From Croceivirga sp. (lineage in GTDB: Bacteria > Bacteroidota > Bacteroidia > Flavobacteriales > Flavobacteriaceae): a DNA stretch of 61,226 bases. Position numbers and translations under genes: made by a program. Below, in pieces: positions 1 to 61,226 of this stretch (the first letter of the stretch is position 1; every line of letters begins with the position of its first letter). Below the pieces are notes generated by a model that saw nothing but the letters and a program-made list of their open reading frames with translations, searched no databases and was not told the origin of the DNA. Location: contig JANQKR010000025.1 in assembly GCA_028281025.1 (NCBI GenBank), positions 1 to 61,226 on the forward strand, given 5' to 3'.

Positions 1-719
1 TGGGCAGCCAACATATCAATCAAAGAGATTGAAGAGTCTTCCATATCATTAACGATACTATCGATTTTAGCGATGATATAGTTGTAGAAAATTTGAAGGA
101 TAATCGCAGTAATCAAACCAAAAACCGTAGTCAATAACGCCACCTGGATATCACCAGCGATCAAAGAGGCACTTAAGTTACCTACAGCTGCAATTTTCTG
201 GAAGGCCGCAATCATACCGATTACCGTACCCATGAACCCAAGCATGGGTGCAATTGCGATAAACAGGGATAACCAAGAGACATTTTTCTCCAATTGTCCC
301 ATTTGTACCCCACCATAAGCTACAACCGCTTTTTCTGCAGACTCCAATCCTTCATCAACACGGTCAAGACCTTGGTAGAAAATAGAGGCAACGGGGCCTT
401 TGGTATTTCGGCATACTTCTTTGGCCGCTTCAACACCACCGGAAGCCAATGCGTCTTCCACTTGTTGTTTTAGTTTAGCGGAATTTGTGCTGGCAAGGTT
501 CAAATAAATGATACGCTCAATGGCCACGGCCAAACCTAAAATTAAACATAACAATACGATACCCATAAAAACTGGCCCACCTTGAATGAACTGCTCTTTC
601 AATACCTGGGTAAATCCTTTGCTTGCCTCAGCCCCTTCTTGCAGCATGGCCGCAGAGGAAGTTGTGGTACCAACAATAAACATTCCGGCAGTAGCCAGAG
701 TAAGGGATATTTTTTTCAT
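1..719 (-). CDS. MotA/TolQ/ExbB proton channel family protein (partial, C-terminus off the left edge)
   Basis: Inner-membrane proton channel subunit that would power TonB-dependent outer-membrane transport or a Tol-like system together with ExbD-type partners. Translation on the minus strand from the ATG at 719 gives MKKISLTLATAGM, a signal-like hydrophobic start, then a membrane segment near residues 48-72 (GIVLLCLILGLAVAIER) and two more near 145-170 and 195-220, with the family pattern APMLGFMGTVIGMI. About 239 codons are visible and the gene runs off the window, so the C-terminus is not seen. The usual exbD partners would lie to the left. A perfect Bacteroidota -7 element lies at 726-733, only 6 nt before the ATG. 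Confidence 0.9.
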   Translation of the reverse strand, partial: MKKISLTLATAGMFIVGTTTSSAAMLQEGAEASKGFTQVLKEQFIQGGPVFMGIVLLCLILGLAVAIERIIYLNLASTNSAKLKQQVEDALASGGVEAAKEVCRNTKGPVASIFYQGLDRVDEGLESAEKAVVAYGGVQMGQLEKNVSWLSLFIAIAPMLGFMGTVIGMIAAFQKIAAVGNLSASLIAGDIQVALLTTVFGLITAIILQIFYNYIIAKIDSIVNDMEDSSISLIDMLAA

Positions 720-725
720 CGTGTT

Positions 726-733
726 CAAACTTA
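726..733 (-). promoter_or_regulatory. -7 promoter element of the exbB-like gene
   Basis: Minus strand reads TAAGTTTG, a perfect match to the Bacteroidota -7 consensus TAnnTTTG. Its end is 6 nt upstream of the ATG at 719, so transcription would begin at or next to the start codon (leaderless or nearly so). Confidence 0.5.
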
Positions 734-797
734 AATTTTAGTTAGTTAATAATGTTAAAGATATAAAAATTTAGAAATTAAAAAATTTTAAACTTCG

Positions 798-885
798 CAG
801 AGAGGAAGGGATTCGAACCCTCGATACACTTTTGGTGTATACACACTTTCCAGGCGTGCGCCTTCGACCACTCGGCCACCTCTCT
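798..885 (-). tRNA. tRNA-Ser (anticodon GGA)
   Basis: The minus strand folds as a class II tRNA. The acceptor stem AGAGAGG pairs with CCTCTCT, followed by discriminator G. The D-arm is GGCCGAGTGGTCGAAGGC, the anticodon loop CTGGAAA carries GGA, there is a long variable arm (TATAC...GTATC) as in serine tRNAs, and the T-loop is TTCGAAT. The total is 88 nt and CCA is not encoded. The fold closely resembles the usual bacterial tRNA-Ser(GGA). Confidence 0.95.
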
Positions 886-946
886 ATTTTCAATAGTTAG
901 GCCGACCAATAAACAAAAAAATAATTAGTTAAAGAAATTTGGGGCG

Positions 947-1981
947 TTAATTTTGCTGCATTTCCCCCCGTAGCGGCCCTTCAAAAAACGCCCTGAATTG
1001 GCTCGATGGCAATTGCATTCCCAAGAGGTACATTGCCTTGGCCACGGCAGCTTCCGTTGTAAGATCCTTTCCATTAATGAGTTGTATCTGTCGTAACCGT
1101 TCACTGGTTTGATACTGTCCCATCACCACCGCTCCCCCAACGCATTGGGTTACATTGACGATATGCAAACCATTTAAAATGGAATCTTCCAAGATTTTGA
1201 TGAACCATTCATCGGTAAAAGCATTACCCGCACCGTAGGTTTCCAAAATCAACACCTTAAGGTCTTTTGCATTCAAAACAGCTTCCACAAACTCCCTGGC
1301 CATACCGGGGAACAACTTTAGGATACCCACCCTGGAATCCATCTCGGTACGGACATGTAAGCCCTTCTCCCCTTTGGTGGACAATAAATAGGGATAATTG
1401 ATCTTTAGGTTAACCCCGGACTCGATCAGCGTTGGATAGTTGAGTGACCGAAAAGCCTGAAAATGTTCTGCATTAATTTTGGTTGTCCTGTTTCCGCGGT
1501 ATAATTTGTATTCAAAATAAAGCCCTACTTCCCTTATCACGGGTTGGCCATCCTCCGTTAAAGAGGCAATCTGTATGGCGGTAATTAAGTTCTCTTTGGC
1601 ATCGGTCCTTAAATCACCTATGGGAAGCTGGGACCCGGTCAGTATGACCGGTTTTGCCAGATTCTCCAACATAAAACTCAGGGCCGAAGCCGTAAAGCTC
1701 ATGGTATCACTTCCATGCAATACCACAAAACCATCAAAATCCGTATAGTTTTCCCCTATAATCCCAACAATATCGGCCCAGTAGGTTGGATTCATATTGG
1801 AGGAATCAATCGGGTTTTTAAAGGAAACCGTGGTAATGTCACAATCCAATTGAAAAAGTTCCGGAATATTCTTTTGTAGTTCGGTAAAATCAAAGGCCGA
1901 CAAGGTCCCGGTTTCATAATCCTTTACCATTCCAATAGTCCCCCCTGTGTAAATCAACAGTATGTTGGCGCGTTCCTTCAT
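947..1981 (-). CDS. ansA: Type I L-asparaginase
   Basis: Hydrolyses L-asparagine to aspartate and ammonia in the cytoplasm. The 344-residue protein has the two family signatures: the nucleophile motif YTGGTIG near residues 11-17 and LHGSDTM near residue 88. No signal peptide is seen, which fits the cytosolic type I enzyme rather than the periplasmic AnsB. The start ATG overlaps the stop of tatD in an ATGA arrangement (1978-1981), so the two genes are probably translated in a coupled way from one mRNA. Confidence 0.93.
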   Translation of the reverse strand: MKERANILLIYTGGTIGMVKDYETGTLSAFDFTELQKNIPELFQLDCDITTVSFKNPIDSSNMNPTYWADIVGIIGENYTDFDGFVVLHGSDTMSFTASALSFMLENLAKPVILTGSQLPIGDLRTDAKENLITAIQIASLTEDGQPVIREVGLYFEYKLYRGNRTTKINAEHFQAFRSLNYPTLIESGVNLKINYPYLLSTKGEKGLHVRTEMDSRVGILKLFPGMAREFVEAVLNAKDLKVLILETYGAGNAFTDEWFIKILEDSILNGLHIVNVTQCVGGAVVMGQYQTSERLRQIQLINGKDLTTEAAVAKAMYLLGMQLPSSQFRAFFEGPLRGEMQQN

Positions 1982-2745
1982 ATTCCAAATACCTGTTTTG
2001 AGTTTTCTGTCGTAATCCGAGCAATTTCCTTCTGCGGTAATCCATAGATTTGGGAAAGTTTGTCCAACACCTTAATAAGGTAAGAACTTTCATTGCGCTT
2101 CCCCCGGTACGGCATGGGGGCCAAATAAGGAGCGTCTGTCTCCAACACGATATGGTTTAAGTCAATTTGCCCAAGAAACCGATCTATTTTTCCATTCTTA
2201 AAGGTCACTACCCCTCCAATACCCAATTTCATATTATAGGCTATCGCCTTTTGTGCTTGTTCCATGGTCCCCGTAAAACAATGAAATATCCCATAAAGGT
2301 AATCGCCCTTTTCCTGTTCCAGGATTTCAAAAATTTCATCAAAGGATTCCCGGGAGTGGATAACAATGGGGAGCTTATATTTTTTGGCCAATTTGATCTG
2401 CTGCACAAAGGCCATTTGTTGCTGCTTTAGATAGGATTTATCCCAGTAAAGGTCGATCCCTATCTCCCCAACGGCATAAAAGCTTCGCTTCTGGAACTGT
2501 TTTTCAACAAATTCCAACTCCTCTTCATAGTTCTCTTTAACATGGGTAGGGTGTAATCCCATCATCAAAAAAACAGCTGTTGGATACCGCTGTTCCAAGC
2601 TGTACATTCTTTCTGCATACGTTGAATCTATTGCAGGCACAAAAAAACGTTTAACGCCCAGGTCCATTGCACGTTTCATCATTAGGTCCTGGTCTTCATC
2701 AAAAGCCTCACTGTATAAGTGGGTGTGGGTATCGGTCAGAATCAT
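1978..2745 (-). CDS. tatD: TatD family metal-dependent hydrolase
   Basis: Predicted metal-dependent deoxyribonuclease/hydrolase of the TatD (YcfH/YabD) family, cytoplasmic. The 255 residues carry the metal-binding signature DTHTHLYS at residues 5-12, GEIGIDLYWD near 93, HSRES near 130, HCFTG near 155 and ETDAPYLAP near 203, all in family order and spacing. The length is normal. It is the first gene of a two-gene unit with ansA. A -7 element (TATTTTTG on the minus strand, 2750-2757) sits 4 nt before the ATG, so the transcript may be leaderless. The MITE at 2770-2930 lies immediately upstream. Confidence 0.92.
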   Translation of the reverse strand: MILTDTHTHLYSEAFDEDQDLMMKRAMDLGVKRFFVPAIDSTYAERMYSLEQRYPTAVFLMMGLHPTHVKENYEEELEFVEKQFQKRSFYAVGEIGIDLYWDKSYLKQQQMAFVQQIKLAKKYKLPIVIHSRESFDEIFEILEQEKGDYLYGIFHCFTGTMEQAQKAIAYNMKLGIGGVVTFKNGKIDRFLGQIDLNHIVLETDAPYLAPMPYRGKRNESSYLIKVLDKLSQIYGLPQKEIARITTENSKQVFGI

Positions 2746-2749
2746 GCTG

Positions 2750-2757
2750 CAAAAATA
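2750..2757 (-). promoter_or_regulatory. -7 promoter element of tatD-ansA
   Basis: Minus-strand TATTTTTG matches TAnnTTTG. It ends 4 nt before the tatD ATG, and the MITE terminus begins 13 bp further upstream, so the -33 region of this promoter is made of MITE sequence. Confidence 0.45.
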
Positions 2758-2769
2758 GGTTTATCTTTA

Positions 2770-2930
2770 GAGCCTGTTTGGGAATTTGTCAATTGTTTTC
2801 TTATGTCCCCTTTTGCACGGCACATTGTTAAAATTTTAGTCCATAATTATGGCTATGCACAAAAATTTTGCCTCGTTCCGCACTAAAAATGGCCTATAAC
2901 AATTCCAATCACAAATTCCCAAACAGGCTC
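2770..2930. mobile_element. 161-bp MITE with 20-bp perfect terminal inverted repeats and TTA target duplication
   Basis: The left end GAGCCTGTTTGGGAATTTGT (2770-2789) is the exact reverse complement of the right end (2911-2930). Both ends are flanked by TTA (2767-2769 and 2931-2933), a 3-bp TNA-type target duplication. The interior is AT-rich with no ORF. Such ends and TNA targets are typical of IS5-superfamily (IS1031-like) elements, so this is a non-autonomous derivative; no transposase is present in the window. It sits in the divergent promoter region between tatD and the retropepsin-like gene, ending 16 bp before the latter's ATG. Confidence 0.8.
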
Positions 2931-2946
2931 TTAGCAAATTTTCTGA

Positions 2947-3396
2947 ATGGATTCGCTCAAATCTTTCCTCAATTCAAAAAACTACACCAGGGTCAAACTA
3001 AAAATGACGGTGACCAATCATTTTGAACTGGAAGCGACAATAAATGGAATTCCCGGACGGTTCATTTTGGATACGGGAGCTTCCAACACTTGTATTGGAA
3101 TGGATCGGATTGAATTTTTCAACTTAAATTTTGAAGTATCGGATATCAAGGCCGCAGGAGCTGGGGCCCTTGAGATGGAAACCTTGATTTCAACCAATAA
3201 TACCATTGAAATTGGGGCATGGAAAAGGCGTAGGCAAAAAATTGTACTATTTGACCTTGTCCACGTTAACCAAGCCCTTACCAATCATGATTCCCAACCT
3301 GTTGATGGAATTATAGGGGCCGATCTTTTGAAAAAAGGAAAGGCGGTGATTGATTACAGTAAAAAAAGGCTTTATCTAAAATTGGGTAATCCCTAA
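2947..3396 (+). CDS. Retropepsin-like aspartic protease (clan AA)
   Basis: Small single-lobe aspartic protease of the retropepsin/gag-asp type, which works as a homodimer. The 149 residues contain the active-site motif [12 protein letters not shown] near residues 40-51 and a second family block, DGIIGADLL, near 123-131 that corresponds to the flap-distal ILG segment. No signal peptide is evident, so it is probably cytoplasmic; its substrate is unknown. Its last 4 nt overlap the convergent odhB. A MITE ends 16 bp upstream, so its promoter lies in or across that element. Confidence 0.82.
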
Positions 3397-4613
3397 AGTT
3401 CCAAAGCCTTTGTGATATTGTTATCCATTAAGAGTTCACTTGGATTTTCCAAGGCCTCTTTTACGGCAACCAAAAATCCAACGGATTCGCGACCATCAAT
3501 AATTCTATGATCATAAGAAAGGGCCACATACATTACCGGGGCAATCACAATTTGTCCATCGCGAACAATTGGACGTTCCACAATATTGTGCATCCCCAGG
3601 ATGGCACTTTGGGGAGGGTTAATAATAGGTGTTGAAAGCATGGAACCAAAGACGCCACCATTGGAAATGGTAAAGGTACCTCCGGTCATTTCATCCACAG
3701 TGATCTGGCCGTCCCTGGCGCGTATGGCCAAACGTTTTACCTCAGATTCCACTCCCCTAAATGTCAAGTTCTCCGCATTGCGGATAACGGGAACCATTAA
3801 GCCTTTGGGTCCGGAAACGGCAATACTGATGTCACAGAAATCATAGGAAATCATTTCCTTACCATCAATCATGGAATTCACGGCAGGGAATTCCTTTAAG
3901 GCCCTTACACATGCCAAAGTGAAGAAGGACATAAAGCCCAAACCTACACCGTGCTTTTCCTTAAATTCTTCCTTGTATTTTTTACGCAATTCGAATATGG
4001 GGGACATATCAACCTCATTGAACGTGGTCAGCATGGCCGTTTCATTCTTTGCTGAAACCAATCGTTCGGCAACTTTTCTGCGCAACATGGATAGCTTGGA
4101 ACGGGATTCCCCCCTACTGCCACCGGTGGGCGTTCCCATGGAAGGAACGGCTTTTACCGCATCTTCTTTGGTTATACGACCATCCCTGCCCGTACCATTG
4201 ACCTGAGCGGGGGCTATGCCCTTCTCGTCCAATATTTTTTTGGCTGCCGGAGAAGGTGTCCCGGTAGCGTATGATTCCTTTTGTTGCACTTCTTGTTTTG
4301 GAGCTTCCTCTTTCTTGGGAGGCTCTTCCTTTTCCACGTCTTCCGCCCCATTGGCAACCGCCCCAACCGGTTTTTCCGCGCTGGTATCTATTAAGCACAC
4401 TATTTCACCTACGCCAACGGCATCGCCAACTTCAGCTTTTAGGGTAATAACCCCACTTTCTTCCGCAGGAAGTTCCAAGGTTGCCTTATCAGAATCCACT
4501 TCCGCAATCGCCTGGTCCTTTTCAACGTAATCACCATCTTCCACCAACCATTCCGCTATCTCTACTTCGGTGATGGATTCTCCCGGCGATGGAACTTTCA
4601 TTTCTAAAATCAT
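3393..4613 (-). CDS. odhB: 2-oxoglutarate dehydrogenase E2 (dihydrolipoyllysine-residue succinyltransferase)
   Basis: Core acyltransferase of the 2-oxoglutarate dehydrogenase complex (TCA cycle), transferring succinyl from lipoyl-lysine to CoA. The order of parts is: N-terminal lipoyl domain (residues 1-75, with DSDKATLEL carrying the lipoylated lysine), an acidic/lysine-rich linker (about 85-115), a peripheral-subunit-binding domain ([13 protein letters not shown], about 120-155), and a catalytic domain ending with the active-site block [13 protein letters not shown]. The 406 residues match the SucB family. It lies 12 nt downstream of sucA and is surely co-transcribed with it. Confidence 0.96.
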
Positions 4614-4625
4614 GCTGTGCTTTAT

Positions 4626-7424
4626 TTACTTTCTAATAAAATTATCCTTTGTTTTATCGAAAACGTATTCAATAACCTCGTTATGACGTCTTTGCGAACG
4701 AACTGCGCTACCTGCGGCAGGCGCTCCGTAGAAACGTCTGGAGGCCACCCTAAAATTCCTGGCCTCATCCAAATGCATCAATAAATGGCCCCAAGCCCCC
4801 ATATTCCTGGGTTCCTCCTGGGCCCATACCACTTCTTCCGCCTTATTGTATTTTTTGATGGTGCTTTGTATCTGCTCAACAGGGAGCGGAAATAGTTGTT
4901 CCAATCGGACCAAGGCCACATCCATCCTTTTCTCTTCTTCGCGCCTGGCCAATAAATCATAATAAAACTTCCCGGTACAAAAAACCAATGATTTCACTTC
5001 TGATGTCTTTACCGCAACATCGTCAATGAGTTCCGCAAAGCTTCCGTTGGCCATCTCCTCTTTTGTGGAAACCACTTTGGGGTGACGTAACAAACTTTTG
5101 GGCGTGAACACCACCAAGGGCTTTCTAAATTTCGCTTTCATCTGTCTCCGCAACAAATGGAACAGATTGGCAGGGGTGGTCACATCCGCCACGTACATAT
5201 TGTCTTTGGCACAGAGTTGTAGGTAACGTTCCATCCTTGCCGAGGAATGTTCCGCACCTTGACCTTCGTACCCATGGGGCAATAACAAGACCAAGCCGTT
5301 CTGCAACTTCCATTTGTCTTCTGCAGCCGACAGGTATTGGTCGATCACAATTTGTGCCCCATTACTGAAATCACCGAACTGGGCTTCCCAAATGGTCAAT
5401 GTATTTGGGCTGGCCATAGCGTATCCATAGTCAAATCCCATTACGGCATATTCCGAAAGGAGGGAGTTGTAAATATGGAATGTACCCTTTTGATGTTCTC
5501 CCATTTCATTGAGCAATACCACCTCCTCCTCGTGCATTTCGGTTTTTATGACGGCATGCCTATGGGAAAAGGTTCCACGCTCAATGTCCTGACCTGTCAT
5601 TCGTACGTCAAAACCTTCTTCAATCAAAGAAGCATAGGCCAATAGCTCTCCCATGGCCCAATCCAGTCGGTTATCCTCAAAATACATCTTCTTGCGACCC
5701 TGGACGAGTCGTTCCAATTTGCGCAAAAATTTCTTATCCTGTGGGAGTTGGGTTATTTTACCTGCCACCCCATCTAATTTCCCTATATCATAAGAAGTGT
5801 CGATAGTGGAAAGCATGGCCTCCTCCGTAACTCTGGAAAAACCTTCCCACTCATCTTGCATAAAAGCTGTAATTCGGGTTTTTTCAATCTTCCTGGAATC
5901 CAGCAAATCTTCTTCGAGATCTTTTTTATATTCCGCTTCCAACTTCTTTACATAGTCCTTGTCAATGATACCTTCATTGATCAAGCGTTCGGCATAAATA
6001 TCCCTTGGATTGGGGTGTTTGGAAATGGATTTATATAATAGCGGTTGGGTAAATTTAGGCTCGTCCCCCTCATTGTGCCCATATTTTCGATACCCCAGCA
6101 AATCAAGAAAAACATCACGTTTGTACCGCATTCTATACTCCAGGGCAAAGGTCGCGGCATGAACCACGGCTTCGGCATCATCGGCATTGATATGAAGTAC
6201 CGGTGAAAGGGTGACTTTACCTACATCGGTACAATAGGTGGATGAACGGGCATCCAAATAATTGGTCGTAAATCCAATTTGGTTGTTAACAACAATATGA
6301 ATGGTACCTCCCGTAGTGTACCCGTCCAACTTGGCCATCTGTATGGTTTCATATACCACACCTTGACCTGCGAAAGCTGCATCCCCATGCACCAGGATAG
6401 GAAGGACTTCCGAAATATTCCCTTGATGGGAGCTATCCTGTTTTGCACGTGTTATACCTTCAACTATTGAATTGACCGTTTCCAAATGCGATGGATTTGG
6501 GGCAATGTTCATATTGACCATTTTCCCGGTATCCGTTTCCCGCATGGAAGTCCATCCCAAATGGTATTTTACATCCCCATCAAAAATGGTTTCTTCATAG
6601 TCCTTGCCATCAAACTCACTAAAGATGTCCTTGGGTGATTTACCGAAAATATTGGTCAATACGTTAAGACGGCCGCGATGGGCCATCCCCATAACAAATT
6701 GTTTTACCCCTGTATTTGCCGCTTTCTCAATAATAACGTCCAAAGCTGGAATCAGTGATTCCCCGCCCTCCAAGGAAAAGCGTTTCTGACCCACGTATTT
6801 TGTATGTAAAAAGCTTTCGAACGAAACCGCTTCGTTCAACTTTCTCAGAATGTTCTTTTTCTCATCCGATGAAAAACTGGGATGGTTATCGTTAACGTTC
6901 AACCAGTTTTGGATCCATTGGATCCGTTCCGGAGTGCGGATGTACATATATTCCACCCCAATGGCATCACAATAGATGCGCTTAAGATGGGCTTCTATCT
7001 TACGGAGTGAACTTGGACCAATACCGATAATGTTCCCGGCATCAAAAACCGTGTCCAAATCGCTTTCTTCCAACTCAAAGTTCCCTATGTCCAATGTTGG
7101 CGCATATTTCCGGCGTTCCCTAACGGGGTTGGTCTTTGTGAACAAATGACCTCTGGAGCGATAACCATTGATCATCCGGATGACCTTGAATTCCTTTTGA
7201 AGGGATTGGGGTACGGCCACTTCTGAACCATTGACCAAAGCCGTTGTTCCATTGGAGGAAGGCCGCACATCCAGTTCATCCAACTGGCTTTCCAAACCAA
7301 AATCAAATCCCTGAAAAAAAGCACGCCAACTGGGTTCAACACTATCGGGACTAGTGAGGTACCTATCGTACATTTCTGCAAAAAAAGAAGTGTGGGCAGC
7401 GTTTAAGAAGGAATATTTATCCAT
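4626..7424 (-). CDS. sucA: 2-oxoglutarate dehydrogenase E1 component
   Basis: Thiamine-diphosphate-dependent E1 subunit that decarboxylates 2-oxoglutarate and passes the succinyl group to OdhB. The 932-residue protein has the expected N-terminal segment with the DxxW/FFxGFD pattern, MGMAHRGRLNVL near residue 247, the ThDP-binding GDAAFAGQG and NNQIGFTT region, and the C-terminal transketolase-like half (GLVLLLPHGYEGQGAEHSS). The length is normal. It heads the sucA-odhB operon. Two tandem TAATTTTG -7 elements (7448-7455, 7460-7467) lie just upstream. Confidence 0.97.
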   Translation of the reverse strand: MDKYSFLNAAHTSFFAEMYDRYLTSPDSVEPSWRAFFQGFDFGLESQLDELDVRPSSNGTTALVNGSEVAVPQSLQKEFKVIRMINGYRSRGHLFTKTNPVRERRKYAPTLDIGNFELEESDLDTVFDAGNIIGIGPSSLRKIEAHLKRIYCDAIGVEYMYIRTPERIQWIQNWLNVNDNHPSFSSDEKKNILRKLNEAVSFESFLHTKYVGQKRFSLEGGESLIPALDVIIEKAANTGVKQFVMGMAHRGRLNVLTNIFGKSPKDIFSEFDGKDYEETIFDGDVKYHLGWTSMRETDTGKMVNMNIAPNPSHLETVNSIVEGITRAKQDSSHQGNISEVLPILVHGDAAFAGQGVVYETIQMAKLDGYTTGGTIHIVVNNQIGFTTNYLDARSSTYCTDVGKVTLSPVLHINADDAEAVVHAATFALEYRMRYKRDVFLDLLGYRKYGHNEGDEPKFTQPLLYKSISKHPNPRDIYAERLINEGIIDKDYVKKLEAEYKKDLEEDLLDSRKIEKTRITAFMQDEWEGFSRVTEEAMLSTIDTSYDIGKLDGVAGKITQLPQDKKFLRKLERLVQGRKKMYFEDNRLDWAMGELLAYASLIEEGFDVRMTGQDIERGTFSHRHAVIKTEMHEEEVVLLNEMGEHQKGTFHIYNSLLSEYAVMGFDYGYAMASPNTLTIWEAQFGDFSNGAQIVIDQYLSAAEDKWKLQNGLVLLLPHGYEGQGAEHSSARMERYLQLCAKDNMYVADVTTPANLFHLLRRQMKAKFRKPLVVFTPKSLLRHPKVVSTKEEMANGSFAELIDDVAVKTSEVKSLVFCTGKFYYDLLARREEEKRMDVALVRLEQLFPLPVEQIQSTIKKYNKAEEVVWAQEEPRNMGAWGHLLMHLDEARNFRVASRRFYGAPAAGSAVRSQRRHNEVIEYVFDKTKDNFIRK

Positions 7425-7447
7425 GAGGATAGTGGATTCGTATTTTT

Positions 7448-7467
7448 CAAAATTACCCCCAAAATTA
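7448..7467 (-). promoter_or_regulatory. Two tandem -7 elements upstream of sucA-odhB
   Basis: The minus strand carries TAATTTTG twice, 12 bp apart, each a perfect TAnnTTTG match. The nearer one ends 24 nt before the sucA ATG, giving a short leader of roughly 18 nt. Confidence 0.5.
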
Positions 7468-7530
7468 CGACAAACAAATAATTTACCAGTAATTTAGAAT
7501 ATCTTGATTGGCGATAAAATCCAAAAATAA

Positions 7531-8040
7531 ATGTTAAGAAAAATCCTTGTCCCTTTTATGCTGTTGGTTTTTGTGCAAGGCCATGCACAACGGGCCAACC
7601 AAAACCAGTTTTGGGAAAATGTCCGATATGGCGGAAGCCTGGGCCTGGGTTTTGGGAATAACAGTTTCAACTTCCAGGCTGCACCCAGTGCCATTTACGA
7701 CGTAAATCCCTATTATTCCACTGGAATGGGCCTGCAATTGAACTATGCAAAATTTGGGGACAACAAATTCTTTGGATATGGTGCGACATGGATGAATTTT
7801 TTCAACCCCATACCCATGATCCAACTTTCGACCGAACTGGAGCAATGGCGTGTAAACCTCTCCAATGATTCCCCGCTTGCAGGGACACTGGAAGAGAATT
7901 ACTGGTTAACTTCCTTATTTCTGGGTGCCGGCTATACCCAGGGAAATATCACTTTTGGCATACGCTACGACGTTCTTTTTGACGATCAACGGAGTATTTA
8001 TGCCGATCCCTGGATTCCCTTTGTCCGAGTTTATTTTTAG
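7531..8040 (+). CDS. Predicted outer-membrane beta-barrel protein, divergent from sucA
   Basis: A 169-residue secreted protein of unknown function. Residues 1-19 form a signal peptide ending AQA-like (VFVQGHAQR). The mature part has alternating Gly/aromatic strands (YGGSLGLGFGNNSF, STGMGLQLNYAKF, YWLTSLFLGAGYTQGNITFGIRYDVLF) and ends in an aromatic residue (VRVYF), as small outer-membrane beta-barrels do. Homologues beside sucA are sometimes labelled alpha-ketoglutarate decarboxylase by neighbourhood; nothing in this sequence supports an enzymatic role. Confidence 0.72.
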   Translation: MLRKILVPFMLLVFVQGHAQRANQNQFWENVRYGGSLGLGFGNNSFNFQAAPSAIYDVNPYYSTGMGLQLNYAKFGDNKFFGYGATWMNFFNPIPMIQLSTELEQWRVNLSNDSPLAGTLEENYWLTSLFLGAGYTQGNITFGIRYDVLFDDQRSIYADPWIPFVRVYF

Positions 8041-8210
8041 GTATGCCATGGTCAATAAACCTTACCGCCCTTTTTTGTGACCGTTATAAATCCATTCCCA
8101 ATTGAATTGAATTGATTTTATTCCCAGGGACCACGAATGGCTTTTTGGGACAACAAAGGCTTCACATCGGCTAGTTATCGGTTGAATTCGTTCCCCGGGA
8201 AAAGACACAA

Positions 8211-8234
8211 AAAAGAGGACGTTCGTCCTCTTTT
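8211..8234 (-). terminator. Rho-independent terminator downstream of galE
   Basis: A perfect 10-bp palindrome, AAAAGAGGAC/GTCCTCTTTT with a GTTC loop, flanked by A-tract and T-tract, so it could work on both strands. It lies 24 nt past the galE stop. The stretch 8041-8210 shows no convincing gene. Confidence 0.75.
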
Positions 8235-8258
8235 CAAAATTCATTGAAGAAGTTGGGA

Positions 8259-9299
8259 TCAAACTGAGGTTTTTTCGTAATCCCTTATTTTCTTTTCCCA
8301 ATTCCAAGCCGATCGTACGGCATCATCCAGCGTGGATTTTGCTTCCCAACCCAAAACTTCATTGGCTTTTCCGGTATCGGCATAGGCCTGTATAACATCC
8401 CCTGCCCTTCTGGGGGCCACTCTGTAGTTCAGTTTTTCTCCGGAAACGCGTTCAAAACTCTGGATGACCTCCAATACGGAACTCCCTGTTCCCGTTCCCA
8501 GGTTAAAGACCTCAAAATTCTCTTTGTTTTCCCCTTTGACCAAACGCTGTAATGCAGCCACGTGGGCCTTTGCCACATCCACCACGTGGATATAGTCCCG
8601 TATACAGGTCCCGTCCGCGGTTGGATAGTCATCGCCAAAAACGGAAAGTTGCTCACGCATGCCCACTCCCGTCTGCGTTATAAAAGGAACAAGGTTTTGG
8701 GGGACACCGGTTGGCAATTCCCCAATTTCATTGCTTGGATGTGCACCAATGGGATTAAAATATCGCAGGGCAATGGCAGAAAGCTGGGGATTGACCTTAC
8801 AGACATCCTTTATGATTTCCTCTCCTACTTGTTTGGTATTACCGTAGGGGGATTCGGCCGGTTTAACTGGGGCATCTTCGGTGATGGGCATCCGATCCGC
8901 TTGCCCATACACCGTACATGAAGAGCTGAAAATGAAGCTAGCACTCCCTTTTTTGGTCAGTTCCTGAAGGATATAGACCAATACCCCTAAATTGTTTTCG
9001 TAGTACAAAAGCGGATTTTCAACACTTTCACCAACAGCCTTGGAGGCCGCAAAATGGATGACCCCACCGACGTCATCATATGTTGCAAAGAACTCCCGAA
9101 CTTTTGATTTGTCCCTTAGATCGAAACGTTCAAAATGGGGTCTTTGGCCTGTAATGGCAACAATACCATTTAGGACTTCCTCGGTAGAATTGGAGCAGTT
9201 ATCAACGATTACCACTTCAAAACCTTCGTTTTGAAGTTCCACTACGGTATGGGAGCCGATAAAACCCAGTCCTCCCGTTACCAATATTTTTTTGCTCAT
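8259..9299 (-). CDS. galE: UDP-glucose 4-epimerase
   Basis: Interconverts UDP-glucose and UDP-galactose for polysaccharide and lipopolysaccharide synthesis. The 346-residue extended short-chain dehydrogenase has the NAD-binding GGLGFIGSHTV at residues 8-18, the catalytic serine in FSSSCTVYG near 125 and the YxxxK pair in SPYGNTK near 150. Length and layout are normal for GalE. It follows the DegT aminotransferase gene by 1 nt, and the pair is read from the promoter at 10473-10480. Confidence 0.93.
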   Translation of the reverse strand: MSKKILVTGGLGFIGSHTVVELQNEGFEVVIVDNCSNSTEEVLNGIVAITGQRPHFERFDLRDKSKVREFFATYDDVGGVIHFAASKAVGESVENPLLYYENNLGVLVYILQELTKKGSASFIFSSSCTVYGQADRMPITEDAPVKPAESPYGNTKQVGEEIIKDVCKVNPQLSAIALRYFNPIGAHPSNEIGELPTGVPQNLVPFITQTGVGMREQLSVFGDDYPTADGTCIRDYIHVVDVAKAHVAALQRLVKGENKENFEVFNLGTGTGSSVLEVIQSFERVSGEKLNYRVAPRRAGDVIQAYADTGKANEVLGWEAKSTLDDAVRSAWNWEKKIRDYEKTSV

Positions 9300-9300
9300 G

Positions 9301-10455
9301 CTATGGGTTTACAAAATCAATAATAAGTTTTGTGATGAATTCAATTTGCTCATCATCCAGTTCGGTGTGCATAGGTAATGAAATGACTTCATTGACCAAC
9401 CGGTTCGTAATGGAAAAATCCGCCTCATCGTACCTGCTATCCCTATATGCCTTCTGCCGATGCAAGGGAATGGGATAATACACCCCACATGGAACGCCAT
9501 TTTCATTGAGATGTTGTACCAATTTGTCTCTTTTTTCGTTCAGAATTCGAAGGGTGTACTGATGAAATACATGACAATCACAGGTGTCACAAATTCCGTC
9601 ACAACCATTTACCGTTTCCGGAACAACAATATTGGGCTGATCGGCAAATGCTTTGGAATAGCTACGGGCAGCCTCCCTTCTTTTTCCGTTGTATTCATCC
9701 AACTTTGGCAATTTTGCCCTTAGCACTGCAGCTTGTAACGAGTCCAGTCTTGAGTTTACCCCAACCACATCGTGGTGATATCGTTTATACATCCCATGGT
9801 TTACAATTCCCCTTAGCGTATGGGCCAAATCATCATCATTGGTGAAAATAGCACCTCCATCTCCATAACAGCCCAGGTTTTTGGATGGAAAAAAAGAGGT
9901 CGCGGCAACATCGCCAATGGTCCCTGCCTTCTGTTTATTTCCATTTGCAAAGGTATGTGTAGCCCCAATGGCCTGTGCATTATCCTCAATTACAAAAAGG
10001 TCGTGCTTTTCCGCAAGCTCCAAAATAACATCCATATTGGCGCACTGGCCAAAAAGATGGACGGGAACAATTGCCTTGGTTTTTGGGGTAATTGCCTTTT
10101 CAATGGCTTTTGGATCGATATTAAAGGTATTTTCCTCAACATCCACCAATACCGGGGTCAATCCCAATAGGGCAATAACTTCAACAGTGGCAGCAAACGT
10201 AAAATCCGCGGTAATGACCTCATCACCGGGCTTTAACCCCAAACCCATCATACAAATCTGAAGCGCATCCGTGCCATTTGCACAGGGAATTACGTGTTTC
10301 ACCCCAAGGTATTCCTCCAATTCCTTTTGAAATTCCCTGACTTCCGGACCATTAATAAATGCTGCAGATTCCAATACGGATCCAAACGAATGGTTCACTT
10401 GCTCCTTTATACCTTCAAATTGACCCTGAAGGTCCACCATTTGTATTTTTTTCAT
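9301..10455 (-). CDS. DegT/DnrJ/EryC1/StrS family PLP-dependent sugar aminotransferase
   Basis: Predicted to transaminate a nucleotide-linked keto-sugar in surface polysaccharide synthesis. The 384 residues show the fold type I layout: NGTDALQICMMGLG, the aspartate binding the PLP ring in VIEDNAQAIGA, and the Schiff-base lysine in SFFPSKNLGCYGDGG. Paired with galE, it points to surface sugar metabolism; the exact substrate cannot be read from sequence. An unusual Cys cluster, CDGICDTCDC, lies near residue 284 before HVFHQYTLRI. Confidence 0.88.
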   Translation of the reverse strand: MKKIQMVDLQGQFEGIKEQVNHSFGSVLESAAFINGPEVREFQKELEEYLGVKHVIPCANGTDALQICMMGLGLKPGDEVITADFTFAATVEVIALLGLTPVLVDVEENTFNIDPKAIEKAITPKTKAIVPVHLFGQCANMDVILELAEKHDLFVIEDNAQAIGATHTFANGNKQKAGTIGDVAATSFFPSKNLGCYGDGGAIFTNDDDLAHTLRGIVNHGMYKRYHHDVVGVNSRLDSLQAAVLRAKLPKLDEYNGKRREAARSYSKAFADQPNIVVPETVNGCDGICDTCDCHVFHQYTLRILNEKRDKLVQHLNENGVPCGVYYPIPLHRQKAYRDSRYDEADFSITNRLVNEVISLPMHTELDDEQIEFITKLIIDFVNP

Positions 10456-10472
10456 GGATTCATTTTATAATT

Positions 10473-10480
10473 CAAAAGTA
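10473..10480 (-). promoter_or_regulatory. -7 promoter element of the degT-galE operon
   Basis: Minus-strand TACTTTTG matches TAnnTTTG and ends 17 nt before the DegT ATG, leaving a leader of about 12 nt. Confidence 0.5.
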
Positions 10481-10542
10481 AGAAATAACCCAAGTTGAAT
10501 CTGGTTTTGAGTAAGAAATGTAACTTAGCGCAAAAGCAATTT

Positions 10543-11778
10543 GTGAGGGTAATTTATTCTTTTTTGGTTCAGCTCGCATGGTTTCATCTTCGCCTTATCG
10601 CCAAATTCAACCAGAAAATCAAACTATTTGTGAATGGTAGAAAGCGAACCTTTTCAATACTGGGAAATGCTTTGTCTTCGACTGACCAAACCATTTGGAT
10701 GCATGTGGCTTCCTTAGGCGAGTATGAACAGGGACTGCCCTTATTGGAAAAGCTAAAGGCAAAGTTCCCAAACCATAAGTTGCTCCTGACCTTTTTCTCA
10801 CCCTCGGGTTATGAGGTAAAAAAAGGGAAAACCCCGGCAGATGTAGTGGTTTATTTACCCATGGATACCCGAAAAAACGCTAAAGGTTTTCTAGATATGG
10901 TAAAGCCAAAATTTGCGATTTTCATTAAATACGAGATATGGCCCAACTATCTTCATGAATTGCAGAAAAGGGGTATTGACACGCTCTTGGTTTCAGGGAT
11001 TTTTTCTAAAAAACAGGTGTATTTTAAATGGTATGGCCGTTTCATGAGAAAATCACTCCGTACTTTTTCGCATTTTTTTGTGCAGGAAGATCACTCCAAG
11101 GAACTACTAAAATCCATTGGATTCCAAAACGTGACCGTAAGTGGCGATACCCGCTTTGATAGGGTCAATGCCATTCTTGAACGGGACAACACCTTGGATT
11201 TTATGGAAGGGTTTAAAGGGGACTCCCTGTGTTTTGTAGCTGGAAGCACTTGGCCCGAAGATGAAAGGATATTGGTGAAATACATCAATAGTTCAACTAA
11301 GGGGATAAAGTTTGTTTTGGCACCACATAACATCAAAACGGCCCATATTAAAAATTTAAAAACATCAATTGACCAAAAGGCCATATGCTATTCCGAATTG
11401 ACCACTCATACCATTACCAATGTTGATGTGCTCATTGTTGATACCATTGGACTTTTGACCAAAATATATAGCTATGCGGATTTCACCTATGTAGGCGGCG
11501 GTTTTGCAACCGGACTGCACAACACCTTGGAACCAGCGGTATTTGGCGTTCCGGTAATCTTTGGCCCAAAGTATCACAATTTCAAGGAGGCCGTGGATTT
11601 GGTGAACTTAAAGGGAGGACTTTCCGTTAAGGACCAGAATGAATTTGACACCACCATGGAAAGGTTACTCAATGACCCTGACCTTGCCATACGAACCGGT
11701 AATAGCAATATCCAATACATCCAGCGAAAAATTGGTGCTACAAATACAGTTATGCACTATATTGGAAACTTGATCTGA
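10543..11778 (+). CDS. waaA: 3-deoxy-D-manno-octulosonic acid transferase (Kdo transferase)
   Basis: Adds Kdo from CMP-Kdo to lipid IVA at the cytoplasmic face of the inner membrane. From the GTG at 10543 the protein begins MRVIYSFLVQLAWFHLRLIAKF, the N-terminal membrane anchor expected for the family. Downstream are the catalytic glutamate region WMHVASLGEYEQGLP, IKYEIWPNYL, and the sugar-nucleotide C-domain VGGGFATGLHNTLEPAVFG. A TTG at 10495 would add 16 residues, but a possible -7 (TAACTTAG, 10521-10528) lies between the two. The length of 411 residues is normal. Confidence 0.9.
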   Translation: MRVIYSFLVQLAWFHLRLIAKFNQKIKLFVNGRKRTFSILGNALSSTDQTIWMHVASLGEYEQGLPLLEKLKAKFPNHKLLLTFFSPSGYEVKKGKTPADVVVYLPMDTRKNAKGFLDMVKPKFAIFIKYEIWPNYLHELQKRGIDTLLVSGIFSKKQVYFKWYGRFMRKSLRTFSHFFVQEDHSKELLKSIGFQNVTVSGDTRFDRVNAILERDNTLDFMEGFKGDSLCFVAGSTWPEDERILVKYINSSTKGIKFVLAPHNIKTAHIKNLKTSIDQKAICYSELTTHTITNVDVLIVDTIGLLTKIYSYADFTYVGGGFATGLHNTLEPAVFGVPVIFGPKYHNFKEAVDLVNLKGGLSVKDQNEFDTTMERLLNDPDLAIRTGNSNIQYIQRKIGATNTVMHYIGNLI

Positions 11779-11812
11779 TTTTTTAGCAATTGTAACCAAA
11801 CCTAAACCAAAA

Positions 11813-13192
11813 ATGGATAAACGTATATTCAGGATTTCAATTACGGCAGCACTGGCCGGATTCTTATTTGGATTTGATACCGTGGTCATCAGTGGTGCCA
11901 ACCAACCCATAAAGGAGCTTTGGGAAACCAATTGGTTCTTGGGCGATTCCATTTTCACATTTCACGGCATTTTTATCATGTCCATGGCGTTGTGGGGAAC
12001 GGTGCTTGGTTCCTTGTTCGGCGGTATTCCAACCGACAAGTTGGGCAGAAAAAAAACATTGTTTTGGATCGGGGTCTTATATTTTGTCTCCGCCCTAGGT
12101 TCCGCTGTGGCTACCGAACCCTATAGTTTTTCTTTTTTTAGGTTTATTGGAGGTGTGGGTGTAGGGGCATCTTCGGTTGCTGCCCCAATTTATATTTCTG
12201 AAATATCGTCTGCGCAGAACAGGGGAAGGCTTACCGCATTGTACCAATTCAATATTGTATTTGGAATATTGATAGCTTTCATTTCCAACTATCTGATCGG
12301 TTCCATTTTCGCTGAAGATGTAGCCTGGCGTTGGATGCTTGGTGTGGAAGGAATACCAGCCTTAATTTATACCCTACTGGTCCTAAAAATTCCCCAAAGC
12401 CCAAGATGGCTTTTGTTAAAGGACAATCCCGATGCTGTCGTAATCAAATCGTTGACCTTATTGGGGATAAAGGAAAGTGAGGCCAGTATTCAATTGGCCC
12501 AGATAAAGGTTTCCTTGGTTGAATCCATTGAAAAGAAAAAGGAAAAGCTATTCTCCGGAAAATACAATAAACCACTTTTGCTTGCCTTCTTATTGGCCTT
12601 CTTCAACCAACTCTCGGGCATTAATTTTGTGCTGTACTATGCTCCGGAAATTTTGGAACGGGCCGGACTGGCGACCGGAGAATCCCTTTTCAGTTCCATA
12701 TCCATAGGGATTGTCAACCTGCTATTTACTTTTGTGGGTATCGCCCTTATTGATAGACTGGGTCGTAAACAGTTAATGTACATTGGGTCAATGGGCTATA
12801 TCATTAGTCTTGCCATGGTAGGATGGTGTTTTTATTCTGGAGCAAGCTCCGTTTTACTGCTCATTTTTATATTGGTTTTTATTGCCTCCCACGCCGTAGG
12901 ACAGGGGTCGGTAATCTGGGTGTTCATTTCAGAGATATTCCCCAATAAGGTTCGGGCCTATGGGCAATCCTGGGGAACGGGGACGCATTGGGTCTTTGCT
13001 GCACTCATTACCTTATTGACCCCTACCTTTTTGGACAGTGAAATTGGAATCTTTAAGGAAAACCCCTGGCCCATTTTTGTATTTTTTGCGGTTATGATGA
13101 TATTACAGTTGCTTTGGGTTGTCTTTATGATGCCGGAAACCAAGGGAATCTCATTGGAGGATTTGGCCAAAAAACTGGGCCTTTCCAAATAA
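11813..13192 (+). CDS. MFS sugar porter (sugar:H+ symporter)
   Basis: Inner-membrane monosaccharide importer of the sugar porter family (XylE/AraE/GLUT type). The 459 residues hold twelve predicted membrane segments and the diagnostic motifs DKLGRKKTL after helix 2, RFIGGVGVGASS, PQSPRWLL at the end of helix 6, DRLGRK after helix 8 and the C-terminal PETKG. It lies 34 nt after waaA on the same strand. The sugar transported cannot be told; no sugar catabolic genes flank it. Confidence 0.92.
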   Translation: MDKRIFRISITAALAGFLFGFDTVVISGANQPIKELWETNWFLGDSIFTFHGIFIMSMALWGTVLGSLFGGIPTDKLGRKKTLFWIGVLYFVSALGSAVATEPYSFSFFRFIGGVGVGASSVAAPIYISEISSAQNRGRLTALYQFNIVFGILIAFISNYLIGSIFAEDVAWRWMLGVEGIPALIYTLLVLKIPQSPRWLLLKDNPDAVVIKSLTLLGIKESEASIQLAQIKVSLVESIEKKKEKLFSGKYNKPLLLAFLLAFFNQLSGINFVLYYAPEILERAGLATGESLFSSISIGIVNLLFTFVGIALIDRLGRKQLMYIGSMGYIISLAMVGWCFYSGASSVLLLIFILVFIASHAVGQGSVIWVFISEIFPNKVRAYGQSWGTGTHWVFAALITLLTPTFLDSEIGIFKENPWPIFVFFAVMMILQLLWVVFMMPETKGISLEDLAKKLGLSK

Positions 13193-13312
13193 TTTTCAAT
13201 GCCAAAAAAGGTGCCTTATACGGGACAAAGCCTGGGATTGGTCGAATTAACCGTTGTTTTTTGACCCAATTCCTTTAAGAAATCGTTATATTTATTAGAA
13301 ATAGCATTCTCT

Positions 13313-13462
13313 ATGACACAGAACACTACTATTGGAGCAAGCTTTTTAAATCTATTTCTTAGAATAATGGTCTATGCATTGATTGGGATTCTAATCGCCA
13401 TTCCACTTTGTATCATCGGTGATCAACTTGGAATTTTCGATGCATTGGGCATTCAGTTTTAA
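13313..13462 (+). CDS. Small single-pass membrane protein (49 aa)
   Basis: ATG at 13313 to TAA at 13460-13462 encodes 49 residues starting MTQNTTIGASFLNLF, with one membrane segment (MVYALIGILIAIPLCIIG, residues 19-36) and a short polar tail ending GIQF. It is not recognised. The complete frame, the clear hydrophobic helix and the space it fills between two real genes make a coding call reasonable. It converges on pfkA. Confidence 0.5.
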   Translation: MTQNTTIGASFLNLFLRIMVYALIGILIAIPLCIIGDQLGIFDALGIQF

Positions 13463-13492
13463 AAAGCAACCCAGCATTAAAACCTGGCAGTT

Positions 13493-14794
13493 TTACATCA
13501 CAAAAGGCTGCCCCGTACTTTGAAGCACAGCAAACCAAAAATCGCTTTCCAAATCTATCTTTTTTCGCTTTTTGGTTACTGCCGAAATGGGCAAATAAAC
13601 AAACTTATTGTTCACCCTGCCGACAACGAACTTTGTTTTTCCTGCCATGGCACCATGTACGGCCATATAGGCCAAACCACTGCAAAAAACACTGTCTCCG
13701 GAGTTTGCGGCCGCGCTGCGAACGATATAGCTTGGATCAATGTATTTCACGGTAATGGGCAAAACTTCCTTAAAATATTCTATGATCTTATCTTTTAGAA
13801 AGACCCCAATATCATCATGCTTTACATTTCCGGAAGCATCTTTTTTTACATCCTCCTTGGCGAACAAATGTTGACCGGCACCCTCCGCCACTACAATGAC
13901 AGCATGGTGTTTGGATTCCAATCGTCTTTTAAGCGATTCCAAAAAGCCGCTCTCCCCATAAAGGTTAAATTCGGACTCCGGAATCAGGACAAAATTCACA
14001 ACGGGCTGGGCCAACGCGGCAGAAGCTGCGATAAAACCACTATCCCTTCCCATTAACTTTACGATGGAAACCCCGTTATAGGCACCTTTGGCCTCATTAT
14101 GGGCATCCCGTAAAATTGGACTGGCAATATCAAAGGAAGTTTCAAATCCGAAGGATTTATCAATAATGTCAATATCGTTATCAATAGTTTTTGGAATGCC
14201 AACTACTGCAATATCCAATCCTCTCCTTTTGATTTCCTCACCAATGGCATCAGAACCTTTTAAAGTGCCATCACCGCCAATAGTGAAGAGAATATTGATG
14301 TTGTTTTGGACCAGCGTGTCCACCATCACCCCAAGATCTTGGGCCCCTCTTGAAGAGCCTAAAATTGTACCTCCAAACTGGTGTATGTCCTTTACCTTAT
14401 CTGGGGTAAGTTCCTCCAGATCATGCTTCATTTTAGGATTGAGACCTTCATATCCATAGGGAATACCCAATATTCGTTTTACCCCATAGAAATAATGCAA
14501 GGCCATTACCACACCCCTAATAACATTGTTTATACCGGGACAAAGTCCACCACAGGTGACTATTGCCGCCGTTGTCCGCTTTGGGTCAAAATAAATGTTT
14601 TGACGGGGACCGGCTTTTTCCAGGCAATTGGGTTCTTCCCCATTGGCAAGACAGGAATTGTAGGTTTCCATGGAGAGATCGTAAACCAGCCTGTCGTTAT
14701 CATCAACATAGTTGAAGATATTATCCCCCCTAACAGTACTTAACTGCAGGGGGGATTCAATCGCTGCCTCTCCCAAATTTTCTATTTGGAACAT
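13493..14794 (-). CDS. pfkA: ATP-dependent 6-phosphofructokinase (long PFKA subfamily)
   Basis: Phosphorylates fructose 6-phosphate in glycolysis. The 433-residue protein has an N-terminal extension of about 75 residues before TCGGLCPGINNVIRG. Motifs are YGYEGL, GGDGTLKG, the catalytic PKTIDNDID (Asp base) and MGRDSGFIA. The Gly of GGDGT marks ATP rather than pyrophosphate use, while Lys in PKTIDND is shared with PPi enzymes and with long ATP enzymes of trypanosome/plant type. It lies 14 nt downstream of pckA, so the glycolytic and gluconeogenic enzymes appear co-transcribed. Confidence 0.9.
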   Translation of the reverse strand: MFQIENLGEAAIESPLQLSTVRGDNIFNYVDDNDRLVYDLSMETYNSCLANGEEPNCLEKAGPRQNIYFDPKRTTAAIVTCGGLCPGINNVIRGVVMALHYFYGVKRILGIPYGYEGLNPKMKHDLEELTPDKVKDIHQFGGTILGSSRGAQDLGVMVDTLVQNNINILFTIGGDGTLKGSDAIGEEIKRRGLDIAVVGIPKTIDNDIDIIDKSFGFETSFDIASPILRDAHNEAKGAYNGVSIVKLMGRDSGFIAASAALAQPVVNFVLIPESEFNLYGESGFLESLKRRLESKHHAVIVVAEGAGQHLFAKEDVKKDASGNVKHDDIGVFLKDKIIEYFKEVLPITVKYIDPSYIVRSAAANSGDSVFCSGLAYMAVHGAMAGKTKFVVGRVNNKFVYLPISAVTKKRKKIDLESDFWFAVLQSTGQPFVM

Positions 14795-14808
14795 ATAGAC
14801 GTTATTGA

Positions 14809-16437
14809 TTAAATATGATAATTCATTTCATGGTGTGAATCAATCAGCGGTCCTCCATTTAAAATTTCCTCTGATGCTTCACTGGCAAATTTATCAAAGT
14901 TAATGTGGAAAGAATGCGCTAATTGAATTGCTTTACTAACATAAGCACCTTTTTGTAACCACGTATTCATTGGATCTAGGATTTCCGTAGGAACACTCGG
15001 ACAATATTTGGGCATAAACAATCCAAAAATGGGGTGTACCTCATAATCTACTTTTTCCAATTCCCCTTCCAAGATGGCAGAAATCATGGCCCTGGTGTAT
15101 TTCAATTTAATACGCGAACCTACCCCATAAGGACCACCACTCCATCCTGTATTGATCAACCAAACATTTACACCGGCCTCGGTCATCTTTTTACTCAACA
15201 TTTCTGCATAGACGGCCGGATGCAATGGCATAAAAGGTTCGCCAAAACAAGCAGAGAAAGAAGGTACCGGCTCATTGATTCCCGCTTCTGTTCCAGCAAC
15301 TTTGGCGGTGTAACCGGAGATGAAATGATAAGCCGCCTGACCTGGGGTAAGTTTGGATACCGGAGGTAATACACCAAAGGCATCACAGGTCAAGAAGAAA
15401 ATATTCTTTGGATTGTCCGCGTAGGACGGCACCTGTAAGTTGTCAATATGTTCAAGGGGATAGCTCACCCTTGTATTCAATGTAATGGTACTATCAAAAT
15501 AGTCCACTTCCTTGGTACCTTCCTTGAACATCACATTTTCCAGGAGTGCTCCAGGACGGATGGCCCGGTAAATGTCCGGTTCCTTTTCCTCGGTGAGGTC
15601 AATGACCTTGGCATAACAGCCCCCCTCAAAGTTAAAAATGGTATTCTCGGCGGTCCAACCATGCTCATCATCACCTATGAGTTTTCGATTTGGATCGGCA
15701 GATAAAGTGGTCTTACCTGTTCCCGAAAGCCCAAAGTAAATGGCAGTGTCCCCTTTTTCCCCAACATTGGCGGAGCAGTGCATGGGCAGGACATTTTTCT
15801 CCACCGGTAAAATGAAGTTCAATGCAGTAAACACTCCTTTTTTCATTTCCCCAGGGTATTCAGACCCGCCAACGAGCGCTATTTTTCGGGTATAGTCCAA
15901 AATCGAGAAGTTCCCGGCGATAATTCCAAAATCTTTGGGATTTGGTGCCTCATACCCAGGGGCACAGAGTACCAACCACTCTTCTTCAAAGTCCTTCAAC
16001 TCCTCCTCCGGGAGTCGGATGAACATGTTCTTAATAAAGTAATTGGACCATGGGTATTCCGTAACGGTCCTAACGTTCATTCGATACCGTGGGTCTGCAC
16101 AGACCGCGGCATCACGTACATAGATCTCCTTTCCTGACAGATAATTGACTACTTCATTATAAAGTTTCCCAAAGTTTTCCGGTGAAATGGGTTTATTGAT
16201 TCTTCCCCACCAAATCCTGTCTTTGGTATAATCATCTTTTACCAAAAAACGGTCTTTGGGCGAGCGTCCGGTAAATTTACCCGTATTAATGGCCAAAGTG
16301 CCATTCTCCGACTCTACACCCATTCCTTTTTCAACGGTAATTTTTTGAAGGGTCTCTGGATCTAAGTTCCAATGCGCTGTGGCATTCTTGATCCCGTACT
16401 TTTCCAATTCTCTTGTTTTTCCTGTAACGGCATTCAT
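14809..16437 (-). CDS. pckA: Phosphoenolpyruvate carboxykinase (ATP)
   Basis: Converts oxaloacetate plus ATP to phosphoenolpyruvate and CO2, the entry to gluconeogenesis. The 542 residues contain the family marks TGRSPKDRF near 53, the kinase 1a P-loop GLSGTGKTTLS, the metal/nucleotide segment LIGDDEHGW, and NTGWSGGPYGVG with RIKLKYTRAM. Length and sequence fit the ATP-dependent family. Upstream lies a 25-codon relic of an SLC13 transporter, then the PEPCK-like gene; downstream, after 14 nt, pfkA. Confidence 0.97.
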   Translation of the reverse strand: MNAVTGKTRELEKYGIKNATAHWNLDPETLQKITVEKGMGVESENGTLAINTGKFTGRSPKDRFLVKDDYTKDRIWWGRINKPISPENFGKLYNEVVNYLSGKEIYVRDAAVCADPRYRMNVRTVTEYPWSNYFIKNMFIRLPEEELKDFEEEWLVLCAPGYEAPNPKDFGIIAGNFSILDYTRKIALVGGSEYPGEMKKGVFTALNFILPVEKNVLPMHCSANVGEKGDTAIYFGLSGTGKTTLSADPNRKLIGDDEHGWTAENTIFNFEGGCYAKVIDLTEEKEPDIYRAIRPGALLENVMFKEGTKEVDYFDSTITLNTRVSYPLEHIDNLQVPSYADNPKNIFFLTCDAFGVLPPVSKLTPGQAAYHFISGYTAKVAGTEAGINEPVPSFSACFGEPFMPLHPAVYAEMLSKKMTEAGVNVWLINTGWSGGPYGVGSRIKLKYTRAMISAILEGELEKVDYEVHPIFGLFMPKYCPSVPTEILDPMNTWLQKGAYVSKAIQLAHSFHINFDKFASEASEEILNGGPLIDSHHEMNYHI

Positions 16438-16441
16438 AATG

Positions 16442-16530
16442 TTATTGATTTAAAGTTTGCGTCCAAAAATTCCAGACCAACGGTACAATCAGCACCGCGG
16501 TCAAAAAACCAGTAATAGTGGCCACTTACC
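16442..16530 (-). pseudogene. 3'-end relic of a second SLC13 transporter gene
   Basis: On the minus strand the stretch before pckA translates as VATITGFLTAVLIVPLVWNF followed by WTQTLNQ and a stop at 16442. The block VLIVPLVWNF is 9 of 10 identical to the last ten residues (VLVVPLVWNF) of the SLC13 gene at 18630-20468, and the DNA is alignable (about 16460-16518 against 18628-18686), with most differences being transitions. An in-frame TAA and lack of homology further up show the rest of the gene has gone. The relic suggests a past duplication or an insertion of the PEPCK-like gene at this spot. Confidence 0.65.
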
Positions 16531-16594
16531 TTTATTCAATCCTAAAAACACCTGCTAGGGGAAATGGGATCGTTACTCCGTCGAAATTTTAAAG

Positions 16595-16633
16595 GGCGAG
16601 AACCCGCATCTCCATGAGTAATGCGGGTTCGCC
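16595..16633 (-). terminator. Terminator hairpin downstream of the PEPCK-like gene
   Basis: A stem of about 13 bp formed by the AACCCGCAT arm (16601-16609) and ATGCGGGTT (16621-16629), extended by GGCGA/CGCC with one bulge. On the minus strand it is followed by CCCTTTAAAATTT. It lies about 50 nt past the stop of the gene at 16683. Confidence 0.6.
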
Positions 16634-16682
16634 TCCTTCTTAAAGGTTTAAACCACTTTATATTGATTAAATGTTATTCAAT

Positions 16683-18569
16683 TTAAGACTTAAATACTTG
16701 TTCGTAATCCTCCACGGAACCGTTGTCCAAACAGCATTCGATGATGCGTTTACCCAGTGGGTCCAAAGTATCATCTTGAAACTGCGCCAACGTTTTAATG
16801 AAGAAATCATATAATATCTCAGCACCTTTATCGTATGCTTTCTTTCCTACTTCTTCCTGATATTCCACTTTTAGGAACCATTTTGGAATTTGCCGCCCTT
16901 CCACTTTCATGGAGTTCATCGAATAACCTAACAAACTGCATCTGGAAGCACTTAGTCTATGTGGGGAAAAGTTGGCATTCCCCCTACGCGCTAGATACTC
17001 CCGGCTTATCCATTGTGGCATGAAGCTTGTTTTCCACGCCCCAATATGCTGATTAGGCGTAAGAATGTACTTCACACCTGGCGTATTCTGTATTTGTTCA
17101 AGCAACAGATTGGCCTGTTTCACCTTTTTGCCCGTAGCAAACGGCCAATAACTGCCCACACCTTCACTACTAATACCTTTGGTCTGGATGATACTTGGGT
17201 TTGCATGTCCCCTGGGGGCCACCAAGCGCCATAACCAAGCCAGTGCCGGTGGCAATATATGCATAACTCCAACAATTCCATAATTTGGATTTTTCTTGGT
17301 ACATGGTGGTGTTCTTAGGCCAATACTCCTAATATCTACCCTAACCGGTTTGGAATATACCCCTGGCACCGATTCGCGTGGTAAAATTACCCTTGGATTT
17401 GGACAGGGTACTCCCGGTTCATCTTCCTTATGGTCCCAAATCAAGGCACGTCCTCCAGGAACGGCTTCAATATTTAAGAACAACAGGGGGTTATCCGGAA
17501 GGGCCGTAATTTTTTCGAGCATCATATCCTTACCGTAGTCATCAATATGGTCCACACGAACAAACCAGGCATCTTCTGCATCTTCCAGCCATAATTTCTT
17601 GGCATCTTGCTGTAGGTTGGGGTGACATAACGCCATATCATCTGTAACGGGTTGCAAGTCACAGGTTCTGGGAAGTTCAATTGTACGTTCTTCACCGGTG
17701 AGAATATTTTTACCCAGTAAGAGACTACCATCGGGTTGCCTATGGGGCAACTGAAGCATCTCGCTTTTTCCACCGCCACTGGCTCCTTCGTGCATCATGG
17801 TAACCACGTTGTCATAAGGTGTGATCACACGTACGGTTGAACAGTGGGCAGTAACCCAGCCTTCATCTTCCCCCTTACCGATCAACATGCCGTATACACC
17901 CTTTTTGGCACTGGGACCTGGATACAGATTGTATGAGAACATTTCGTATTTACCCGGTATCCGATTGTGTACCACGACCTGTTTCCCTTCAAAATGGGTA
18001 TGGCGGAAGGGAGGCGCAGCATAGATTACAGCTTCAGGGGCAAAATCCTCTGGTAATTCATCTGGGTCAAGTATCCCTTGCAACAGGGCCAATCCCAGTC
18101 CAAAAAAACCTGTATTGGCCGGAATGACGGCCACGGCATCATATCCCATACCCGGTTGGCCGGCATGGAAATAGAACATTCCCAAGTCCTGTGTCTTCAA
18201 CCATTCGAAAGTTTCCTCTCTAAGGGGGTCAAAAGAAGTACCAAACCTTTTTTCATAGGTAGGTTTATCCGTAGGCAGATCATCGGCTATGACCATACAA
18301 TTGGGATCACGACGACGCATGTATACTTCGGTATAATTGGCCGCGATGCCATTCTTGGTACGGGCCACTTCGGCCTCAAGGTAGCTTCGCCCATCCGGCA
18401 AATCGAAACGCACTTCGTGAAAGTTGCTGTCCTTACCTCCGGCGGCAAGGTCCACCAATTCCTGAGCATTCCGCGCAACGGTAACACTTGGTGCCTTATC
18501 CAACAATTCTTGTAGCTCGGTGATGTTTCCAACAGGGAGCTTTGTTAAGGTCTTTTCCATATCAATCAT
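16683..18569 (-). CDS. PEPCK-like P-loop protein of unknown function (DUF4914-like)
   Basis: A 628-residue cytosolic protein that I place, from memory of the family, with DUF4914. It has a Walker A-like loop, GASGGGKSEML, near residue 270, embedded as in the kinase domain of PEP carboxykinases, and conserved aromatic/histidine blocks such as FYFHAGQPGMGYDA and PPFRHTHFEG. It lacks the GTP-PEPCK signature (FPSACGKTN) and the ATP-PEPCK signature (SGTGKTTLS). The position two genes from pckA, after an SLC13 transporter, suggests carboxylate or gluconeogenic metabolism, but reaction and substrate are unknown. Confidence 0.6.
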   Translation of the reverse strand: MIDMEKTLTKLPVGNITELQELLDKAPSVTVARNAQELVDLAAGGKDSNFHEVRFDLPDGRSYLEAEVARTKNGIAANYTEVYMRRRDPNCMVIADDLPTDKPTYEKRFGTSFDPLREETFEWLKTQDLGMFYFHAGQPGMGYDAVAVIPANTGFFGLGLALLQGILDPDELPEDFAPEAVIYAAPPFRHTHFEGKQVVVHNRIPGKYEMFSYNLYPGPSAKKGVYGMLIGKGEDEGWVTAHCSTVRVITPYDNVVTMMHEGASGGGKSEMLQLPHRQPDGSLLLGKNILTGEERTIELPRTCDLQPVTDDMALCHPNLQQDAKKLWLEDAEDAWFVRVDHIDDYGKDMMLEKITALPDNPLLFLNIEAVPGGRALIWDHKEDEPGVPCPNPRVILPRESVPGVYSKPVRVDIRSIGLRTPPCTKKNPNYGIVGVMHILPPALAWLWRLVAPRGHANPSIIQTKGISSEGVGSYWPFATGKKVKQANLLLEQIQNTPGVKYILTPNQHIGAWKTSFMPQWISREYLARRGNANFSPHRLSASRCSLLGYSMNSMKVEGRQIPKWFLKVEYQEEVGKKAYDKGAEILYDFFIKTLAQFQDDTLDPLGKRIIECCLDNGSVEDYEQVFKS

Positions 18570-18629
18570 AGTTCTATATTTGGTTAAATGAATTAAATTT
18601 TTCTTTCAAAATATTTTTAAAGGTCATGT

Positions 18630-20468
18630 TCAAAAATTCCAAACCAACGGCACGACCAATACCGTAGTTATAAAAAAGAGCAACAGTAAAGGCCCGCCGA
18701 CCCTTACGTAGTCCATAAAAGAATACCCGCCAGCGGACAATACCATGGCGTTGGTTGTCGTTCCAACAGGGGTCAGAAATGCTGTTGATGCACTTACCGC
18801 CACTGTTATTAAATAGGGCTTGGGAGATACTCCCAGGGAATTCGCTGCAATTAGGGCTATAGGGGCCATAAGGACCGCTGTAGCTGAATTGTTTATCGTT
18901 TGGCTAAAAGCTGTGGTCAATAGGAAAATACCTGCTAACAATGCCGTGGGATGAACGCTTCCCAGTACATCCACCAATCCTTCCGCGGCCATTTGGGCAA
19001 CTCCGGTCTTTTGCAGGGCCAAGCCCATTGGAATCATGGCGGCAATCATGACCACACTGGTCCAACTGATTCCTTTGTATGCCTTGGTTATCGGCACACA
19101 ACGGGTCAACATCATGATACCTGCACATATCAAGGCGGCCATTGCACCGGGGAGCACCTTAAAGACCAAAAGTGCGATCAATAAGATCAAGGTGCCCATG
19201 GCGATATAACTTCTAGTGGTCAACTGTGCCACATTCTTTGCCATGGACTCAGGTCTTCCCGAGATCACTACGTTTTCATACAGGGATTTCAAGGTTTCAA
19301 TATTTTCCCATGTCCCCCTGATAACGAAAGCATCGCCCGCTTCCATTTTAATTTTCCCGGTTAAAGGACGATTGTCCCTTGAGGCGGCCAATAGTTGTAC
19401 CCCAGTTTGTTTTAGGTAATGCCCAAGATTGATCACACGACCTACAAAAATCGAGTTTGGTGATATGAACATCTCTGCCATCCCCACCTCCTGATTGATC
19501 AGCTCATTTTTCAGGGTATCCATTTCTACGGGTGTAGGTATTACACCAAGGGAGAATTTAAGCACCAATTTGTCAACATCCTCTGCTTCACCCTTAACGG
19601 TAATGATATCATGGTACCGCATTTCGGTATCCGGGTCGGGCAATTCCACGAATTGGGGAACCTTTTGTTTTAAGGGGCTCGGGTGCCTCCTTTTTAGCCT
19701 CATGACGGAAACATTGTGTCTTCCTTCAAAATCCCAATCCTCAATTTTGGTATTGATAAGGGGGGACATCGAACGAATCCGCAATCGATACAGGTTATCG
19801 CCAACACTATAATTCTCAATCCACTTATGCATTTCCACATCAATGTCCACCGGTTTTTCCTTTGTGGTATTCGAAGGCATCAAACGATAGCCCACATATC
19901 GGAAATAAAGAATGGTGATAAGTAACAAAGGGAGGCCAATCAAAGAGAACTCAAAAAAACTAAACCCTTCCAGGTTGTTTTCGATGAGGGTATTGCTGGC
20001 GATGATATTTGGTGGGGTCCCGGTCAAGGTCAATAAACCACCGGTATTGGAACCGAATGCTACGGGCATCAATAACTTTGAGGGCAAGGTCCCAGCATTC
20101 CATGCTGCGGAAACGGTAACAGGAAGCAAAGCTGCCACCGTGCCTGTGTTACTCACAAAACCTGAAAGCACGCTTGCCCCTAAAGTCACAATAACCAATA
20201 ATTTAGGCACACTTTTTTTTGCCCAACTTACAAAGCGCTGTCCGGCAATCGCCGTCCAACCTGTTCTGGAAAGCCCTTCACCAATAATAAACAGGGCCGC
20301 AATCATAATTACGGTAGCATTGCTAAATCCGCTCAACGCCTCCTCGGCGGTCAAAATACCCGTAAGAAAGAGCGTAATCATTGAAATTAACGCTACAACA
20401 TCTGGTGGGAACTTTCCCCAAATAAAGAGGAGAATCGTTATGGTAAGAATGATTAAAAGTGTAATCAT
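18630..20468 (-). CDS. SLC13/DASS family anion permease with two RCK_C (TrkA-C) domains
   Basis: Inner-membrane transporter for an anion such as a dicarboxylate or sulfate. The 612 residues have the arsenical-pump/DASS layout: five or six N-terminal helices with SNTGTVAALLPV and NTGGLLTLTGTPPN, a cytosolic insert (about 210-410) with two TrkA-C-like modules, then C-terminal helices with the second copy NNSATAVLMAPI and TPVGTTTNAMV. The substrate is not determined by sequence. It sits between a stress protein gene (18 nt gap) and the PEPCK-like gene. Its 3' end is duplicated as a relic before pckA. Confidence 0.88.
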   Translation of the reverse strand: MITLLIILTITILLFIWGKFPPDVVALISMITLFLTGILTAEEALSGFSNATVIMIAALFIIGEGLSRTGWTAIAGQRFVSWAKKSVPKLLVIVTLGASVLSGFVSNTGTVAALLPVTVSAAWNAGTLPSKLLMPVAFGSNTGGLLTLTGTPPNIIASNTLIENNLEGFSFFEFSLIGLPLLLITILYFRYVGYRLMPSNTTKEKPVDIDVEMHKWIENYSVGDNLYRLRIRSMSPLINTKIEDWDFEGRHNVSVMRLKRRHPSPLKQKVPQFVELPDPDTEMRYHDIITVKGEAEDVDKLVLKFSLGVIPTPVEMDTLKNELINQEVGMAEMFISPNSIFVGRVINLGHYLKQTGVQLLAASRDNRPLTGKIKMEAGDAFVIRGTWENIETLKSLYENVVISGRPESMAKNVAQLTTRSYIAMGTLILLIALLVFKVLPGAMAALICAGIMMLTRCVPITKAYKGISWTSVVMIAAMIPMGLALQKTGVAQMAAEGLVDVLGSVHPTALLAGIFLLTTAFSQTINNSATAVLMAPIALIAANSLGVSPKPYLITVAVSASTAFLTPVGTTTNAMVLSAGGYSFMDYVRVGGPLLLLFFITTVLVVPLVWNF

Positions 20469-20486
20469 TTGGAGTCTTTCATCGTA

Positions 20487-21278
20487 TTAATCCAATGTCA
20501 ATACGGGGACACTGGAATGTAGGGTCAGTAATTTTGTCAAACGACCTTCTGAAGGTTTTGTCTTTTGCGCATGGTTTCTGGGCAAAATGGCCAAAAGGTC
20601 AATGTTTTTTTCCTCGATGTAATCCAATATCCCTTTTTCTATGTCTTCATTTTTTTCAAAAGTGTGTTCGGCGTAAAAATGTTCCAAATAGTACTCCAAG
20701 GTTCTTTCATTGGTCTCAACGATCACCTTTTCCTCATAGATGGACTCCTTATAGATGGTCAATACGTGTACTTTGGCATTAAAGGAACGGGCAACATCCA
20801 ATAGTAATCCCAAAACCTTGGGTTCCTCAATTTCTTCCTTGCCCAATACCAAGGCAATTGCCTGGGGCTTTTGGATTTGGGTGCCAAATGGAACCGATAT
20901 AACCGGGCAATCCGCGTCCAGTACCAATTGTGATGTATTGGTCAACGGTTCCCCTACACTGGAATCGCCCAAAGTGCCCATAATGATCAAATCTGCCTTT
21001 TGGGCCCTCCTTGACCTTAAAATGGTCTCTTCCAAATCCCCTTGGGAAATCAATAATTCCGGATGCCAATGTGTTCTTTTATTTAAGTTGGATACTTCCC
21101 TGGCAAAGTTTTCCATGACTTCTTTGCGCTCCCTATCGCTAACCTCAGTAGTGCTAACGTATAGCGCCGTAATCTGTATGGGATTATCATACCCCACAAA
21201 ACTCAGGGTGTAGTCCAATGCTGCTATAGCCGGTTCCGTAAAATCAAAGGGAACCAAAATTTTTTTAATACTGCTCAT
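20487..21278 (-). CDS. Universal stress protein, tandem UspA domains
   Basis: Cytoplasmic stress protein with two Usp domains (about residues 1-140 and 150-263). The first ends with IIMGTLGDSSVGEPLTNTSQ and LDADCPVISVP, the usual G-2x-G-9x-G region; the second is more degenerate, ending LLTLHSSVPVLTLD. It is the first gene of the run to SLC13 and PEPCK-like protein. A -7 element (TACTTTTG, 21316-21323, minus strand) lies 37 nt upstream. An FNR-like palindrome at 21404-21415 is about 85 bp from that -7, not at the fixed distance seen elsewhere. Confidence 0.88.
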   Translation of the reverse strand: MSSIKKILVPFDFTEPAIAALDYTLSFVGYDNPIQITALYVSTTEVSDRERKEVMENFAREVSNLNKRTHWHPELLISQGDLEETILRSRRAQKADLIIMGTLGDSSVGEPLTNTSQLVLDADCPVISVPFGTQIQKPQAIALVLGKEEIEEPKVLGLLLDVARSFNAKVHVLTIYKESIYEEKVIVETNERTLEYYLEHFYAEHTFEKNEDIEKGILDYIEEKNIDLLAILPRNHAQKTKPSEGRLTKLLTLHSSVPVLTLD

Positions 21279-21315
21279 ACCTATGAAATTTCTATTACTG
21301 GATCAATTCCAAAGC

Positions 21316-21323
21316 CAAAAGTA
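21316..21323 (-). promoter_or_regulatory. -7 promoter element of the usp-SLC13-PEPCK-like unit
   Basis: Minus-strand TACTTTTG is a perfect TAnnTTTG match, ending 37 nt upstream of the usp ATG at 21278. Confidence 0.45.
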
Positions 21324-21403
21324 TAATCCATCCCAATCCTAAAACATGATGGATATCAGGTTTCCCGTTTTTCATTTCATTTTAAAGTTTTCATAACACC
21401 ATA

Positions 21404-21415
21404 TGATAGATGTCA
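21404..21415. promoter_or_regulatory. FNR-like palindrome TGATAGATGTCA (no matched -7 element)
   Basis: Matches TGAY-N4-RTCA in the divergent region between usp and the DUF2490 gene. Unlike the other sites there is no TAnnTTTG at the fixed 29.5-bp offset on either strand (GAACTTGC on plus, ATGAAATG on minus), so its role is doubtful or of another class. Confidence 0.4.
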
Positions 21416-21468
21416 TTATTTGCAAAAAATATGAGGGGGAACTTGCGCCCGTTTTTTAACGACATAGC

Positions 21469-22206
21469 ATGGGAAATCCATCGGTGAACCACCCAAACAG
21501 ACTACGAAGTCTTTTACTCCAAACCCTTTTTTTTCTATCAATCGTGGGTGTCCACGGTCAAGAAAACACCAAGACCGATATTGGTAGCTGGATGGTGTTC
21601 TCCATGGACAACCAACTATCCGAAAAATGGAGTGTACCAGTGGTGGCCATTTTATGCTATGAGAATTTGGCCGAACAAACGGAATTCGGTTTTATCAGGA
21701 CGGGATTGACGTATAAAACAAGCCCAACCTTAAAATTAACCCTGGGCACCGCCTATGTGGATTCACAACCTTTGTACCATCATGAATTCGAAACCTTGAC
21801 CACCCAGGTCTGGATCTATGAACAAGCCACTCTAAAAACGGGAACGCTGCAACATAGGTTGCGCATGGAACATCGGTGGATCGACAAACCCACCGACAAC
21901 ATCTTTAACACCAGATTACGCTATAGACTTGGTTTTAAACAAAGACTTGGTACTACCTATTATATTAAATGTACGGACGAACCCTTTTTTAATTTTGATG
22001 AACTCTATATTGACCAAAACCGATTTTTTGTGGGTATTGGGAGAAAACTAGGTAAGGATGTTTCCATGGAGTTCGGGTATTTTAAAACCCATGTGGGCAA
22101 AAAAAACTTCGACAGACTAAGGGTAGCCGTGCACTTAAAAACCCTATTCTTTAAGAGAAATCCAGAAGATTTCACGCAATCAAATTTTGATGATTCCTTA
22201 AAATAG
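21469..22206 (+). CDS. DUF2490 domain-containing outer-membrane protein
   Basis: A 245-residue secreted protein of the DUF2490 type, predicted outer-membrane beta-barrel. The N-terminal signal peptide spans about residues 12-30 (TLFFLSIVGVHGQ). The mature part starts with the family pattern TDIGSWMVFSMDNQLSEKW, followed by repeated amphipathic strands (TEFGFIRTGLTYKT, QHRLRMEHRWID, TRLRYRLGFKQRL, NRFFVGIGRKLG). Function unknown. It is followed after 75-85 nt by tonB, which has its own promoter. Confidence 0.78.
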   Translation: MGNPSVNHPNRLRSLLLQTLFFLSIVGVHGQENTKTDIGSWMVFSMDNQLSEKWSVPVVAILCYENLAEQTEFGFIRTGLTYKTSPTLKLTLGTAYVDSQPLYHHEFETLTTQVWIYEQATLKTGTLQHRLRMEHRWIDKPTDNIFNTRLRYRLGFKQRLGTTYYIKCTDEPFFNFDELYIDQNRFFVGIGRKLGKDVSMEFGYFKTHVGKKNFDRLRVAVHLKTLFFKRNPEDFTQSNFDDSLK

Positions 22207-22226
22207 GGGGCATAAAATTGGAAACT

Positions 22227-22269
22227 TGATAAATATCATGTTTTTTCCGGCATATGAATTCTACTTTTA
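22227..22269 (+). promoter_or_regulatory. FNR-type promoter of tonB (operator TGATAAATATCA, -7 TACTTTTA)
   Basis: The palindrome TTGATAAATATCAT (22226-22239) is close to the FNR consensus TTGAT-N4-ATCAA. Its centre (22232.5) is 29.5 bp from the first T of TACTTTTA (22262-22269). The predicted start of transcription, around 22275, is 6 to 18 nt upstream of the two possible ATGs. Confidence 0.72.
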
Positions 22270-22292
22270 TCAACAAATAAATGTTAAATGTC

Positions 22293-23018
22293 ATGGAAGT
22301 CAAGAAAAACCCAAAAGCCGATTTAAATCGAAATAGTGGCCTATATTTTGTGATTGGGCTGACTATAGTATTGTTTGCCACTTGGCGTATGTTGGAGCAC
22401 AAAACCTATGTCTCCGATGAAGAATTCGTCAATGTATTGAATGTAATGGATGAAATGGATGAAGAAGTGCCAATTACCGAAACCTTAAGGACCGCTCCGC
22501 CCCCACCCCCACCAGCAGCTCCAGATGTTATTGAAGTTGTGGAGGATATAGAGGAAGTGGAAGAGACCATCATTGAAAGTACCGAGAGTAGCCAGGACAA
22601 GTTTGTTGAGGATGTGGTGGTAAGTGTTGATGATGTCGATGTTGGCGAGGAAGAGGAAGAGATTTTGGTTCCATTTGCGGTTATTGAAAACGTTCCCGTA
22701 TTTCCAGGTTGTGAAAACCTGAGCAGTGAAGCGGAACGCAAAGCTTGCTTTAACCAAAAAATCCAGGAACATATTCAAAAGAATTTTAATTATCCGAAAA
22801 CTGCCCTGGAAATGGGCATTAGTGGAAGGGTCTTCGTACAGTTCGAAATTGATGGTACCGGTAAAGTTTCCGGCATTAGAAAACGTGGACCAGACCGCCT
22901 TTTGGAAGAGGAAGCTGTTCGAATCATAGCTTCACTTCCACAGATGAAGCCGGGAATGCAGCGTGGCCGTCCAGCAAAAGTTGGCTATAGTATCCCTATT
23001 AATTTTATGATGCAATAG
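22293..23018 (+). CDS. tonB: Energy transducer TonB
   Basis: Periplasm-spanning protein that couples ExbB/ExbD energy to outer-membrane receptors. Start chosen at 22293 (MEVKKNPKADLNRNSGLYF), the usual N-terminus in the phylum; an ATG at 22281 would add four residues. A membrane anchor (residues 16-33) is followed by a Pro-rich and acidic linker and a C-terminal TonB domain (about 150-241) with YPKTALEMGISGRVFVQFEI. The gene has an FNR-type promoter and may serve the copper receptor at 29066 under low oxygen. Confidence 0.92.
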   Translation: MEVKKNPKADLNRNSGLYFVIGLTIVLFATWRMLEHKTYVSDEEFVNVLNVMDEMDEEVPITETLRTAPPPPPPAAPDVIEVVEDIEEVEETIIESTESSQDKFVEDVVVSVDDVDVGEEEEEILVPFAVIENVPVFPGCENLSSEAERKACFNQKIQEHIQKNFNYPKTALEMGISGRVFVQFEIDGTGKVSGIRKRGPDRLLEEEAVRIIASLPQMKPGMQRGRPAKVGYSIPINFMMQ

Positions 23019-23043
23019 CTGGGTTTCCATAACATTCATTTTG

Positions 23044-23077
23044 GCCCCGGAGTCTTTAAAAGCTTCGGGGCTTTTTT
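23044..23077 (+). terminator. Rho-independent terminator of tonB
   Basis: A 9-bp stem GCCCCGGAG/CTTCGGGGC (23044-23052 with 23063-23071) is followed by six T. It overlaps the stop codon of the convergent M14 gene. Confidence 0.8.
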
Positions 23078-24269
23078 ATTGCCATGGTGCTTTTTGGTAG
23101 TCCGTGGCCTTGGAATTGCGTTCCCTATTTTTTAAGACCAAATGGGTTTTGTCCATTTCCCGGGTCCTGTATCCCAGTAAGTGGAAAAAAGACTTTGCAA
23201 AAAATCGGGCAATCCGTTTGTCCACGTAAAGCGCATCTTTTTTGGCAGACGCCCATTTCACGCCCGGCAATAAGGCCAAAAAATCATCAACCCTTAACTT
23301 TCTAAGATATTTTGACAACCACAGGAAAAAGTACGGGATGCTCCTAATAAAGTAAAAGCCTTCGTAACCCTTATCTTGGTAAAGCGGCATGAACAATTGC
23401 CTACTTTTGTCCGTGGTTATTGAAGTGCCTTGGGCCATGGAAATTGTAGTGCCCTTGGGTACGGTTTGAAAATTGATAAAACCTGGGAGCATTTCAAATT
23501 CCTCGCCCTCTTTAATTAGATACTGATAGTAGATTTCAAAGAAACGTTTTGGGGTCCTGGACTTATTCAGCTTCATCCGCAAGGTCTTGAGCTCTTGCTT
23601 GTGCATGGGGCAATACCCGGTGAGTCCCAGGGTATACCAAATAAAGTTTTCCGCGTTTACGATGGCTTTGATATCGCCATGTTGTCCACTTTCAAAGCCA
23701 AAGGCCACATACCCCAAATCGTTGATATAACTCAGTAAAGCCCCTGTTAAGTACTCTTCAATGCCAAGAATACTGGGCAAGGGAAAGTTTCTGGTGAACC
23801 TCCGGTTCAACAGGCTGTCATTCATGACAATAAAAGGTTCCGTTTCACCGGAAGTAGTGTGTAAATCAATGAAGTAAAATGGTGGGGAGGCGGTTTCCAA
23901 AATCTGGTTGATCAAGGTATGCAATGACAGCATCTCTTTCTCTTCAATACTTCTGGAAGGCTTGGGGGCGGACAGGCTTTCCATTCTATGGGGAAACCAT
24001 ATCCTGTTCAAGTCTTCATCAATAAAACGGGCATCCATCGGTAGTGCCGATAGATTACCGGCAATACCAAAAAATTCACCGGAAAAATGGGCGGATCCGT
24101 CCTCCATCCGGGAAAAAACATTCTGCAAGGCCTTGACCCCAGCGGGCTCGTTTCCGTGAATGCCCCCAAAAAACACTATCGTTGGGCCTGGAGCTTCTCC
24201 TTTAATATGGCCAATAATCCTATGTACCTCTTTAGAGGTCCCATTTATTGTTGTAACAGGTTGGGGCAT
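23076..24269 (-). CDS. Succinylglutamate desuccinylase/aspartoacylase-like M14 zinc hydrolase
   Basis: Predicted zinc-dependent amide hydrolase of the AstE/AspA branch of M14. The 397 residues carry the zinc motif FFGGIHGNEPAG (HxxE) near residues 33-44, the Arg/Asn pair in DEDLNRIWFPH near 85, and the third ligand in FIDLHTTSGETEP near 145. The substrate is unknown. Its ATG shares one base with the stop of the upstream GCS2-CBS gene (TAATG, 24267-24271), so the two proteins are translationally coupled and probably act on the same compound. Confidence 0.82.
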   Translation of the reverse strand: MPQPVTTINGTSKEVHRIIGHIKGEAPGPTIVFFGGIHGNEPAGVKALQNVFSRMEDGSAHFSGEFFGIAGNLSALPMDARFIDEDLNRIWFPHRMESLSAPKPSRSIEEKEMLSLHTLINQILETASPPFYFIDLHTTSGETEPFIVMNDSLLNRRFTRNFPLPSILGIEEYLTGALLSYINDLGYVAFGFESGQHGDIKAIVNAENFIWYTLGLTGYCPMHKQELKTLRMKLNKSRTPKRFFEIYYQYLIKEGEEFEMLPGFINFQTVPKGTTISMAQGTSITTDKSRQLFMPLYQDKGYEGFYFIRSIPYFFLWLSKYLRKLRVDDFLALLPGVKWASAKKDALYVDKRIARFFAKSFFHLLGYRTREMDKTHLVLKNRERNSKATDYQKAPWQ

Positions 24270-26116
24270 TAAGAAAAATCTGTTTTACTGAGAATTCCTA
24301 CCAAAGTATTGTCCAAAACCACCGGAAGACAACCAATTTTATTTGTTTCCATGGATGCTAAAGCTAGGGAAACTTCTGATTCTGGCGAAATGGTAATGAC
24401 ATCTTTTATCATCACATCCGACACTACGGTACTTTCAAAATTGACTTCTTTTTCCAAAGATTCCAAATATCCCCAGGTAAGAAGCCCTGCCAATTCCCCA
24501 TGATCGTTTTCCACCGGAATATGATGGATTCCATTCCATTCCATAATGGCCTTTGCCATACTCACATAGTCATCCTCATTCAGTTTCAACAGATGGGTGG
24601 TCATTAATTCCTTGACCAATCTGGGGGTGCGGTTGTCCTTTTCCAGATGAATATCCTCCCACTTGTGGATCGGAAGGTTATTGGTCTGATTTTCCACCAT
24701 TTTCTTGGTCAATAACACGAGCGATTTATCCGTTTTGAACTTTTTCTTCAATTTTCTTATGTTGGCCACTTGCCACTGCTCTCCCGTCCTGCCTTTGGTC
24801 CTGGCCTCAATTATGCCCAAAAGACGTTCTACGTCCTCATCATCGACCCCACATCTATGTAGCCCCTTATAAGCGATGGGCAAAAGTTTGTTCAAAACCA
24901 ATTTCTTGGCGGTATACGATTCACCGCACCAGGAAAACAAGGTCTCTTTTCCAGATCTCGCCGCCTTGATAAAATTGGTTTTGGCAGCCTTAAAATCCAT
25001 TTGGGATGGCATATCATCAAAGGCCCTTGGACGACCCTTCATCAATCCAACCCAAAAAGCAAAGTTTGCCATCTCGTCCAATACGGAAGGGCCGGAAGGG
25101 ATATATCTGTTTTCGATCCTAAGATGGGGTTTCCCATTGCCAACACCATAACAGGCCCTGTTCCACCTATAGACCGTTCCATTATGCAAACAAAGTGCGG
25201 GCAGTTTGGGTATCTCCCCCTTGTTCAACTTTTCAAGGGAATTCTGCTCAATGGGTTTGGTCAATAATATACGGTGTTTGGAAATATCCTGCTTAAATAT
25301 TTCTGCCACATCTCCTTTTTCCCAGTGGTCCCCAAAGCCAACCCTTGGCGTTTGGTTGCGAAGGGCCGAGGCTGTTTTTCGGGTATCCAGACTTTGTTGG
25401 AACAAGGCTATCCTGGTCTCTTTCCATAACTCCCTGCCCATGAGCATTGGAGAGTTGCAGCAGACCGAAAGTACGGGGCCCGCTATGGCCTGGGCCCAAT
25501 TATAGCTTTGCACAAAATCATGCGAGGGTATCTGAAGGTGCAACTGGAAGCTTGTATTGCAGGCCTCAAACATAACGGAATCATGTCTTAGGAACAGTTC
25601 GTCCACCCCGCGGATTTTGAGATTAAAATCGCCCCCTTTATAGGTTTTAAGCATTTCATTCAATGCAAAATACCGTGGTATAGGGGTCAAATGGTCCAGT
25701 CCAACCTCTTTTTTACCAATAGTGGGCAAAATTCCGGCCAGCAATAGTTTTGTATTCAATCCCTTGGCCTTTTTAGCCGCCTTTTCAAGTAATCTACGTA
25801 ATTGGTCCTCAACCAATGAAAAACAATTCCCTTTTAGTTCAAAGGGATCCAGGTTGATCTCAATATTATAACTTGCTAATTCAGTAGTAAAATGTGCATC
25901 ATTGATAGCATCCAACAATTCCAGGTTCACCCCAAACGGCCTATAGTCCTCATCTATAAGGCAGAGCTCCTGCTCTGCTCCAATACGAACGATATCATCT
26001 TCAAAAAGCCCTCTTTCCAGTAAAAGCTCAAGTGCCTTAATATCGTCTATTAAATGTTGTACAAAGGCCATTCGTTCCACAATGTCCTTTGTATTGTTTT
26101 TAATCATTTCTCCCAT
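24269..26116 (-). CDS. GCS2-family carboxylate-amine ligase fused to a CBS domain pair
   Basis: ATP-dependent ligase of the glutamate-cysteine ligase 2 family (residues about 1-480) with a C-terminal pair of CBS domains (about 500-615), which usually sense adenine nucleotides. Ligase signs are GAEQELCLIDED, NIEINLDPFEL, TPRVGFGDHWEKG and HLRIENRYIPSGPS; CBS signs are MEWNGIHHIPVEND and SVVSDVM-like TVVSDVMIKDV. The start is set to ATG 26116 because the predicted FNR-type promoter (-7 at 26134-26141) lies upstream of it; a TTG at 26170 would overlap the operator. The product formed is unknown. Confidence 0.82.
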   Translation of the reverse strand: MGEMIKNNTKDIVERMAFVQHLIDDIKALELLLERGLFEDDIVRIGAEQELCLIDEDYRPFGVNLELLDAINDAHFTTELASYNIEINLDPFELKGNCFSLVEDQLRRLLEKAAKKAKGLNTKLLLAGILPTIGKKEVGLDHLTPIPRYFALNEMLKTYKGGDFNLKIRGVDELFLRHDSVMFEACNTSFQLHLQIPSHDFVQSYNWAQAIAGPVLSVCCNSPMLMGRELWKETRIALFQQSLDTRKTASALRNQTPRVGFGDHWEKGDVAEIFKQDISKHRILLTKPIEQNSLEKLNKGEIPKLPALCLHNGTVYRWNRACYGVGNGKPHLRIENRYIPSGPSVLDEMANFAFWVGLMKGRPRAFDDMPSQMDFKAAKTNFIKAARSGKETLFSWCGESYTAKKLVLNKLLPIAYKGLHRCGVDDEDVERLLGIIEARTKGRTGEQWQVANIRKLKKKFKTDKSLVLLTKKMVENQTNNLPIHKWEDIHLEKDNRTPRLVKELMTTHLLKLNEDDYVSMAKAIMEWNGIHHIPVENDHGELAGLLTWGYLESLEKEVNFESTVVSDVMIKDVITISPESEVSLALASMETNKIGCLPVVLDNTLVGILSKTDFS

Positions 26117-26133
26117 AAGGAGCTTCTTTTTAA

Positions 26134-26176
26134 CAAATCTAACGATCCGTAGGCGTTGAAAACATGACAATTATCA
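26134..26176 (-). promoter_or_regulatory. FNR-type promoter of the GCS2-CBS/M14 operon (operator TGACAATTATCA, -7 TAGATTTG)
   Basis: Operator at 26165-26176. On the minus strand the -7 TAGATTTG (26141 to 26134) is a perfect TAnnTTTG match exactly 29.5 bp from the operator centre (26170.5). The leader to the ATG at 26116 would be about 12 nt. Confidence 0.72.
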
Positions 26177-26204
26177 GCCTAGAGGCTTTGAAAATATGCC
26201 GAAA

Positions 26205-26247
26205 TGACATTTATCATATTTTCTTTGGTCGAACGCTAATATTTTTG
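26205..26247 (+). promoter_or_regulatory. FNR-type promoter of hemN (operator TGACATTTATCA, -7 TATTTTTG)
   Basis: Operator at 26205-26216, centre 26210.5. The -7 element TATTTTTG begins at 26240, again 29.5 bp away. A second operator for the divergent gene lies 40 bp to the left. Confidence 0.75.
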
Positions 26248-26265
26248 GAAGTATATCGAACAGGT

Positions 26266-27624
26266 ATGTGCAATTTAACGAGCAAATATAATGTTCCCGG
26301 CCCGCGTTATACCAGTTATCCAACTGTCCCGTACTGGGATGGGGATTATTTCTCCGGTAAAAAATGGAAGGAAAGTGTAAGGCAACGCTTTGATGAGTCT
26401 GGGAAAGAGGGCATAAGTGTTTATATCCATCTCCCCTTTTGTGAAAGTATGTGCACTTTTTGTGGTTGCCATAAAAGGATTACCAAAAAACATGAGGTGG
26501 AAGCACCTTATATCAATACATTACTTAAGGAATGGGTACTTTACCGGGATATTCTTGGAAAAAAACCTTTGATCAAGGAACTGCATCTTGGTGGAGGAAC
26601 ACCCACTTTTTTTTCACCGGAAAACCTGACCCGCCTCATCAATGGTATATTTAGGTTTGCCGATAGGGCCCCCGATGCCGAACTAAGCTTTGAAGGCCAC
26701 CCGAACAATACGACCAAAGCACATTTACGGGCCCTCTATGATCTGGGATTTAGAAGGGTTTGCTTTGGTGTACAGGATTATAACGAAAACGTACAGTTGG
26801 CCATAAATCGGATACAACCTTTCGAAAAGGTGAAGTCCGTAACGGAAATGGCAAGGGAGGTTGGTTATACCTCAGTTGGGCACGATTTGGTCTATGGATT
26901 GCCATTCCAATCCGTGGATGATGTGAAGAACACCATTGAGCATACCAACATAGTAAGGCCCGATCGTATCGCTTTTTATAGCTATGCCCACGTTCCCTGG
27001 CGAAAGGGAAACGGACAACGTGGATTCCTGGATAGTGACCTTCCCAATACGGAGGATAAAAAACTGCAGTATGAAATTGGGAAACAGTGGTTGTTGGCCA
27101 AAGGCTACAAGGAAATTGGAATGGATCATTTTGCGGTGGAATCGGATGACCTTTACCTAGCTATAAAGAAAGGGACCTTACACCGGAACTTTATGGGATA
27201 CACCCCTTCCAAAACCCAGTTAATGATTGGACTTGGGGCAAGTAGCATAAGCGACAGTTGGCATGCTTTTGCCCAAAATGTGAAGAGCATTGAAGAATAC
27301 CAACATTTAATAGCACACGATATTGTTCCCGTATATCGCGGACATATTTTGAATGATGAGGACAAATTGATCCGCAAACACATTTTAAATTTAATGTGCC
27401 ACTTTAACACCTCTTGGGACGTTGAACAGACCCAACATTTGGACTTTGGCCACATTATGGACAACTTGCGCGAATTGGAGACGGATGGATTGGTCCGTAT
27501 GGGTTCCAATAGCATTGAAGTTACAGAAAAAGGAAGACCATTCATTAGAAATATAAGTATGGCATTTGATCTAAAATTACACCGAAAGCAGCCGGAAACC
27601 CGTCTGTTTTCAATGACTGTCTAA
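26266..27624 (+). CDS. hemN: Oxygen-independent coproporphyrinogen III oxidase (radical SAM)
   Basis: Converts coproporphyrinogen III to protoporphyrinogen IX without oxygen for haem synthesis. The start ATG at 26266 gives MCNLTSKYNVPGPRYTSYP, the family N-terminus; the longer frame from 26164 would run through the promoter and operator. The radical SAM cluster motif is CESMCTFCGC near residues 57-66, followed by LHLGGGTPTF. The length of 452 residues is normal. Predicted FNR-type control fits induction when oxygen falls. A usp gene follows after 37 nt. Confidence 0.95.
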   Translation: MCNLTSKYNVPGPRYTSYPTVPYWDGDYFSGKKWKESVRQRFDESGKEGISVYIHLPFCESMCTFCGCHKRITKKHEVEAPYINTLLKEWVLYRDILGKKPLIKELHLGGGTPTFFSPENLTRLINGIFRFADRAPDAELSFEGHPNNTTKAHLRALYDLGFRRVCFGVQDYNENVQLAINRIQPFEKVKSVTEMAREVGYTSVGHDLVYGLPFQSVDDVKNTIEHTNIVRPDRIAFYSYAHVPWRKGNGQRGFLDSDLPNTEDKKLQYEIGKQWLLAKGYKEIGMDHFAVESDDLYLAIKKGTLHRNFMGYTPSKTQLMIGLGASSISDSWHAFAQNVKSIEEYQHLIAHDIVPVYRGHILNDEDKLIRKHILNLMCHFNTSWDVEQTQHLDFGHIMDNLRELETDGLVRMGSNSIEVTEKGRPFIRNISMAFDLKLHRKQPETRLFSMTV

Positions 27625-27661
27625 TCCACCTGTCCATGGATAGGTCCTAAATCTTATAAAA

Positions 27662-28483
27662 ATGAAAAGTATAATTGTACCCATAGATTTTTCGGAACAA
27701 TCCGAAGTTGCCCTAAAAGTAGCGGCCAACTTGGCCAAAAAAATTGATTCGGAACTGTTTGTACTCCATATGCTGGAACTTTCCCCTGCCATTATGAGCA
27801 GTGGCGAATATTTGCCCCAAGAGCATATTGTCCACCTAATGAAGCTTACGGAAAAACGTTTTTCGGAATTTCTGGCCAAAGACTATTTAAAGGGCGTAAC
27901 CGTTACTCCTATCATTAAGCATTATAAGGTACTTAGCGAAATCAATAGTGTGGCCGAAAAGCACGAAATTGATTTGATCGTGATGGGATCGCACGGCACG
28001 GATGGCCTTCAGGAACTATTTATTGGCTCCAATACGGAACGCGTGGTGCGCAGCTCCGAAATCCCGGTTTTGGTAGTTAAGGGAGAAGTGGAAAACTTCA
28101 AGGCCGAACGTTTTATTTTCGCAAGTGATTTTAAGGAAGAAAGCGTACCAGCAGTGAAAAAGGCTGTTGAATTTGCCAAATTGCTGGGTGCAGAACTTAA
28201 ACTGGTATACATCAATACACCCGCAGATGCCTTTCTAAGTACGGAAGATGCCTACAGTCGTATTTCCAAATTTTTGAATATCGCCATGTTGGGATTGGAA
28301 GTCGATATCTATAACGATTATAGCGTTGAAAAAGGTGTCCTGAATTATGCAGAATCCAATGCTGCCGATTTAATTGGAATACCAACGCATGGAAGGCAGG
28401 GACTTTCCCACTTTTTTATGGGAAGTATTGGAGAGGATATTGCCAACCACAGTAAAATACCCGTGGTTACCTTTAAACTATAA
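27662..28483 (+). CDS. Universal stress protein, tandem UspA domains
   Basis: Two Usp domains in 273 residues: the first begins MKSIIVPIDFSEQSEVAL and ends with MGSHGTDGLQELFIGSNTERVVRSSEIPVLVV (shown in part by GSNTERVVRSSEIP), the second ends GIPTHGRQGLSHFFMGSIGE. The G-2x-G-9x-G ATP-binding pattern is kept in both. It lies 37 nt after hemN and ends in a strong terminator, so it is probably the second gene of the hemN unit and under the same oxygen control. Confidence 0.9.
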   Translation: MKSIIVPIDFSEQSEVALKVAANLAKKIDSELFVLHMLELSPAIMSSGEYLPQEHIVHLMKLTEKRFSEFLAKDYLKGVTVTPIIKHYKVLSEINSVAEKHEIDLIVMGSHGTDGLQELFIGSNTERVVRSSEIPVLVVKGEVENFKAERFIFASDFKEESVPAVKKAVEFAKLLGAELKLVYINTPADAFLSTEDAYSRISKFLNIAMLGLEVDIYNDYSVEKGVLNYAESNAADLIGIPTHGRQGLSHFFMGSIGEDIANHSKIPVVTFKL

Positions 28484-28504
28484 CCAATTGAACTAAACAC
28501 TTTT

Positions 28505-28536
28505 AGCACCCTTGCCGTCATAACGGCAAGGGTGCT
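28505..28536 (+). terminator. Rho-independent terminator after the hemN-usp unit
   Basis: A 13-bp stem AGCACCCTTGCCG (28505-28517) paired with CGGCAAGGGTGCT (28524-28536), then TTTT. A very strong hairpin. Confidence 0.85.
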
Positions 28537-28564
28537 TTTAAAAAGGATGTTTTTATCTTTTATA

Positions 28565-28607
28565 TGATAAAAGTCAGTTTTTCCCTTCCGTATACCCCCT
28601 ACTTTTG
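28565..28607 (+). promoter_or_regulatory. FNR-type promoter of the copper-receptor operon (operator TGATAAAAGTCA, -7 TACTTTTG)
   Basis: Operator 28565-28576, centre 28570.5; perfect -7 TACTTTTG at 28600-28607, offset 29.5 bp. Transcription would begin near 28613, so the GTG at 28612 is unlikely to be the start and ATG 28624 is preferred. Confidence 0.75.
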
Positions 28608-28623
28608 AAGCGTGAAACAGCTT

Positions 28624-28986
28624 ATGGCCATACCGCTCATTTTTATCATGATGGTAAAACCGTTATGGCCCATAGCAGAATACATTATCAATTACGATTA
28701 TATCGTCACCAACCTCTGTGAAAACAAAAACAGGCCCCAACTGGAATGTGATGGCAAATGCTATTTATCCAAAATGTTGGCCGAAGAATCCAGAAACAAT
28801 CACAAGAATCCATTTGGTGAGCTGCAAATGCTGGAAATTCCATTGCTATTGCCAATTGGTATCACTTCTAATTTTATTGATTTTGAAATAAGGGCCCATC
28901 ATAAGAACAATACAATTGGATTTTCGCAAAACTTGCACGCCCTTCTTCTCGTCTTCAAGATAATTCACCCCCCTGAGCTGTCCTAA
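28624..28986 (+). CDS. Small conserved Cys-containing protein upstream of a TonB receptor
   Basis: 120 residues with a hydrophobic N-terminus (MAIPLIFIMMVKPLWP), an invariant-looking core NYDYIVTNLCENKNRPQLEC plus DGKCYL, and a weakly hydrophobic C-terminal part. I recall proteins with this CENK...CxGKC core beside TonB receptors in Bacteroidota, without a known function. Three Cys spaced C-x11-C-x3-C suggest metal, perhaps copper, binding. It lies 79 nt before the copper-type TonB receptor and shares the FNR-type promoter. A GTG at 28612 would add four residues. Confidence 0.7.
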   Translation: MAIPLIFIMMVKPLWPIAEYIINYDYIVTNLCENKNRPQLECDGKCYLSKMLAEESRNNHKNPFGELQMLEIPLLLPIGITSNFIDFEIRAHHKNNTIGFSQNLHALLLVFKIIHPPELS

Positions 28987-29065
28987 AAACCGAAACCCGG
29001 TACCAGTCCCTTAGGCGACATAAAGCCTAAACTACTCGGAACAGTCGAATTATCAAATAACAATA

Positions 29066-31330
29066 ATGAATTTTATACAATCAGTTAGCAAAGGGCTGTT
29101 GGTTGCCCTTATTTACCACATGGGGCTTTTATCCATGGCCCAAGAAACCAAGACCATAAAATTGTTGGACAAGGACAATGCCATGCCCATTGTAGGGGCA
29201 ACCTTTGAATACGGCCAACAAAACGGAACAACGGATGAAAACGGAAATTTTCAATTCGCATATAATGAAGGAGGAACTTTGTACTTATCACACATCAACT
29301 ATGGAAAATGGGTATTGGACAATGATGCCGTTTTGAAAATGATTCGTGAAAAGGTACTTTACCAACAAAGTATTACGGTAAATCTATATCCGGTAACGGT
29401 AATTGCCCTAAGACCCAATGAAAAACCTGCGGACAAAGTAAAATTGGACTACCAGGAACAATTGGCTCACGACGGTGCGTCCGTACTGAATCAAAATCCT
29501 GCATTAAATAGTATTCGTAAGGGGGGCAACTATGGCTTTGATCCCGTTTTTAGGGGTTTTAAGTATGATCAATTAAATATAGTGCTCAATGGGGCCCAAG
29601 GCGCAACGGCGGCCTGTCCAAACCGCATGGATCCCCCAACAAGTCAAATGGCACCAAACATGTTAGATCGCATAGAAGTACTCAAAGGTCCCCACGCCCT
29701 TAGGTATGGGACAGGATTTGGGGCTACCATCAATTTTATTCCCACCAAGCTACGTTTCACGCAAGAAGATGCACTCTATGGCCGCGTATCCAGCGGATAT
29801 GAGGGCAATGGTACAGTCCTTAGAAATGAGGGGAAATTGGGTTTTAGCGGGGAAAATCACGATATCGCTTTATTTGGCTCGTGGTCCCAGGGCAACGATT
29901 ATACTTCCGGTAACGGTCAGGAAGTAGCAGCGGATTTTAACCGTGGCAGTTTTGGCACCAATTTAGGATTCAACATTTCCGATGACCATCAATTACGGTT
30001 ATCGGTAATCTATAATATAGCCAGGGATGCCGATTTTCCAGCGTTGCCCATGGACCTCAGGACTGACGACACCTGGCTGTTCAATGCCAGGCATGATGTT
30101 ACTTTTGACAACAGGAGCTTGAGTTCCTGGAACACCACGGTTTTTGCCTCATTTGTCGATCATTTAATGGACAATCTCCTTAAACCTCTTGATCCCAGAA
30201 TGCTCAATGCCGAAACCAACGCCACAACTTATAATTATGGAGGCAGGACCGAAGGTATCTGGGATTTTGAAAAATCGAACCTTTTTGCAGGGGCCGATTT
30301 CAGGCGTGAAGGTGCCGAAGGTACAAGGGTTCGCGAATTCTTGATGGGTCCTAATGCCGGACGTACCTTTGAAGATAATGCTTGGCAAGATGGCTTTATT
30401 ACAAAAAGTAGTGTTTTTGCCGAATACCATTTTAAACCCAAAAACATCCAATTCGTTTTCTCCACAAGATTGGAAGTGAATAGCGCAAACACCAACGATC
30501 CTGCAGAGGAATTTGCCCAGGTCAATGGAGATGCGCAGATAACCCAATTCAATCCAAGTTTTAGCCTGGGGGCCACAACAACCATTGGGAAGGATTTGGT
30601 TATGGGACTTTGGTTGGGACGTGCACAACGTAGTGCAGGCCTCACGGAACGCTTTATTAATTATTTTCCGGTAGGCCAAGATCCGTTCGAACTATTGGGC
30701 AATCCCCAACTTGATCCGGAAGTCAATAATCAGTTGGATCTTTCCTTTCAATGGACGGGTACCCATAGCAATCTGGGAGTGGACCTATTTGCGGGGTATT
30801 TACAGGACTTCATATCTTCCTTTATCGATCCCGAGCTGTCACCAAGATTACCCAATAGCCCCGGTGTCAGGAAATTTGTGAATATTGAGGATGCATTTAA
30901 GACCGGAATCGAAATTAATTGGAAACAACAATTATTGGTAGGCCTTCAGCACCAAGTGGGTATGGCCTATACCTATGCCCAGGATTTGGAACGTGATGAG
31001 CCATTACCGGAAATTGCCCCTTTGGATTTTAGATATGTCTTGATTGGAGACTATTTTGATGGTAAACTAAAACCCGAACTTACTTTTAGACATGTCCTGC
31101 GACAGTCGCGGATATCCACAGAGTTTGGAGAAACGGAAACGCCTTCCTTTTCTTTATTGAATGTGCAAATGGCGTATCAATTGACAAAGGCGGCTCGACT
31201 CACCGCAGGTGTGAACAACATTTTTGACGAAAACTATTACGAACATTTAAATCGATCGGTAAGGGGAAACAACATCCCCATTTTTGCTCCCGGACGTAAC
31301 GCCTTTGCATCTTTAAATTTTGTTTTTTAG
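29066..31330 (+). CDS. TonB-dependent receptor, OprC/NosA-like (probable copper receptor)
   Basis: Outer-membrane TonB-gated channel of 754 residues. A signal peptide (about 1-24, ending SMAQE) is followed by a carboxypeptidase-like regulatory domain (IKLLDKDNAMPIVGATFEY), a plug domain with the stretch ACPNRMDPPTSQM and IEVLKGPHALRYGTG, and a beta-barrel ending in phenylalanine (FASLNFVF). The MDPPT motif is, to my knowledge, characteristic of OprC/NosA copper receptors; NosA was found through its need in making N2O reductase. Its place next to the nos genes and the cbb3 genes supports copper as the ligand, though this is inferred. Confidence 0.82.
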   Translation: MNFIQSVSKGLLVALIYHMGLLSMAQETKTIKLLDKDNAMPIVGATFEYGQQNGTTDENGNFQFAYNEGGTLYLSHINYGKWVLDNDAVLKMIREKVLYQQSITVNLYPVTVIALRPNEKPADKVKLDYQEQLAHDGASVLNQNPALNSIRKGGNYGFDPVFRGFKYDQLNIVLNGAQGATAACPNRMDPPTSQMAPNMLDRIEVLKGPHALRYGTGFGATINFIPTKLRFTQEDALYGRVSSGYEGNGTVLRNEGKLGFSGENHDIALFGSWSQGNDYTSGNGQEVAADFNRGSFGTNLGFNISDDHQLRLSVIYNIARDADFPALPMDLRTDDTWLFNARHDVTFDNRSLSSWNTTVFASFVDHLMDNLLKPLDPRMLNAETNATTYNYGGRTEGIWDFEKSNLFAGADFRREGAEGTRVREFLMGPNAGRTFEDNAWQDGFITKSSVFAEYHFKPKNIQFVFSTRLEVNSANTNDPAEEFAQVNGDAQITQFNPSFSLGATTTIGKDLVMGLWLGRAQRSAGLTERFINYFPVGQDPFELLGNPQLDPEVNNQLDLSFQWTGTHSNLGVDLFAGYLQDFISSFIDPELSPRLPNSPGVRKFVNIEDAFKTGIEINWKQQLLVGLQHQVGMAYTYAQDLERDEPLPEIAPLDFRYVLIGDYFDGKLKPELTFRHVLRQSRISTEFGETETPSFSLLNVQMAYQLTKAARLTAGVNNIFDENYYEHLNRSVRGNNIPIFAPGRNAFASLNFVF

Positions 31331-31353
31331 CAAAGGCCCCTGCCTTACACATA

Positions 31354-31402
31354 AAACCAGACCTTTTGAAATAGGAAGTGCTTTTTCAAAAGGTCTGGTT
31401 TT
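31354..31402 (+). terminator. Terminator of the TonB receptor operon
   Basis: A long perfect stem, AAACCAGACCTTTTGAAA (31354-31371) with TTTCAAAAGGTCTGGTTT (31385-31402), followed by TT. Confidence 0.8.
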
Positions 31403-31927
31403 TACGCTATCACCATTGGCCACTAACAATGTTTTGCGCAATTGACGCAAGTACATTTAGTGACACCCTTCATAACCAAACCCATCCTAAGGGTACCCGG
31501 AGCAGGTCATAGGAACCTGACCATCCACTTCTTCGATAGTTGGCCCATCGTTATCTTTTTCGATCCTTAACGGGCGAACATTGGAATAATTGAATAAACT
31601 ACAACTAGAAAATGTGGGGGGTTAGGTTTCAGAATAAACCACTTTGGATTTGAAGTCCATAGTTCCAAACAAACAATGAAATTCCGTGTAAACCAATCAG
31701 TTGTCATTCCTACGTTGCCCTAAACGCCCGTTTGAATGTTCCGTGCGGGCGGGGAGTCGAAGGGAAGGCAGGAATCCATTTGCACAGGAAATACCGTGGA
31801 TTCCGCATCAAGTTCGGAATGCCAGCATCGTTTGACAAAAGTGTGTGGAAACTGAAGTAAACCATACTCCCGAAGCCATTAATACCGATAACATTTTAAA
31901 GAGGGGAATAGTAAGGTGGTCTTAATA
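31403..31927. other. Non-coding stretch of about 525 bp between the TonB receptor and rrf2
   Basis: No ORF of note on either strand. It holds a degenerate palindromic repeat (31702-31823) and, around 31740-31760, a short G/C-rich segment. No promoter for a flanking gene was seen, since both neighbours end here (convergent arrangement). Confidence 0.6.
31702..31823. repeat. Degenerate GTCATTCC...GGAATG palindromic repeat
   Basis: GTCATTCCTACG (31703-) and GGCAGGAATCC (31767-31777), then TGGATTCCGCATCAAGTTCG and GGAATGCC (31817-), resemble the two hairpins of the widespread GTCATTCC-type intergenic repeats, here interrupted and decayed. The likeness is by eye; copies elsewhere in the genome cannot be checked here. 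Confidence 0.4.
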
Positions 31928-32359
31928 CTATAAGGGTAATACGCATTTTCCTTCGCCAATCTCGGCAACCATTTGGGAAATTGTGGTTTCCTCCAAATTC
32001 CTGATAAAGGTGTTCTTAATATCCCCAATCAAATGATGAAGGGGACATGGATTCCCGTCATCGCATTCGGCTATACTCAACATACAGGATCTTAGACGTT
32101 GTTCCCCATCGATTACGTCAACAATTTTGATCAATTGGGTTTCCATATTTTCTTGGGTCAAATAAAAACCACCATACGGCCCTTTGACCGAAGAAACAAT
32201 CCCGTGTCTTCCCAATTCCTGAAGCAACTTTGCCGTGTATGCGATAGGGGCATTGATCGGTTTTGCAACATCCTTTGCAAGGATTTTGTTGGATTCGCTG
32301 GCATTCACCGCTAGGTATAAAACCCCTTTTAGGGCATATTTGGAAGAATTCGAGAGCAT
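31928..32359 (-). CDS. Rrf2 family Fe-S transcriptional regulator (NsrR/IscR-like)
   Basis: A 143-residue winged-helix regulator, MLSNSSKYALKGVLYLAV with the helix-turn-helix near residues 25-50 (VAKPINAPIAYTAKLLQELG). Three cysteines in CMLSIAECDDGNPC (near 92-105) are placed as the [Fe-S] ligands of NsrR, IscR and RsrR, so it could sense NO, iron-sulfur status or redox. It is divergent from the nos operon and may control it. An FNR-like site lies between the two. Confidence 0.88.
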   Translation of the reverse strand: MLSNSSKYALKGVLYLAVNASESNKILAKDVAKPINAPIAYTAKLLQELGRHGIVSSVKGPYGGFYLTQENMETQLIKIVDVIDGEQRLRSCMLSIAECDDGNPCPLHHLIGDIKNTFIRNLEETTISQMVAEIGEGKCVLPL

Positions 32360-32376
32360 AACACTTTTTCCAAATG

Positions 32377-32419
32377 TAAAGATTAAAAGACATTTTTATC
32401 CTTTATATGACATAAATCA
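32377..32419 (-). promoter_or_regulatory. Possible FNR-type promoter of rrf2 (shared operator, weak -7 AATCTTTA)
   Basis: The nos operator (32408-32419) has on its minus side AATCTTTA (32384 to 32377) at the same 29.5-bp offset, 12 nt from the probable transcript start to the rrf2 ATG. The first T and last G of TAnnTTTG are missing, so this is weaker than the plus side. Confidence 0.35.
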
Positions 32420-32450
32420 TATTTTTCATAAATAACCACCATTATTTTTG
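32408..32450 (+). promoter_or_regulatory. FNR-type promoter of the nos operon (operator TGACATAAATCA, -7 TATTTTTG)
   Basis: Operator centre 32413.5, -7 TATTTTTG at 32443-32450, offset 29.5 bp. The operator is extended to a near-perfect palindrome TATGACATAAATCATA. The leader to the cytochrome ATG is about 18 nt. Confidence 0.75.
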
Positions 32451-32473
32451 GGCAATTCTTAAAAATCCCGCCC

Positions 32474-32980
32474 ATGAAAATCAATATTTCAATTTTAGCT
32501 TGCTTGTTTGCTTTAATCCTTGTTGGATGTGGAGGTAAAACGGAAAAAAAAGAAGAGGGTTTTAGTGTAAATAGGAAAAAATCTCCCGAAAAAGTAGAAC
32601 AAAGTACTCCTGAAACCAACGATGTTCCTGCCTCCCAACGCATAACCTTGGACAACAAAGGGGTTGGGCAGATCAAGGACATTACCTTGGACCCGGAAAT
32701 AGACCAGGCCATGGCAAATGCGGGCGGTGAACTCTTCAAGACCAATTGTACGGCCTGCCATAGAGCGGACAAGCGTTTTATTGGTCCAAAAATGCAGGGC
32801 ATTTTGGAACGTAGGAGTCCTGAATGGGTAATGAACATGATCTTGGATCCCCAACTCATGGTTGAGGAGGACCGTTGTGCCAAGGATTTGTTGGTGGAAT
32901 TCAACGGCGCTGCCATGTCCAACCAAAACCTTACCGTGGAACAGACCCGTTCCCTACTGGAATATTTTAGAACACTCTAA
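32474..32980 (+). CDS. c-type cytochrome lipoprotein of the nos cluster
   Basis: 168 residues. A lipoprotein signal with lipobox LVGC (Cys near 17) is followed by a charged linker and a single haem-binding motif CTACH near residue 94, with the distal Met probably in GPKMQGIL or AAMSNQNL. A likely electron donor to NosZ in the periplasm. It is the first gene after the FNR-type promoter and lies 12 nt before the fasciclin gene. Confidence 0.88.
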   Translation: MKINISILACLFALILVGCGGKTEKKEEGFSVNRKKSPEKVEQSTPETNDVPASQRITLDNKGVGQIKDITLDPEIDQAMANAGGELFKTNCTACHRADKRFIGPKMQGILERRSPEWVMNMILDPQLMVEEDRCAKDLLVEFNGAAMSNQNLTVEQTRSLLEYFRTL

Positions 32981-32992
32981 ATTTTTTATCAT

Positions 32993-33580
32993 ATGAAAGC
33001 AACGACCCGACTTAAATTTTTGGTTTATCCGCTGCTACTGCTTTTTTTGGCAGTGGGTTGTAATTCCGCAAACAAGACCGATAAATCCTCCAATTCACCG
33101 GAGGGTGTGGGTATAGAAACCAAAAAGGAACAGGGGCAGGCATTTATAGAGAACGATGAATCGACTCCCAATGTCCTGCAAATTGCCATTGGTTCACAGG
33201 ACCACACTACTTTGGTGGCTGCCGTGCAAGCTGCCGATTTGGAGAATGCCCTTGTTAATGCCGGACCCTTAATGGTGTTTGCACCAACCAATGATGCCTT
33301 TGCCGCCCTGCCCGAAGGGACAGTGGAAAACCTCTTAAAACCCGAAAATAAAGATGCTTTGGCCAACATTTTAAAGCATCATGTAACCCCGGGCAACTAT
33401 TCAAAGGATTTTTTGAAAAAGTTCAAAAAGCTTGGGCAAGCCAATGGCCAGGATGCACTGATTGAGGTTAAAGGTGATGACGTTTATGTGGGTGGGGCCA
33501 AAATTCTTGGCAGTGTTAGTGGCGGAAATGGAATTGTACACGTAGTGGATAAGGTTATCCTACCACCTTCCGAAGAGTAA
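32993..33580 (+). CDS. Fasciclin-domain lipoprotein of the nos cluster
   Basis: 195 residues with a lipobox (LAVGC, Cys near 23) and one fasciclin (FAS1) domain, about residues 60-195, with the H1-type block VFAPTNDAFAALPEGT, ILKHHVTPGN and NGIVHVVDKVILP. FAS1 proteins are adhesion or binding modules; their role in nos clusters of Bacteroidota is unknown. It is placed between the donor cytochrome and nosZ (31 nt gap), in the same operon. Confidence 0.88.
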   Translation: MKATTRLKFLVYPLLLLFLAVGCNSANKTDKSSNSPEGVGIETKKEQGQAFIENDESTPNVLQIAIGSQDHTTLVAAVQAADLENALVNAGPLMVFAPTNDAFAALPEGTVENLLKPENKDALANILKHHVTPGNYSKDFLKKFKKLGQANGQDALIEVKGDDVYVGGAKILGSVSGGNGIVHVVDKVILPPSEE

Positions 33581-33611
33581 ATAGCTAAATACCAATAAAT
33601 ACAATAAGACA

Positions 33612-35573
33612 ATGAAAAAAATCTATTATGTTATTGGCGGTCTTTTGGGAGCAACCCTACTTTATATGGGCTGTAATCAGGCCGCTGGTCCAAATACCAG
33701 TGGTGCCCTGGCATCATCCGCCGCCGAAAAGGTGTATGTTGCACCGGGTGAACAAGATGAGTTCTATGCCTTCCTTTCAGGGGGATATAGCGGAAACTTG
33801 ACGGTTTATGGACTTCCCTCTGGACGTATGTTCAAGGAAATTCCAGTGTTCTCCCAGTTCCCAACTTCGGGATATGGATATTCTGAGGAGACCAAACCCA
33901 TGTTGAATACCTCTTTTGGGTTTGTGCCTTGGGACGATTTGCACCACCCCGATATTTCCCAAACCAACGGGGAGTTGGATGGTCGATGGGTTTTTGTAAA
34001 CGGTAACAACACCCCACGTATCGCCCGTATAAGTTTGGAAACTTTTGAAACCGAGGAAATTATTGAAATACCCAATAGTGGTGGTAACCATAGTTCGGCA
34101 TTTATTACCGAAAATACGGAGTATGTTATCGCAGGAACGCGCTTCGCCGTACCTGTTCCACAACGGGATATGCCCATTAATGAGTACAAGGGGAACTTTA
34201 AAGGTGCGCTTAGTTTTATAAGTGTAGACCCAGAAACCGGCCGCCTGGATTTGAAATTTCAGGTATTAATGCCAGGTTTCAATTACGACCTTTCCCACCC
34301 CGGCCGTGGAAAATCACATGGATGGCACTTCTTTAGCACCTACAATACCGAGGAGGCAAACACCTTAATGGAAGTTAACTCCTCCCAAAATGACAAGGAT
34401 TTTATAGCTGCCATTAACTGGAAAAAGATTGAGGAATATGTGAATAACGGTGGCGGGGAGAAAATGGCTACCAACTATGCACATAATATCTATAGCCATG
34501 AAACCCATATGGGAACTTCAACAATGAAAAAAGAGGTGGTAACCGTTGACCCCACCAAAGTTCCGGATGCAGTGTTTTTCTTACCCACTCCAAAATCCCC
34601 CCACGGGTGCGATGTTGATCCTTCCGGTGAATACATTATTGGTTCCGGTAAGCTTTCGGCCGATTTGACCGTTCATTCCTTTACCAAAATGCTTGCTGCC
34701 ATTGAAGGCAAAAAGTTTGATGGTGAAGCATATGGCATTCCCATTTTAAGTTTTGATGATGTCATGGCCGGTATTGTAAAAAGTGGAGGTTTAGGGCCAT
34801 TACATACCGAATTTGATGCGCGGGGAAATGCCTACACTACGTTCTTCATTTCTTCCGAAGTAGTGAAATGGAGATTGGAAACTTGGGATGTGGTAGATAG
34901 AAAACCAACATTCTATTCAGTGGGCCATTTAATGATTCCCGGTGGAAACTCACGTAAACCATTTGGTAAATATGTGGTGGCCATGAACAAAATCACCAAA
35001 GATCGTTATCTGCCCACAGGTCCGGAAATGGAGCACTCCGCACAGATTTATGACATATCGGGCGAAAAAATGGAGTTGATCTATGATTTCCCAACACATG
35101 GGGAGCCACACTATGCAGCAGGATGTCCGGCAGAACTATTGGCATCCAAATCCAAGAAAATCTATCGCCTGGACGAAAACAAACACCCTTATGCGGTCAC
35201 CAATCCTGCAGAGGCCAGGGTAGAGCGTAATGGCAACGAGGTACACGTGTATATGAGTACCATCCGCAGCCACTTTACCCCGGATAATATTGAAGGCATT
35301 AAAGTTGGCGATAAGGTGTATTTCCATATTACGAACCACGAGCAGGACTTTGATGTTCCCCATGGATTCTCAATTATTGGACAGAATACTTCCGAGCTAT
35401 TGATTATGCCCGGACAGACCAAGACTTCCGTTTGGGAACCCAAACAAGTTGGTGTATGGCCATTTTATTGCACGGATTTTTGTTCGGCCCTTCACCAGGA
35501 AATGCAAGGGTACGTAAGGGTTTCCCCAGCCAATTCCAATATTGACCTTTCATGGTCACTGGGTGGTGAATAA
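33612..35573 (+). CDS. nosZ: Nitrous-oxide reductase, Sec-type (clade II-like), lipoprotein
   Basis: Reduces N2O to N2 in the periplasm. The 653 residues start with a Sec lipoprotein signal (LLYMGC, Cys near 21) and not the twin-arginine signal of classical NosZ. The beta-propeller holds His-rich CuZ elements (WDDLHHPDIS, NHSSAF, HGWHFF, ETHMGTS, PHGCDVDP, GPLHTEFD, GEPHYAAG), and the C-terminal cupredoxin has the CuA motif CTDFCSALHQEMQG. The context (NosL, D, F, Y and cytochrome c) confirms the assignment. No nirS, nirK or nor genes are in the window. Confidence 0.97.
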   Translation: MKKIYYVIGGLLGATLLYMGCNQAAGPNTSGALASSAAEKVYVAPGEQDEFYAFLSGGYSGNLTVYGLPSGRMFKEIPVFSQFPTSGYGYSEETKPMLNTSFGFVPWDDLHHPDISQTNGELDGRWVFVNGNNTPRIARISLETFETEEIIEIPNSGGNHSSAFITENTEYVIAGTRFAVPVPQRDMPINEYKGNFKGALSFISVDPETGRLDLKFQVLMPGFNYDLSHPGRGKSHGWHFFSTYNTEEANTLMEVNSSQNDKDFIAAINWKKIEEYVNNGGGEKMATNYAHNIYSHETHMGTSTMKKEVVTVDPTKVPDAVFFLPTPKSPHGCDVDPSGEYIIGSGKLSADLTVHSFTKMLAAIEGKKFDGEAYGIPILSFDDVMAGIVKSGGLGPLHTEFDARGNAYTTFFISSEVVKWRLETWDVVDRKPTFYSVGHLMIPGGNSRKPFGKYVVAMNKITKDRYLPTGPEMEHSAQIYDISGEKMELIYDFPTHGEPHYAAGCPAELLASKSKKIYRLDENKHPYAVTNPAEARVERNGNEVHVYMSTIRSHFTPDNIEGIKVGDKVYFHITNHEQDFDVPHGFSIIGQNTSELLIMPGQTKTSVWEPKQVGVWPFYCTDFCSALHQEMQGYVRVSPANSNIDLSWSLGGE

Positions 35574-35598
35574 CACAACAACTAACCAATAAAGAAGA

Positions 35599-35632
35599 AG
35601 CGGGTCTGGTGCCATTGGCCCGGCCCGCTTTT
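35599..35632 (+). terminator. Hairpin with short T-tract between nosZ and the next nos gene
   Basis: AGCGGG (35599-35604) pairs with CCCGCT (35624-35629), with inner CTGG/CCGG-like pairs, followed by TTTT. It could act as a partial terminator or 3' stabiliser that raises nosZ mRNA over the downstream assembly genes. Confidence 0.55.
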
Positions 35633-35644
35633 AAATTCAAAAGA

Positions 35645-36289
35645 ATGAAAAAAGCAAGTGTGTTGATGATGATAGGTTCAGCTTTGTTGCTGGGTCTTTT
35701 TGTTTTTCCCTTGTGGAACATTGAGCTTGGAGCACCACAATACCCTGAACCTTTAGGTCTTAATATCCATATTGATGGATTACAGGGTCAAAGTGAGTTT
35801 GATATTCAAAACATAGATGGGCTTAACCACTATATCGGCATGAAAACGCTTCCAAAGCCGGAAGATATGTGGGAATTCACCGTGTTTCCCATTGTCATTG
35901 GCGGAATGGCGGCAATAGGTATTCTAATTGGTCTTCTGGGATTTGTTGATAAACTTGGTCCTTCCTGGTTTTTTGGCTGGTTTGTGGTCATGACCATTTT
36001 AGGTATCTTGGGCATGTATGATTTTAATGCTTGGATGGTGGATTATGGGACAAACCTAGACCCCAATGCAATCATGAAACTTCAAAATCCGGATGGTACC
36101 CCAATGAGTTACAAACCTCCCTTGTTGGGACATAAAAAAATGCTGAATTTTGATGCCTATTCCTATCCCAGGTTAGGGGCGTATTTAATGTTTGTGGGGA
36201 TGTGCCTAACGCTATTTGCCGGATATATTGGAGTTAAAACCAGCACAAAAAGAACAAAATCACTGACCAAAAACATGGCAGCCACATGA
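35645..36289 (+). CDS. nos-cluster integral membrane protein (NosB-like position)
   Basis: 214 residues with four predicted membrane segments: MMIGSALLLGLFVFPLWN, VFPIVIGGMAAIGILIGLLG, WFFGWFVVMTILGILGMYDF and LGAYLMFVGMCLTLFAGYIG. The start ATG at 35645 (MKKASVL) is preferred to 35609, which lies inside the hairpin. The periplasmic loop between the first and second helix (about 65 residues) has no Cys. Proteins like this follow nosZ in clade II clusters (compare NosB of Wolinella by position); the function is unknown. It overlaps nosL by 4 nt. Confidence 0.75.
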   Translation: MKKASVLMMIGSALLLGLFVFPLWNIELGAPQYPEPLGLNIHIDGLQGQSEFDIQNIDGLNHYIGMKTLPKPEDMWEFTVFPIVIGGMAAIGILIGLLGFVDKLGPSWFFGWFVVMTILGILGMYDFNAWMVDYGTNLDPNAIMKLQNPDGTPMSYKPPLLGHKKMLNFDAYSYPRLGAYLMFVGMCLTLFAGYIGVKTSTKRTKSLTKNMAAT

Positions 36290-36711
36290 AAAAGGGAATC
36301 GTCTGTTTTCTGTTCTTCACCTTGGGATGTTCCATTGGTCCAAAGCCCATTGTTTATGGAGAAACTTCCTGTCATTTTTGTAGCATGACCATTGTGGATA
36401 AGCAGCATGCCTCCCAACTGGTCACCAATAAGGGAAAGGTGTTCAACTTTGATGCTATAGAGTGCATGTTAAACCACCTTAACGAGGTTGAAGAACAGAA
36501 AATAGGCCTTCTTTTGACCAATACCTATCATGACCCAGAGGACTTGATGGATGTCACCAAGGCAACGTTTTTGATCAGTGAAGGCATTCCGAGTCCCATG
36601 GGGGAATATTTAACGGCTTTCAAGACCTTGGAGGAAGCCCAAAAGGCACAGCAGGAACACCAGGGGGAAATCTTTACTTGGGAAGAACTCAGGGCCAGGT
36701 TCAGGAAGTAA
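36286..36711 (+). CDS. nosL: NosL copper chaperone lipoprotein
   Basis: Cu(I)-binding lipoprotein that delivers copper to apo-NosZ. The 141 residues have a lipobox (FTLGC, Cys near 14) and the family core ETSCHFCSMTIVDKQHASQL with the Cys-x2-Cys-x-Met motif, followed by FNFDAIECM. The ATG overlaps the preceding gene (ATGA). Confidence 0.92.
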   Translation: MKKGIVCFLFFTLGCSIGPKPIVYGETSCHFCSMTIVDKQHASQLVTNKGKVFNFDAIECMLNHLNEVEEQKIGLLLTNTYHDPEDLMDVTKATFLISEGIPSPMGEYLTAFKTLEEAQKAQQEHQGEIFTWEELRARFRK

Positions 36712-36730
36712 TATTTTTAAAAATACATCC

Positions 36731-37030
36731 ATGTATACCATCAATGTAAATAGTACTATTGCGAAACAGTCCTTTGAAGGTGTACAGGTCAAGCAACTGG
36801 TAAAAAGCAGGAATTTTGAAGTATTGAGCATCAGTATTGCCAAAAATGCCGTTTTCCCCACACATAAATCCCATGAAGATGCCCATTTGATCGTTATGGA
36901 AGGTAAGATCACCTTCCATATTGAGGGAAATTCCATAAATCTGGTGGAACAACAAGAGTTTAGTTTTCCAAAGAACGTAGCGCATTGGGTAGAAGCTTTG
37001 GAAGACTCCAAATTCCTTATTATCCGTTAA
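36731..37030 (+). CDS. Small cupin-domain protein of the nos cluster
   Basis: 99 residues forming one cupin barrel: motif 1 around PTHKSHEDAHLIVMEGKITF with a His-x3-His pattern and motif 2 around FPKNVAHWVEAL. No signal peptide, so cytoplasmic. It may bind a metal or small ligand; the role is unknown. Its TAA shares one base with the ATG of nosD (37028-37032), showing tight coupling. Confidence 0.8.
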   Translation: MYTINVNSTIAKQSFEGVQVKQLVKSRNFEVLSISIAKNAVFPTHKSHEDAHLIVMEGKITFHIEGNSINLVEQQEFSFPKNVAHWVEALEDSKFLIIR

Positions 37031-38268
37031 TGAGAAAATCCCTTTACATTGCGTTTGGGCTTTTCCTTTTATTTACTTGGGGCATTGCGGCCAAGACCGT
37101 AGAAGTATGTGAATCCTGCCCGGTAAAATCCATTAAAGGGGCCATAGCCCTGGCCAAGGATTATGATACTGTTTTGGTTAGAAAAGGAACCTATTACGAG
37201 TTTGATATCCATATTGACAAACCACTGACCTTAAAAGGGGAGAACTATCCCATAGTGGATGGCCAAAAAAAGGGGGAGATCATAAAGATTGTTTCGGACA
37301 ATGTAACCGTGGATGGCCTCTTCATCATTAATGTTGGGGTGAGCTACACGACCGATTTTGCCGCCATCCGAGTGACAAAAAGTGAACATTTCACCATTCA
37401 GAATGTGGTATTGGAAAAGTTATTCTTCGGAATCTATTTGGAAAAATCCTCAAATGGCAAAGTATACCACAATAAGATCATTGGAGATGCCAAAGATGAA
37501 TATAACTCGGGCAATGGCATTCAATTATGGTATTCGCATTATGTGGATGTAAGCCATAACCATGTACAGGGTACCCGTGATGGCATCTATCTGGAGTTTT
37601 CGGATAATATTACCATTACAAGGAACACCAGTACCAAAAACCTTCGCTACGGCCTACATTTTATGTTTTCGGACAATGACGTGTATTCCCAAAACACCTT
37701 TGAGGAAAACGGTGCGGGCGTAGCCGTCATGTTCTCAAGGAACATAAGTATGCAAAACAATACCTTTAGAAAAAATTGGGGCCCAGCCGCATATGGAATG
37801 CTGTTAAAGGAGATCAATGATGCAGACATTCAAAACAATACGTTTGAGGAAAACACCGTAGCCATAAGTATTGAGGGATCCAACAGAATCTCCTATAAGG
37901 ACAATGATTTCATAAAAAACGGTTGGGCCATTCGTGTTATTGGGGCATGCTATACCAATATATTTACGGGCAATAACTTTATGAACAATTCTTTTGACGT
38001 TTCCTACAACAGCAAATTGAACGACAATGAGTTTCGATCCAACTATTGGAGTGATTATACGGGATACGATTTGGATAGGGATGGTACTGGGGATGTGCCC
38101 TATCGTCCGGTAAAACTGTTTTCTTATATTGCCAATAAAACCCCAGAGACCATTGTCCTGCTAAGGAGTCTATTTATGGACATTATTGATTTTTCGGAAA
38201 AAGTGTCCCCGGTATTCACTCCGGATAATTTAGAGGACGCCCAACCTTTGATGAAAAAACGCCAATGA
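37030..38268 (+). CDS. nosD: NosD periplasmic copper-binding/assembly protein
   Basis: Needed with NosF and NosY for CuZ cluster assembly. From ATG 37030 (MRKSLYIAFGLFLLFTWG) the 412-residue protein has a signal peptide and right-handed beta-helix (CASH) repeats from about 55 to 350, seen as repeated Asn-rich turns (HNHVQGTRDGIYLEFSDN, RNTSTKNLRYGLHFMFSDN, QNNTFRKNWGPAAYGMLL). The longer frame from 36985 overlaps the cupin gene and is not needed. It overlaps nosF by 4 nt. Confidence 0.93.
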   Translation: MRKSLYIAFGLFLLFTWGIAAKTVEVCESCPVKSIKGAIALAKDYDTVLVRKGTYYEFDIHIDKPLTLKGENYPIVDGQKKGEIIKIVSDNVTVDGLFIINVGVSYTTDFAAIRVTKSEHFTIQNVVLEKLFFGIYLEKSSNGKVYHNKIIGDAKDEYNSGNGIQLWYSHYVDVSHNHVQGTRDGIYLEFSDNITITRNTSTKNLRYGLHFMFSDNDVYSQNTFEENGAGVAVMFSRNISMQNNTFRKNWGPAAYGMLLKEINDADIQNNTFEENTVAISIEGSNRISYKDNDFIKNGWAIRVIGACYTNIFTGNNFMNNSFDVSYNSKLNDNEFRSNYWSDYTGYDLDRDGTGDVPYRPVKLFSYIANKTPETIVLLRSLFMDIIDFSEKVSPVFTPDNLEDAQPLMKKRQ

Positions 38269-38975
38269 TACAGATTACCGATTTGCACAAAAAGTTTGGC
38301 AAAAATGAGGTGTTAAAAGGGCTTGACCTTACCATTGAACCTGGAAGGATATATGCTATTTTAGGACCCAACGGCTCGGGAAAAACCACTTTGATCAAAA
38401 GTATTTTGGGTATGGTACTTCCAGACAAGGGAAAAATAGAAGTTCTTGGCAAACCCATAGAAAAAGGATGGAAATACCGAAAACAAATAGACTACCTCCC
38501 ACAAATTGCAAATTTCCCAGGAAACTTGAAGGTGAGGGAACTCATAAAAATGATCAAGGACCTTAGGAACGATAAAGGAAATGAGGAACTATTGATTACA
38601 ACGTTTTCCCTGCAACCCCATTTGGACAAAAAGCTGTCCAACTTATCCGGCGGCACCAAACAGAAGGTAAATCTGGTCCTTGCCTTTATGTTCAATAGCC
38701 AATTACTTATTTTGGACGAACCCAATACCGGTTTGGATCCCAATGCCCTCATTAAACTAAAGGAGCTTATTTCCAAGGAAAGGGCCAAGGGAAAAACGCT
38801 GCTTATTACTTCCCATGTCATGCAGTTTGTAGAAGAAGTAGCAGACGAGATAGTCTATCTTTTGGAAGGTAAAATATATTTTAAGGGAACCATTGCCGCC
38901 TTGAAAAATGTAACCAACCAGCAAAATGTAGAGCATGCCATTGCGGAATTGACCAAAACGGAACAAGATGGGTAA
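38265..38975 (+). CDS. nosF: NosF ABC transporter ATPase
   Basis: 236-residue nucleotide-binding subunit of the NosDFY complex. Walker A is GPNGSGKTT near residue 37, the signature is LSGGTKQKV near 126, Walker B is LLILDEPNTGLDP near 147 and the H-loop is ITSHVM. It overlaps nosD by 4 nt and nosY by 8 nt. Confidence 0.94.
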   Translation: MIQITDLHKKFGKNEVLKGLDLTIEPGRIYAILGPNGSGKTTLIKSILGMVLPDKGKIEVLGKPIEKGWKYRKQIDYLPQIANFPGNLKVRELIKMIKDLRNDKGNEELLITTFSLQPHLDKKLSNLSGGTKQKVNLVLAFMFNSQLLILDEPNTGLDPNALIKLKELISKERAKGKTLLITSHVMQFVEEVADEIVYLLEGKIYFKGTIAALKNVTNQQNVEHAIAELTKTEQDG

Positions 38976-39750
38976 AGTATTGAAATACAGTTTTTACGAT
39001 TTGGTGCGGAGCCGTTGGAGCTACATTTACTTTCTCTTCTATTTGGCTCTCGGTTTTGTACTGTTGTTCCTCAATAGCGACTTATCAAAAGCAGTAATCA
39101 CCCTAATGAACATTATCATTGTCCTGGTACCGCTAATTGGGACCATATTTGGAACCATGTACTATTATAATTCCAAAGAATTTACGGAACTGTTGTTGGC
39201 GCAGCCCATAAAACGTTCGCACATTTTCCTTGGTCAGTACTTTGGTGTGGCGGGTTCCCTATCCCTAAGTTTGGTGGTTGGCCTTGGCGTTCCATTTATG
39301 GCCTATGGATTACTGCGAAGCAATGCCATTTTTGATTTTTCACTCCTTTTGGGGGTTGGTGTATTCCTTACTTTGATCTTTACCGGATTGGCCTTTAATA
39401 TCGCCATTTCCAATGAGAATAAAATCAAGGGTTTTGGATATGCAGTTTTACTCTGGTTGTTTATGGCCGTTATTTATGACGGTATCTTTTTGTTGTCCCT
39501 CATTGTTTTTGAGGAATATCCCTTGGACACCTTTTCCATGGTCGCCACCACACTAAATCCCATAGACCTTTCCAGGACCTTGATTTTATTGAAATTGGAC
39601 ATTTCCGCATTATTGGGGTATACAGGTGCCATTTTCAAAAGATTTTTTGGAACACAACTAGGTTTCTGGGTTTCCATGGGTGTTCTCATACTTTGGACGC
39701 TTATCCCTATCCTTCGTCTAAAATACAAGGCCAGTCGAAAGGACTTTTAA
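38968..39750 (+). CDS. nosY: NosY ABC transporter permease
   Basis: 260-residue membrane subunit of NosDFY with six predicted helices; the ABC-2 pattern starts with YSFYDLVRSRWSYIYFLFY and includes LAQPIKRSHIFLGQY after the second helix. It closes the nos operon; no further nos gene follows on this strand. Confidence 0.92.
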   Translation: MGKVLKYSFYDLVRSRWSYIYFLFYLALGFVLLFLNSDLSKAVITLMNIIIVLVPLIGTIFGTMYYYNSKEFTELLLAQPIKRSHIFLGQYFGVAGSLSLSLVVGLGVPFMAYGLLRSNAIFDFSLLLGVGVFLTLIFTGLAFNIAISNENKIKGFGYAVLLWLFMAVIYDGIFLLSLIVFEEYPLDTFSMVATTLNPIDLSRTLILLKLDISALLGYTGAIFKRFFGTQLGFWVSMGVLILWTLIPILRLKYKASRKDF

Positions 39751-39781
39751 TGTGACCCCTCACAAATATTATCCAAAAGAC

Positions 39782-39824
39782 TGACTTTTATCATGTTAAT
39801 CCAAAGGAAGTACACGTAACTTCA
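39782..39824 (+). promoter_or_regulatory. FNR-type promoter of the CBS-domain gene (operator TGACTTTTATCA, -7 TAACTTCA)
   Basis: Operator centre 39787.5, TAACTTCA at 39817-39824, offset 29.5 bp. The -7 is the weakest of the set (TTCA for TTTG), consistent with need for an activator. Confidence 0.65.
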
Positions 39825-39849
39825 TATACGAATTAAAAAGCTAACTGTC

Positions 39850-40269
39850 ATGAAAAAACATGTTCCAATATCCCAGATAATGACCACCAATGTGGTCACC
39901 TTGAGTACCAAAGATGATTTGGTAACTGCTGAAGAACTATTTAAAAAGCATCGTATACGGCATATTCCCGTAGTAAGGGATGGTACGATCTTGGGTATAT
40001 TGAGCTACACGGATTTAATGCGGATCAGTTTTGCCGATGCCATTGATGATGACGAGTATGAAGTGGACACTATGGTATACAATATGTTCAGCATTGAACA
40101 GGTAATGGTCAAGGATGTCGTTAGCGTCACCCCTAATGCCACTGTTAAGGAAGTCGCCCAGTTTTTGGCACAAAAGGAGTTTCATGCACTACCGGTAGTG
40201 GATGACCGCAAGCTGGTTGGGATTGTTACCACGACAGATTTAATTCGATACCTATTGGAAATGTATTAG
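39850..40269 (+). CDS. Two-CBS-domain protein
   Basis: 139 residues made only of a CBS pair (Bateman module): domain 1 about 8-70 (ISQIMTTNVVTLSTKDDLV, HIPVVRDGTILGILSYTDL), domain 2 about 85-138 (QVMVKDVVSVTPNATVKEV, ALPVVDDRKLVGIVTTTDL). Such stand-alone proteins bind adenine nucleotides and adjust partners; the partner is not known here. A single-gene unit with FNR-type promoter and its own terminator. Confidence 0.9.
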   Translation: MKKHVPISQIMTTNVVTLSTKDDLVTAEELFKKHRIRHIPVVRDGTILGILSYTDLMRISFADAIDDDEYEVDTMVYNMFSIEQVMVKDVVSVTPNATVKEVAQFLAQKEFHALPVVDDRKLVGIVTTTDLIRYLLEMY

Positions 40270-40325
40270 ATATTCATCGCCACTTTTGATGATGGTGGTT
40301 GGTTTGAACTTTGATTTGGTGAAAG

Positions 40326-40357
40326 AGAGGAGGTTTTGGAAAAAGCCTCCTCTTTTT
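40326..40357. terminator. Terminator between the CBS gene and the convergent dehydrogenase-like gene
   Basis: AGAGGAGG (40326-40333) pairs with CCTCCTCT (40346-40353), followed by TTTTT. It overlaps the stop of the minus-strand gene and can serve both directions. Confidence 0.75.
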
Positions 40358-41453
40358 ATATGTTGTGCCCAATTTCAATTCCAAAATCCGTTAAATCCTT
40401 GAACAACCGTTGTTCGTCCACAACATTTCCCATTAAATGGACCCCATGCAAACCAGGTGTATTGAAAACCTGTTTTAAGCACGCTACAACACACAAAGCA
40501 GTAAGGTCAAAGCTGTTTTTGGCAAAAACGGACACTTCATAATTTTCCGGCCTTCCCTTTACTTTTCCCTTGGCCTGTAGTTTAATTTCTGCCTTGGCTT
40601 CATCCCCAACCGTGTTATTTGCACTTTTGAACAGAAGCCATCCACATAGTTGCTGACTTATTTTTTTGCTCAGTTTTCCCAGGAAAACGGCCAAAGGAAA
40701 TACAAAATTGTCTATAAAACTGCTAAAACCGGACGCATAAACCCCGATACGACCCAATCCCAATTCCTTTTCCAGGCCATATACCTCTTGCATCTTCATG
40801 GGAAAACACATTTTTCTCCCAAAAGAATCAAATTGAAAGCTTTTTGAATCCCGGTAAGTTGCCTTCTGCCAAACCCCATTTTCAAAAGTTTTCGGGTTTC
40901 CTTCCACTACTTCATGTATGATTTCATAAGTGGATTGAGGTTTCCCAAAAACGGCATCCATGGCCAGCCCCACATTTGCTTCTTCATAAGAATCAAAATA
41001 GGTTTTGGGCAATCGAATCAAGGGCGCTATGATTCCTGGATGAAATCCGGCCTGTGTAATACAAAACCGTTGATTGTCGAGAAATTCCCCATTGTATTTC
41101 CGCAATATCCCGGCCACATCACCCCGCACCAAAATATCAATTAGGTGCGTCTTACCATTTACCGCAGCATGGGCTATATTTTCCATGAGGTCCGGAACAG
41201 TAGCGGCAACGATGACCAAATCCGCCCATTTAAAGGGTTCTATGAGGCTATCGCGTTTTTTGGCGTCCAAGGGGATGTAATCTACCCTGGCGCCGGGAAA
41301 TTCGTTCTGAAGCCGAATTATGAGTTCCTTGGCTTGTGCGGCATTCCTTCCACCTATGCCCAGTTGGCAATCCGTATACCGTAAAAGATTATGGCAAAGT
41401 GATTTCCCGACGCCTCCATATCCTCCCAGAACCAAAACCTTTTCATCCTGCAT
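40356..41453 (-). CDS. Saccharopine dehydrogenase-like NADP-binding protein
   Basis: 365 residues with an N-terminal Rossmann fold (VLVLGGYGGVGKSLCHNLL, residues 5-23) and a saccharopine-dehydrogenase-like C-terminal part (QAGFHPGIIAPLIRLP; VYASGFSSFIDNFVFPL). It probably reduces or oxidises a small substrate with NAD(P); lysine saccharopine enzymes are longer, so the true substrate is unknown. It follows the ClbS-like gene by 8 nt on the same strand. Confidence 0.78.
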   Translation of the reverse strand: MQDEKVLVLGGYGGVGKSLCHNLLRYTDCQLGIGGRNAAQAKELIIRLQNEFPGARVDYIPLDAKKRDSLIEPFKWADLVIVAATVPDLMENIAHAAVNGKTHLIDILVRGDVAGILRKYNGEFLDNQRFCITQAGFHPGIIAPLIRLPKTYFDSYEEANVGLAMDAVFGKPQSTYEIIHEVVEGNPKTFENGVWQKATYRDSKSFQFDSFGRKMCFPMKMQEVYGLEKELGLGRIGVYASGFSSFIDNFVFPLAVFLGKLSKKISQQLCGWLLFKSANNTVGDEAKAEIKLQAKGKVKGRPENYEVSVFAKNSFDLTALCVVACLKQVFNTPGLHGVHLMGNVVDEQRLFKDLTDFGIEIGHNI

Positions 41454-41461
41454 CCTAAGAT

Positions 41462-41965
41462 TTAGCGTTCGTTTAATCCGCTCTTGATCAATTTATAACC
41501 CCAATCGTAATGACTACAAGTGGCTGAGATCACATAGGCCGCCAAAGAAGTGGATCCCGTCCAGTGATATTTCTTTTTTGTAAAAAGATCCTCATCCGTA
41601 TGGGCTTCAATGATTTTGTACACGGTCTTATAGGATATCCGCAATAGCCCTTTGATATCGTCCATACTAACTTTGGAGTACCGTTGCTGTATCTGCCCAT
41701 TCAATTCGGGCAACATCCTCCAGGTATACCCTTTCGCGGGCATATCCGGTTCTTCCCCGGACATACCAATGGTATACCAATCCAAGAGCAATAAGTGCCA
41801 ACTGTGCAAGCGGGCCAGTACATCCTTAACATTCATGTTCAAGGTCCCATCCGGAAAATCCCGTTCCAGCTCTTCCTTGGAAAAGCCGTCAACAAAATCC
41901 ATCAACTTCTCATAGTTTTCCTTAGCTTGAACTAATAGATCCGATTTACTTCCTGGTCTTGCCAT
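41462..41965 (-). CDS. ClbS/DfsB family four-helix-bundle protein
   Basis: 167 residues of the DUF1706/ClbS type: start MARPGSKSDLLVQAKENYEKL, central HSWHLLLLDWYTIG, and a C-terminal TSLAAYVISATCSHYDWG. ClbS itself hydrolyses the cyclopropane of colibactin to protect the producer; most relatives have no known substrate, and no colibactin-like genes are here. Its first 34 nt overlap the end of the pyruvate kinase gene. Confidence 0.85.
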   Translation of the reverse strand: MARPGSKSDLLVQAKENYEKLMDFVDGFSKEELERDFPDGTLNMNVKDVLARLHSWHLLLLDWYTIGMSGEEPDMPAKGYTWRMLPELNGQIQQRYSKVSMDDIKGLLRISYKTVYKIIEAHTDEDLFTKKKYHWTGSTSLAAYVISATCSHYDWGYKLIKSGLNER

Positions 41966-43479
41966 TCCATATACTTTTTTGCAACATTCAATGCTCTTAA
42001 TGATTCTTTCTTTTTGGACATATGTCCATCCATCTTATCCAAAATGGCCCGTAAGGTAGCAATTGCCTGGTTAATATGCGGTCCTTTGTTGAGCATGACA
42101 CATTCCGCCCTCGCTCCTTCCGCGGCATCACTGATTTCTGCCCTGGTCGGGATTCCTTTTTTGGCCAATGTTTCCAAAACCTGGGTAGCCCAAATAACAG
42201 GGATATGGGCCGCTTCACATATCCAAAGTAATTCTTTCTGCACCTCGGAAATACGTTCAAAACCCATTTCCACGGCCAAGTCGCCACGGGCAATCATCAC
42301 GCCAATTTTATTGCGTTCCATTCCCTTGATCAAAATACTGGGAAAGTTTTCAAACGCCTCCTGGTTTTCTATTTTGAACACTACCCCAATATCTTTTGCA
42401 TTGAGGGCATCCAATTCATCATAGAGGATTTGAACGTCACTGTCGCTTCGTACAAAGGAGTACCCTAAAATGTCCGCATGCCCACAGGCAAATGGCAATA
42501 CGGACATATCATTTTCAGTAAGGGCCGGAAGGTTCAATTTTGTATGAGGAAGGTTAATCCCTTTTTGTAAGCCTAACTTGGGCTTAAAACACTTCACTAT
42601 CTCTATGGTTATGCTATCCCCATCCTTATCGACAACCAGCCCTTTGATCATGCCATCATCAAACAAAATTGGATCCCCAAGCCTTACATCATCTATGATT
42701 TGCGGTAGGGAAACATTGAGTTCGGCCACCCTGACCTGTTTTCCCTTTTTGTTGAATTTGGAAGTGGGGACGGAAACGGGCAGTTTGGTCAAAATAAGAC
42801 GTTCCCCCTGCCGAAGGACCATTTTCTTGATTCCCTTTCCCTTCCCCTTTTTATTGGAAAGGGAAATAGCTCCTGTCCGAATTTTAGGCCCTGCCAGGTC
42901 CATGTAGATCTTAATGGACTTCCCCAAACTTTTTGATACGGTCCGAACATTATGGACCATGGCCTTCCAAATGGTTTCATTATCATGTCCCAAATTGATT
43001 CGGGCCACGTCCATTCCATTTTCCGCCATCTGTCGTACAATGGTGACATCAAAGGCTGCTGCAATAGGAAGCGTAACCATGACCTTGGTCTTCGCATTTT
43101 CTTCAGCGGAACCAAAAAGACTTTCTATGTGCCTGTTGAGTAGATTTCTACTTTCCTGATATCCAAAGGACTCCTCACTAAAATCAACTTCAATATGGCT
43201 ACCGGATATCCGTTGAAGATTGTGAATGACATTGTTCAAATTCTGTAGAACATATCCTTCTGCGGTACGTATGGACGAAAGTCCAAGTTCCGACAATGCA
43301 TCTTGATAGGGGCGTAGGTCAAAACTACGCAGGACCAAATAGTGAAAAAGATTGGCTGCACTTTGGACATAGTCCCCGTGAAGACCTCCTTTTGGCAAAT
43401 CAATCTTTGATTGCCCATACAGGATGGCCCTTTGGACACAGCCCAATTCCTCCACTAGTTGCTCAATCTTCATCTTCAA
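41932..43479 (-). CDS. Atypical pyruvate kinase (N-terminal extension, no C-terminal domain)
   Basis: 515 residues. A helical extension of about 135 residues without recognised function precedes the kinase barrel. Catalytic blocks are present but altered: MDVARINLGHD (usual NFSHG serine is Gly), YMDLAGPKIRTG (usual DTKGPEIR), FKIENQEAFENF with the catalytic lysine, VMIARGDLAVEMGFE, WATQVLETL and PTRAEISDAAEG. The usual C-terminal allosteric domain is missing, as the chain ends shortly after the barrel. It may be an unregulated pyruvate kinase or a relative with a changed substrate. ATG at 43473 is a possible alternative start. Confidence 0.78.
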   Translation of the reverse strand: MKMKIEQLVEELGCVQRAILYGQSKIDLPKGGLHGDYVQSAANLFHYLVLRSFDLRPYQDALSELGLSSIRTAEGYVLQNLNNVIHNLQRISGSHIEVDFSEESFGYQESRNLLNRHIESLFGSAEENAKTKVMVTLPIAAAFDVTIVRQMAENGMDVARINLGHDNETIWKAMVHNVRTVSKSLGKSIKIYMDLAGPKIRTGAISLSNKKGKGKGIKKMVLRQGERLILTKLPVSVPTSKFNKKGKQVRVAELNVSLPQIIDDVRLGDPILFDDGMIKGLVVDKDGDSITIEIVKCFKPKLGLQKGINLPHTKLNLPALTENDMSVLPFACGHADILGYSFVRSDSDVQILYDELDALNAKDIGVVFKIENQEAFENFPSILIKGMERNKIGVMIARGDLAVEMGFERISEVQKELLWICEAAHIPVIWATQVLETLAKKGIPTRAEISDAAEGARAECVMLNKGPHINQAIATLRAILDKMDGHMSKKKESLRALNVAKKYMEWQDQEVNRIY

Positions 43480-43494
43480 ATCATTTCTTACACC

Positions 43495-44769
43495 TTAAAA
43501 AGATCCATTAAACCTTTCATAGGCCGCCTTTTCCAGCATTTCTTGATGGTCTGGGTGGGCAATGGAAATCATTGCCTTGGCCCGTTGCTGTAAGTTCTTT
43601 CCAAACAAGTTCACCACGCCGTGTTCTGTGGCCACATAATGGACATGGGCCCGTGTAGTGGTCACTCCGGCTCCGGATTTAAGGATTGGTACAATTTTGG
43701 ACATCCCCTTTTTTGTAGCCGATGAAAGGGCAAAAATCGGCTTACCTCCTGGTGATAGTGCGGCGCCCCTTATAAAATCCATTTGGCCTCCAACCCCGGA
43801 AAACTGGTAGCTACCAATAGTATCTGCACATACTTGCCCGGTAATGTCAATTTCTATGGCACTATTGATAGCGGTAACCCTAGGGTTCCTCCGAATCCGT
43901 GCCGTATCATTGGTATAGGCCGCATCCCTAAAATCACAAATAGGATTATCATCTATAAAATCATAAAGTTTTCTAGAACCTGCCGCAAAACAGCTTACAA
44001 TCTTACCCCTTTTCACTTTTTTCGCCTTACCGGTAATCACTCCGCTTTCCAAAAGGGGCAATACCCCATCTGAAAACAGTTCCGTATGGATGCCCAAATC
44101 CTTATGGTTACCTAAATTGGACAATACCGCGTCCGGGATATTTCCAATACCCATTTGAAGCGTGGCGCCATCCTCTATGAGATTGGCAACGTTTTTTCCA
44201 ATCTGTTTTTCTATATCAAATATTGGGGTTGGAGGATGTTCATGGATAGGCCTATCCACTTCGCACGCCAGTGTTATTTCATCTACATGGACAATACCGG
44301 TACCATGGGTTCGGGGAACAGAGGGGTTGATTTGGGCCACAATGGTCTTTCCGGAACGCACTGCAGGTAATGCCACGTCCACGGAAACACCAAGGGAACA
44401 ATAGCCATGCTTATCCGGCGGGGAAACTTGTACAAAAGCCACATCGATGGGTAAATATCCATCATAAAACAATCGGTGTATTTCACTCAAAAAAACGGGA
44501 ACATAACCGGCTTTTGGGGTATTTACGCTTTTTCGAACATTGCCTCCCACAAAACAAGAGTTCAAATGAAATGTTTTGTTATAGGGCTCCTGGGTATATT
44601 TGGCCCCTCCTTCCGTATGGATGGAAACCATTTCAACATCTTCCAACTCTTGATACCTATCGCATAAAGCATCAATCAATTCATTTGGGGTCATCGCTGC
44701 TCCTTGCAAGAACACCCTATCACCCGATTTTACCAGTTTTACAACTTCTTCTACTGTTGTGATTCGCAT
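43495..44769 (-). CDS. Acetyl-CoA hydrolase/CoA-transferase family protein
   Basis: Transfers or hydrolyses CoA of short acyl-CoAs, cytoplasmic. The start ATG at 44769 (MRITTVEEVVKLVKSGDRVFLQ) is chosen over an upstream GTG/ATG frame at 44829. The 424 residues have the two alpha/beta CoA-transferase halves, including ATLQMGIGNIPDAVL, ELFSDG and the C-terminal VHYVATEHGVVNLFGK. Its closeness to pyruvate kinase (15 nt gap) suggests a link between pyruvate and acetyl/succinyl-CoA metabolism, for example acetate:succinyl-CoA transfer. Confidence 0.9.
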   Translation of the reverse strand: MRITTVEEVVKLVKSGDRVFLQGAAMTPNELIDALCDRYQELEDVEMVSIHTEGGAKYTQEPYNKTFHLNSCFVGGNVRKSVNTPKAGYVPVFLSEIHRLFYDGYLPIDVAFVQVSPPDKHGYCSLGVSVDVALPAVRSGKTIVAQINPSVPRTHGTGIVHVDEITLACEVDRPIHEHPPTPIFDIEKQIGKNVANLIEDGATLQMGIGNIPDAVLSNLGNHKDLGIHTELFSDGVLPLLESGVITGKAKKVKRGKIVSCFAAGSRKLYDFIDDNPICDFRDAAYTNDTARIRRNPRVTAINSAIEIDITGQVCADTIGSYQFSGVGGQMDFIRGAALSPGGKPIFALSSATKKGMSKIVPILKSGAGVTTTRAHVHYVATEHGVVNLFGKNLQQRAKAMISIAHPDHQEMLEKAAYERFNGSF

Positions 44770-44876
44770 TTTGTTTTTTATTTTTTTTGTTTCCTTAAGC
44801 ACAATCAAAAACCTTATGGAAATCCACAAAAATTTTCATTTATGCCTAAGAAAATTGTTATTCTCCAAAAGAACTT

Positions 44877-45587
44877 CTATGGTTGGTGACATTCCAAATC
44901 TGTGGACACCATCTCTTGTGTTACCGGTTTGGGGGATAGGTATGGTATTCCAAGACCCAAACCCCTAACGATGAACATGAACCCAATGACCACCACAAAA
45001 ACTGGAACCAACTTCTTTATTTTTGACTTGGCCTTTATACCAAAAAGGCCACTGGCAAATACGGCCGATGTCATCAGTGGAATCGTACCTATTCCAAACA
45101 ATACCATATAGAGGGTTCCCTGTATGGGGCTGCCCAGGGCAATTGCCCCAAAAAGTGCAACATAGACCAATCCACAGGGCAGGAATCCGTTAAGGAAACC
45201 AATGGTCAAAAATGTATCTGGAGTGCGTTTTTTTAATGCCTCCCCCAATCTTGATTTTATGCTGTTCAAAAGGCCATAAATGGGTTTTGTTGGATGGAAT
45301 CCTTTAAGGAGCCGGGAAGGAACAAGGACCAATAAAATCATAATGGCCCCGATGGCAATGGAGAGCTTTTGTTGCACTCCGAACAACTGAAGCCCTTTAC
45401 CCACAAAACCAAATGCCAAACCCAATAGTCCATAGGAAACCAGTCTGCCAAAATGATAAACAAATAACTGAAATAGCTTTCTTTGTTTATTTTTTCGATC
45501 CAAGGGGAGCATAAACGCTATTGGACCACACATTCCCAAACAGTGCAAACTACCTAAAAACCCAAGTGCCAAGGCGGAAAGGAGCAT
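44877..45587 (-). CDS. Sulfite exporter TauE/SafE-like membrane protein of the cbb3 cluster
   Basis: 236 residues with six predicted helices; starts LLSALALGFLGSLHCLGMCG, the mark of the SafE/CcdA-like family found beside cbb3 oxidase assembly genes. HCLGMCGP carries Cys residues that could handle copper or thiols. It follows ccoH by 1 nt. Its exact cargo is not known; a role in copper delivery to CcoN is inferred from position. Confidence 0.85.
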   Translation of the reverse strand: MLLSALALGFLGSLHCLGMCGPIAFMLPLDRKNKQRKLFQLFVYHFGRLVSYGLLGLAFGFVGKGLQLFGVQQKLSIAIGAIMILLVLVPSRLLKGFHPTKPIYGLLNSIKSRLGEALKKRTPDTFLTIGFLNGFLPCGLVYVALFGAIALGSPIQGTLYMVLFGIGTIPLMTSAVFASGLFGIKAKSKIKKLVPVFVVVIGFMFIVRGLGLGIPYLSPKPVTQEMVSTDLECHQP

Positions 45588-45588
45588 A

Positions 45589-46035
45589 TTAATACGTTAG
45601 CTTTTGTTTGTGCAAAAAGGTTTTACCTTTATAATGCCATTCAATGGCAATGTCCCATCGACCGTCTACGAGGCGATTGTCAGGTATGAGCAAATGTGTG
45701 TTGGATAAACTTATTGGAAAGTTAAAATCCAAATGCCTGTTCGACGGTCGGTATAGGGACACTTTACCAGTGACATTTTTAGGGTTAAAGTTTTTGGGGA
45801 ACGTAATAAGCAAACCATCCTCAGATTTACGTACGCTGAGTTCCTCATCAAGCTCCGCTGCATTTTTTTCGGCATCAATTTCTTTCTGATAAGCGAGTTC
45901 CTGCTTATAGTAATCCTTGGTGACCAATTCATGGTCCGTCCTATTATCCGTATTCATTCGTATTACGAAATACATAATAAAGGAGATAAACGCAACGAAT
46001 GCCAAAACGATTCCTGTCCCCCAGTTAAATTTCAT
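45589..46035 (-). CDS. ccoH: CcoH/FixH family cbb3 assembly protein
   Basis: 148 residues: one N-terminal membrane anchor (WGTGIVLAFVAFISFIMYFV) and a periplasmic beta-domain with VTKDYYKQELAYQKEIDA, the typical FixH stretch. It assists assembly or stability of the cbb3 oxidase. It lies 120 nt after ccoG, with a three-unit tandem repeat between them. Confidence 0.9.
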   Translation of the reverse strand: MKFNWGTGIVLAFVAFISFIMYFVIRMNTDNRTDHELVTKDYYKQELAYQKEIDAEKNAAELDEELSVRKSEDGLLITFPKNFNPKNVTGKVSLYRPSNRHLDFNFPISLSNTHLLIPDNRLVDGRWDIAIEWHYKGKTFLHKQKLTY

Positions 46036-46039
46036 ATAC

Positions 46040-46081
46040 TTAGTTAATCGTTATTAGTTAATAGTTATTAGTTAATGGTTA
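46040..46081. repeat. Three tandem copies of a 14-bp unit
   Basis: TTAGTTAATCGTTA, TTAGTTAATAGTTA and TTAGTTAATGGTTA lie head to tail (46040-46053, 46054-46067, 46068-46081), differing at a single position. They sit between ccoG and ccoH, immediately upstream of the ccoH start on the other side of the gap. Confidence 0.75.
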
Positions 46082-46155
46082 AAAGTCTTTTGGTTAAAGA
46101 CCGGATTTATAATTACAATTGGTACCTTTCACTTTTAAACCATTAACTTAAAATT

Positions 46156-47565
46156 TCAATTATAGCTCCTAGGTGCCAAAAATTGGGTAACGGTGGTTTC
46201 AATCAATTCACCCCCACTGTATACGCCAATTTCCAACTTATCCTTGTCCCCTGTTAGGGCAGCGTTGTTTATTTCAATAAATAAGGTCCCTTCTGCCAGA
46301 TCCTGGGCCGGCACTTTGAAGGTATCGTTGGATACCATATTGATGTTCCCATTATGTGAAAGGAGCTTAAAACTTACATTTTCAATGGTCTCAGTAGTCT
46401 TGTTCACCAACTTATAGGTATAGACATTGCTGATCATATTGTTTGCCTTTCTTTCATAAAGCTGTCCGGGCAATCTAAAAATATTTGCTTCCAAATCATT
46501 ACGGAGGAACAGCATGCCAACGAGCACCCCGACCAAAATGGTCAATACCGCCGCATAGCCTTTCATCCTTGCCGTAAACCTAAACTTCTCGTTGTGGGTG
46601 ATTTCTCGTTCACTGGCATAACGAATCAATCCTTTGGGCCTATTGATACTTTCCATGATATGGTCACACTCATCAATACAAGCCGTACAGTTTACGCACT
46701 CCAACTGGGTTCCATTCCTAATATCAATTCCCGTAGGACATACGTGCACACATTGGAAACAATCTATGCAATCCCCATGTCCAAGGGCTTCCCGATCTTC
46801 ATTCTTTCTAAACTTTTTTCTTCCACTCGGTCCTTCCCCCCTTTTATGGTCATAGGCCACAACAATGGATCTATCGTCCAAAAGCACCCCTTGCAATCTT
46901 CCATATGGACAGGCGATTATACACACCTGTTCACGGAACCAAGCAAAAACGAAATAGAAGACCGCTGTGAAGATGAGCAATGGAATTATGGTTCCCAAAT
47001 GCGCCAAAGGCCCATCAACGATATATTGCAACAAACGGTCACTGCCTATTAAATAGGCCAAAAAGATATTTGCAATTAAAAAGGAGATGATGAAGAAGAT
47101 GGTCCATTTCAACACTCGTTTTCTAATCTTCTTAGCGGTCCAGGGTGCCTTTTGCAAACGCATCTGTGCACCACGGTCACCATCTATCCAATATTCTATC
47201 CTACGGAACACCATTTCCATAAAAATGGTTTGCGGACAGATCCAACCGCAAAAAATCCTGCCAAAGGCCACTGTAAAAAGGGCAATAAAAATCACCCCTA
47301 AAATCATGGAGATCACAAACAGATGAAAATCCTGGGGCCAAAATGGGAAACCAAAGATGTTAAATCGACGTTCCAAAACATTGAACATCAAAAACTGATT
47401 CCCATTGATTTTTACAAAAGGGGCTGCAAAAAGAAACAAGAGCAAGCCATAGCTGACGTATTTACGATACTCCAAAAATCTGCCGCTAGGCTTTTTAGGA
47501 TACACCCAAGCCCTTTTCCCATCTGCGGTAATAGTTCCTATTGAATCCCTAAAATTTTCTTCCAT
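46156..47565 (-). CDS. ccoG: CcoG: cbb3 oxidase assembly ferredoxin-like protein
   Basis: 469-residue membrane-bound iron-sulfur protein involved in Cu(II) reduction and cbb3 maturation. Four to five helices surround RIFCGWICPQTIFMEMVFRR and IACPYGRLQG; two 4Fe-4S motifs follow: CIDCFQCVHVCPTGIDIR and CVNCTACIDECD. A C-terminal IgG-like domain (about 370-469) completes the standard architecture. It lies 60 nt after ccoP. Confidence 0.96.
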   Translation of the reverse strand: MEENFRDSIGTITADGKRAWVYPKKPSGRFLEYRKYVSYGLLLFLFAAPFVKINGNQFLMFNVLERRFNIFGFPFWPQDFHLFVISMILGVIFIALFTVAFGRIFCGWICPQTIFMEMVFRRIEYWIDGDRGAQMRLQKAPWTAKKIRKRVLKWTIFFIISFLIANIFLAYLIGSDRLLQYIVDGPLAHLGTIIPLLIFTAVFYFVFAWFREQVCIIACPYGRLQGVLLDDRSIVVAYDHKRGEGPSGRKKFRKNEDREALGHGDCIDCFQCVHVCPTGIDIRNGTQLECVNCTACIDECDHIMESINRPKGLIRYASEREITHNEKFRFTARMKGYAAVLTILVGVLVGMLFLRNDLEANIFRLPGQLYERKANNMISNVYTYKLVNKTTETIENVSFKLLSHNGNINMVSNDTFKVPAQDLAEGTLFIEINNAALTGDKDKLEIGVYSGGELIETTVTQFLAPRSYN

Positions 47566-47625
47566 AGCCCTAATATCAGACCACTATTTGTTGCACTCCC
47601 ATTTTTAGGGAGGGAACCCTTGTTT

Positions 47626-48570
47626 TTAATTCATTGCCACTATAGTGGAATCCTGTGCCTGTTCCGCTGGCGCTTCTTCCGTTTCCGAAGGTGCATCCGG
47701 GTCCACCCAAATTTCCCCTTCCGGTGCCTTTGGATTTGCCGGTGTGGTCCCTTGGAATTGTAATAGATAGCTTGCCACCTGGGCCATTTCCACGGGCTTT
47801 AAGCTATTTTTCCATGCGACCATTCCCTTACCGTCACGTCCGCCTTCCGAAATGGTACGGAACACATTTTTTATGCCCCCGCCCAAAATCCAGTACTCAT
47901 CGGTGAGGTTTGGACCAATACCTCCTCCACCATCTGCCATATGGCAAACCACACAATTCGCCGTGAAAATCTTCTCACCTGCCGATAAATCCGAAGCATC
48001 CGTAAGCACTTCCACGGTATTCACGTCCACCAAATTCTTTGCTGTCTTCTTGTATTCCTCAATTGCGATTTTGGCCTCGGCCACCTCATTTTCATACTCT
48101 ATCGCCTGGGTATAGTCCCCTACAATATGAAAACGTACCAGGTAGACCAATCCAAAGATGATGGTCACATAGAACATATAGACCCACCATGGGGGCAATA
48201 CATTGTCCAATTCCCGAATACCATCGTAATTGTGATCCAAAATGATCTCCCCTTCCTTTTCAATGGAGCGACTCCTCGTTAATCTCTTGTAGATGTTGTC
48301 CAGCCATTTGAACTCCACTTTCCTATTCTTTGCCTCCAGATATCGTTCTTGCGCATCGGCGGACAGGGTTTGGAACATGACGTTCTCTATGGACTTCAAA
48401 ATGACTTCGATGGCTATCAAAATCAATAGGACCATCAGCATAAAAAACTGGGTGATCGGATATTCAATGATGGCCGGTTTGTCACCGGAATCAATGAAGT
48501 ACTCCATCAATCCGAAGACGATGAAAAACAATACTGGAATTCGTATCCACCAAGGTGTTCTAGACATCAT
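47626..48570 (-). CDS. ccoP: cbb3 oxidase subunit CcoP (single haem c)
   Basis: 314 residues with an N-terminal membrane part (two helices and the NVLPPWWVYMFYVTIIFGLVY segment) and a C-terminal cytochrome domain with one haem motif, CVVCH, near residue 210, followed by GIGPNLTDEYW and the Met ligand in KGMVAWK. Proteobacterial CcoP has two haems; the one-haem form is usual in Bacteroidota. A Pro/Glu-rich tail ends the protein. It overlaps ccoQ by 11 nt. Confidence 0.94.
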   Translation of the reverse strand: MMSRTPWWIRIPVLFFIVFGLMEYFIDSGDKPAIIEYPITQFFMLMVLLILIAIEVILKSIENVMFQTLSADAQERYLEAKNRKVEFKWLDNIYKRLTRSRSIEKEGEIILDHNYDGIRELDNVLPPWWVYMFYVTIIFGLVYLVRFHIVGDYTQAIEYENEVAEAKIAIEEYKKTAKNLVDVNTVEVLTDASDLSAGEKIFTANCVVCHMADGGGGIGPNLTDEYWILGGGIKNVFRTISEGGRDGKGMVAWKNSLKPVEMAQVASYLLQFQGTTPANPKAPEGEIWVDPDAPSETEEAPAEQAQDSTIVAMN

Positions 48571-48760
48571 AACTTTCTTTATTTATTGGTTGGTCATTAT
48601 CCAAGGGCAGTTCGCCCATTTCCTTAATATGGGATTTGCTTGCGGTAAACACCCACCAAAAAAGCAGGGTGAAGAACACAAAGAATATCAATAGTGATAT
48701 CATGGGATAGGTTGCAATCCCATCGATACTTTCCATATGGCTTTTTACAAACTTCAACAT
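48560..48760 (-). CDS. ccoQ: cbb3 oxidase small subunit CcoQ
   Basis: 66 residues with one membrane helix (MISLLIFFVFFTLLFWWVF) and a short acidic tail, in the CcoQ position between ccoNO and ccoP (4 nt after ccoNO, 11 nt overlap with ccoP). Thought to stabilise the assembled oxidase. Confidence 0.85.
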   Translation of the reverse strand: MLKFVKSHMESIDGIATYPMISLLIFFVFFTLLFWWVFTASKSHIKEMGELPLDNDQPINKESYDV

Positions 48761-48764
48761 CGCC

Positions 48765-50966
48765 TTATTTGTTTTCTGACAGTAAACCGTCGTTGTCCTT
48801 TACTTTAATATCCGTACCCAATCTTTGCAGATAGGCAATCAAGGAAACAATCTCGCGATCGCGCATTTCCACAAACTCCTCCCCATTTTCCTGGGCATAC
48901 TTTTTATCCGCCTCGTAGGTCCTCACAAATTCCGGATCGCTATAAAGGTTTTTCTCTATTTGAAGTGCCTGTTCTGCCATTGATTGCTGTGCATTGGTAA
49001 TGTCCTCATCCGTGTAAGGAACGCCCAAGGTCACCATTGCATTCATTTTGGCTTCAACACCACTTCTATCGTGCTTATTTTTCACCAACCATTGATAGGC
49101 GGGCATAATCGATCCTGCGGAAGTACTTTGCGGGTCGTACATATGGTTCAAATGCCAGTTGTCCGAATACTTTCCTCCTACCCGGAGTAAATCAGGTCCC
49201 GTGCGCTTACTTCCCCAAAGGAAAGGATGATCGTAAACAAACTCACCTGCTTTGGCATACTCACCATAACGTTCCACTTCACTTCGGAAGGGCCGAATCA
49301 TTTGGGAGTGACAACCCACACATCCTTCACGGATATAGAGGTCACGTCCTTCCAACTCCAATGGAGTATAGGGTTTAACACTTGTAATGGTGGGGATATT
49401 GGATTTTACCAATAAGGTTGGGATAATCTGGACGATCCCTCCAATCAATATGGCCACTGTGGCCAAAATGGTCAATTGAACCGGTCTTCGTTCCAACCAG
49501 GTATGGAAGGTCTCCCCAGCGGTCCTTCTACCGGTGACCCTTGTCAAAGCGGGGGCCTCTGCTAACTCATCCTCAACCGCACTTCCTTTTCTAATGGTCA
49601 CGATAACATTGTATACCATGATCAGCATTCCCACAATAAAGAGGGTACCTCCAATGGCACGCATCCAATACATGGGGATGATCTGTTGTACCGTTTCCAA
49701 GAAGTTACCGTATACCAAAGTTCCATCTGGATTAAACTCCTTCCACATGAGTGCTTGGGTAAAACCGGCAACGTACATGGGCAAAGCATACAGCACGATG
49801 CCCAGGGTACCTATCCAAAAATGAAGGTTGGCCAGCCCTTTGGAATATAAGGTGGTCTTGAACATCTTTGGCACCAAATAGTAAATCATACCAAAGGTGA
49901 GGAAGCCATTCCACGCCAAGGCACCAACGTGTACGTGGGCAATGACCCAGTCACTAAAGTGGGCAATGGCATTTACATTTTTTAGGGACAGCATGGGTCC
50001 TTCAAAAGTGGCCATACCATAACCGGTAATGGCTACCACCATGAACTTCAATGTAGCATCACTCCGCACCTTGTCCCAAACACCCCTAAGGGTCAACAGT
50101 CCATTGATCATACCACCCCAGGAAGGTGCAATAAGCATTACTGAAAACACAACCCCAAGATTTTGGGCCCAATCCGGCAATGAGGAGTACAACAAATGGT
50201 GCGGCCCGGCCCAGATGTAAATAAATATCAAGGACCAAAAGTGGACAATTGACAATCTATAGGAATATACCGGCCTGTTTGCGGCCTTGGGCACAAAGTA
50301 ATACATGAGGCCCAAGAATGGAGTGGTTAAAAAGAAGGCCACGGCATTATGCCCATACCACCACTGAACCAAGGCATCCTGAACCCCGGCGTACACTGAA
50401 TAACTTTTTAAGGCAGCCACCGGCAATTCCAGGCTATTGAAAATATGCAGTACCGCCACCGTGACAAAAGTGGCTATATAAAACCAAATGGCCACATATA
50501 AATGGCGTTGTCTCCGTTTGAGGATCGTACCGATCATATTCCAGCCAAAAACAACCCAAATCAACGCAATGGCAATATCTATGGGCCATTCCAACTCTGC
50601 GTATTCTTTTGAGGTGGTAATCCCTAAAGGAAGGGTAATTGCGGCCGACACAATAATGAGCTGCCAACCCCAAAAATTGATGTTGCTCAGCGCATCGCTG
50701 AACATCCTTGCCTTTAGCAATCGCTGCAAGGAGTAATATACCCCGGCAAAAATGGCGTTGCCCACAAAAGCAAAAATCACGGCATTGGTATGCAATGGAC
50801 GAAGACGCCCAAAACTTAGCCACGAAATGCCATCGGTCAGGTTGGGAAACAAGAACATAAAGGCCAATAAAAGGCCTACCACCATTCCCACAACTCCCCA
50901 TAGCATCGTGGCATAGAGAAATTTTTGTACGATTTTATTATCGTAGTGAAATTGCTGTACTTCCAT
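48765..50966 (-). CDS. ccoN: Fused cbb3 oxidase subunits I and II (CcoNO)
   Basis: 733 residues reduce oxygen to water at high affinity and pump protons. The first 475 residues are CcoN: twelve-helix haem-copper core with PLHTNAVIFAFVGN, the CuB ligands in VQWWYGHNAVAFFLT and GPHHLLYSS, and the haem ligand in VIAHVHVGALAWNGF. A linker leads to a CcoO-like part with the haem motif CVGCHSQM near residue 568 and the sequence GPDLLRVGGKYSDNWH. Fusion of N and O is usual in Bacteroidota. It lies 2 nt after ccoS. Confidence 0.96.
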   Translation of the reverse strand: MEVQQFHYDNKIVQKFLYATMLWGVVGMVVGLLLAFMFLFPNLTDGISWLSFGRLRPLHTNAVIFAFVGNAIFAGVYYSLQRLLKARMFSDALSNINFWGWQLIIVSAAITLPLGITTSKEYAELEWPIDIAIALIWVVFGWNMIGTILKRRQRHLYVAIWFYIATFVTVAVLHIFNSLELPVAALKSYSVYAGVQDALVQWWYGHNAVAFFLTTPFLGLMYYFVPKAANRPVYSYRLSIVHFWSLIFIYIWAGPHHLLYSSLPDWAQNLGVVFSVMLIAPSWGGMINGLLTLRGVWDKVRSDATLKFMVVAITGYGMATFEGPMLSLKNVNAIAHFSDWVIAHVHVGALAWNGFLTFGMIYYLVPKMFKTTLYSKGLANLHFWIGTLGIVLYALPMYVAGFTQALMWKEFNPDGTLVYGNFLETVQQIIPMYWMRAIGGTLFIVGMLIMVYNVIVTIRKGSAVEDELAEAPALTRVTGRRTAGETFHTWLERRPVQLTILATVAILIGGIVQIIPTLLVKSNIPTITSVKPYTPLELEGRDLYIREGCVGCHSQMIRPFRSEVERYGEYAKAGEFVYDHPFLWGSKRTGPDLLRVGGKYSDNWHLNHMYDPQSTSAGSIMPAYQWLVKNKHDRSGVEAKMNAMVTLGVPYTDEDITNAQQSMAEQALQIEKNLYSDPEFVRTYEADKKYAQENGEEFVEMRDREIVSLIAYLQRLGTDIKVKDNDGLLSENK

Positions 50967-50968
50967 AA

Positions 50969-51160
50969 TTATTCAGTTTGACTTTTATTTTGGTTGTTAT
51001 TCTTATCGGTAGTATTCACCAGTTCATCTTCAAAAAGCATCCGGACGGACGGTGTATAGGAATCATCATATTGACCGCTCCTGACCGTAAAGATGAAAGC
51101 TGCAAAAAAGACAATAGCAACACACACACTTATGCTCAGTAACACATAAATTACGCTCAT
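50969..51160 (-). CDS. ccoS: CcoS cbb3 maturation protein
   Basis: 63 residues: one membrane helix (VIYVLLSISVCVAIVFFAAFIF) then SGQYDDSYTPSVRMLFED, the CcoS mark. Needed in model bacteria for cofactor insertion. It is the first gene after the FNR-type promoter and heads the ccoS-NO-Q-P-G unit. Confidence 0.9.
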   Translation of the reverse strand: MSVIYVLLSISVCVAIVFFAAFIFTVRSGQYDDSYTPSVRMLFEDELVNTTDKNNNQNKSQTE

Positions 51161-51179
51161 ACCTATTTAAATTCGGGTG

Positions 51180-51222
51180 TAAAACTACCTTTATGATTCA
51201 TTGAAAAAAATGACATTTATCA
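51180..51222 (-). promoter_or_regulatory. FNR-type promoter of the cbb3 operon (operator TGACATTTATCA, -7 TAGTTTTA)
   Basis: Operator 51211-51222, centre 51216.5. On the minus strand TAGTTTTA (51187 to 51180) is 29.5 bp away. The leader to the ccoS ATG (51160) is about 14 nt. Confidence 0.74.
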
Positions 51223-51227
51223 GATTT

Positions 51228-51644
51228 TTAAATAAAAAATCCTTTATTTTTTTCCTTTCGGATCATGGTCACCAAAGCACCTATAATGATGATATTTTTA
51301 CCTATGTATTGACCTAACAAGGTAGGGACCAAAGGTGCATGGGCAAATGAATCATTGGGAAAAAACAGCAATGGCGTAAAAGTGAATACCATATGCGCCA
51401 ATGCAATGACCACCACTTGTTTTCTAAAAATTCCAATAAGCAATAGCAGCCCGATACCTACCTCTAAAATGGCCAGCAAGGTCACCGCGGCTTGATCGGT
51501 CACCAACCCAAACGTTAATTGGTGGATGGTGTTCCTTGCCAGTTCCTCTGCCGGGCTGGTGCCTGGAAAGAACTTTAAACTTCCAAACCATAAATACACC
51601 AAACCTATGGTACTGGACAAAATTGTTTTGTTACCGATCATCAT
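51228..51644 (-). CDS. DoxX family membrane protein
   Basis: 138 residues with four predicted helices; begins MMIGNKTILSSTIGLVYLWFGSLKF and has LLAILEVGIGLLLLIGIF and FTPLLFFPNDSFAHAP. DoxX-like proteins include quinone-linked oxidoreductase subunits and unknowns. It lies 18 nt after ccoI and before the cbb3 operon, so a respiratory link is likely but unproven. Confidence 0.8.
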   Translation of the reverse strand: MMIGNKTILSSTIGLVYLWFGSLKFFPGTSPAEELARNTIHQLTFGLVTDQAAVTLLAILEVGIGLLLLIGIFRKQVVVIALAHMVFTFTPLLFFPNDSFAHAPLVPTLLGQYIGKNIIIIGALVTMIRKEKNKGFFI

Positions 51645-51662
51645 TCCGTTTTTGTTTTGCGT

Positions 51663-54035
51663 TTATGTTTTGAATTTTGAACCTATATAATTTGTGGCAA
51701 TTGTGGTAAAGACCACTATACTAATGGAGCTCAAGGGCATCAAAATGGCCGCAATTACAGGTTTTAACTGACCGGTCACAGCAAAATACAAGCCTACTAC
51801 ATTGTAGCAAAGCGACAATAAAAAACTCAGTTTTATGATACCAATGGATTGTTGGGAAAGCTTTAGGAACCTAGCTAGCCTTGTTAGCTTGCCAGCATCC
51901 AAAATAGCATCACAGGCAGGTGAAAACACATTTACATTTTCCGAAACCGCTATACCCACGTTACTCTGGGCCAAGGCACCGGCATCATTGAGTCCATCCC
52001 CGACCATGAGTACATTTGAATGCTCTTGTGATTTTTTAACGAACTTGAGTTTGTCTTCCGGCTTTTGGTCAAAAAACATGGGGAGTTGAAAAGGAAACAT
52101 TTTTTCCAGCTTTTTCCGTTCCCCATCGTTGTCCCCGGACAGAATGACCAATGAAAAGTTCGTCATGAGCCCTTTAAAGAGGGTAACCAGACCTTCCCTG
52201 TATTTGCTTTTGAACACAAAACGGCCCTTGTAATTTTCATCTGCACTAATATGGACCGATGTCTCCGCCTTTGTCCCTTCTTGGGTGCCAACATAGTTTG
52301 CAGATCCCACTTTCATGGTGTGCTGTCCCAGTTTTCCCTTAACCCCTTTTCCAGTATGTTCGGAAAATTCATCCAATGTCTTTATCTGACAACTTTCTAA
52401 AATGCTGTACAATTCCCTGCTCAGGGGATGGTTTGAAGCACGCAGGGTATTCTTGAGCAAAGAAGCTTCATCATCGGTCAATTCCATGCCCTCGTAGACA
52501 ATGGTATTCCCTGAATTTGAAGTCAGTGTCCCTGTTTTATCAAAGACAACGGTATCTATTTTGGCCAATCTTTCTATGGTATTCGTGTCTTTAAGGTAAA
52601 AACCGTTACGGCCAAAAATTCGCAATAGGTTGCCAAGGGTGAAAGGTGCGGCCAATGCAATGGCACAGGGACAGGCGATGATCAAAACCGCCGTAAAGAC
52701 ATTGAGCGCCTTGGATGGGTCCTGCCACAACCAGTACGATGTGGCAATGGTGGCAATGGTCAGAACCGCAATAGTGAATCGTTTACCTATGGCGTCGGTT
52801 AGGGTTTGGAATTCACTGGCCTTGTTTTTTGCAAAGGCAGAATTGCTCCACAACTGGGTAAGATAACTCTGGGATACGGATTTTATGGCCTCTATTTCAA
52901 GTACCCCGCCCAATTGTTTGCCTCCGGCGAACAACTTATCCCCCGATGATTTGGGTACGGATTCCGACTCCCCGGTGACAAAGCTATAATCAATCTGCGC
53001 ACGTCCATGGATAAGGATGCAATCCACAGGAATAATTTCCTGATTACGGACCAAAAGCCTATCGCCCTGTTTGACCCTATAAATTTCGATGTTCTCTTCC
53101 CCATCATTTTCGGTTACCCGGGTCACCCCAATGGGGAAATAGGATTTGTAGTCCCGCTCGAACGATAGATGGGCATACGTCTTTTGTTGAAAAAACCGTC
53201 CTACCAATAAGAAGAATACCAAACCTGTAAGGCTATCAAAAAAGCCTGAACCCAAATCAAAGACGATATCCACCGTACTTCGTATGAACAAGGTCAGGAT
53301 TCCCAAGGCTATGGGAACATCAATGTTCAACAACTTGGAGCGCAATCCTTTAAAAGCCGAAGTGAAGTAATCCTGGGAAGCGTAAAAAACCACGGGCAGG
53401 GAAAAGGAAAACATTAACCATCTAAAGAAGGTCTTGTATTGATCCAACCAATACTCCTGGACTTCAAAATACTCCGGAAAAGAAAGGAGCATTACGTTCC
53501 CAAAAGAAAAACCGGCAACTCCCAATTTATAGATAAGGTTCCGGTCCACCTTCTTTTTTGCCTGGGAATAGTCCTCAAGGACAATGGACGGCTCGTACCC
53601 TATTTTGGCCAACAATATGGCAAGCTCCTTTAGGTTCAGCCCTTCACTATCAAAGGTTATTCTGGCCTTTCGTTTTGGAAAATCAACCTGGGAACTTTTG
53701 ATAAAAGAACTTAATCTGTTTAAATTTTCCAGCACCCAAATACAGGAACTGCAGTGCATATGTGGTATATGGAATTCAACCACTTGAATCCCATCTTCAT
53801 TAAAATCCAGTAGCTTCTCCGCCACCTCTGGATTTTCCAAAAAATCAAACTTATTGGCCACCTCTTTGGGAGTGGCCCCAGCTGCGCTTTCCAGATCGTA
53901 ATACCCTTCCAATCCGCTCGTGTGAAAAATTTCATAAACGGTCTTGCAACCATTGCAGCAGAAGTTTTTTTCATCAAATAGGACAGCCGTACGCCCACAA
54001 GGGTCACCACAATGGTAACAGGTTGAAGATGACAT
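51663..54035 (-). CDS. ccoI: Copper-translocating P1B-type ATPase (CcoI/FixI type)
   Basis: Exports Cu(I) to the periplasm for cbb3 assembly. N-terminus: a Cys-rich CYHCGDPCG and NFCCNGCKTVYEIF, then a metal-binding domain with HMHCSSCIWVLENL; eight membrane helices with IACPCAIALA (CPC motif), the phosphorylation site DKTGTLT and the hinge GDGLNDAGAL. The start at 54035 (MSSSTCYHCG) follows the predicted promoter; ATGs at 54041 and 54047 and a GTG at 54059 are alternatives, of which 54059 lies inside the -7 element. About 790 residues. Confidence 0.93.
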   Translation of the reverse strand: MSSSTCYHCGDPCGRTAVLFDEKNFCCNGCKTVYEIFHTSGLEGYYDLESAAGATPKEVANKFDFLENPEVAEKLLDFNEDGIQVVEFHIPHMHCSSCIWVLENLNRLSSFIKSSQVDFPKRKARITFDSEGLNLKELAILLAKIGYEPSIVLEDYSQAKKKVDRNLIYKLGVAGFSFGNVMLLSFPEYFEVQEYWLDQYKTFFRWLMFSFSLPVVFYASQDYFTSAFKGLRSKLLNIDVPIALGILTLFIRSTVDIVFDLGSGFFDSLTGLVFFLLVGRFFQQKTYAHLSFERDYKSYFPIGVTRVTENDGEENIEIYRVKQGDRLLVRNQEIIPVDCILIHGRAQIDYSFVTGESESVPKSSGDKLFAGGKQLGGVLEIEAIKSVSQSYLTQLWSNSAFAKNKASEFQTLTDAIGKRFTIAVLTIATIATSYWLWQDPSKALNVFTAVLIIACPCAIALAAPFTLGNLLRIFGRNGFYLKDTNTIERLAKIDTVVFDKTGTLTSNSGNTIVYEGMELTDDEASLLKNTLRASNHPLSRELYSILESCQIKTLDEFSEHTGKGVKGKLGQHTMKVGSANYVGTQEGTKAETSVHISADENYKGRFVFKSKYREGLVTLFKGLMTNFSLVILSGDNDGERKKLEKMFPFQLPMFFDQKPEDKLKFVKKSQEHSNVLMVGDGLNDAGALAQSNVGIAVSENVNVFSPACDAILDAGKLTRLARFLKLSQQSIGIIKLSFLLSLCYNVVGLYFAVTGQLKPVIAAILMPLSSISIVVFTTIATNYIGSKFKT

Positions 54036-54058
54036 ACACATTTGCATTATACCGAACA

Positions 54059-54101
54059 CAAAGATGGAATAAGGCGGCTTGGAAAAATATGACTTATGTC
54101 A
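54059..54101 (-). promoter_or_regulatory. FNR-type promoter of ccoI (shared operator, -7 CATCTTTG)
   Basis: The operator 54090-54101 has CATCTTTG on the minus strand (54066 to 54059) at 29.5 bp, one mismatch to TAnnTTTG. One palindrome therefore appears to serve both ccoI and the fnr-like gene. Confidence 0.65.
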
Positions 54102-54132
54102 TCTTTTATGGATCCGCGGAAAAGTACCTTTG
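54090..54132 (+). promoter_or_regulatory. FNR-type promoter of the first crp/fnr gene (operator TGACTTATGTCA, -7 TACCTTTG)
   Basis: Operator centre 54095.5; perfect -7 TACCTTTG at 54125-54132, 29.5 bp away. Its end is only 4 nt before the ATG at 54137, so the mRNA should be leaderless. Implies autoregulation if this regulator binds here. Confidence 0.72.
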
Positions 54133-54136
54133 TCCT

Positions 54137-54823
54137 ATGGGTAACTGCACAGAATTACAGTCCAGACAATTAAAGGATTTTGAATCGTTATCAAACGAGG
54201 TAAAGCAGGAACTTCTTAGGACCTCGGAATCCTTAAGCATCCCCAAAGGTGAGGTCATTTTCAAGGAAAACCAACCATTGCACAAACTATATTGCATAAA
54301 CAAGGGTGCATGTAAATTCAGTAAAGTGGATAACATTGGGCAGGAGCATGTCCTCCGTTTTTTGGGAAAGGGGGAAATCATGGGCAAACGCTCCCTACTC
54401 ACCAACAACGGCGCCGAGGTTAGTGCGGTAGCCCTTTCCGATACTGAATTGTGCTGTTTGGACAAAAACACCTTTTTGAAAAGTTTAAGGGAGAATCCCG
54501 GATTCCTCCAGGACTTTTTGGATGTCCTTATTGAAGATGTCAATATCAACGAATACACCCGTATCATCTTCTGTGTCCATAAAGGCATCAAACAACGTTT
54601 GGCCCATCTTTTGGTGTACTTGCTGAAGAAATATGGGGCCGATGGGAATGGTAGGCTCTGGGTACGATTAAAAAGGGAGGATATGGCTACCGTTCTGGGC
54701 ACATCACCTGAATATGTCATAAACCTTCTCACAAATTTTAAAAATGCAGGACTCATAAACACTGTAAGAAGCGAAATTCATGTTCTTTCCAAAGAGGGAC
54801 TGGAAAGAATTGGGAATTCCTAA
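54137..54823 (+). CDS. Crp/Fnr family transcriptional regulator (first copy)
   Basis: 228 residues: N-terminal cyclic-nucleotide-like sensor domain (about 15-130), dimer helix, and winged helix with recognition region KREDMATVLGTSPEYVINLL (Glu in the position that contacts the G of TGA in FNR). One N-terminal Cys (C4) and a Cys pair in ELCCLDKN, near the FNR Cys122 position, are seen, but no full FNR cysteine set. Start at ATG 54137 is forced by the promoter; 54023 would run through it. Best candidate, with the next gene, for the regulator of the TGAY-N4-RTCA sites. Confidence 0.9.
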   Translation: MGNCTELQSRQLKDFESLSNEVKQELLRTSESLSIPKGEVIFKENQPLHKLYCINKGACKFSKVDNIGQEHVLRFLGKGEIMGKRSLLTNNGAEVSAVALSDTELCCLDKNTFLKSLRENPGFLQDFLDVLIEDVNINEYTRIIFCVHKGIKQRLAHLLVYLLKKYGADGNGRLWVRLKREDMATVLGTSPEYVINLLTNFKNAGLINTVRSEIHVLSKEGLERIGNS

Positions 54824-54884
54824 AGAATTGCAGTTTTTATTTGCCATAGAACTCTTAATTTTAGACGTCAGGTAAATTTAAATT

Positions 54885-55577
54885 ATGGATAATAGCAGAT
54901 GTGAGAATTGCATCGTGCGACAATTCAATTCCCTACGGGCAATGAACAAGGAGGAATTGAAAAAAGTCTCCGATTCCAAAATCAGAAAATCAGTCAAAAA
55001 GGGGGAACCCTTGTTTGAGGAGGGTGAAAAACTCAATGGGGTCTATTGTGTTAGGTCTGGGGTTTCCAAACTTTCCAAGCTCAGTCCCAACGGTAAAGAT
55101 CAAATTGTTAAACTAGCTACCAAAGGGGAAGTAATGGGCCAAAGGTCCGTTATTGCCGAAGAACATTCCAACCTTTCCGCCGTTGCGGTCAGCGATATGG
55201 ATGTTTGTTTTATTCCCAAGGAAAGCATTACCACCACATTACAGAAAAATCCGAACTTTACCCTGGAAGTTTTAAGGCATATGGCCCATGAGCTCAAGGA
55301 AGCGGATGACGTAATTGTCAATATGAGCCAAAAAACCGTAAAACAGCGCATTGCGGAGGCCTTTCTTTATTTGAAGAACAATTTTGGGGAGGACAATGAT
55401 GGGTTTTTGGCCCTTACACTTTCACGTGAGGATATTGCCAACGTTGTAGGTACCGCCACGGAATCCGCCATTAGGATTATTTCTGAATTCAAAAAGAAAG
55501 GGTTGATCCATACCTCTGGAAAGAAGGTGGGCATTAAGGACGAGCGAAAGCTAAGGGACTTGGCCGAAGGATTTTAA
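54885..55577 (+). CDS. Crp/Fnr family transcriptional regulator (second copy, CxxC N-terminus)
   Basis: 230 residues, paralogous to the gene 61 nt upstream. N-terminus MDNSRCENCIVRQFNSL has a Cys-x2-Cys like FNR Cys20/Cys23, and DVCFIPKESI aligns with the FNR Cys122 segment (VCEIPFETL), but the Cys29 equivalent is Asn. The helix-turn-helix is SREDIANVVGTATESAIRII. It may hold an Fe-S cluster with a non-Cys ligand. Which of the two paralogues binds the shared operator cannot be told. Confidence 0.9.
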   Translation: MDNSRCENCIVRQFNSLRAMNKEELKKVSDSKIRKSVKKGEPLFEEGEKLNGVYCVRSGVSKLSKLSPNGKDQIVKLATKGEVMGQRSVIAEEHSNLSAVAVSDMDVCFIPKESITTTLQKNPNFTLEVLRHMAHELKEADDVIVNMSQKTVKQRIAEAFLYLKNNFGEDNDGFLALTLSREDIANVVGTATESAIRIISEFKKKGLIHTSGKKVGIKDERKLRDLAEGF

Positions 55578-55596
55578 CACAGCTTTTCTTTAAAGC

Positions 55597-55639
55597 TGAT
55601 AATTGTCATAGTATTACTATCCCTACCCTCCTAATTTTA
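55597..55639 (+). promoter_or_regulatory. FNR-type promoter of usp (operator TGATAATTGTCA, -7 TAATTTTA)
   Basis: Operator centre 55602.5, -7 TAATTTTA at 55632-55639, offset 29.5 bp. The leader to the usp ATG (55662) is about 17 nt. Confidence 0.72.
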
Positions 55640-55661
55640 TACTATCATAAAAAAGATTGGG

Positions 55662-56558
55662 ATGAAACGGATTTTAATACCCACGGACTTTTCAAACAAT
55701 GCATGGAATGCCATTTGCTATGCCATGCGACTCTTTCAGAACCAAGAATGTGATTTTTTCCTGCTGAACACCTATACCCCTGTAATCCCCAGCAGTAGAT
55801 TCATGGCTCCAATGGTGAACGGGGTCCGTATAGAGGATGCCGTTCGTTCTACTTCAGAAAACGGATTGAGCAAGACCGTAAAGAGAATTCGGAAGGAGTT
55901 CAATAATCCCAAACATTCCTTTGAAACCATTTCCTCCTTCAATCTTTTGGCCGATGAGGTAAAGGATGTTGTGGACACCTATGGTATAGACCTGATCGTA
56001 ACGGGTACCAAGGGGGCATCCGGAATGGACGAAGTCTTTATGGGCAGCAATACCGTTCGCATTATAAAGAACACCAAAAAGTGTCCGATCTTGGCCATTC
56101 CCAGGAATTTCGAGTATATGGCGCCATCGGAAATTGCGTTTGCCACTGATTTCAATCGGTTTTATTCACTTTCCGAACTAACACCATTGATCGATTTGGC
56201 CAATTCATTTGAGGCCACCATTAGAATTGTTCATGTTCAATATGAGATAAAGGCCCTAACAGAGTTGCAATTGTTCAATCTCAATATGCTCAGAAAATAT
56301 TTTGCCAATGTGGAACACTATATCCACACGGTTTCCGAGCTAAACTCCGTTTCCCACACCTTGGATGTCTTCTCAAAGGAATTGGATATCCATTTATTGG
56401 CCATGCTCCACTACCAACACAGTTATATGGAACGCATGACCAGGGAACCCATTGTAAAGCGAACGGCCTTTCACACCCAAATTCCATTATTGGTGATTCC
56501 GGAATTGGGAATGGAGCCCACAACCAAGGAGCGAAAGGAAGAATTACGCAGTTACTAG
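55662..56558 (+). CDS. Universal stress protein, tandem UspA domains
   Basis: 298 residues: domain 1 begins MKRILIPTDFSNNAWNAICYA and contains VTGTKGASGMDEVFMGSNTV (the G-2x-G-9x-G pattern); domain 2 begins about residue 160 (EIAFATDFNRF) and is more degenerate, ending TAFHTQIPLLVIPELG. The third usp gene in the window and the second with an FNR-type promoter. Its last 4 nt overlap a convergent small gene. Confidence 0.9.
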   Translation: MKRILIPTDFSNNAWNAICYAMRLFQNQECDFFLLNTYTPVIPSSRFMAPMVNGVRIEDAVRSTSENGLSKTVKRIRKEFNNPKHSFETISSFNLLADEVKDVVDTYGIDLIVTGTKGASGMDEVFMGSNTVRIIKNTKKCPILAIPRNFEYMAPSEIAFATDFNRFYSLSELTPLIDLANSFEATIRIVHVQYEIKALTELQLFNLNMLRKYFANVEHYIHTVSELNSVSHTLDVFSKELDIHLLAMLHYQHSYMERMTREPIVKRTAFHTQIPLLVIPELGMEPTTKERKEELRSY

Positions 56559-56785
56559 CGGTAATTTTCCCTTCCTATGGGATGATCCTCATAAAAATCT
56601 TCAAAGGTTTTAGTAGTTTCGTAGTTCTCGGTCAACACCTTGTATACCATAAAAACCACTAACGCCTGGCCAAAAACGGTTACATAGAACACCCAATTAA
56701 ATGGGAAGTTCATGCTAGACATAATGGTGACAGTAACCAAAACAAGGGTGGTAAAGGCAACAACACCCATCGCAGAAATTTTCAT
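56555..56785 (-). CDS. Small two-helix membrane protein (76 aa)
   Basis: 76 residues with two hydrophobic segments (MGVVAFTTLVLVTVTIM and WVFYVTVFGQALVVFMVYKVL) and a charged C-terminus with FEDFYEDHPIGRENYR. Not recognised. Its setting beside the cbb3 and fnr genes suggests a respiratory role, but nothing in the sequence proves it. Confidence 0.65.
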   Translation of the reverse strand: MKISAMGVVAFTTLVLVTVTIMSSMNFPFNWVFYVTVFGQALVVFMVYKVLTENYETTKTFEDFYEDHPIGRENYR

Positions 56786-57030
56786 AACTTTTATTTGTTC
56801 AACAATTTATAGATAAAAGTTGAACAATAAATGGATTTAAGGCAAGATTAACATGACATCATTGCATTACCTTTTCCTTTACGGTTTTCCGTAACCTTTT
56901 ATCATGCGTATTGGTATTTTTAGTTTTTTCATACAGTAAATAATGATTTTGGTATATTAAAATGTTGCTTGCGGCCATTTTACAACAAAATTTGCGCAAC
57001 TAATTTGGTTCATTCCGTAAACGATGGATT

Positions 57031-57804
57031 ATGAAGGTATTTCACTATACCCATATCGGAAAAAAAGAAAACAACGAAGACAGTATCGGGCATAAGGACA
57101 ATGTTTTTATGGTGTGTGATGGTGTTGGTGGGGCCGTCCGGGGAGAAATGGCCAGCAAAAGCCTTGTGGATTTTATTACCGGGCATTATGTGGAAACGGC
57201 CATTGGTGAAGACCCGATCCTGGCACTATTGGGCGCCGCCCAGGACCATTTGAACAATCTGGTCAATAGGGAGGATTCCCTGGACGGCATGGCGACTACC
57301 CTTGCGGCGGTCTTTAGAGGTACAAAAGGATTGTTTACCGCACATGCAGGTGATTCAAGAATCTATTTTGTAAAACCGGAAGCAAAAATGTTTTGGCATA
57401 CATGGGACCATTCCCTGGTGGGCAGTTTGGTAAGGAATGGGGAAATTACACACCATGAAGCGGCAAAGCATCCGATGAACCATCAAATACTAAAGGCATT
57501 TAAAGGAAATTTAGAGGGAAAGAAGACCGTTCCGGAAATTCATTTTTTGTCCGATCTCATTGAAGGGGATATTGGATTTATCTGTTCGGACGGTGTATTG
57601 GAAACCTTTTCACATGAGGCATTGCTCCATTTGTTAAGTGATACCAAAAAAACCTCCGAGGAAAAACTGGTTCATATTCAAGAAGAATGTACAAAGAAGA
57701 GTCTGGACAACCACTCCGCCCTGTTACTTGAACTGGAAATTGAGGATTGCACCAATTTTTCCAGATATGCAAATGAATGGCAACTCCTTTCGTCATTAAA
57801 ATAG
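57031..57804 (+). CDS. PP2C-type serine/threonine phosphatase
   Basis: 257-residue metal-dependent phosphatase (PPM family), soluble. Motifs in order: HIGKKENNEDS with the first metal Asp, FMVCDGVGGAVRGE (motif 2), MATTLAAVF, TAHAGDSRIYF, WDHSLVGSLV and GFICSDGVLETF with a third metal Asp. Starts a same-strand island with a LytTR protein and FHA proteins; FHA domains read phosphothreonine, so this enzyme is probably the eraser in that circuit. No kinase is in the window. Confidence 0.92.
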   Translation: MKVFHYTHIGKKENNEDSIGHKDNVFMVCDGVGGAVRGEMASKSLVDFITGHYVETAIGEDPILALLGAAQDHLNNLVNREDSLDGMATTLAAVFRGTKGLFTAHAGDSRIYFVKPEAKMFWHTWDHSLVGSLVRNGEITHHEAAKHPMNHQILKAFKGNLEGKKTVPEIHFLSDLIEGDIGFICSDGVLETFSHEALLHLLSDTKKTSEEKLVHIQEECTKKSLDNHSALLLELEIEDCTNFSRYANEWQLLSSLK

Positions 57805-57883
57805 TCATGAGAACGAATATGTGTGGTAGTGCAACCCTTTTTTTTTATATTTTTCAACAATACTGAACCTTACAATACCAACC

Positions 57884-58576
57884 ATGACTACGGAGCTTGA
57901 TTTTGTGAATTTTCCCGATGAAGGTTATGTCGATTTAATCGAAGAACAATGGTTTAAACTGAAAAACCAACATCTAAAGCATATAGAGCACCTCAACTTC
58001 TTCTATATCCCGGACGATTCCGAAGGGAGCAGGGAGCAATTAAGAAGTTACATCAGTCTTATTTCAAGCACCAATGCGTTTGCCAATATTGTCTTGGTCA
58101 CCTCCAATTTAGAACTTGCGTTTATAGGATGGGAGCAAGATGTGGTGGCCTTCTATCCTACCCTTTCGGCCGAAACCGGAAAGGGAATGGCCAATCTTAT
58201 CAATAGATTGTTGAAGTTTCCCCCTTATCAAGGTGCCATTCTAAAAAAGTTAAAAATTAAGTCCAAAGGCCATTTTGACCTTGTGGACACCAAGGACATC
58301 TGTTTTTGTATGGGCAGTGGCAATTGGACGGAAATTTATATGGCCGATGGCACCATGAGAAAGGAATGTAGGCCCTTGGGCAACCTGGAAGAGCGTCTGT
58401 CCAATGTAAGTTCCATAAAACGGGTGGGGAAATCCCTATTGGTCAATCGTAATAGGGTACTACAAATTACCGGGAATGACGTACGATTTGTGACCAACCA
58501 AAAAGCGCCTCCCATGAAACAGCGTTTAGGGGAAAAGTATATAAAAGAATTGCGAAAATTTGTTTACTGGTATTGA
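57884..58576 (+). CDS. LytTR DNA-binding protein without a receiver domain
   Basis: 230 residues. The C-terminal part (about 135-230) fits LytTR: DLVDTKDICFCMGSGNWTEI, ADGTMRKECRPLGNLEERLS, KRVGKSLLVNRNRVLQI. The first 130 residues are not a CheY receiver: they contain FFYIPDD, NIVLVTSNLELAFIGWEQD and no phospho-acceptor arrangement, so they look like a new sensor or partner domain. It lies between the PP2C gene and an FHA gene (1 nt gap), suggesting that phospho-signals end in transcription. Confidence 0.72.
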   Translation: MTTELDFVNFPDEGYVDLIEEQWFKLKNQHLKHIEHLNFFYIPDDSEGSREQLRSYISLISSTNAFANIVLVTSNLELAFIGWEQDVVAFYPTLSAETGKGMANLINRLLKFPPYQGAILKKLKIKSKGHFDLVDTKDICFCMGSGNWTEIYMADGTMRKECRPLGNLEERLSNVSSIKRVGKSLLVNRNRVLQITGNDVRFVTNQKAPPMKQRLGEKYIKELRKFVYWY

Positions 58577-58577
58577 T

Positions 58578-59237
58578 ATGGAAGCATTTACAATAGGGAG
58601 GAACGAAAAAAACCACCTTGCCCTCAATCACAAGACGGTAAGCGGTGTTCATGCAGAAGTGGAAATTTCTGAGGACTTCAAGTCATTTTTGCTCAAGGAT
58701 TTGGATTCTTCCAACGGTACCAGGGTCAATGGCCGGAGAATAGTGACCAAAAACCTTCAGAAAAAGGACAAAATTGAATTTGGAGAGGAAAAGATACTGG
58801 GCAAGGACCTGATTTCCCAAGTGGAAAAATATGTACTTAAGAACAGACAGGACTTCAGTGAGGAGTTTGGGAACCTAAAATTGGTGGAGAGAAATTTCAA
58901 AACCAAAAAGGATAGTATCAGAAAGTACTTTAAACTGCAATCCTTGGGTATCCGTATTTTAATAACGGCCTTTGTCATTGTCCTTATCAATGTTCTTAAA
59001 ATAGAACGCGAGATAAAGACCATACTTACAATTTCTGCTGGTCTGTTGGGTACCGTATTGGCGACCCTATCGGCCTCCGAAAAGAAGCAGAACGAACGAC
59101 TTGAAGAACTTCAAGATGAGTTTTACCTTAACTTTTTATGTCCAAAATGTAAAATGGATCTAAGCAAGAGAAGCTGGAACTATTGGAAAAATCAAGAAAA
59201 ATGTCCCAAGTGCAAATGCGATTGGGTTGCCCCATAA
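58578..59237 (+). CDS. FHA-domain membrane protein with C-terminal zinc ribbon
   Basis: 219 residues. FHA domain at residues 1-75 (IGRNEKNHLAL; VSGVHAEVE; DLDSSNGTRVNGRRI, with the Arg, Ser, His, Asn residues of phosphothreonine binding). A coiled linker leads to two hydrophobic stretches (IRILITAFVIVLINVL and ILTISAGLLGTVLATLS, about 130-170), then a zinc ribbon with two CPKCK-type pairs. Start ATG 58578 is 1 nt after the LytTR stop; the TTG at 58560 overlaps that gene. Confidence 0.82.
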   Translation: MEAFTIGRNEKNHLALNHKTVSGVHAEVEISEDFKSFLLKDLDSSNGTRVNGRRIVTKNLQKKDKIEFGEEKILGKDLISQVEKYVLKNRQDFSEEFGNLKLVERNFKTKKDSIRKYFKLQSLGIRILITAFVIVLINVLKIEREIKTILTISAGLLGTVLATLSASEKKQNERLEELQDEFYLNFLCPKCKMDLSKRSWNYWKNQEKCPKCKCDWVAP

Positions 59238-59247
59238 ATTAAAGACC

Positions 59248-59514
59248 ATGAAAGAAATTATTATTGAAATGGAAGTGGATGAACCATCACAGGTAATGGA
59301 ATTGCCTGTGAATGAAGAGAACATCATTGAACTGGATTTCACCTATTTGGATGATGAACTGGAAGATTCCGATTTGGATTTGGACGGAAACATTGCCTCG
59401 GTCACCAATCCTTCAACAGATCAAAATCCCGATCACAACGAAGAAGAAGAAGACCAAGAGGACATGGAAGAAAATGGCTTTGAAGACGATATGGAAGGTG
59501 ATCTCGACTTATAA
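59248..59514 (+). CDS. Highly acidic small protein
   Basis: 88 residues from ATG 59248 (MKEIIIEMEVDEPSQVM). About one third Asp/Glu in the C-terminal half, with runs EEEEDQEDMEENGFEDDMEGD. No domain or signal peptide. Its frame sits tightly between the two FHA genes (10 nt on each side), which supports coding. Possible partner or DNA-mimic-like binding protein; no evidence for a specific role. Confidence 0.6.
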   Translation: MKEIIIEMEVDEPSQVMELPVNEENIIELDFTYLDDELEDSDLDLDGNIASVTNPSTDQNPDHNEEEEDQEDMEENGFEDDMEGDLDL

Positions 59515-59523
59515 CTAAGAAAA

Positions 59524-60105
59524 ATGAATTATACCTGTAAAGCATGTGGCACCAGGGTTAAAATCCCGGAAGAATGGCTCCTATTGGGACTGAACAAACG
59601 AATAACGTGCAAAACATGCGGAAAACAGGTGAATTTGATGCTGTCCAAATACAAAAAGACGGACACCATTGCCTCCAATACGCCAAAACCGGGAACGGTT
59701 ATAATGGGTGGTGACACTCCCACTTTGCCAAGTATGACCTTTAAGGTTTCCATTGCTAAAGAAAGTACGGGAGAAACCTTGACCATTAAAGAAATTGCGA
59801 ACAATAACACCTATATCATTGGCCGAAGTGCAACAACCATAAAAGCGTATGACCCCAAAGCCATACCCATACTTATTCCTACGGAATTTGACGGAGCAGT
59901 GTCCCGAATACACGTGCTAATGAAGGTCAAATCCAAAGGAGCCAATGGACAGGTGATCGTACAGGATCTAAAGAGTAGGAACAAGACCATTTTGGTAACC
60001 AATGGAACAGCGCAGGAATTGGATCCAAGGGACCAGGTTTTTTTAGAGCCCGGAGATAAAATAAAGATTGGGTTACATACTGTCATAACCTTAGTTTCCA
60101 GCTAG
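59524..60105 (+). CDS. Zinc-ribbon plus FHA-domain protein
   Basis: 193 residues. N-terminal zinc ribbon with two Cys pairs (YTCKACGTRV and ITCKTCGKQV, residues 3-38), a linker, and an FHA domain from about 75 to 190 (TYIIGRSATTIKA; VSRIHVLMKV; VQDLKSRNKTIL). The FHA His is kept in SRIH, and the Asn of SRNKT is at the usual place. Soluble; it would bind phosphothreonine peptides. Partner domain order is reversed relative to the gene at 58578. Confidence 0.82.
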   Translation: MNYTCKACGTRVKIPEEWLLLGLNKRITCKTCGKQVNLMLSKYKKTDTIASNTPKPGTVIMGGDTPTLPSMTFKVSIAKESTGETLTIKEIANNNTYIIGRSATTIKAYDPKAIPILIPTEFDGAVSRIHVLMKVKSKGANGQVIVQDLKSRNKTILVTNGTAQELDPRDQVFLEPGDKIKIGLHTVITLVSS

Positions 60106-60498
60106 TTGACCCCATTCGGTCATGGGAGGATTCTTTGGTATATGAAAGTATATTTCTACATGTTTTGAAGCAGTTAAAAACATGTTGGGAAATGCCAAAG
60201 AATTGTTGTTTATTGTAATGTGATTCCACGGTTTCATTGCCCTAATTAACTTGGCAAAAACGTTACAAGTTCAACTGAAAACATTCTAATTAAACGTTCA
60301 AGTACTTCTTACAAAAAAGTGTAGAAGTTCCCCCCCAACAACGTTCAAATCAGGATTGGTCACCTTTTTGTGCCATTCCAAAAACTATTGGTGTAATTAC
60401 GGTTTTATTGGCTTTGTCCATTAAAATGGTGGTTTCATACAGTCAAAAAATTTTAGGTCGATGATATGGGTCATTTTTGAACATCGAAAACAAAGACA
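60106..60498. other. 393-bp non-coding region before the repeat protein gene, with three AACGTT motifs
   Basis: No ORF of note. AACGTT occurs at 60259-60264, 60293-60298 and 60340-60345, twice as AACGTTCAA, resembling LytTR half-site cores ([TA][AC][CA]GTT) in direct repeat. A TGAY-N4-RTCA match (60462-60473) has no -7 at the fixed offset and is probably chance. The likely promoter of 60499 lies here. Confidence 0.45.
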
Positions 60499-61226
60499 AT
60501 GAGTGAAAAGGAAACAATCTTAAAGGTCAATCCGGAAAAAAAGACGGAAGTCAAATTAAAGGGACTGACCAAATTACAGGCAAAACTCTTGAAGGCCGGT
60601 AAATTACCCTTAGTGGCTTTGGCCGGTATTTTGGGCGGTGCCGTTTACGGCAGATCGGGTAGGTCCATCAATCAAGGGATTGCGGCCGAAACTGCGGACA
60701 GTGCCCAAAATGATGATGTTGAAACGGAAGAAATGGATGAGGTGGAATTGGACGAGGTGGAATTGGACGGAGGAACGGATGATGGACTGGTGAACCTGAC
60801 CATTTCCTCCAACGTACAATTTGCAGACGCCGTTACCGATGACATGAATTTTGGAGAGGCCTTTGATACCGCTCGGGAACAGTTGGGCGGAGGCGGTTTT
60901 TTCATGTGGAAAGGACAACCGTACAGCACCTATACCAAAGAAGAATGGGACTCGTTTAGCGACGATCAAAAAAAGGAGTTTTTTGAAGCCTTTAAAGAAC
61001 AATCCGATTTTGAAAATGCAGAGGAAGAACCCAGTGATGCAGATATGGATGCCGACGTGGATGTAGAACCAGATGGGACCGACGAAGACGCAGGGGAAGA
61101 AACAGAGGAAGTGGAACCGGACACGGAACCCGAAGGAGTCCCCGATGCAGCGCCCGAAGAAGTGGAACCGGGCACGGAACCCGAAGGAGTCCCCGATGCA
61201 GCGCCCGAAGAAGTGGAACCGGGCAC
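60499..61226 (+). CDS. Acidic repeat-containing membrane protein (partial, runs off the right edge)
   Basis: At least 242 residues. A basic N-terminus (MSEKETILKVNPEKKTEVKL) is followed by a short hydrophobic stretch (LPLVALAGILGGAVYG, about 35-50), an acidic segment, a middle part around EEWDSFSDDQKKEFFEAF, and a Glu/Pro/Asp-rich region with near-identical 17-residue repeats (EEVEPGTEPEGVPDAAP). The C-terminal end is outside the window. Function unknown; it belongs to the PP2C/FHA island by orientation, though separated by 393 bp. Confidence 0.7.
   Translation, partial: MSEKETILKVNPEKKTEVKLKGLTKLQAKLLKAGKLPLVALAGILGGAVYGRSGRSINQGIAAETADSAQNDDVETEEMDEVELDEVELDGGTDDGLVNLTISSNVQFADAVTDDMNFGEAFDTAREQLGGGGFFMWKGQPYSTYTKEEWDSFSDDQKKEFFEAFKEQSDFENAEEEPSDADMDADVDVEPDGTDEDAGEETEEVEPDTEPEGVPDAAPEEVEPGTEPEGVPDAAPEEVEPG
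61105..61226 (+). repeat. 51-bp tandem coding repeat
   Basis: Units at 61105-61155 and 61156-61206, plus 20 bp of a third before the window ends. They are almost identical at DNA level (the first differs at two bases), each coding for 17 residues (EEVEPGTEPEGVPDAAP in the second). The near-identity of synonymous positions points to recent expansion. Confidence 0.85.

Follow-up and report, generated by a model that had tools for sequence, protein, structure and literature searches.

The window, the whole 61,226-nt stretch of Croceivirga sp. contig JANQKR010000025.1 that was analysed, carries genes for nitrous oxide reduction, cbb3 respiration, copper supply and anaerobic haem synthesis, together with tonB, usp and CBS genes and two tandem crp/fnr genes, F1 and F2 (positions and evidence in Table 1). 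The nos genes are presumed from their layout to form one operon. Two labels were carried over from a first-pass annotation of this DNA: Pfam finds only the CBS part of the GCS2-CBS gene, and recognises the copper-receptor gene as a TonB-dependent receptor. Eleven promoters in the window share a site made up of a 12-bp TGAY-N4-RTCA palindrome, a gap of 23 bases and a TAnnTTTG-like -7 box.

Table 1. Promoter sites and genes, in window positions; the fifth column counts recovered orthologous promoters in relatives that keep the gap.
Feature	Interval	Strand	Palindrome; -7 box	Kept in relatives	Remarks
usp1 promoter	21316..21358	-	21347-21358; 21316-21323 TACTTTTG	6/6	gene 20487-21278
tonB promoter	22227..22269	+	22227-22238; 22262-22269 TACTTTTA	6/6	
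GCS2-CBS gene promoter	26134..26176	-	26165-26176; 26134-26141 TAGATTTG	4/4	
hemN promoter	26205..26247	+	26205-26216; 26240-26247 TATTTTTG	6/6	
copper-receptor operon promoter	28565..28607	+	28565-28576; 28600-28607 TACTTTTG	3/3	
nos operon promoter	32408..32450	+	32408-32419; 32443-32450 TATTTTTG	3/3	
CBS gene promoter	39782..39824	+	39782-39793; weak box 39817-39824 TAACTTCA	7/7 (TA..TT at gap 23)	near-identical G002 included in count
ccoS-ccoNO promoter	51180..51222	-	51211-51222; 51180-51187 TAGTTTTA	5/5	also 65/69 eligible F2 loci
ccoI promoter	54059..54101	-	54090-54101; 54059-54066 CATCTTTG		
crp/fnr pair (F1-F2) promoter	54090..54132	+	shared with ccoI; 54125-54132 TACCTTTG		
usp2 promoter	55597..55639	+	55597-55608; 55632-55639 TAATTTTA	5/5	also 73/80 F2 loci
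hemN, oxygen-independent coproporphyrinogen III oxidase	26266..27624	+			TIGR00538 409 bits, cut-off 325; start codon chosen from the sequence
Rrf2 gene	31928-32359				near nos genes
nos operon (presumed)	32474..39750	+			cytochrome c, fasciclin domain, Sec-dependent NosZ, NosL, NosD, ABC subunits; Pfam and NCBIfam
fused ccoNO	48765-50966	-			Pfam COX1 and FixO
ccoS	50969-51160	-			read by eye from sequence
ccoI, copper P-type ATPase	51663..54041	-			Pfam; start read from sequence
F1, Crp/Fnr protein	54137..54823	+			diverged tandem paralogue of F2
F2, FNR-like Crp/Fnr protein	54885..55577	+			C6, C9, C55, C108; recognition helix TESAIR (E-x2-I-R)

The first-pass annotation had reported ten promoters in which 29.5 bp separate the palindrome centre from the start of the box octamer, and about four palindromes expected by chance in 61 kb. 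Both statements hold: the distance (23 bases between) is the same in 10/10, and shuffling gives 4.06 palindromes (sd 1.94; largest of 100 shuffles 11) against 14 observed. All ten promoters stand, but the list is incomplete, with the usp1 promoter lying outside the interval covered, and they come from nine palindromes because ccoI and the first crp/fnr gene share the one at 54090. The box attributed to all ten is present at the fixed gap, although the match is loose for the CBS gene (TAACTTCA, two mismatches to TAnnTTTG) and for ccoI (CATCTTTG, departing at its first base). Six boxes in the window are strict TAnnTTTG (five in the earlier list, the sixth at usp1) and three (tonB, ccoS, usp2) are TAnnTTTA. 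Palindrome, gap 23 and TA..TT coincide ten times, at the nine listed promoters other than ccoI and at usp1, versus 0.03 times per length-matched first-order Markov sequence (n=200, maximum 1); with the strict box the figures are six and 0.0 (n=200, maximum 0). The remaining 4/14 palindromes (21404, 36545, 49535 and 60462), a number near the chance expectation, are not followed by a -7 box at gap 23.

Genome-wide occurrence and conservation

Both the genome-wide scan and the comparison with relatives, proposed as checks in the first-pass annotation, came out in favour of its reading. The joined pattern occurs at 13 sites in the genome and its reversed version at none (56 versus 6 with one mismatch allowed). 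When gaps of 10-40 were scanned across the genome, 13 of 22 matches fell at gap 23 with the others scattered (reversed control 1), and an off-gap control pattern (gap 15-21) matched once. Past all 13 sites an ORF of at least 100 codons begins within 84 bases of the box, and strict sites outside the window include those of a pyruvate-formate-lyase-like gene and ompW. Among orthologous promoters (nine promoters, seven genomes; only matches with at least 30% identity and 50% coverage used, and genes unmatched in the fetched stretches dropped), the exact gap is kept in 45/45 recovered, while the palindrome cores vary. The operon-internal nosZ and receptor genes had a palindrome of their own in 0/3 each. 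Shuffles, Markov sequences, the reversed pattern and the gap scan rule out a chance origin of the site-plus-gap pattern, and the spread of one duplicated promoter is unlikely because spacers vary between promoters and cores between orthologues.

Across 59 other genomes, 385 sites were found (9 in the control). In 80 F2 loci there are 65 strict matches at gap 23 versus no more than 7 at each of the other gaps from 0 to 60, and 298 palindromes versus 62 in reversed sequence; these loci were sampled by their Crp/Fnr gene, so nearness of sites to that gene is not evidence. The ccoI box in 50 site pairs from F2 loci reads [C/A/G]AnnTTTG, its first base being C in 38, A in 7, G in 5 and never T, and TTTG is retained in 49/50. 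In 52/80 loci a gap-23 site is present in the 1.1 kb preceding the F2 orthologue; the crp/fnr promoter lacks a site in the other 28, which rules out autoregulation as a universal feature. Among more distant loci, only 2/66 have a site in the 350 bp searched upstream of the F2 homologue, and no site was found in many genomes outside the class.

Class II activators bind at about -41.5, a geometry found at FNR promoters, and FNR low-oxygen targets include pfl, ompW and hemN. Passages of an F. psychrophilum study place the flavobacterial sigma-A -7 box at -12 to -5 (PMC9723704), and this position in another flavobacterium together with the fixed gap puts the palindrome centre at -41.5, in agreement with the earlier placement of an activator near -42. 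On sequence grounds the sites thus fit class II CRP/FNR geometry, with TGA-type half-sites, a 4-bp core and a predicted centre at -41.5 as in FNR class II promoters. The boxes are of the Bacteroidota sigma-A TAnnTTTG type, rather than the -10/-35 elements of FNR promoters, with the last base often A and deviations at ccoI (CAnnTTTG) and the CBS gene. Where a TTTG near -33 was sought, a T-run was found at site positions 14-17 (8 to 10 of 10 window sites), the same bases being the dyad flank. The E. coli FNR consensus has T ahead of the TGA half-site, whereas here the bases before TGAY are mostly A or C.

Candidate regulators and mechanism

F2 falls within the Crp/Fnr superfamily (Pfam cNMP_binding 69 bits, HTH_Crp_2 58.8 bits), and Fnr is its best NCBIfam family, though at 119.6 bits it does not reach the curated cut-off of 228. 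Its predicted fold matches 2gau and FNR (model mean pLDDT 64, mediocre). The best solved-structure relative by both sequence and fold is 2gau, a Crp/Fnr family protein of P. gingivalis; we take this PDB entry to be PgRsp of Porphyromonas gingivalis, and its match to F2 begins at residue 20, leaving the CxxC segment uncovered. In F2, C6, C9, C55 and C108 are invariant, and helix residues E193, I196 and R197 occur in 81/81 sequences; a TGAY half-site presumably suits recognition by such an E...R helix. The cluster ligands of FNR are C20, C23, C29 and C122. F2 resembles E. coli and A. fischeri FNR in its modelled Crp/Fnr fold and in having C6, C9 and C108 aligned with cysteines of A. fischeri FNR at three of the four ligand positions, which we assume to be the cluster ligands themselves. 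The four-Cys FNR arrangement is not found in F2, with Asn at the Cys29 position in 81/81; its type has mostly Asn or Ser there, an extra C55, and an ExxIR helix instead of ExxSR.

We estimate a probability of about 0.8 that the palindromes are sites for an FNR-type activator, most likely F2, acting from a class II position on a low-oxygen regulon. Binding and activation by F2, its cluster and oxygen as its signal are inferred as follows. An F2 dimer would bind next to sigma-A RNA polymerase with its centre at -41.5; these promoters would keep the -7 box and have mainly the T-run flanking the site as their -33 region. Active F2 would recruit polymerase to the genes for the cbb3 oxidase and for supplying it with copper and haem (ccoS, ccoI, hemN), would also drive nos (N2O reduction), copper and TonB uptake, usp stress proteins and its own operon, and outside the window would act likewise on the pyruvate-formate-lyase-like enzyme and OmpW. 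Falling oxygen is the probable signal; an iron-sulphur cluster coordinated by C6, C9, C108 and one further ligand, which may be C55, would sense it. The circuit suggested earlier, of N2O reduction, cbb3 respiration, copper import and haem synthesis, is supported, and its extension to the pyruvate-formate-lyase-like gene and ompW suits a low-oxygen regulon. Parts of the F. psychrophilum study report cbb3 oxidase and haem synthesis raised under oxygen limitation (PMC9723704). The prediction places N2O reduction of the Sec-dependent (clade II type) kind in a single circuit with cbb3 respiration, anaerobic haem synthesis and the supply of copper, and a dyad 23 bp before TAnnTTTG offers a testable rule for spotting low-oxygen regulons by sequence in Flavobacteriaceae.

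The most serious alternative, improbable yet deserving weight, keeps the class II F2 sites and makes NO, redox or haem the signal instead of oxygen: the nos genes and an Rrf2 gene lie nearby, and the Bacteroidota relative PgRsp binds haem according to passages of its description (PMC6955866), whereas F2 C6, C9 and C108 align with FNR cysteines and the target genes serve microaerobic respiration and encode a lyase of an oxygen-sensitive type. Two family f5 genomes have sites together with an E..IR homologue that lacks the F2-type cysteines, so the signal may differ between genomes.

The rhizobial cascade runs FixL-FixJ-FixK. A comparable set of kinase, receiver and Crp-type output behind a TGA palindrome, recognised here by its domains, is found at G000:C37, where a receiver-Crp hybrid has a PAS kinase beside it; unlike in rhizobia, receiver and Crp domains form one protein, in a usp/Hsp20 cluster. 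It is unlikely that this hybrid with its kinase, rather than F2, drives the window promoters in FixLJ-FixK style. Its recognition helix is ExxIR as in F2, the usp clusters of the hybrid and its homologues hold 77 sites with TA..TTT at gap 23, no other gap having more than 6, and family genomes with a full-length hybrid average 13.4 sites (n=15) versus 5.8 without (n=21). However, G+C occupies 100/300 core positions near hybrids versus 10/772 near F2 and 2/40 in the window, spacer G+C being alike, and the same-genus G003, G007 and G010 have sites without a full-length hybrid match, G007 and G010 keeping window-type sites at recovered orthologous promoters. The identical gap with G+C-containing cores near the hybrid makes it appear that two paralogous systems share one promoter slot, which this third, receiver-fused regulator seems from sequence to use elsewhere in the genome. 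A weak hint that site absence tracks regulator absence comes from 11 genomes without sites, most of them small, 10 of which lack a hybrid match at 1e-20, versus 4/49 genomes with sites (G040, G043, G046 and G054; G040 has an F2-like protein).

That F1, or an F1-F2 heterodimer, is the activator appears slightly less likely again. F1 (35% identity to F2 over 201 columns) lies directly behind a site and accompanies the nos and copper-receptor operons in the stretches compared, but its recognition helix PEYVIN has Asn for Arg, with one Cys of CxxC also lost, and only 12 F1-type ORFs occur in the 80 F2 loci, most of which keep ccoS and usp2 sites. Both Crp/Fnr proteins had been named as candidates at first pass, and it is F2 that keeps the helix Arg. 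A repressor operator or sigma-factor element in place of an activator site is very improbable: an extended promoter element could also give one fixed distance, but the dyad has CRP/FNR-type half-sites at the class II activator position, A/T flanks on both sides in F2 loci and, at 54090, a divergent gene on either side.

Relation to known regulators

With F2 as the probable activator, the locus yields a candidate sensor whose cysteines form an unusual set, and a second regulator, encoded elsewhere, apparently uses the same promoter slot. PgRsp is described in published passages as a Bacteroidota redox regulator (PMC6955866), and those examined contain no consensus site for it. Bacteroides HcpR2 is likewise a Crp/Fnr regulator of Bacteroidota on nitrogen-oxide genes, for which parts of the original report give the motif GTAACnnnnGTTAC and predict, for most Bacteroides, regulons confined to hcp genes (PMC1274295). 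In sections of a bioreactor study, carbon sensing was predicted for CRP/FNR homologues of Ignavibacteria, Flavobacteriales and Saprospiraceae genomes, and the section on these organisms states that there was no evidence of denitrification regulation by CRP/FNR homologues (PMC8510549). No prior description of the TGAY-N4-RTCA site or its gap was recognised in the literature searched, mostly at listing level.

It is conceivable, and we offer it tentatively, that Bacteroidota have an FNR type of their own, in which C55, a beta-roll residue, has replaced the N-terminal loop as the source of the third cluster ligand, and that this sensor and its paralogue, the kinase-driven receiver-Crp fusion, share the -41.5 slot at sigma-A promoters, told apart mainly by the four central dyad bases and flanks. 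A third N-terminal Cys at FNR-like spacing is present in 3/7 proteins that have CxxC and C108 but no C55, versus 2/146 with C55; when a third Cys anywhere up to 12 residues from the CxxC pair is counted, the difference narrows to 5/7 versus 41/146, and the sequences are related and not independent. Among more distant F2 homologues, C6, C9, C55 and C108 occur together in 53/66 and are all missing in 8, and the recognition-helix E and R are present in 66/66.

Description

The window comprises 61,226 bases of contig C38 in a 5.1 Mb draft genome and contains the TGAY-N4-RTCA palindrome 14 times, where shuffled sequence would give 4.06. The first-pass annotation had placed the palindrome centre exactly 29.5 bp from the first base of the -7 box in ten promoters, and this is borne out when each palindrome is read in both directions, 23 bases separating palindrome and box throughout. 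These ten promoters are served by nine palindromes, and a tenth lies at the same gap upstream of a further usp gene (usp1). Coincidence had been judged very unlikely, and indeed the window holds 10 TA..TT pairs at this gap compared with a mean of 0.03 in 200 Markov sequences. The description of the boxes as TAnnTTTG-like holds for the promoters generally but is loose for ccoI (CATCTTTG) and the CBS gene (TAACTTCA).

Scanning the whole genome with the joined pattern, as the first-pass annotation had proposed, yielded 13 strict sites (TAnnTTTG at gap 23), six of them in the window, and none in a reversed control. Across gaps of 10 to 40 bases, 13 of 22 matches fall at gap 23 and the other nine are scattered, with one match in the reversed control. 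Each of the 13 strict sites is followed by an ORF of 100 codons or more that starts within 84 bases after the box. Those outside the window lie upstream of a pyruvate-formate-lyase-like gene, ompW, a DUF7486 gene, a usp and a DUF6544 gene (both in the C37 cluster, see table), a 215-residue ORF with no Pfam match, and a gene that in translation reads like a ribosome hibernation factor. Allowing one mismatch gives 56 sites versus 6 in the control, so that about one in nine may be due to chance; they include sites at a multihaem cytochrome, pyruvate phosphate dikinase and a TonB gene, and several others lie within long ORFs.

Orthologous promoters were recovered from stretches of six relatives and from a single stretch of G002 (a further relative); 45 of 45 keep TA..TT at gap 23 (table). 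Around F2 orthologues (F2 being the second of two tandem Crp/Fnr proteins encoded in the window), the best 80 of 105 loci have 65 strict matches at gap 23, and no other gap between 0 and 60 has more than seven. Among these best 80 of 105 loci, TA..TT occurs at gap 23 for ccoS in 65/69, usp2 in 73/80 and crp/fnr in 52/80, and the ccoI box reads (C/A/G)AnnTTTG, with T never first and TTTG in 49/50. A strict site is present in 49 of 60 genomes, the window's own genome included, and the 59 others together have 385 sites versus 9 in the control. In a phylum sample, 169 of 392 genomes have a strict site, including 46/46 of the window's own family; genomes outside the class mostly have, as judged by eye, zero or one. 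The highest counts in this sample, 25-30 strict sites per genome, come from four sampled genomes of the distant genus g188 (including G327 and G362; loci L186-L205).

Features, positions and orthologous promoters keeping gap 23
Feature	Position	Orthologous promoters	Remark
usp1 site	21347-21358	6	
Second palindrome near usp1	21404-21415		57 bp from usp1 site; no box at gap 23
tonB		6	
GCS2-CBS/hemN, divergent promoters	26165-26216	4 (GCS2-CBS) and 6 (hemN)	palindromes 40 bp apart
Copper-receptor operon		3	
nos operon		3	
Rrf2-family regulator gene	31928-32359		divergent from nos operon
CBS gene		7	
ccoNO		5	
F1, first Crp/Fnr protein	54137-54823		related loci L206-L220
F2, second Crp/Fnr protein	54885-55577		
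usp2 site	55597	5	
C37 cluster (L061, L062)	C37, about 84-106 kb		nine Usp genes, Hsp20 gene, PAS-PAS histidine kinase, receiver-cNMP-HTH_Crp protein

The usp1-type palindrome pair, at 56-57 bp, also occurs in related genomes G005, G007, G009 and G010 and is absent from G006 and G008. The spacing of the GCS2-CBS/hemN palindromes, which puts each site near -81.5 of the opposite promoter, is 40 bp in G005, G006 and G008, and 37 bp in G009.

At class II promoters, CRP and FNR sites are centred at -41.5. In Flavobacterium psychrophilum the sigma-A box TAnnTTTG spans -12 to -5 (PMC9723704), so that a centre 29.5 bp upstream of the first box base would stand at -41.5, refining the earlier prediction of a class II activator near -42. 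By the same box position, transcription of the first crp/fnr gene is predicted to begin right at its ATG (54137), and the F1 mRNA is possibly leaderless. According to the same study, the cbb3 oxidase is strongly increased when oxygen is limiting, and enzymes of haem synthesis are raised as well (PMC9723704).

The best reading of the palindromes is as class II sites at which an FNR-type activator, most likely F2, would drive a low-oxygen regulon; we infer that F2 binds them, activates transcription, carries an iron-sulphur cluster and senses oxygen. C6, C9, C55 and C108 and helix residues E193, I196 and R197 of F2 are present in 81/81 sequences compared. In a phmmer alignment with A. fischeri FNR, C6, C9 and C108 fall on three of the four cluster-ligand positions, and Asn occupies the fourth (Cys29, E. 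coli numbering). Among 66 more distant homologues, all four cysteines are kept in 53, none in 8, and only C55 is missing in 4; one lacks the N-terminal stretch, and all 66 keep the helix Glu and Arg. Against F2 as the FNR-type activator of a low-oxygen regulon, the protein falls outside the strict FNR definition, homologues of family f5 keep the helix without these cysteines, and autoregulation is not universal.

Judged from sequence comparison, C55 may be a candidate replacement for the third N-terminal ligand. Among 220 distinct ORFs plus the query, which are related sequences, 3 of the 7 with CxxC and C108 without C55 (L256, L280, L286) have a third N-terminal Cys at an FNR-like distance, versus 2 of 146 with C55 (L264, L279); counting any third Cys up to 12 residues from the pair gives 5/7 versus 41/146 of these related sequences. 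F1 shares 35% identity with F2; its helix Arg is replaced by Asn, and only one Cys of the CxxC pair remains. The best 80 of 105 F2 loci contain 12 F1-type ORFs. F1 co-occurs with the nos and copper-receptor operons in the window, G005, G006 and G008, and the fetched stretches (parts of genomes) of G007, G009 and G010 have no nos or copper-receptor match.

A literature search, with most subscription journals outside its coverage, brought up no paper recognisable as describing this site or spacing. FNR regulons and class II promoters as such are well known; what could go beyond a variant is the unusual set of cysteines and the promoter slot that two regulators seem to share.

Sites in the usp cluster probably belong to its receiver-Crp protein. 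Across 22 stretches (403 kb) around this hybrid and its homologues, TA..TTT stands at gap 23 in 77 sites, 75 of them distinct, and no other gap has more than six. Positions in the four-base core are G or C in 100/300 near hybrids versus 10/772 near F2 and 2/40 in the window, all counted over related sequences, so that the P value computed for this contrast is too strong; spacer G+C is alike (44% and 43%). Family genomes with a full-length hybrid average 13.4 sites (n=15), versus 5.8 without (n=21), and sites are still present in G003, G007 and G010, of the same genus and without a full-length hybrid.
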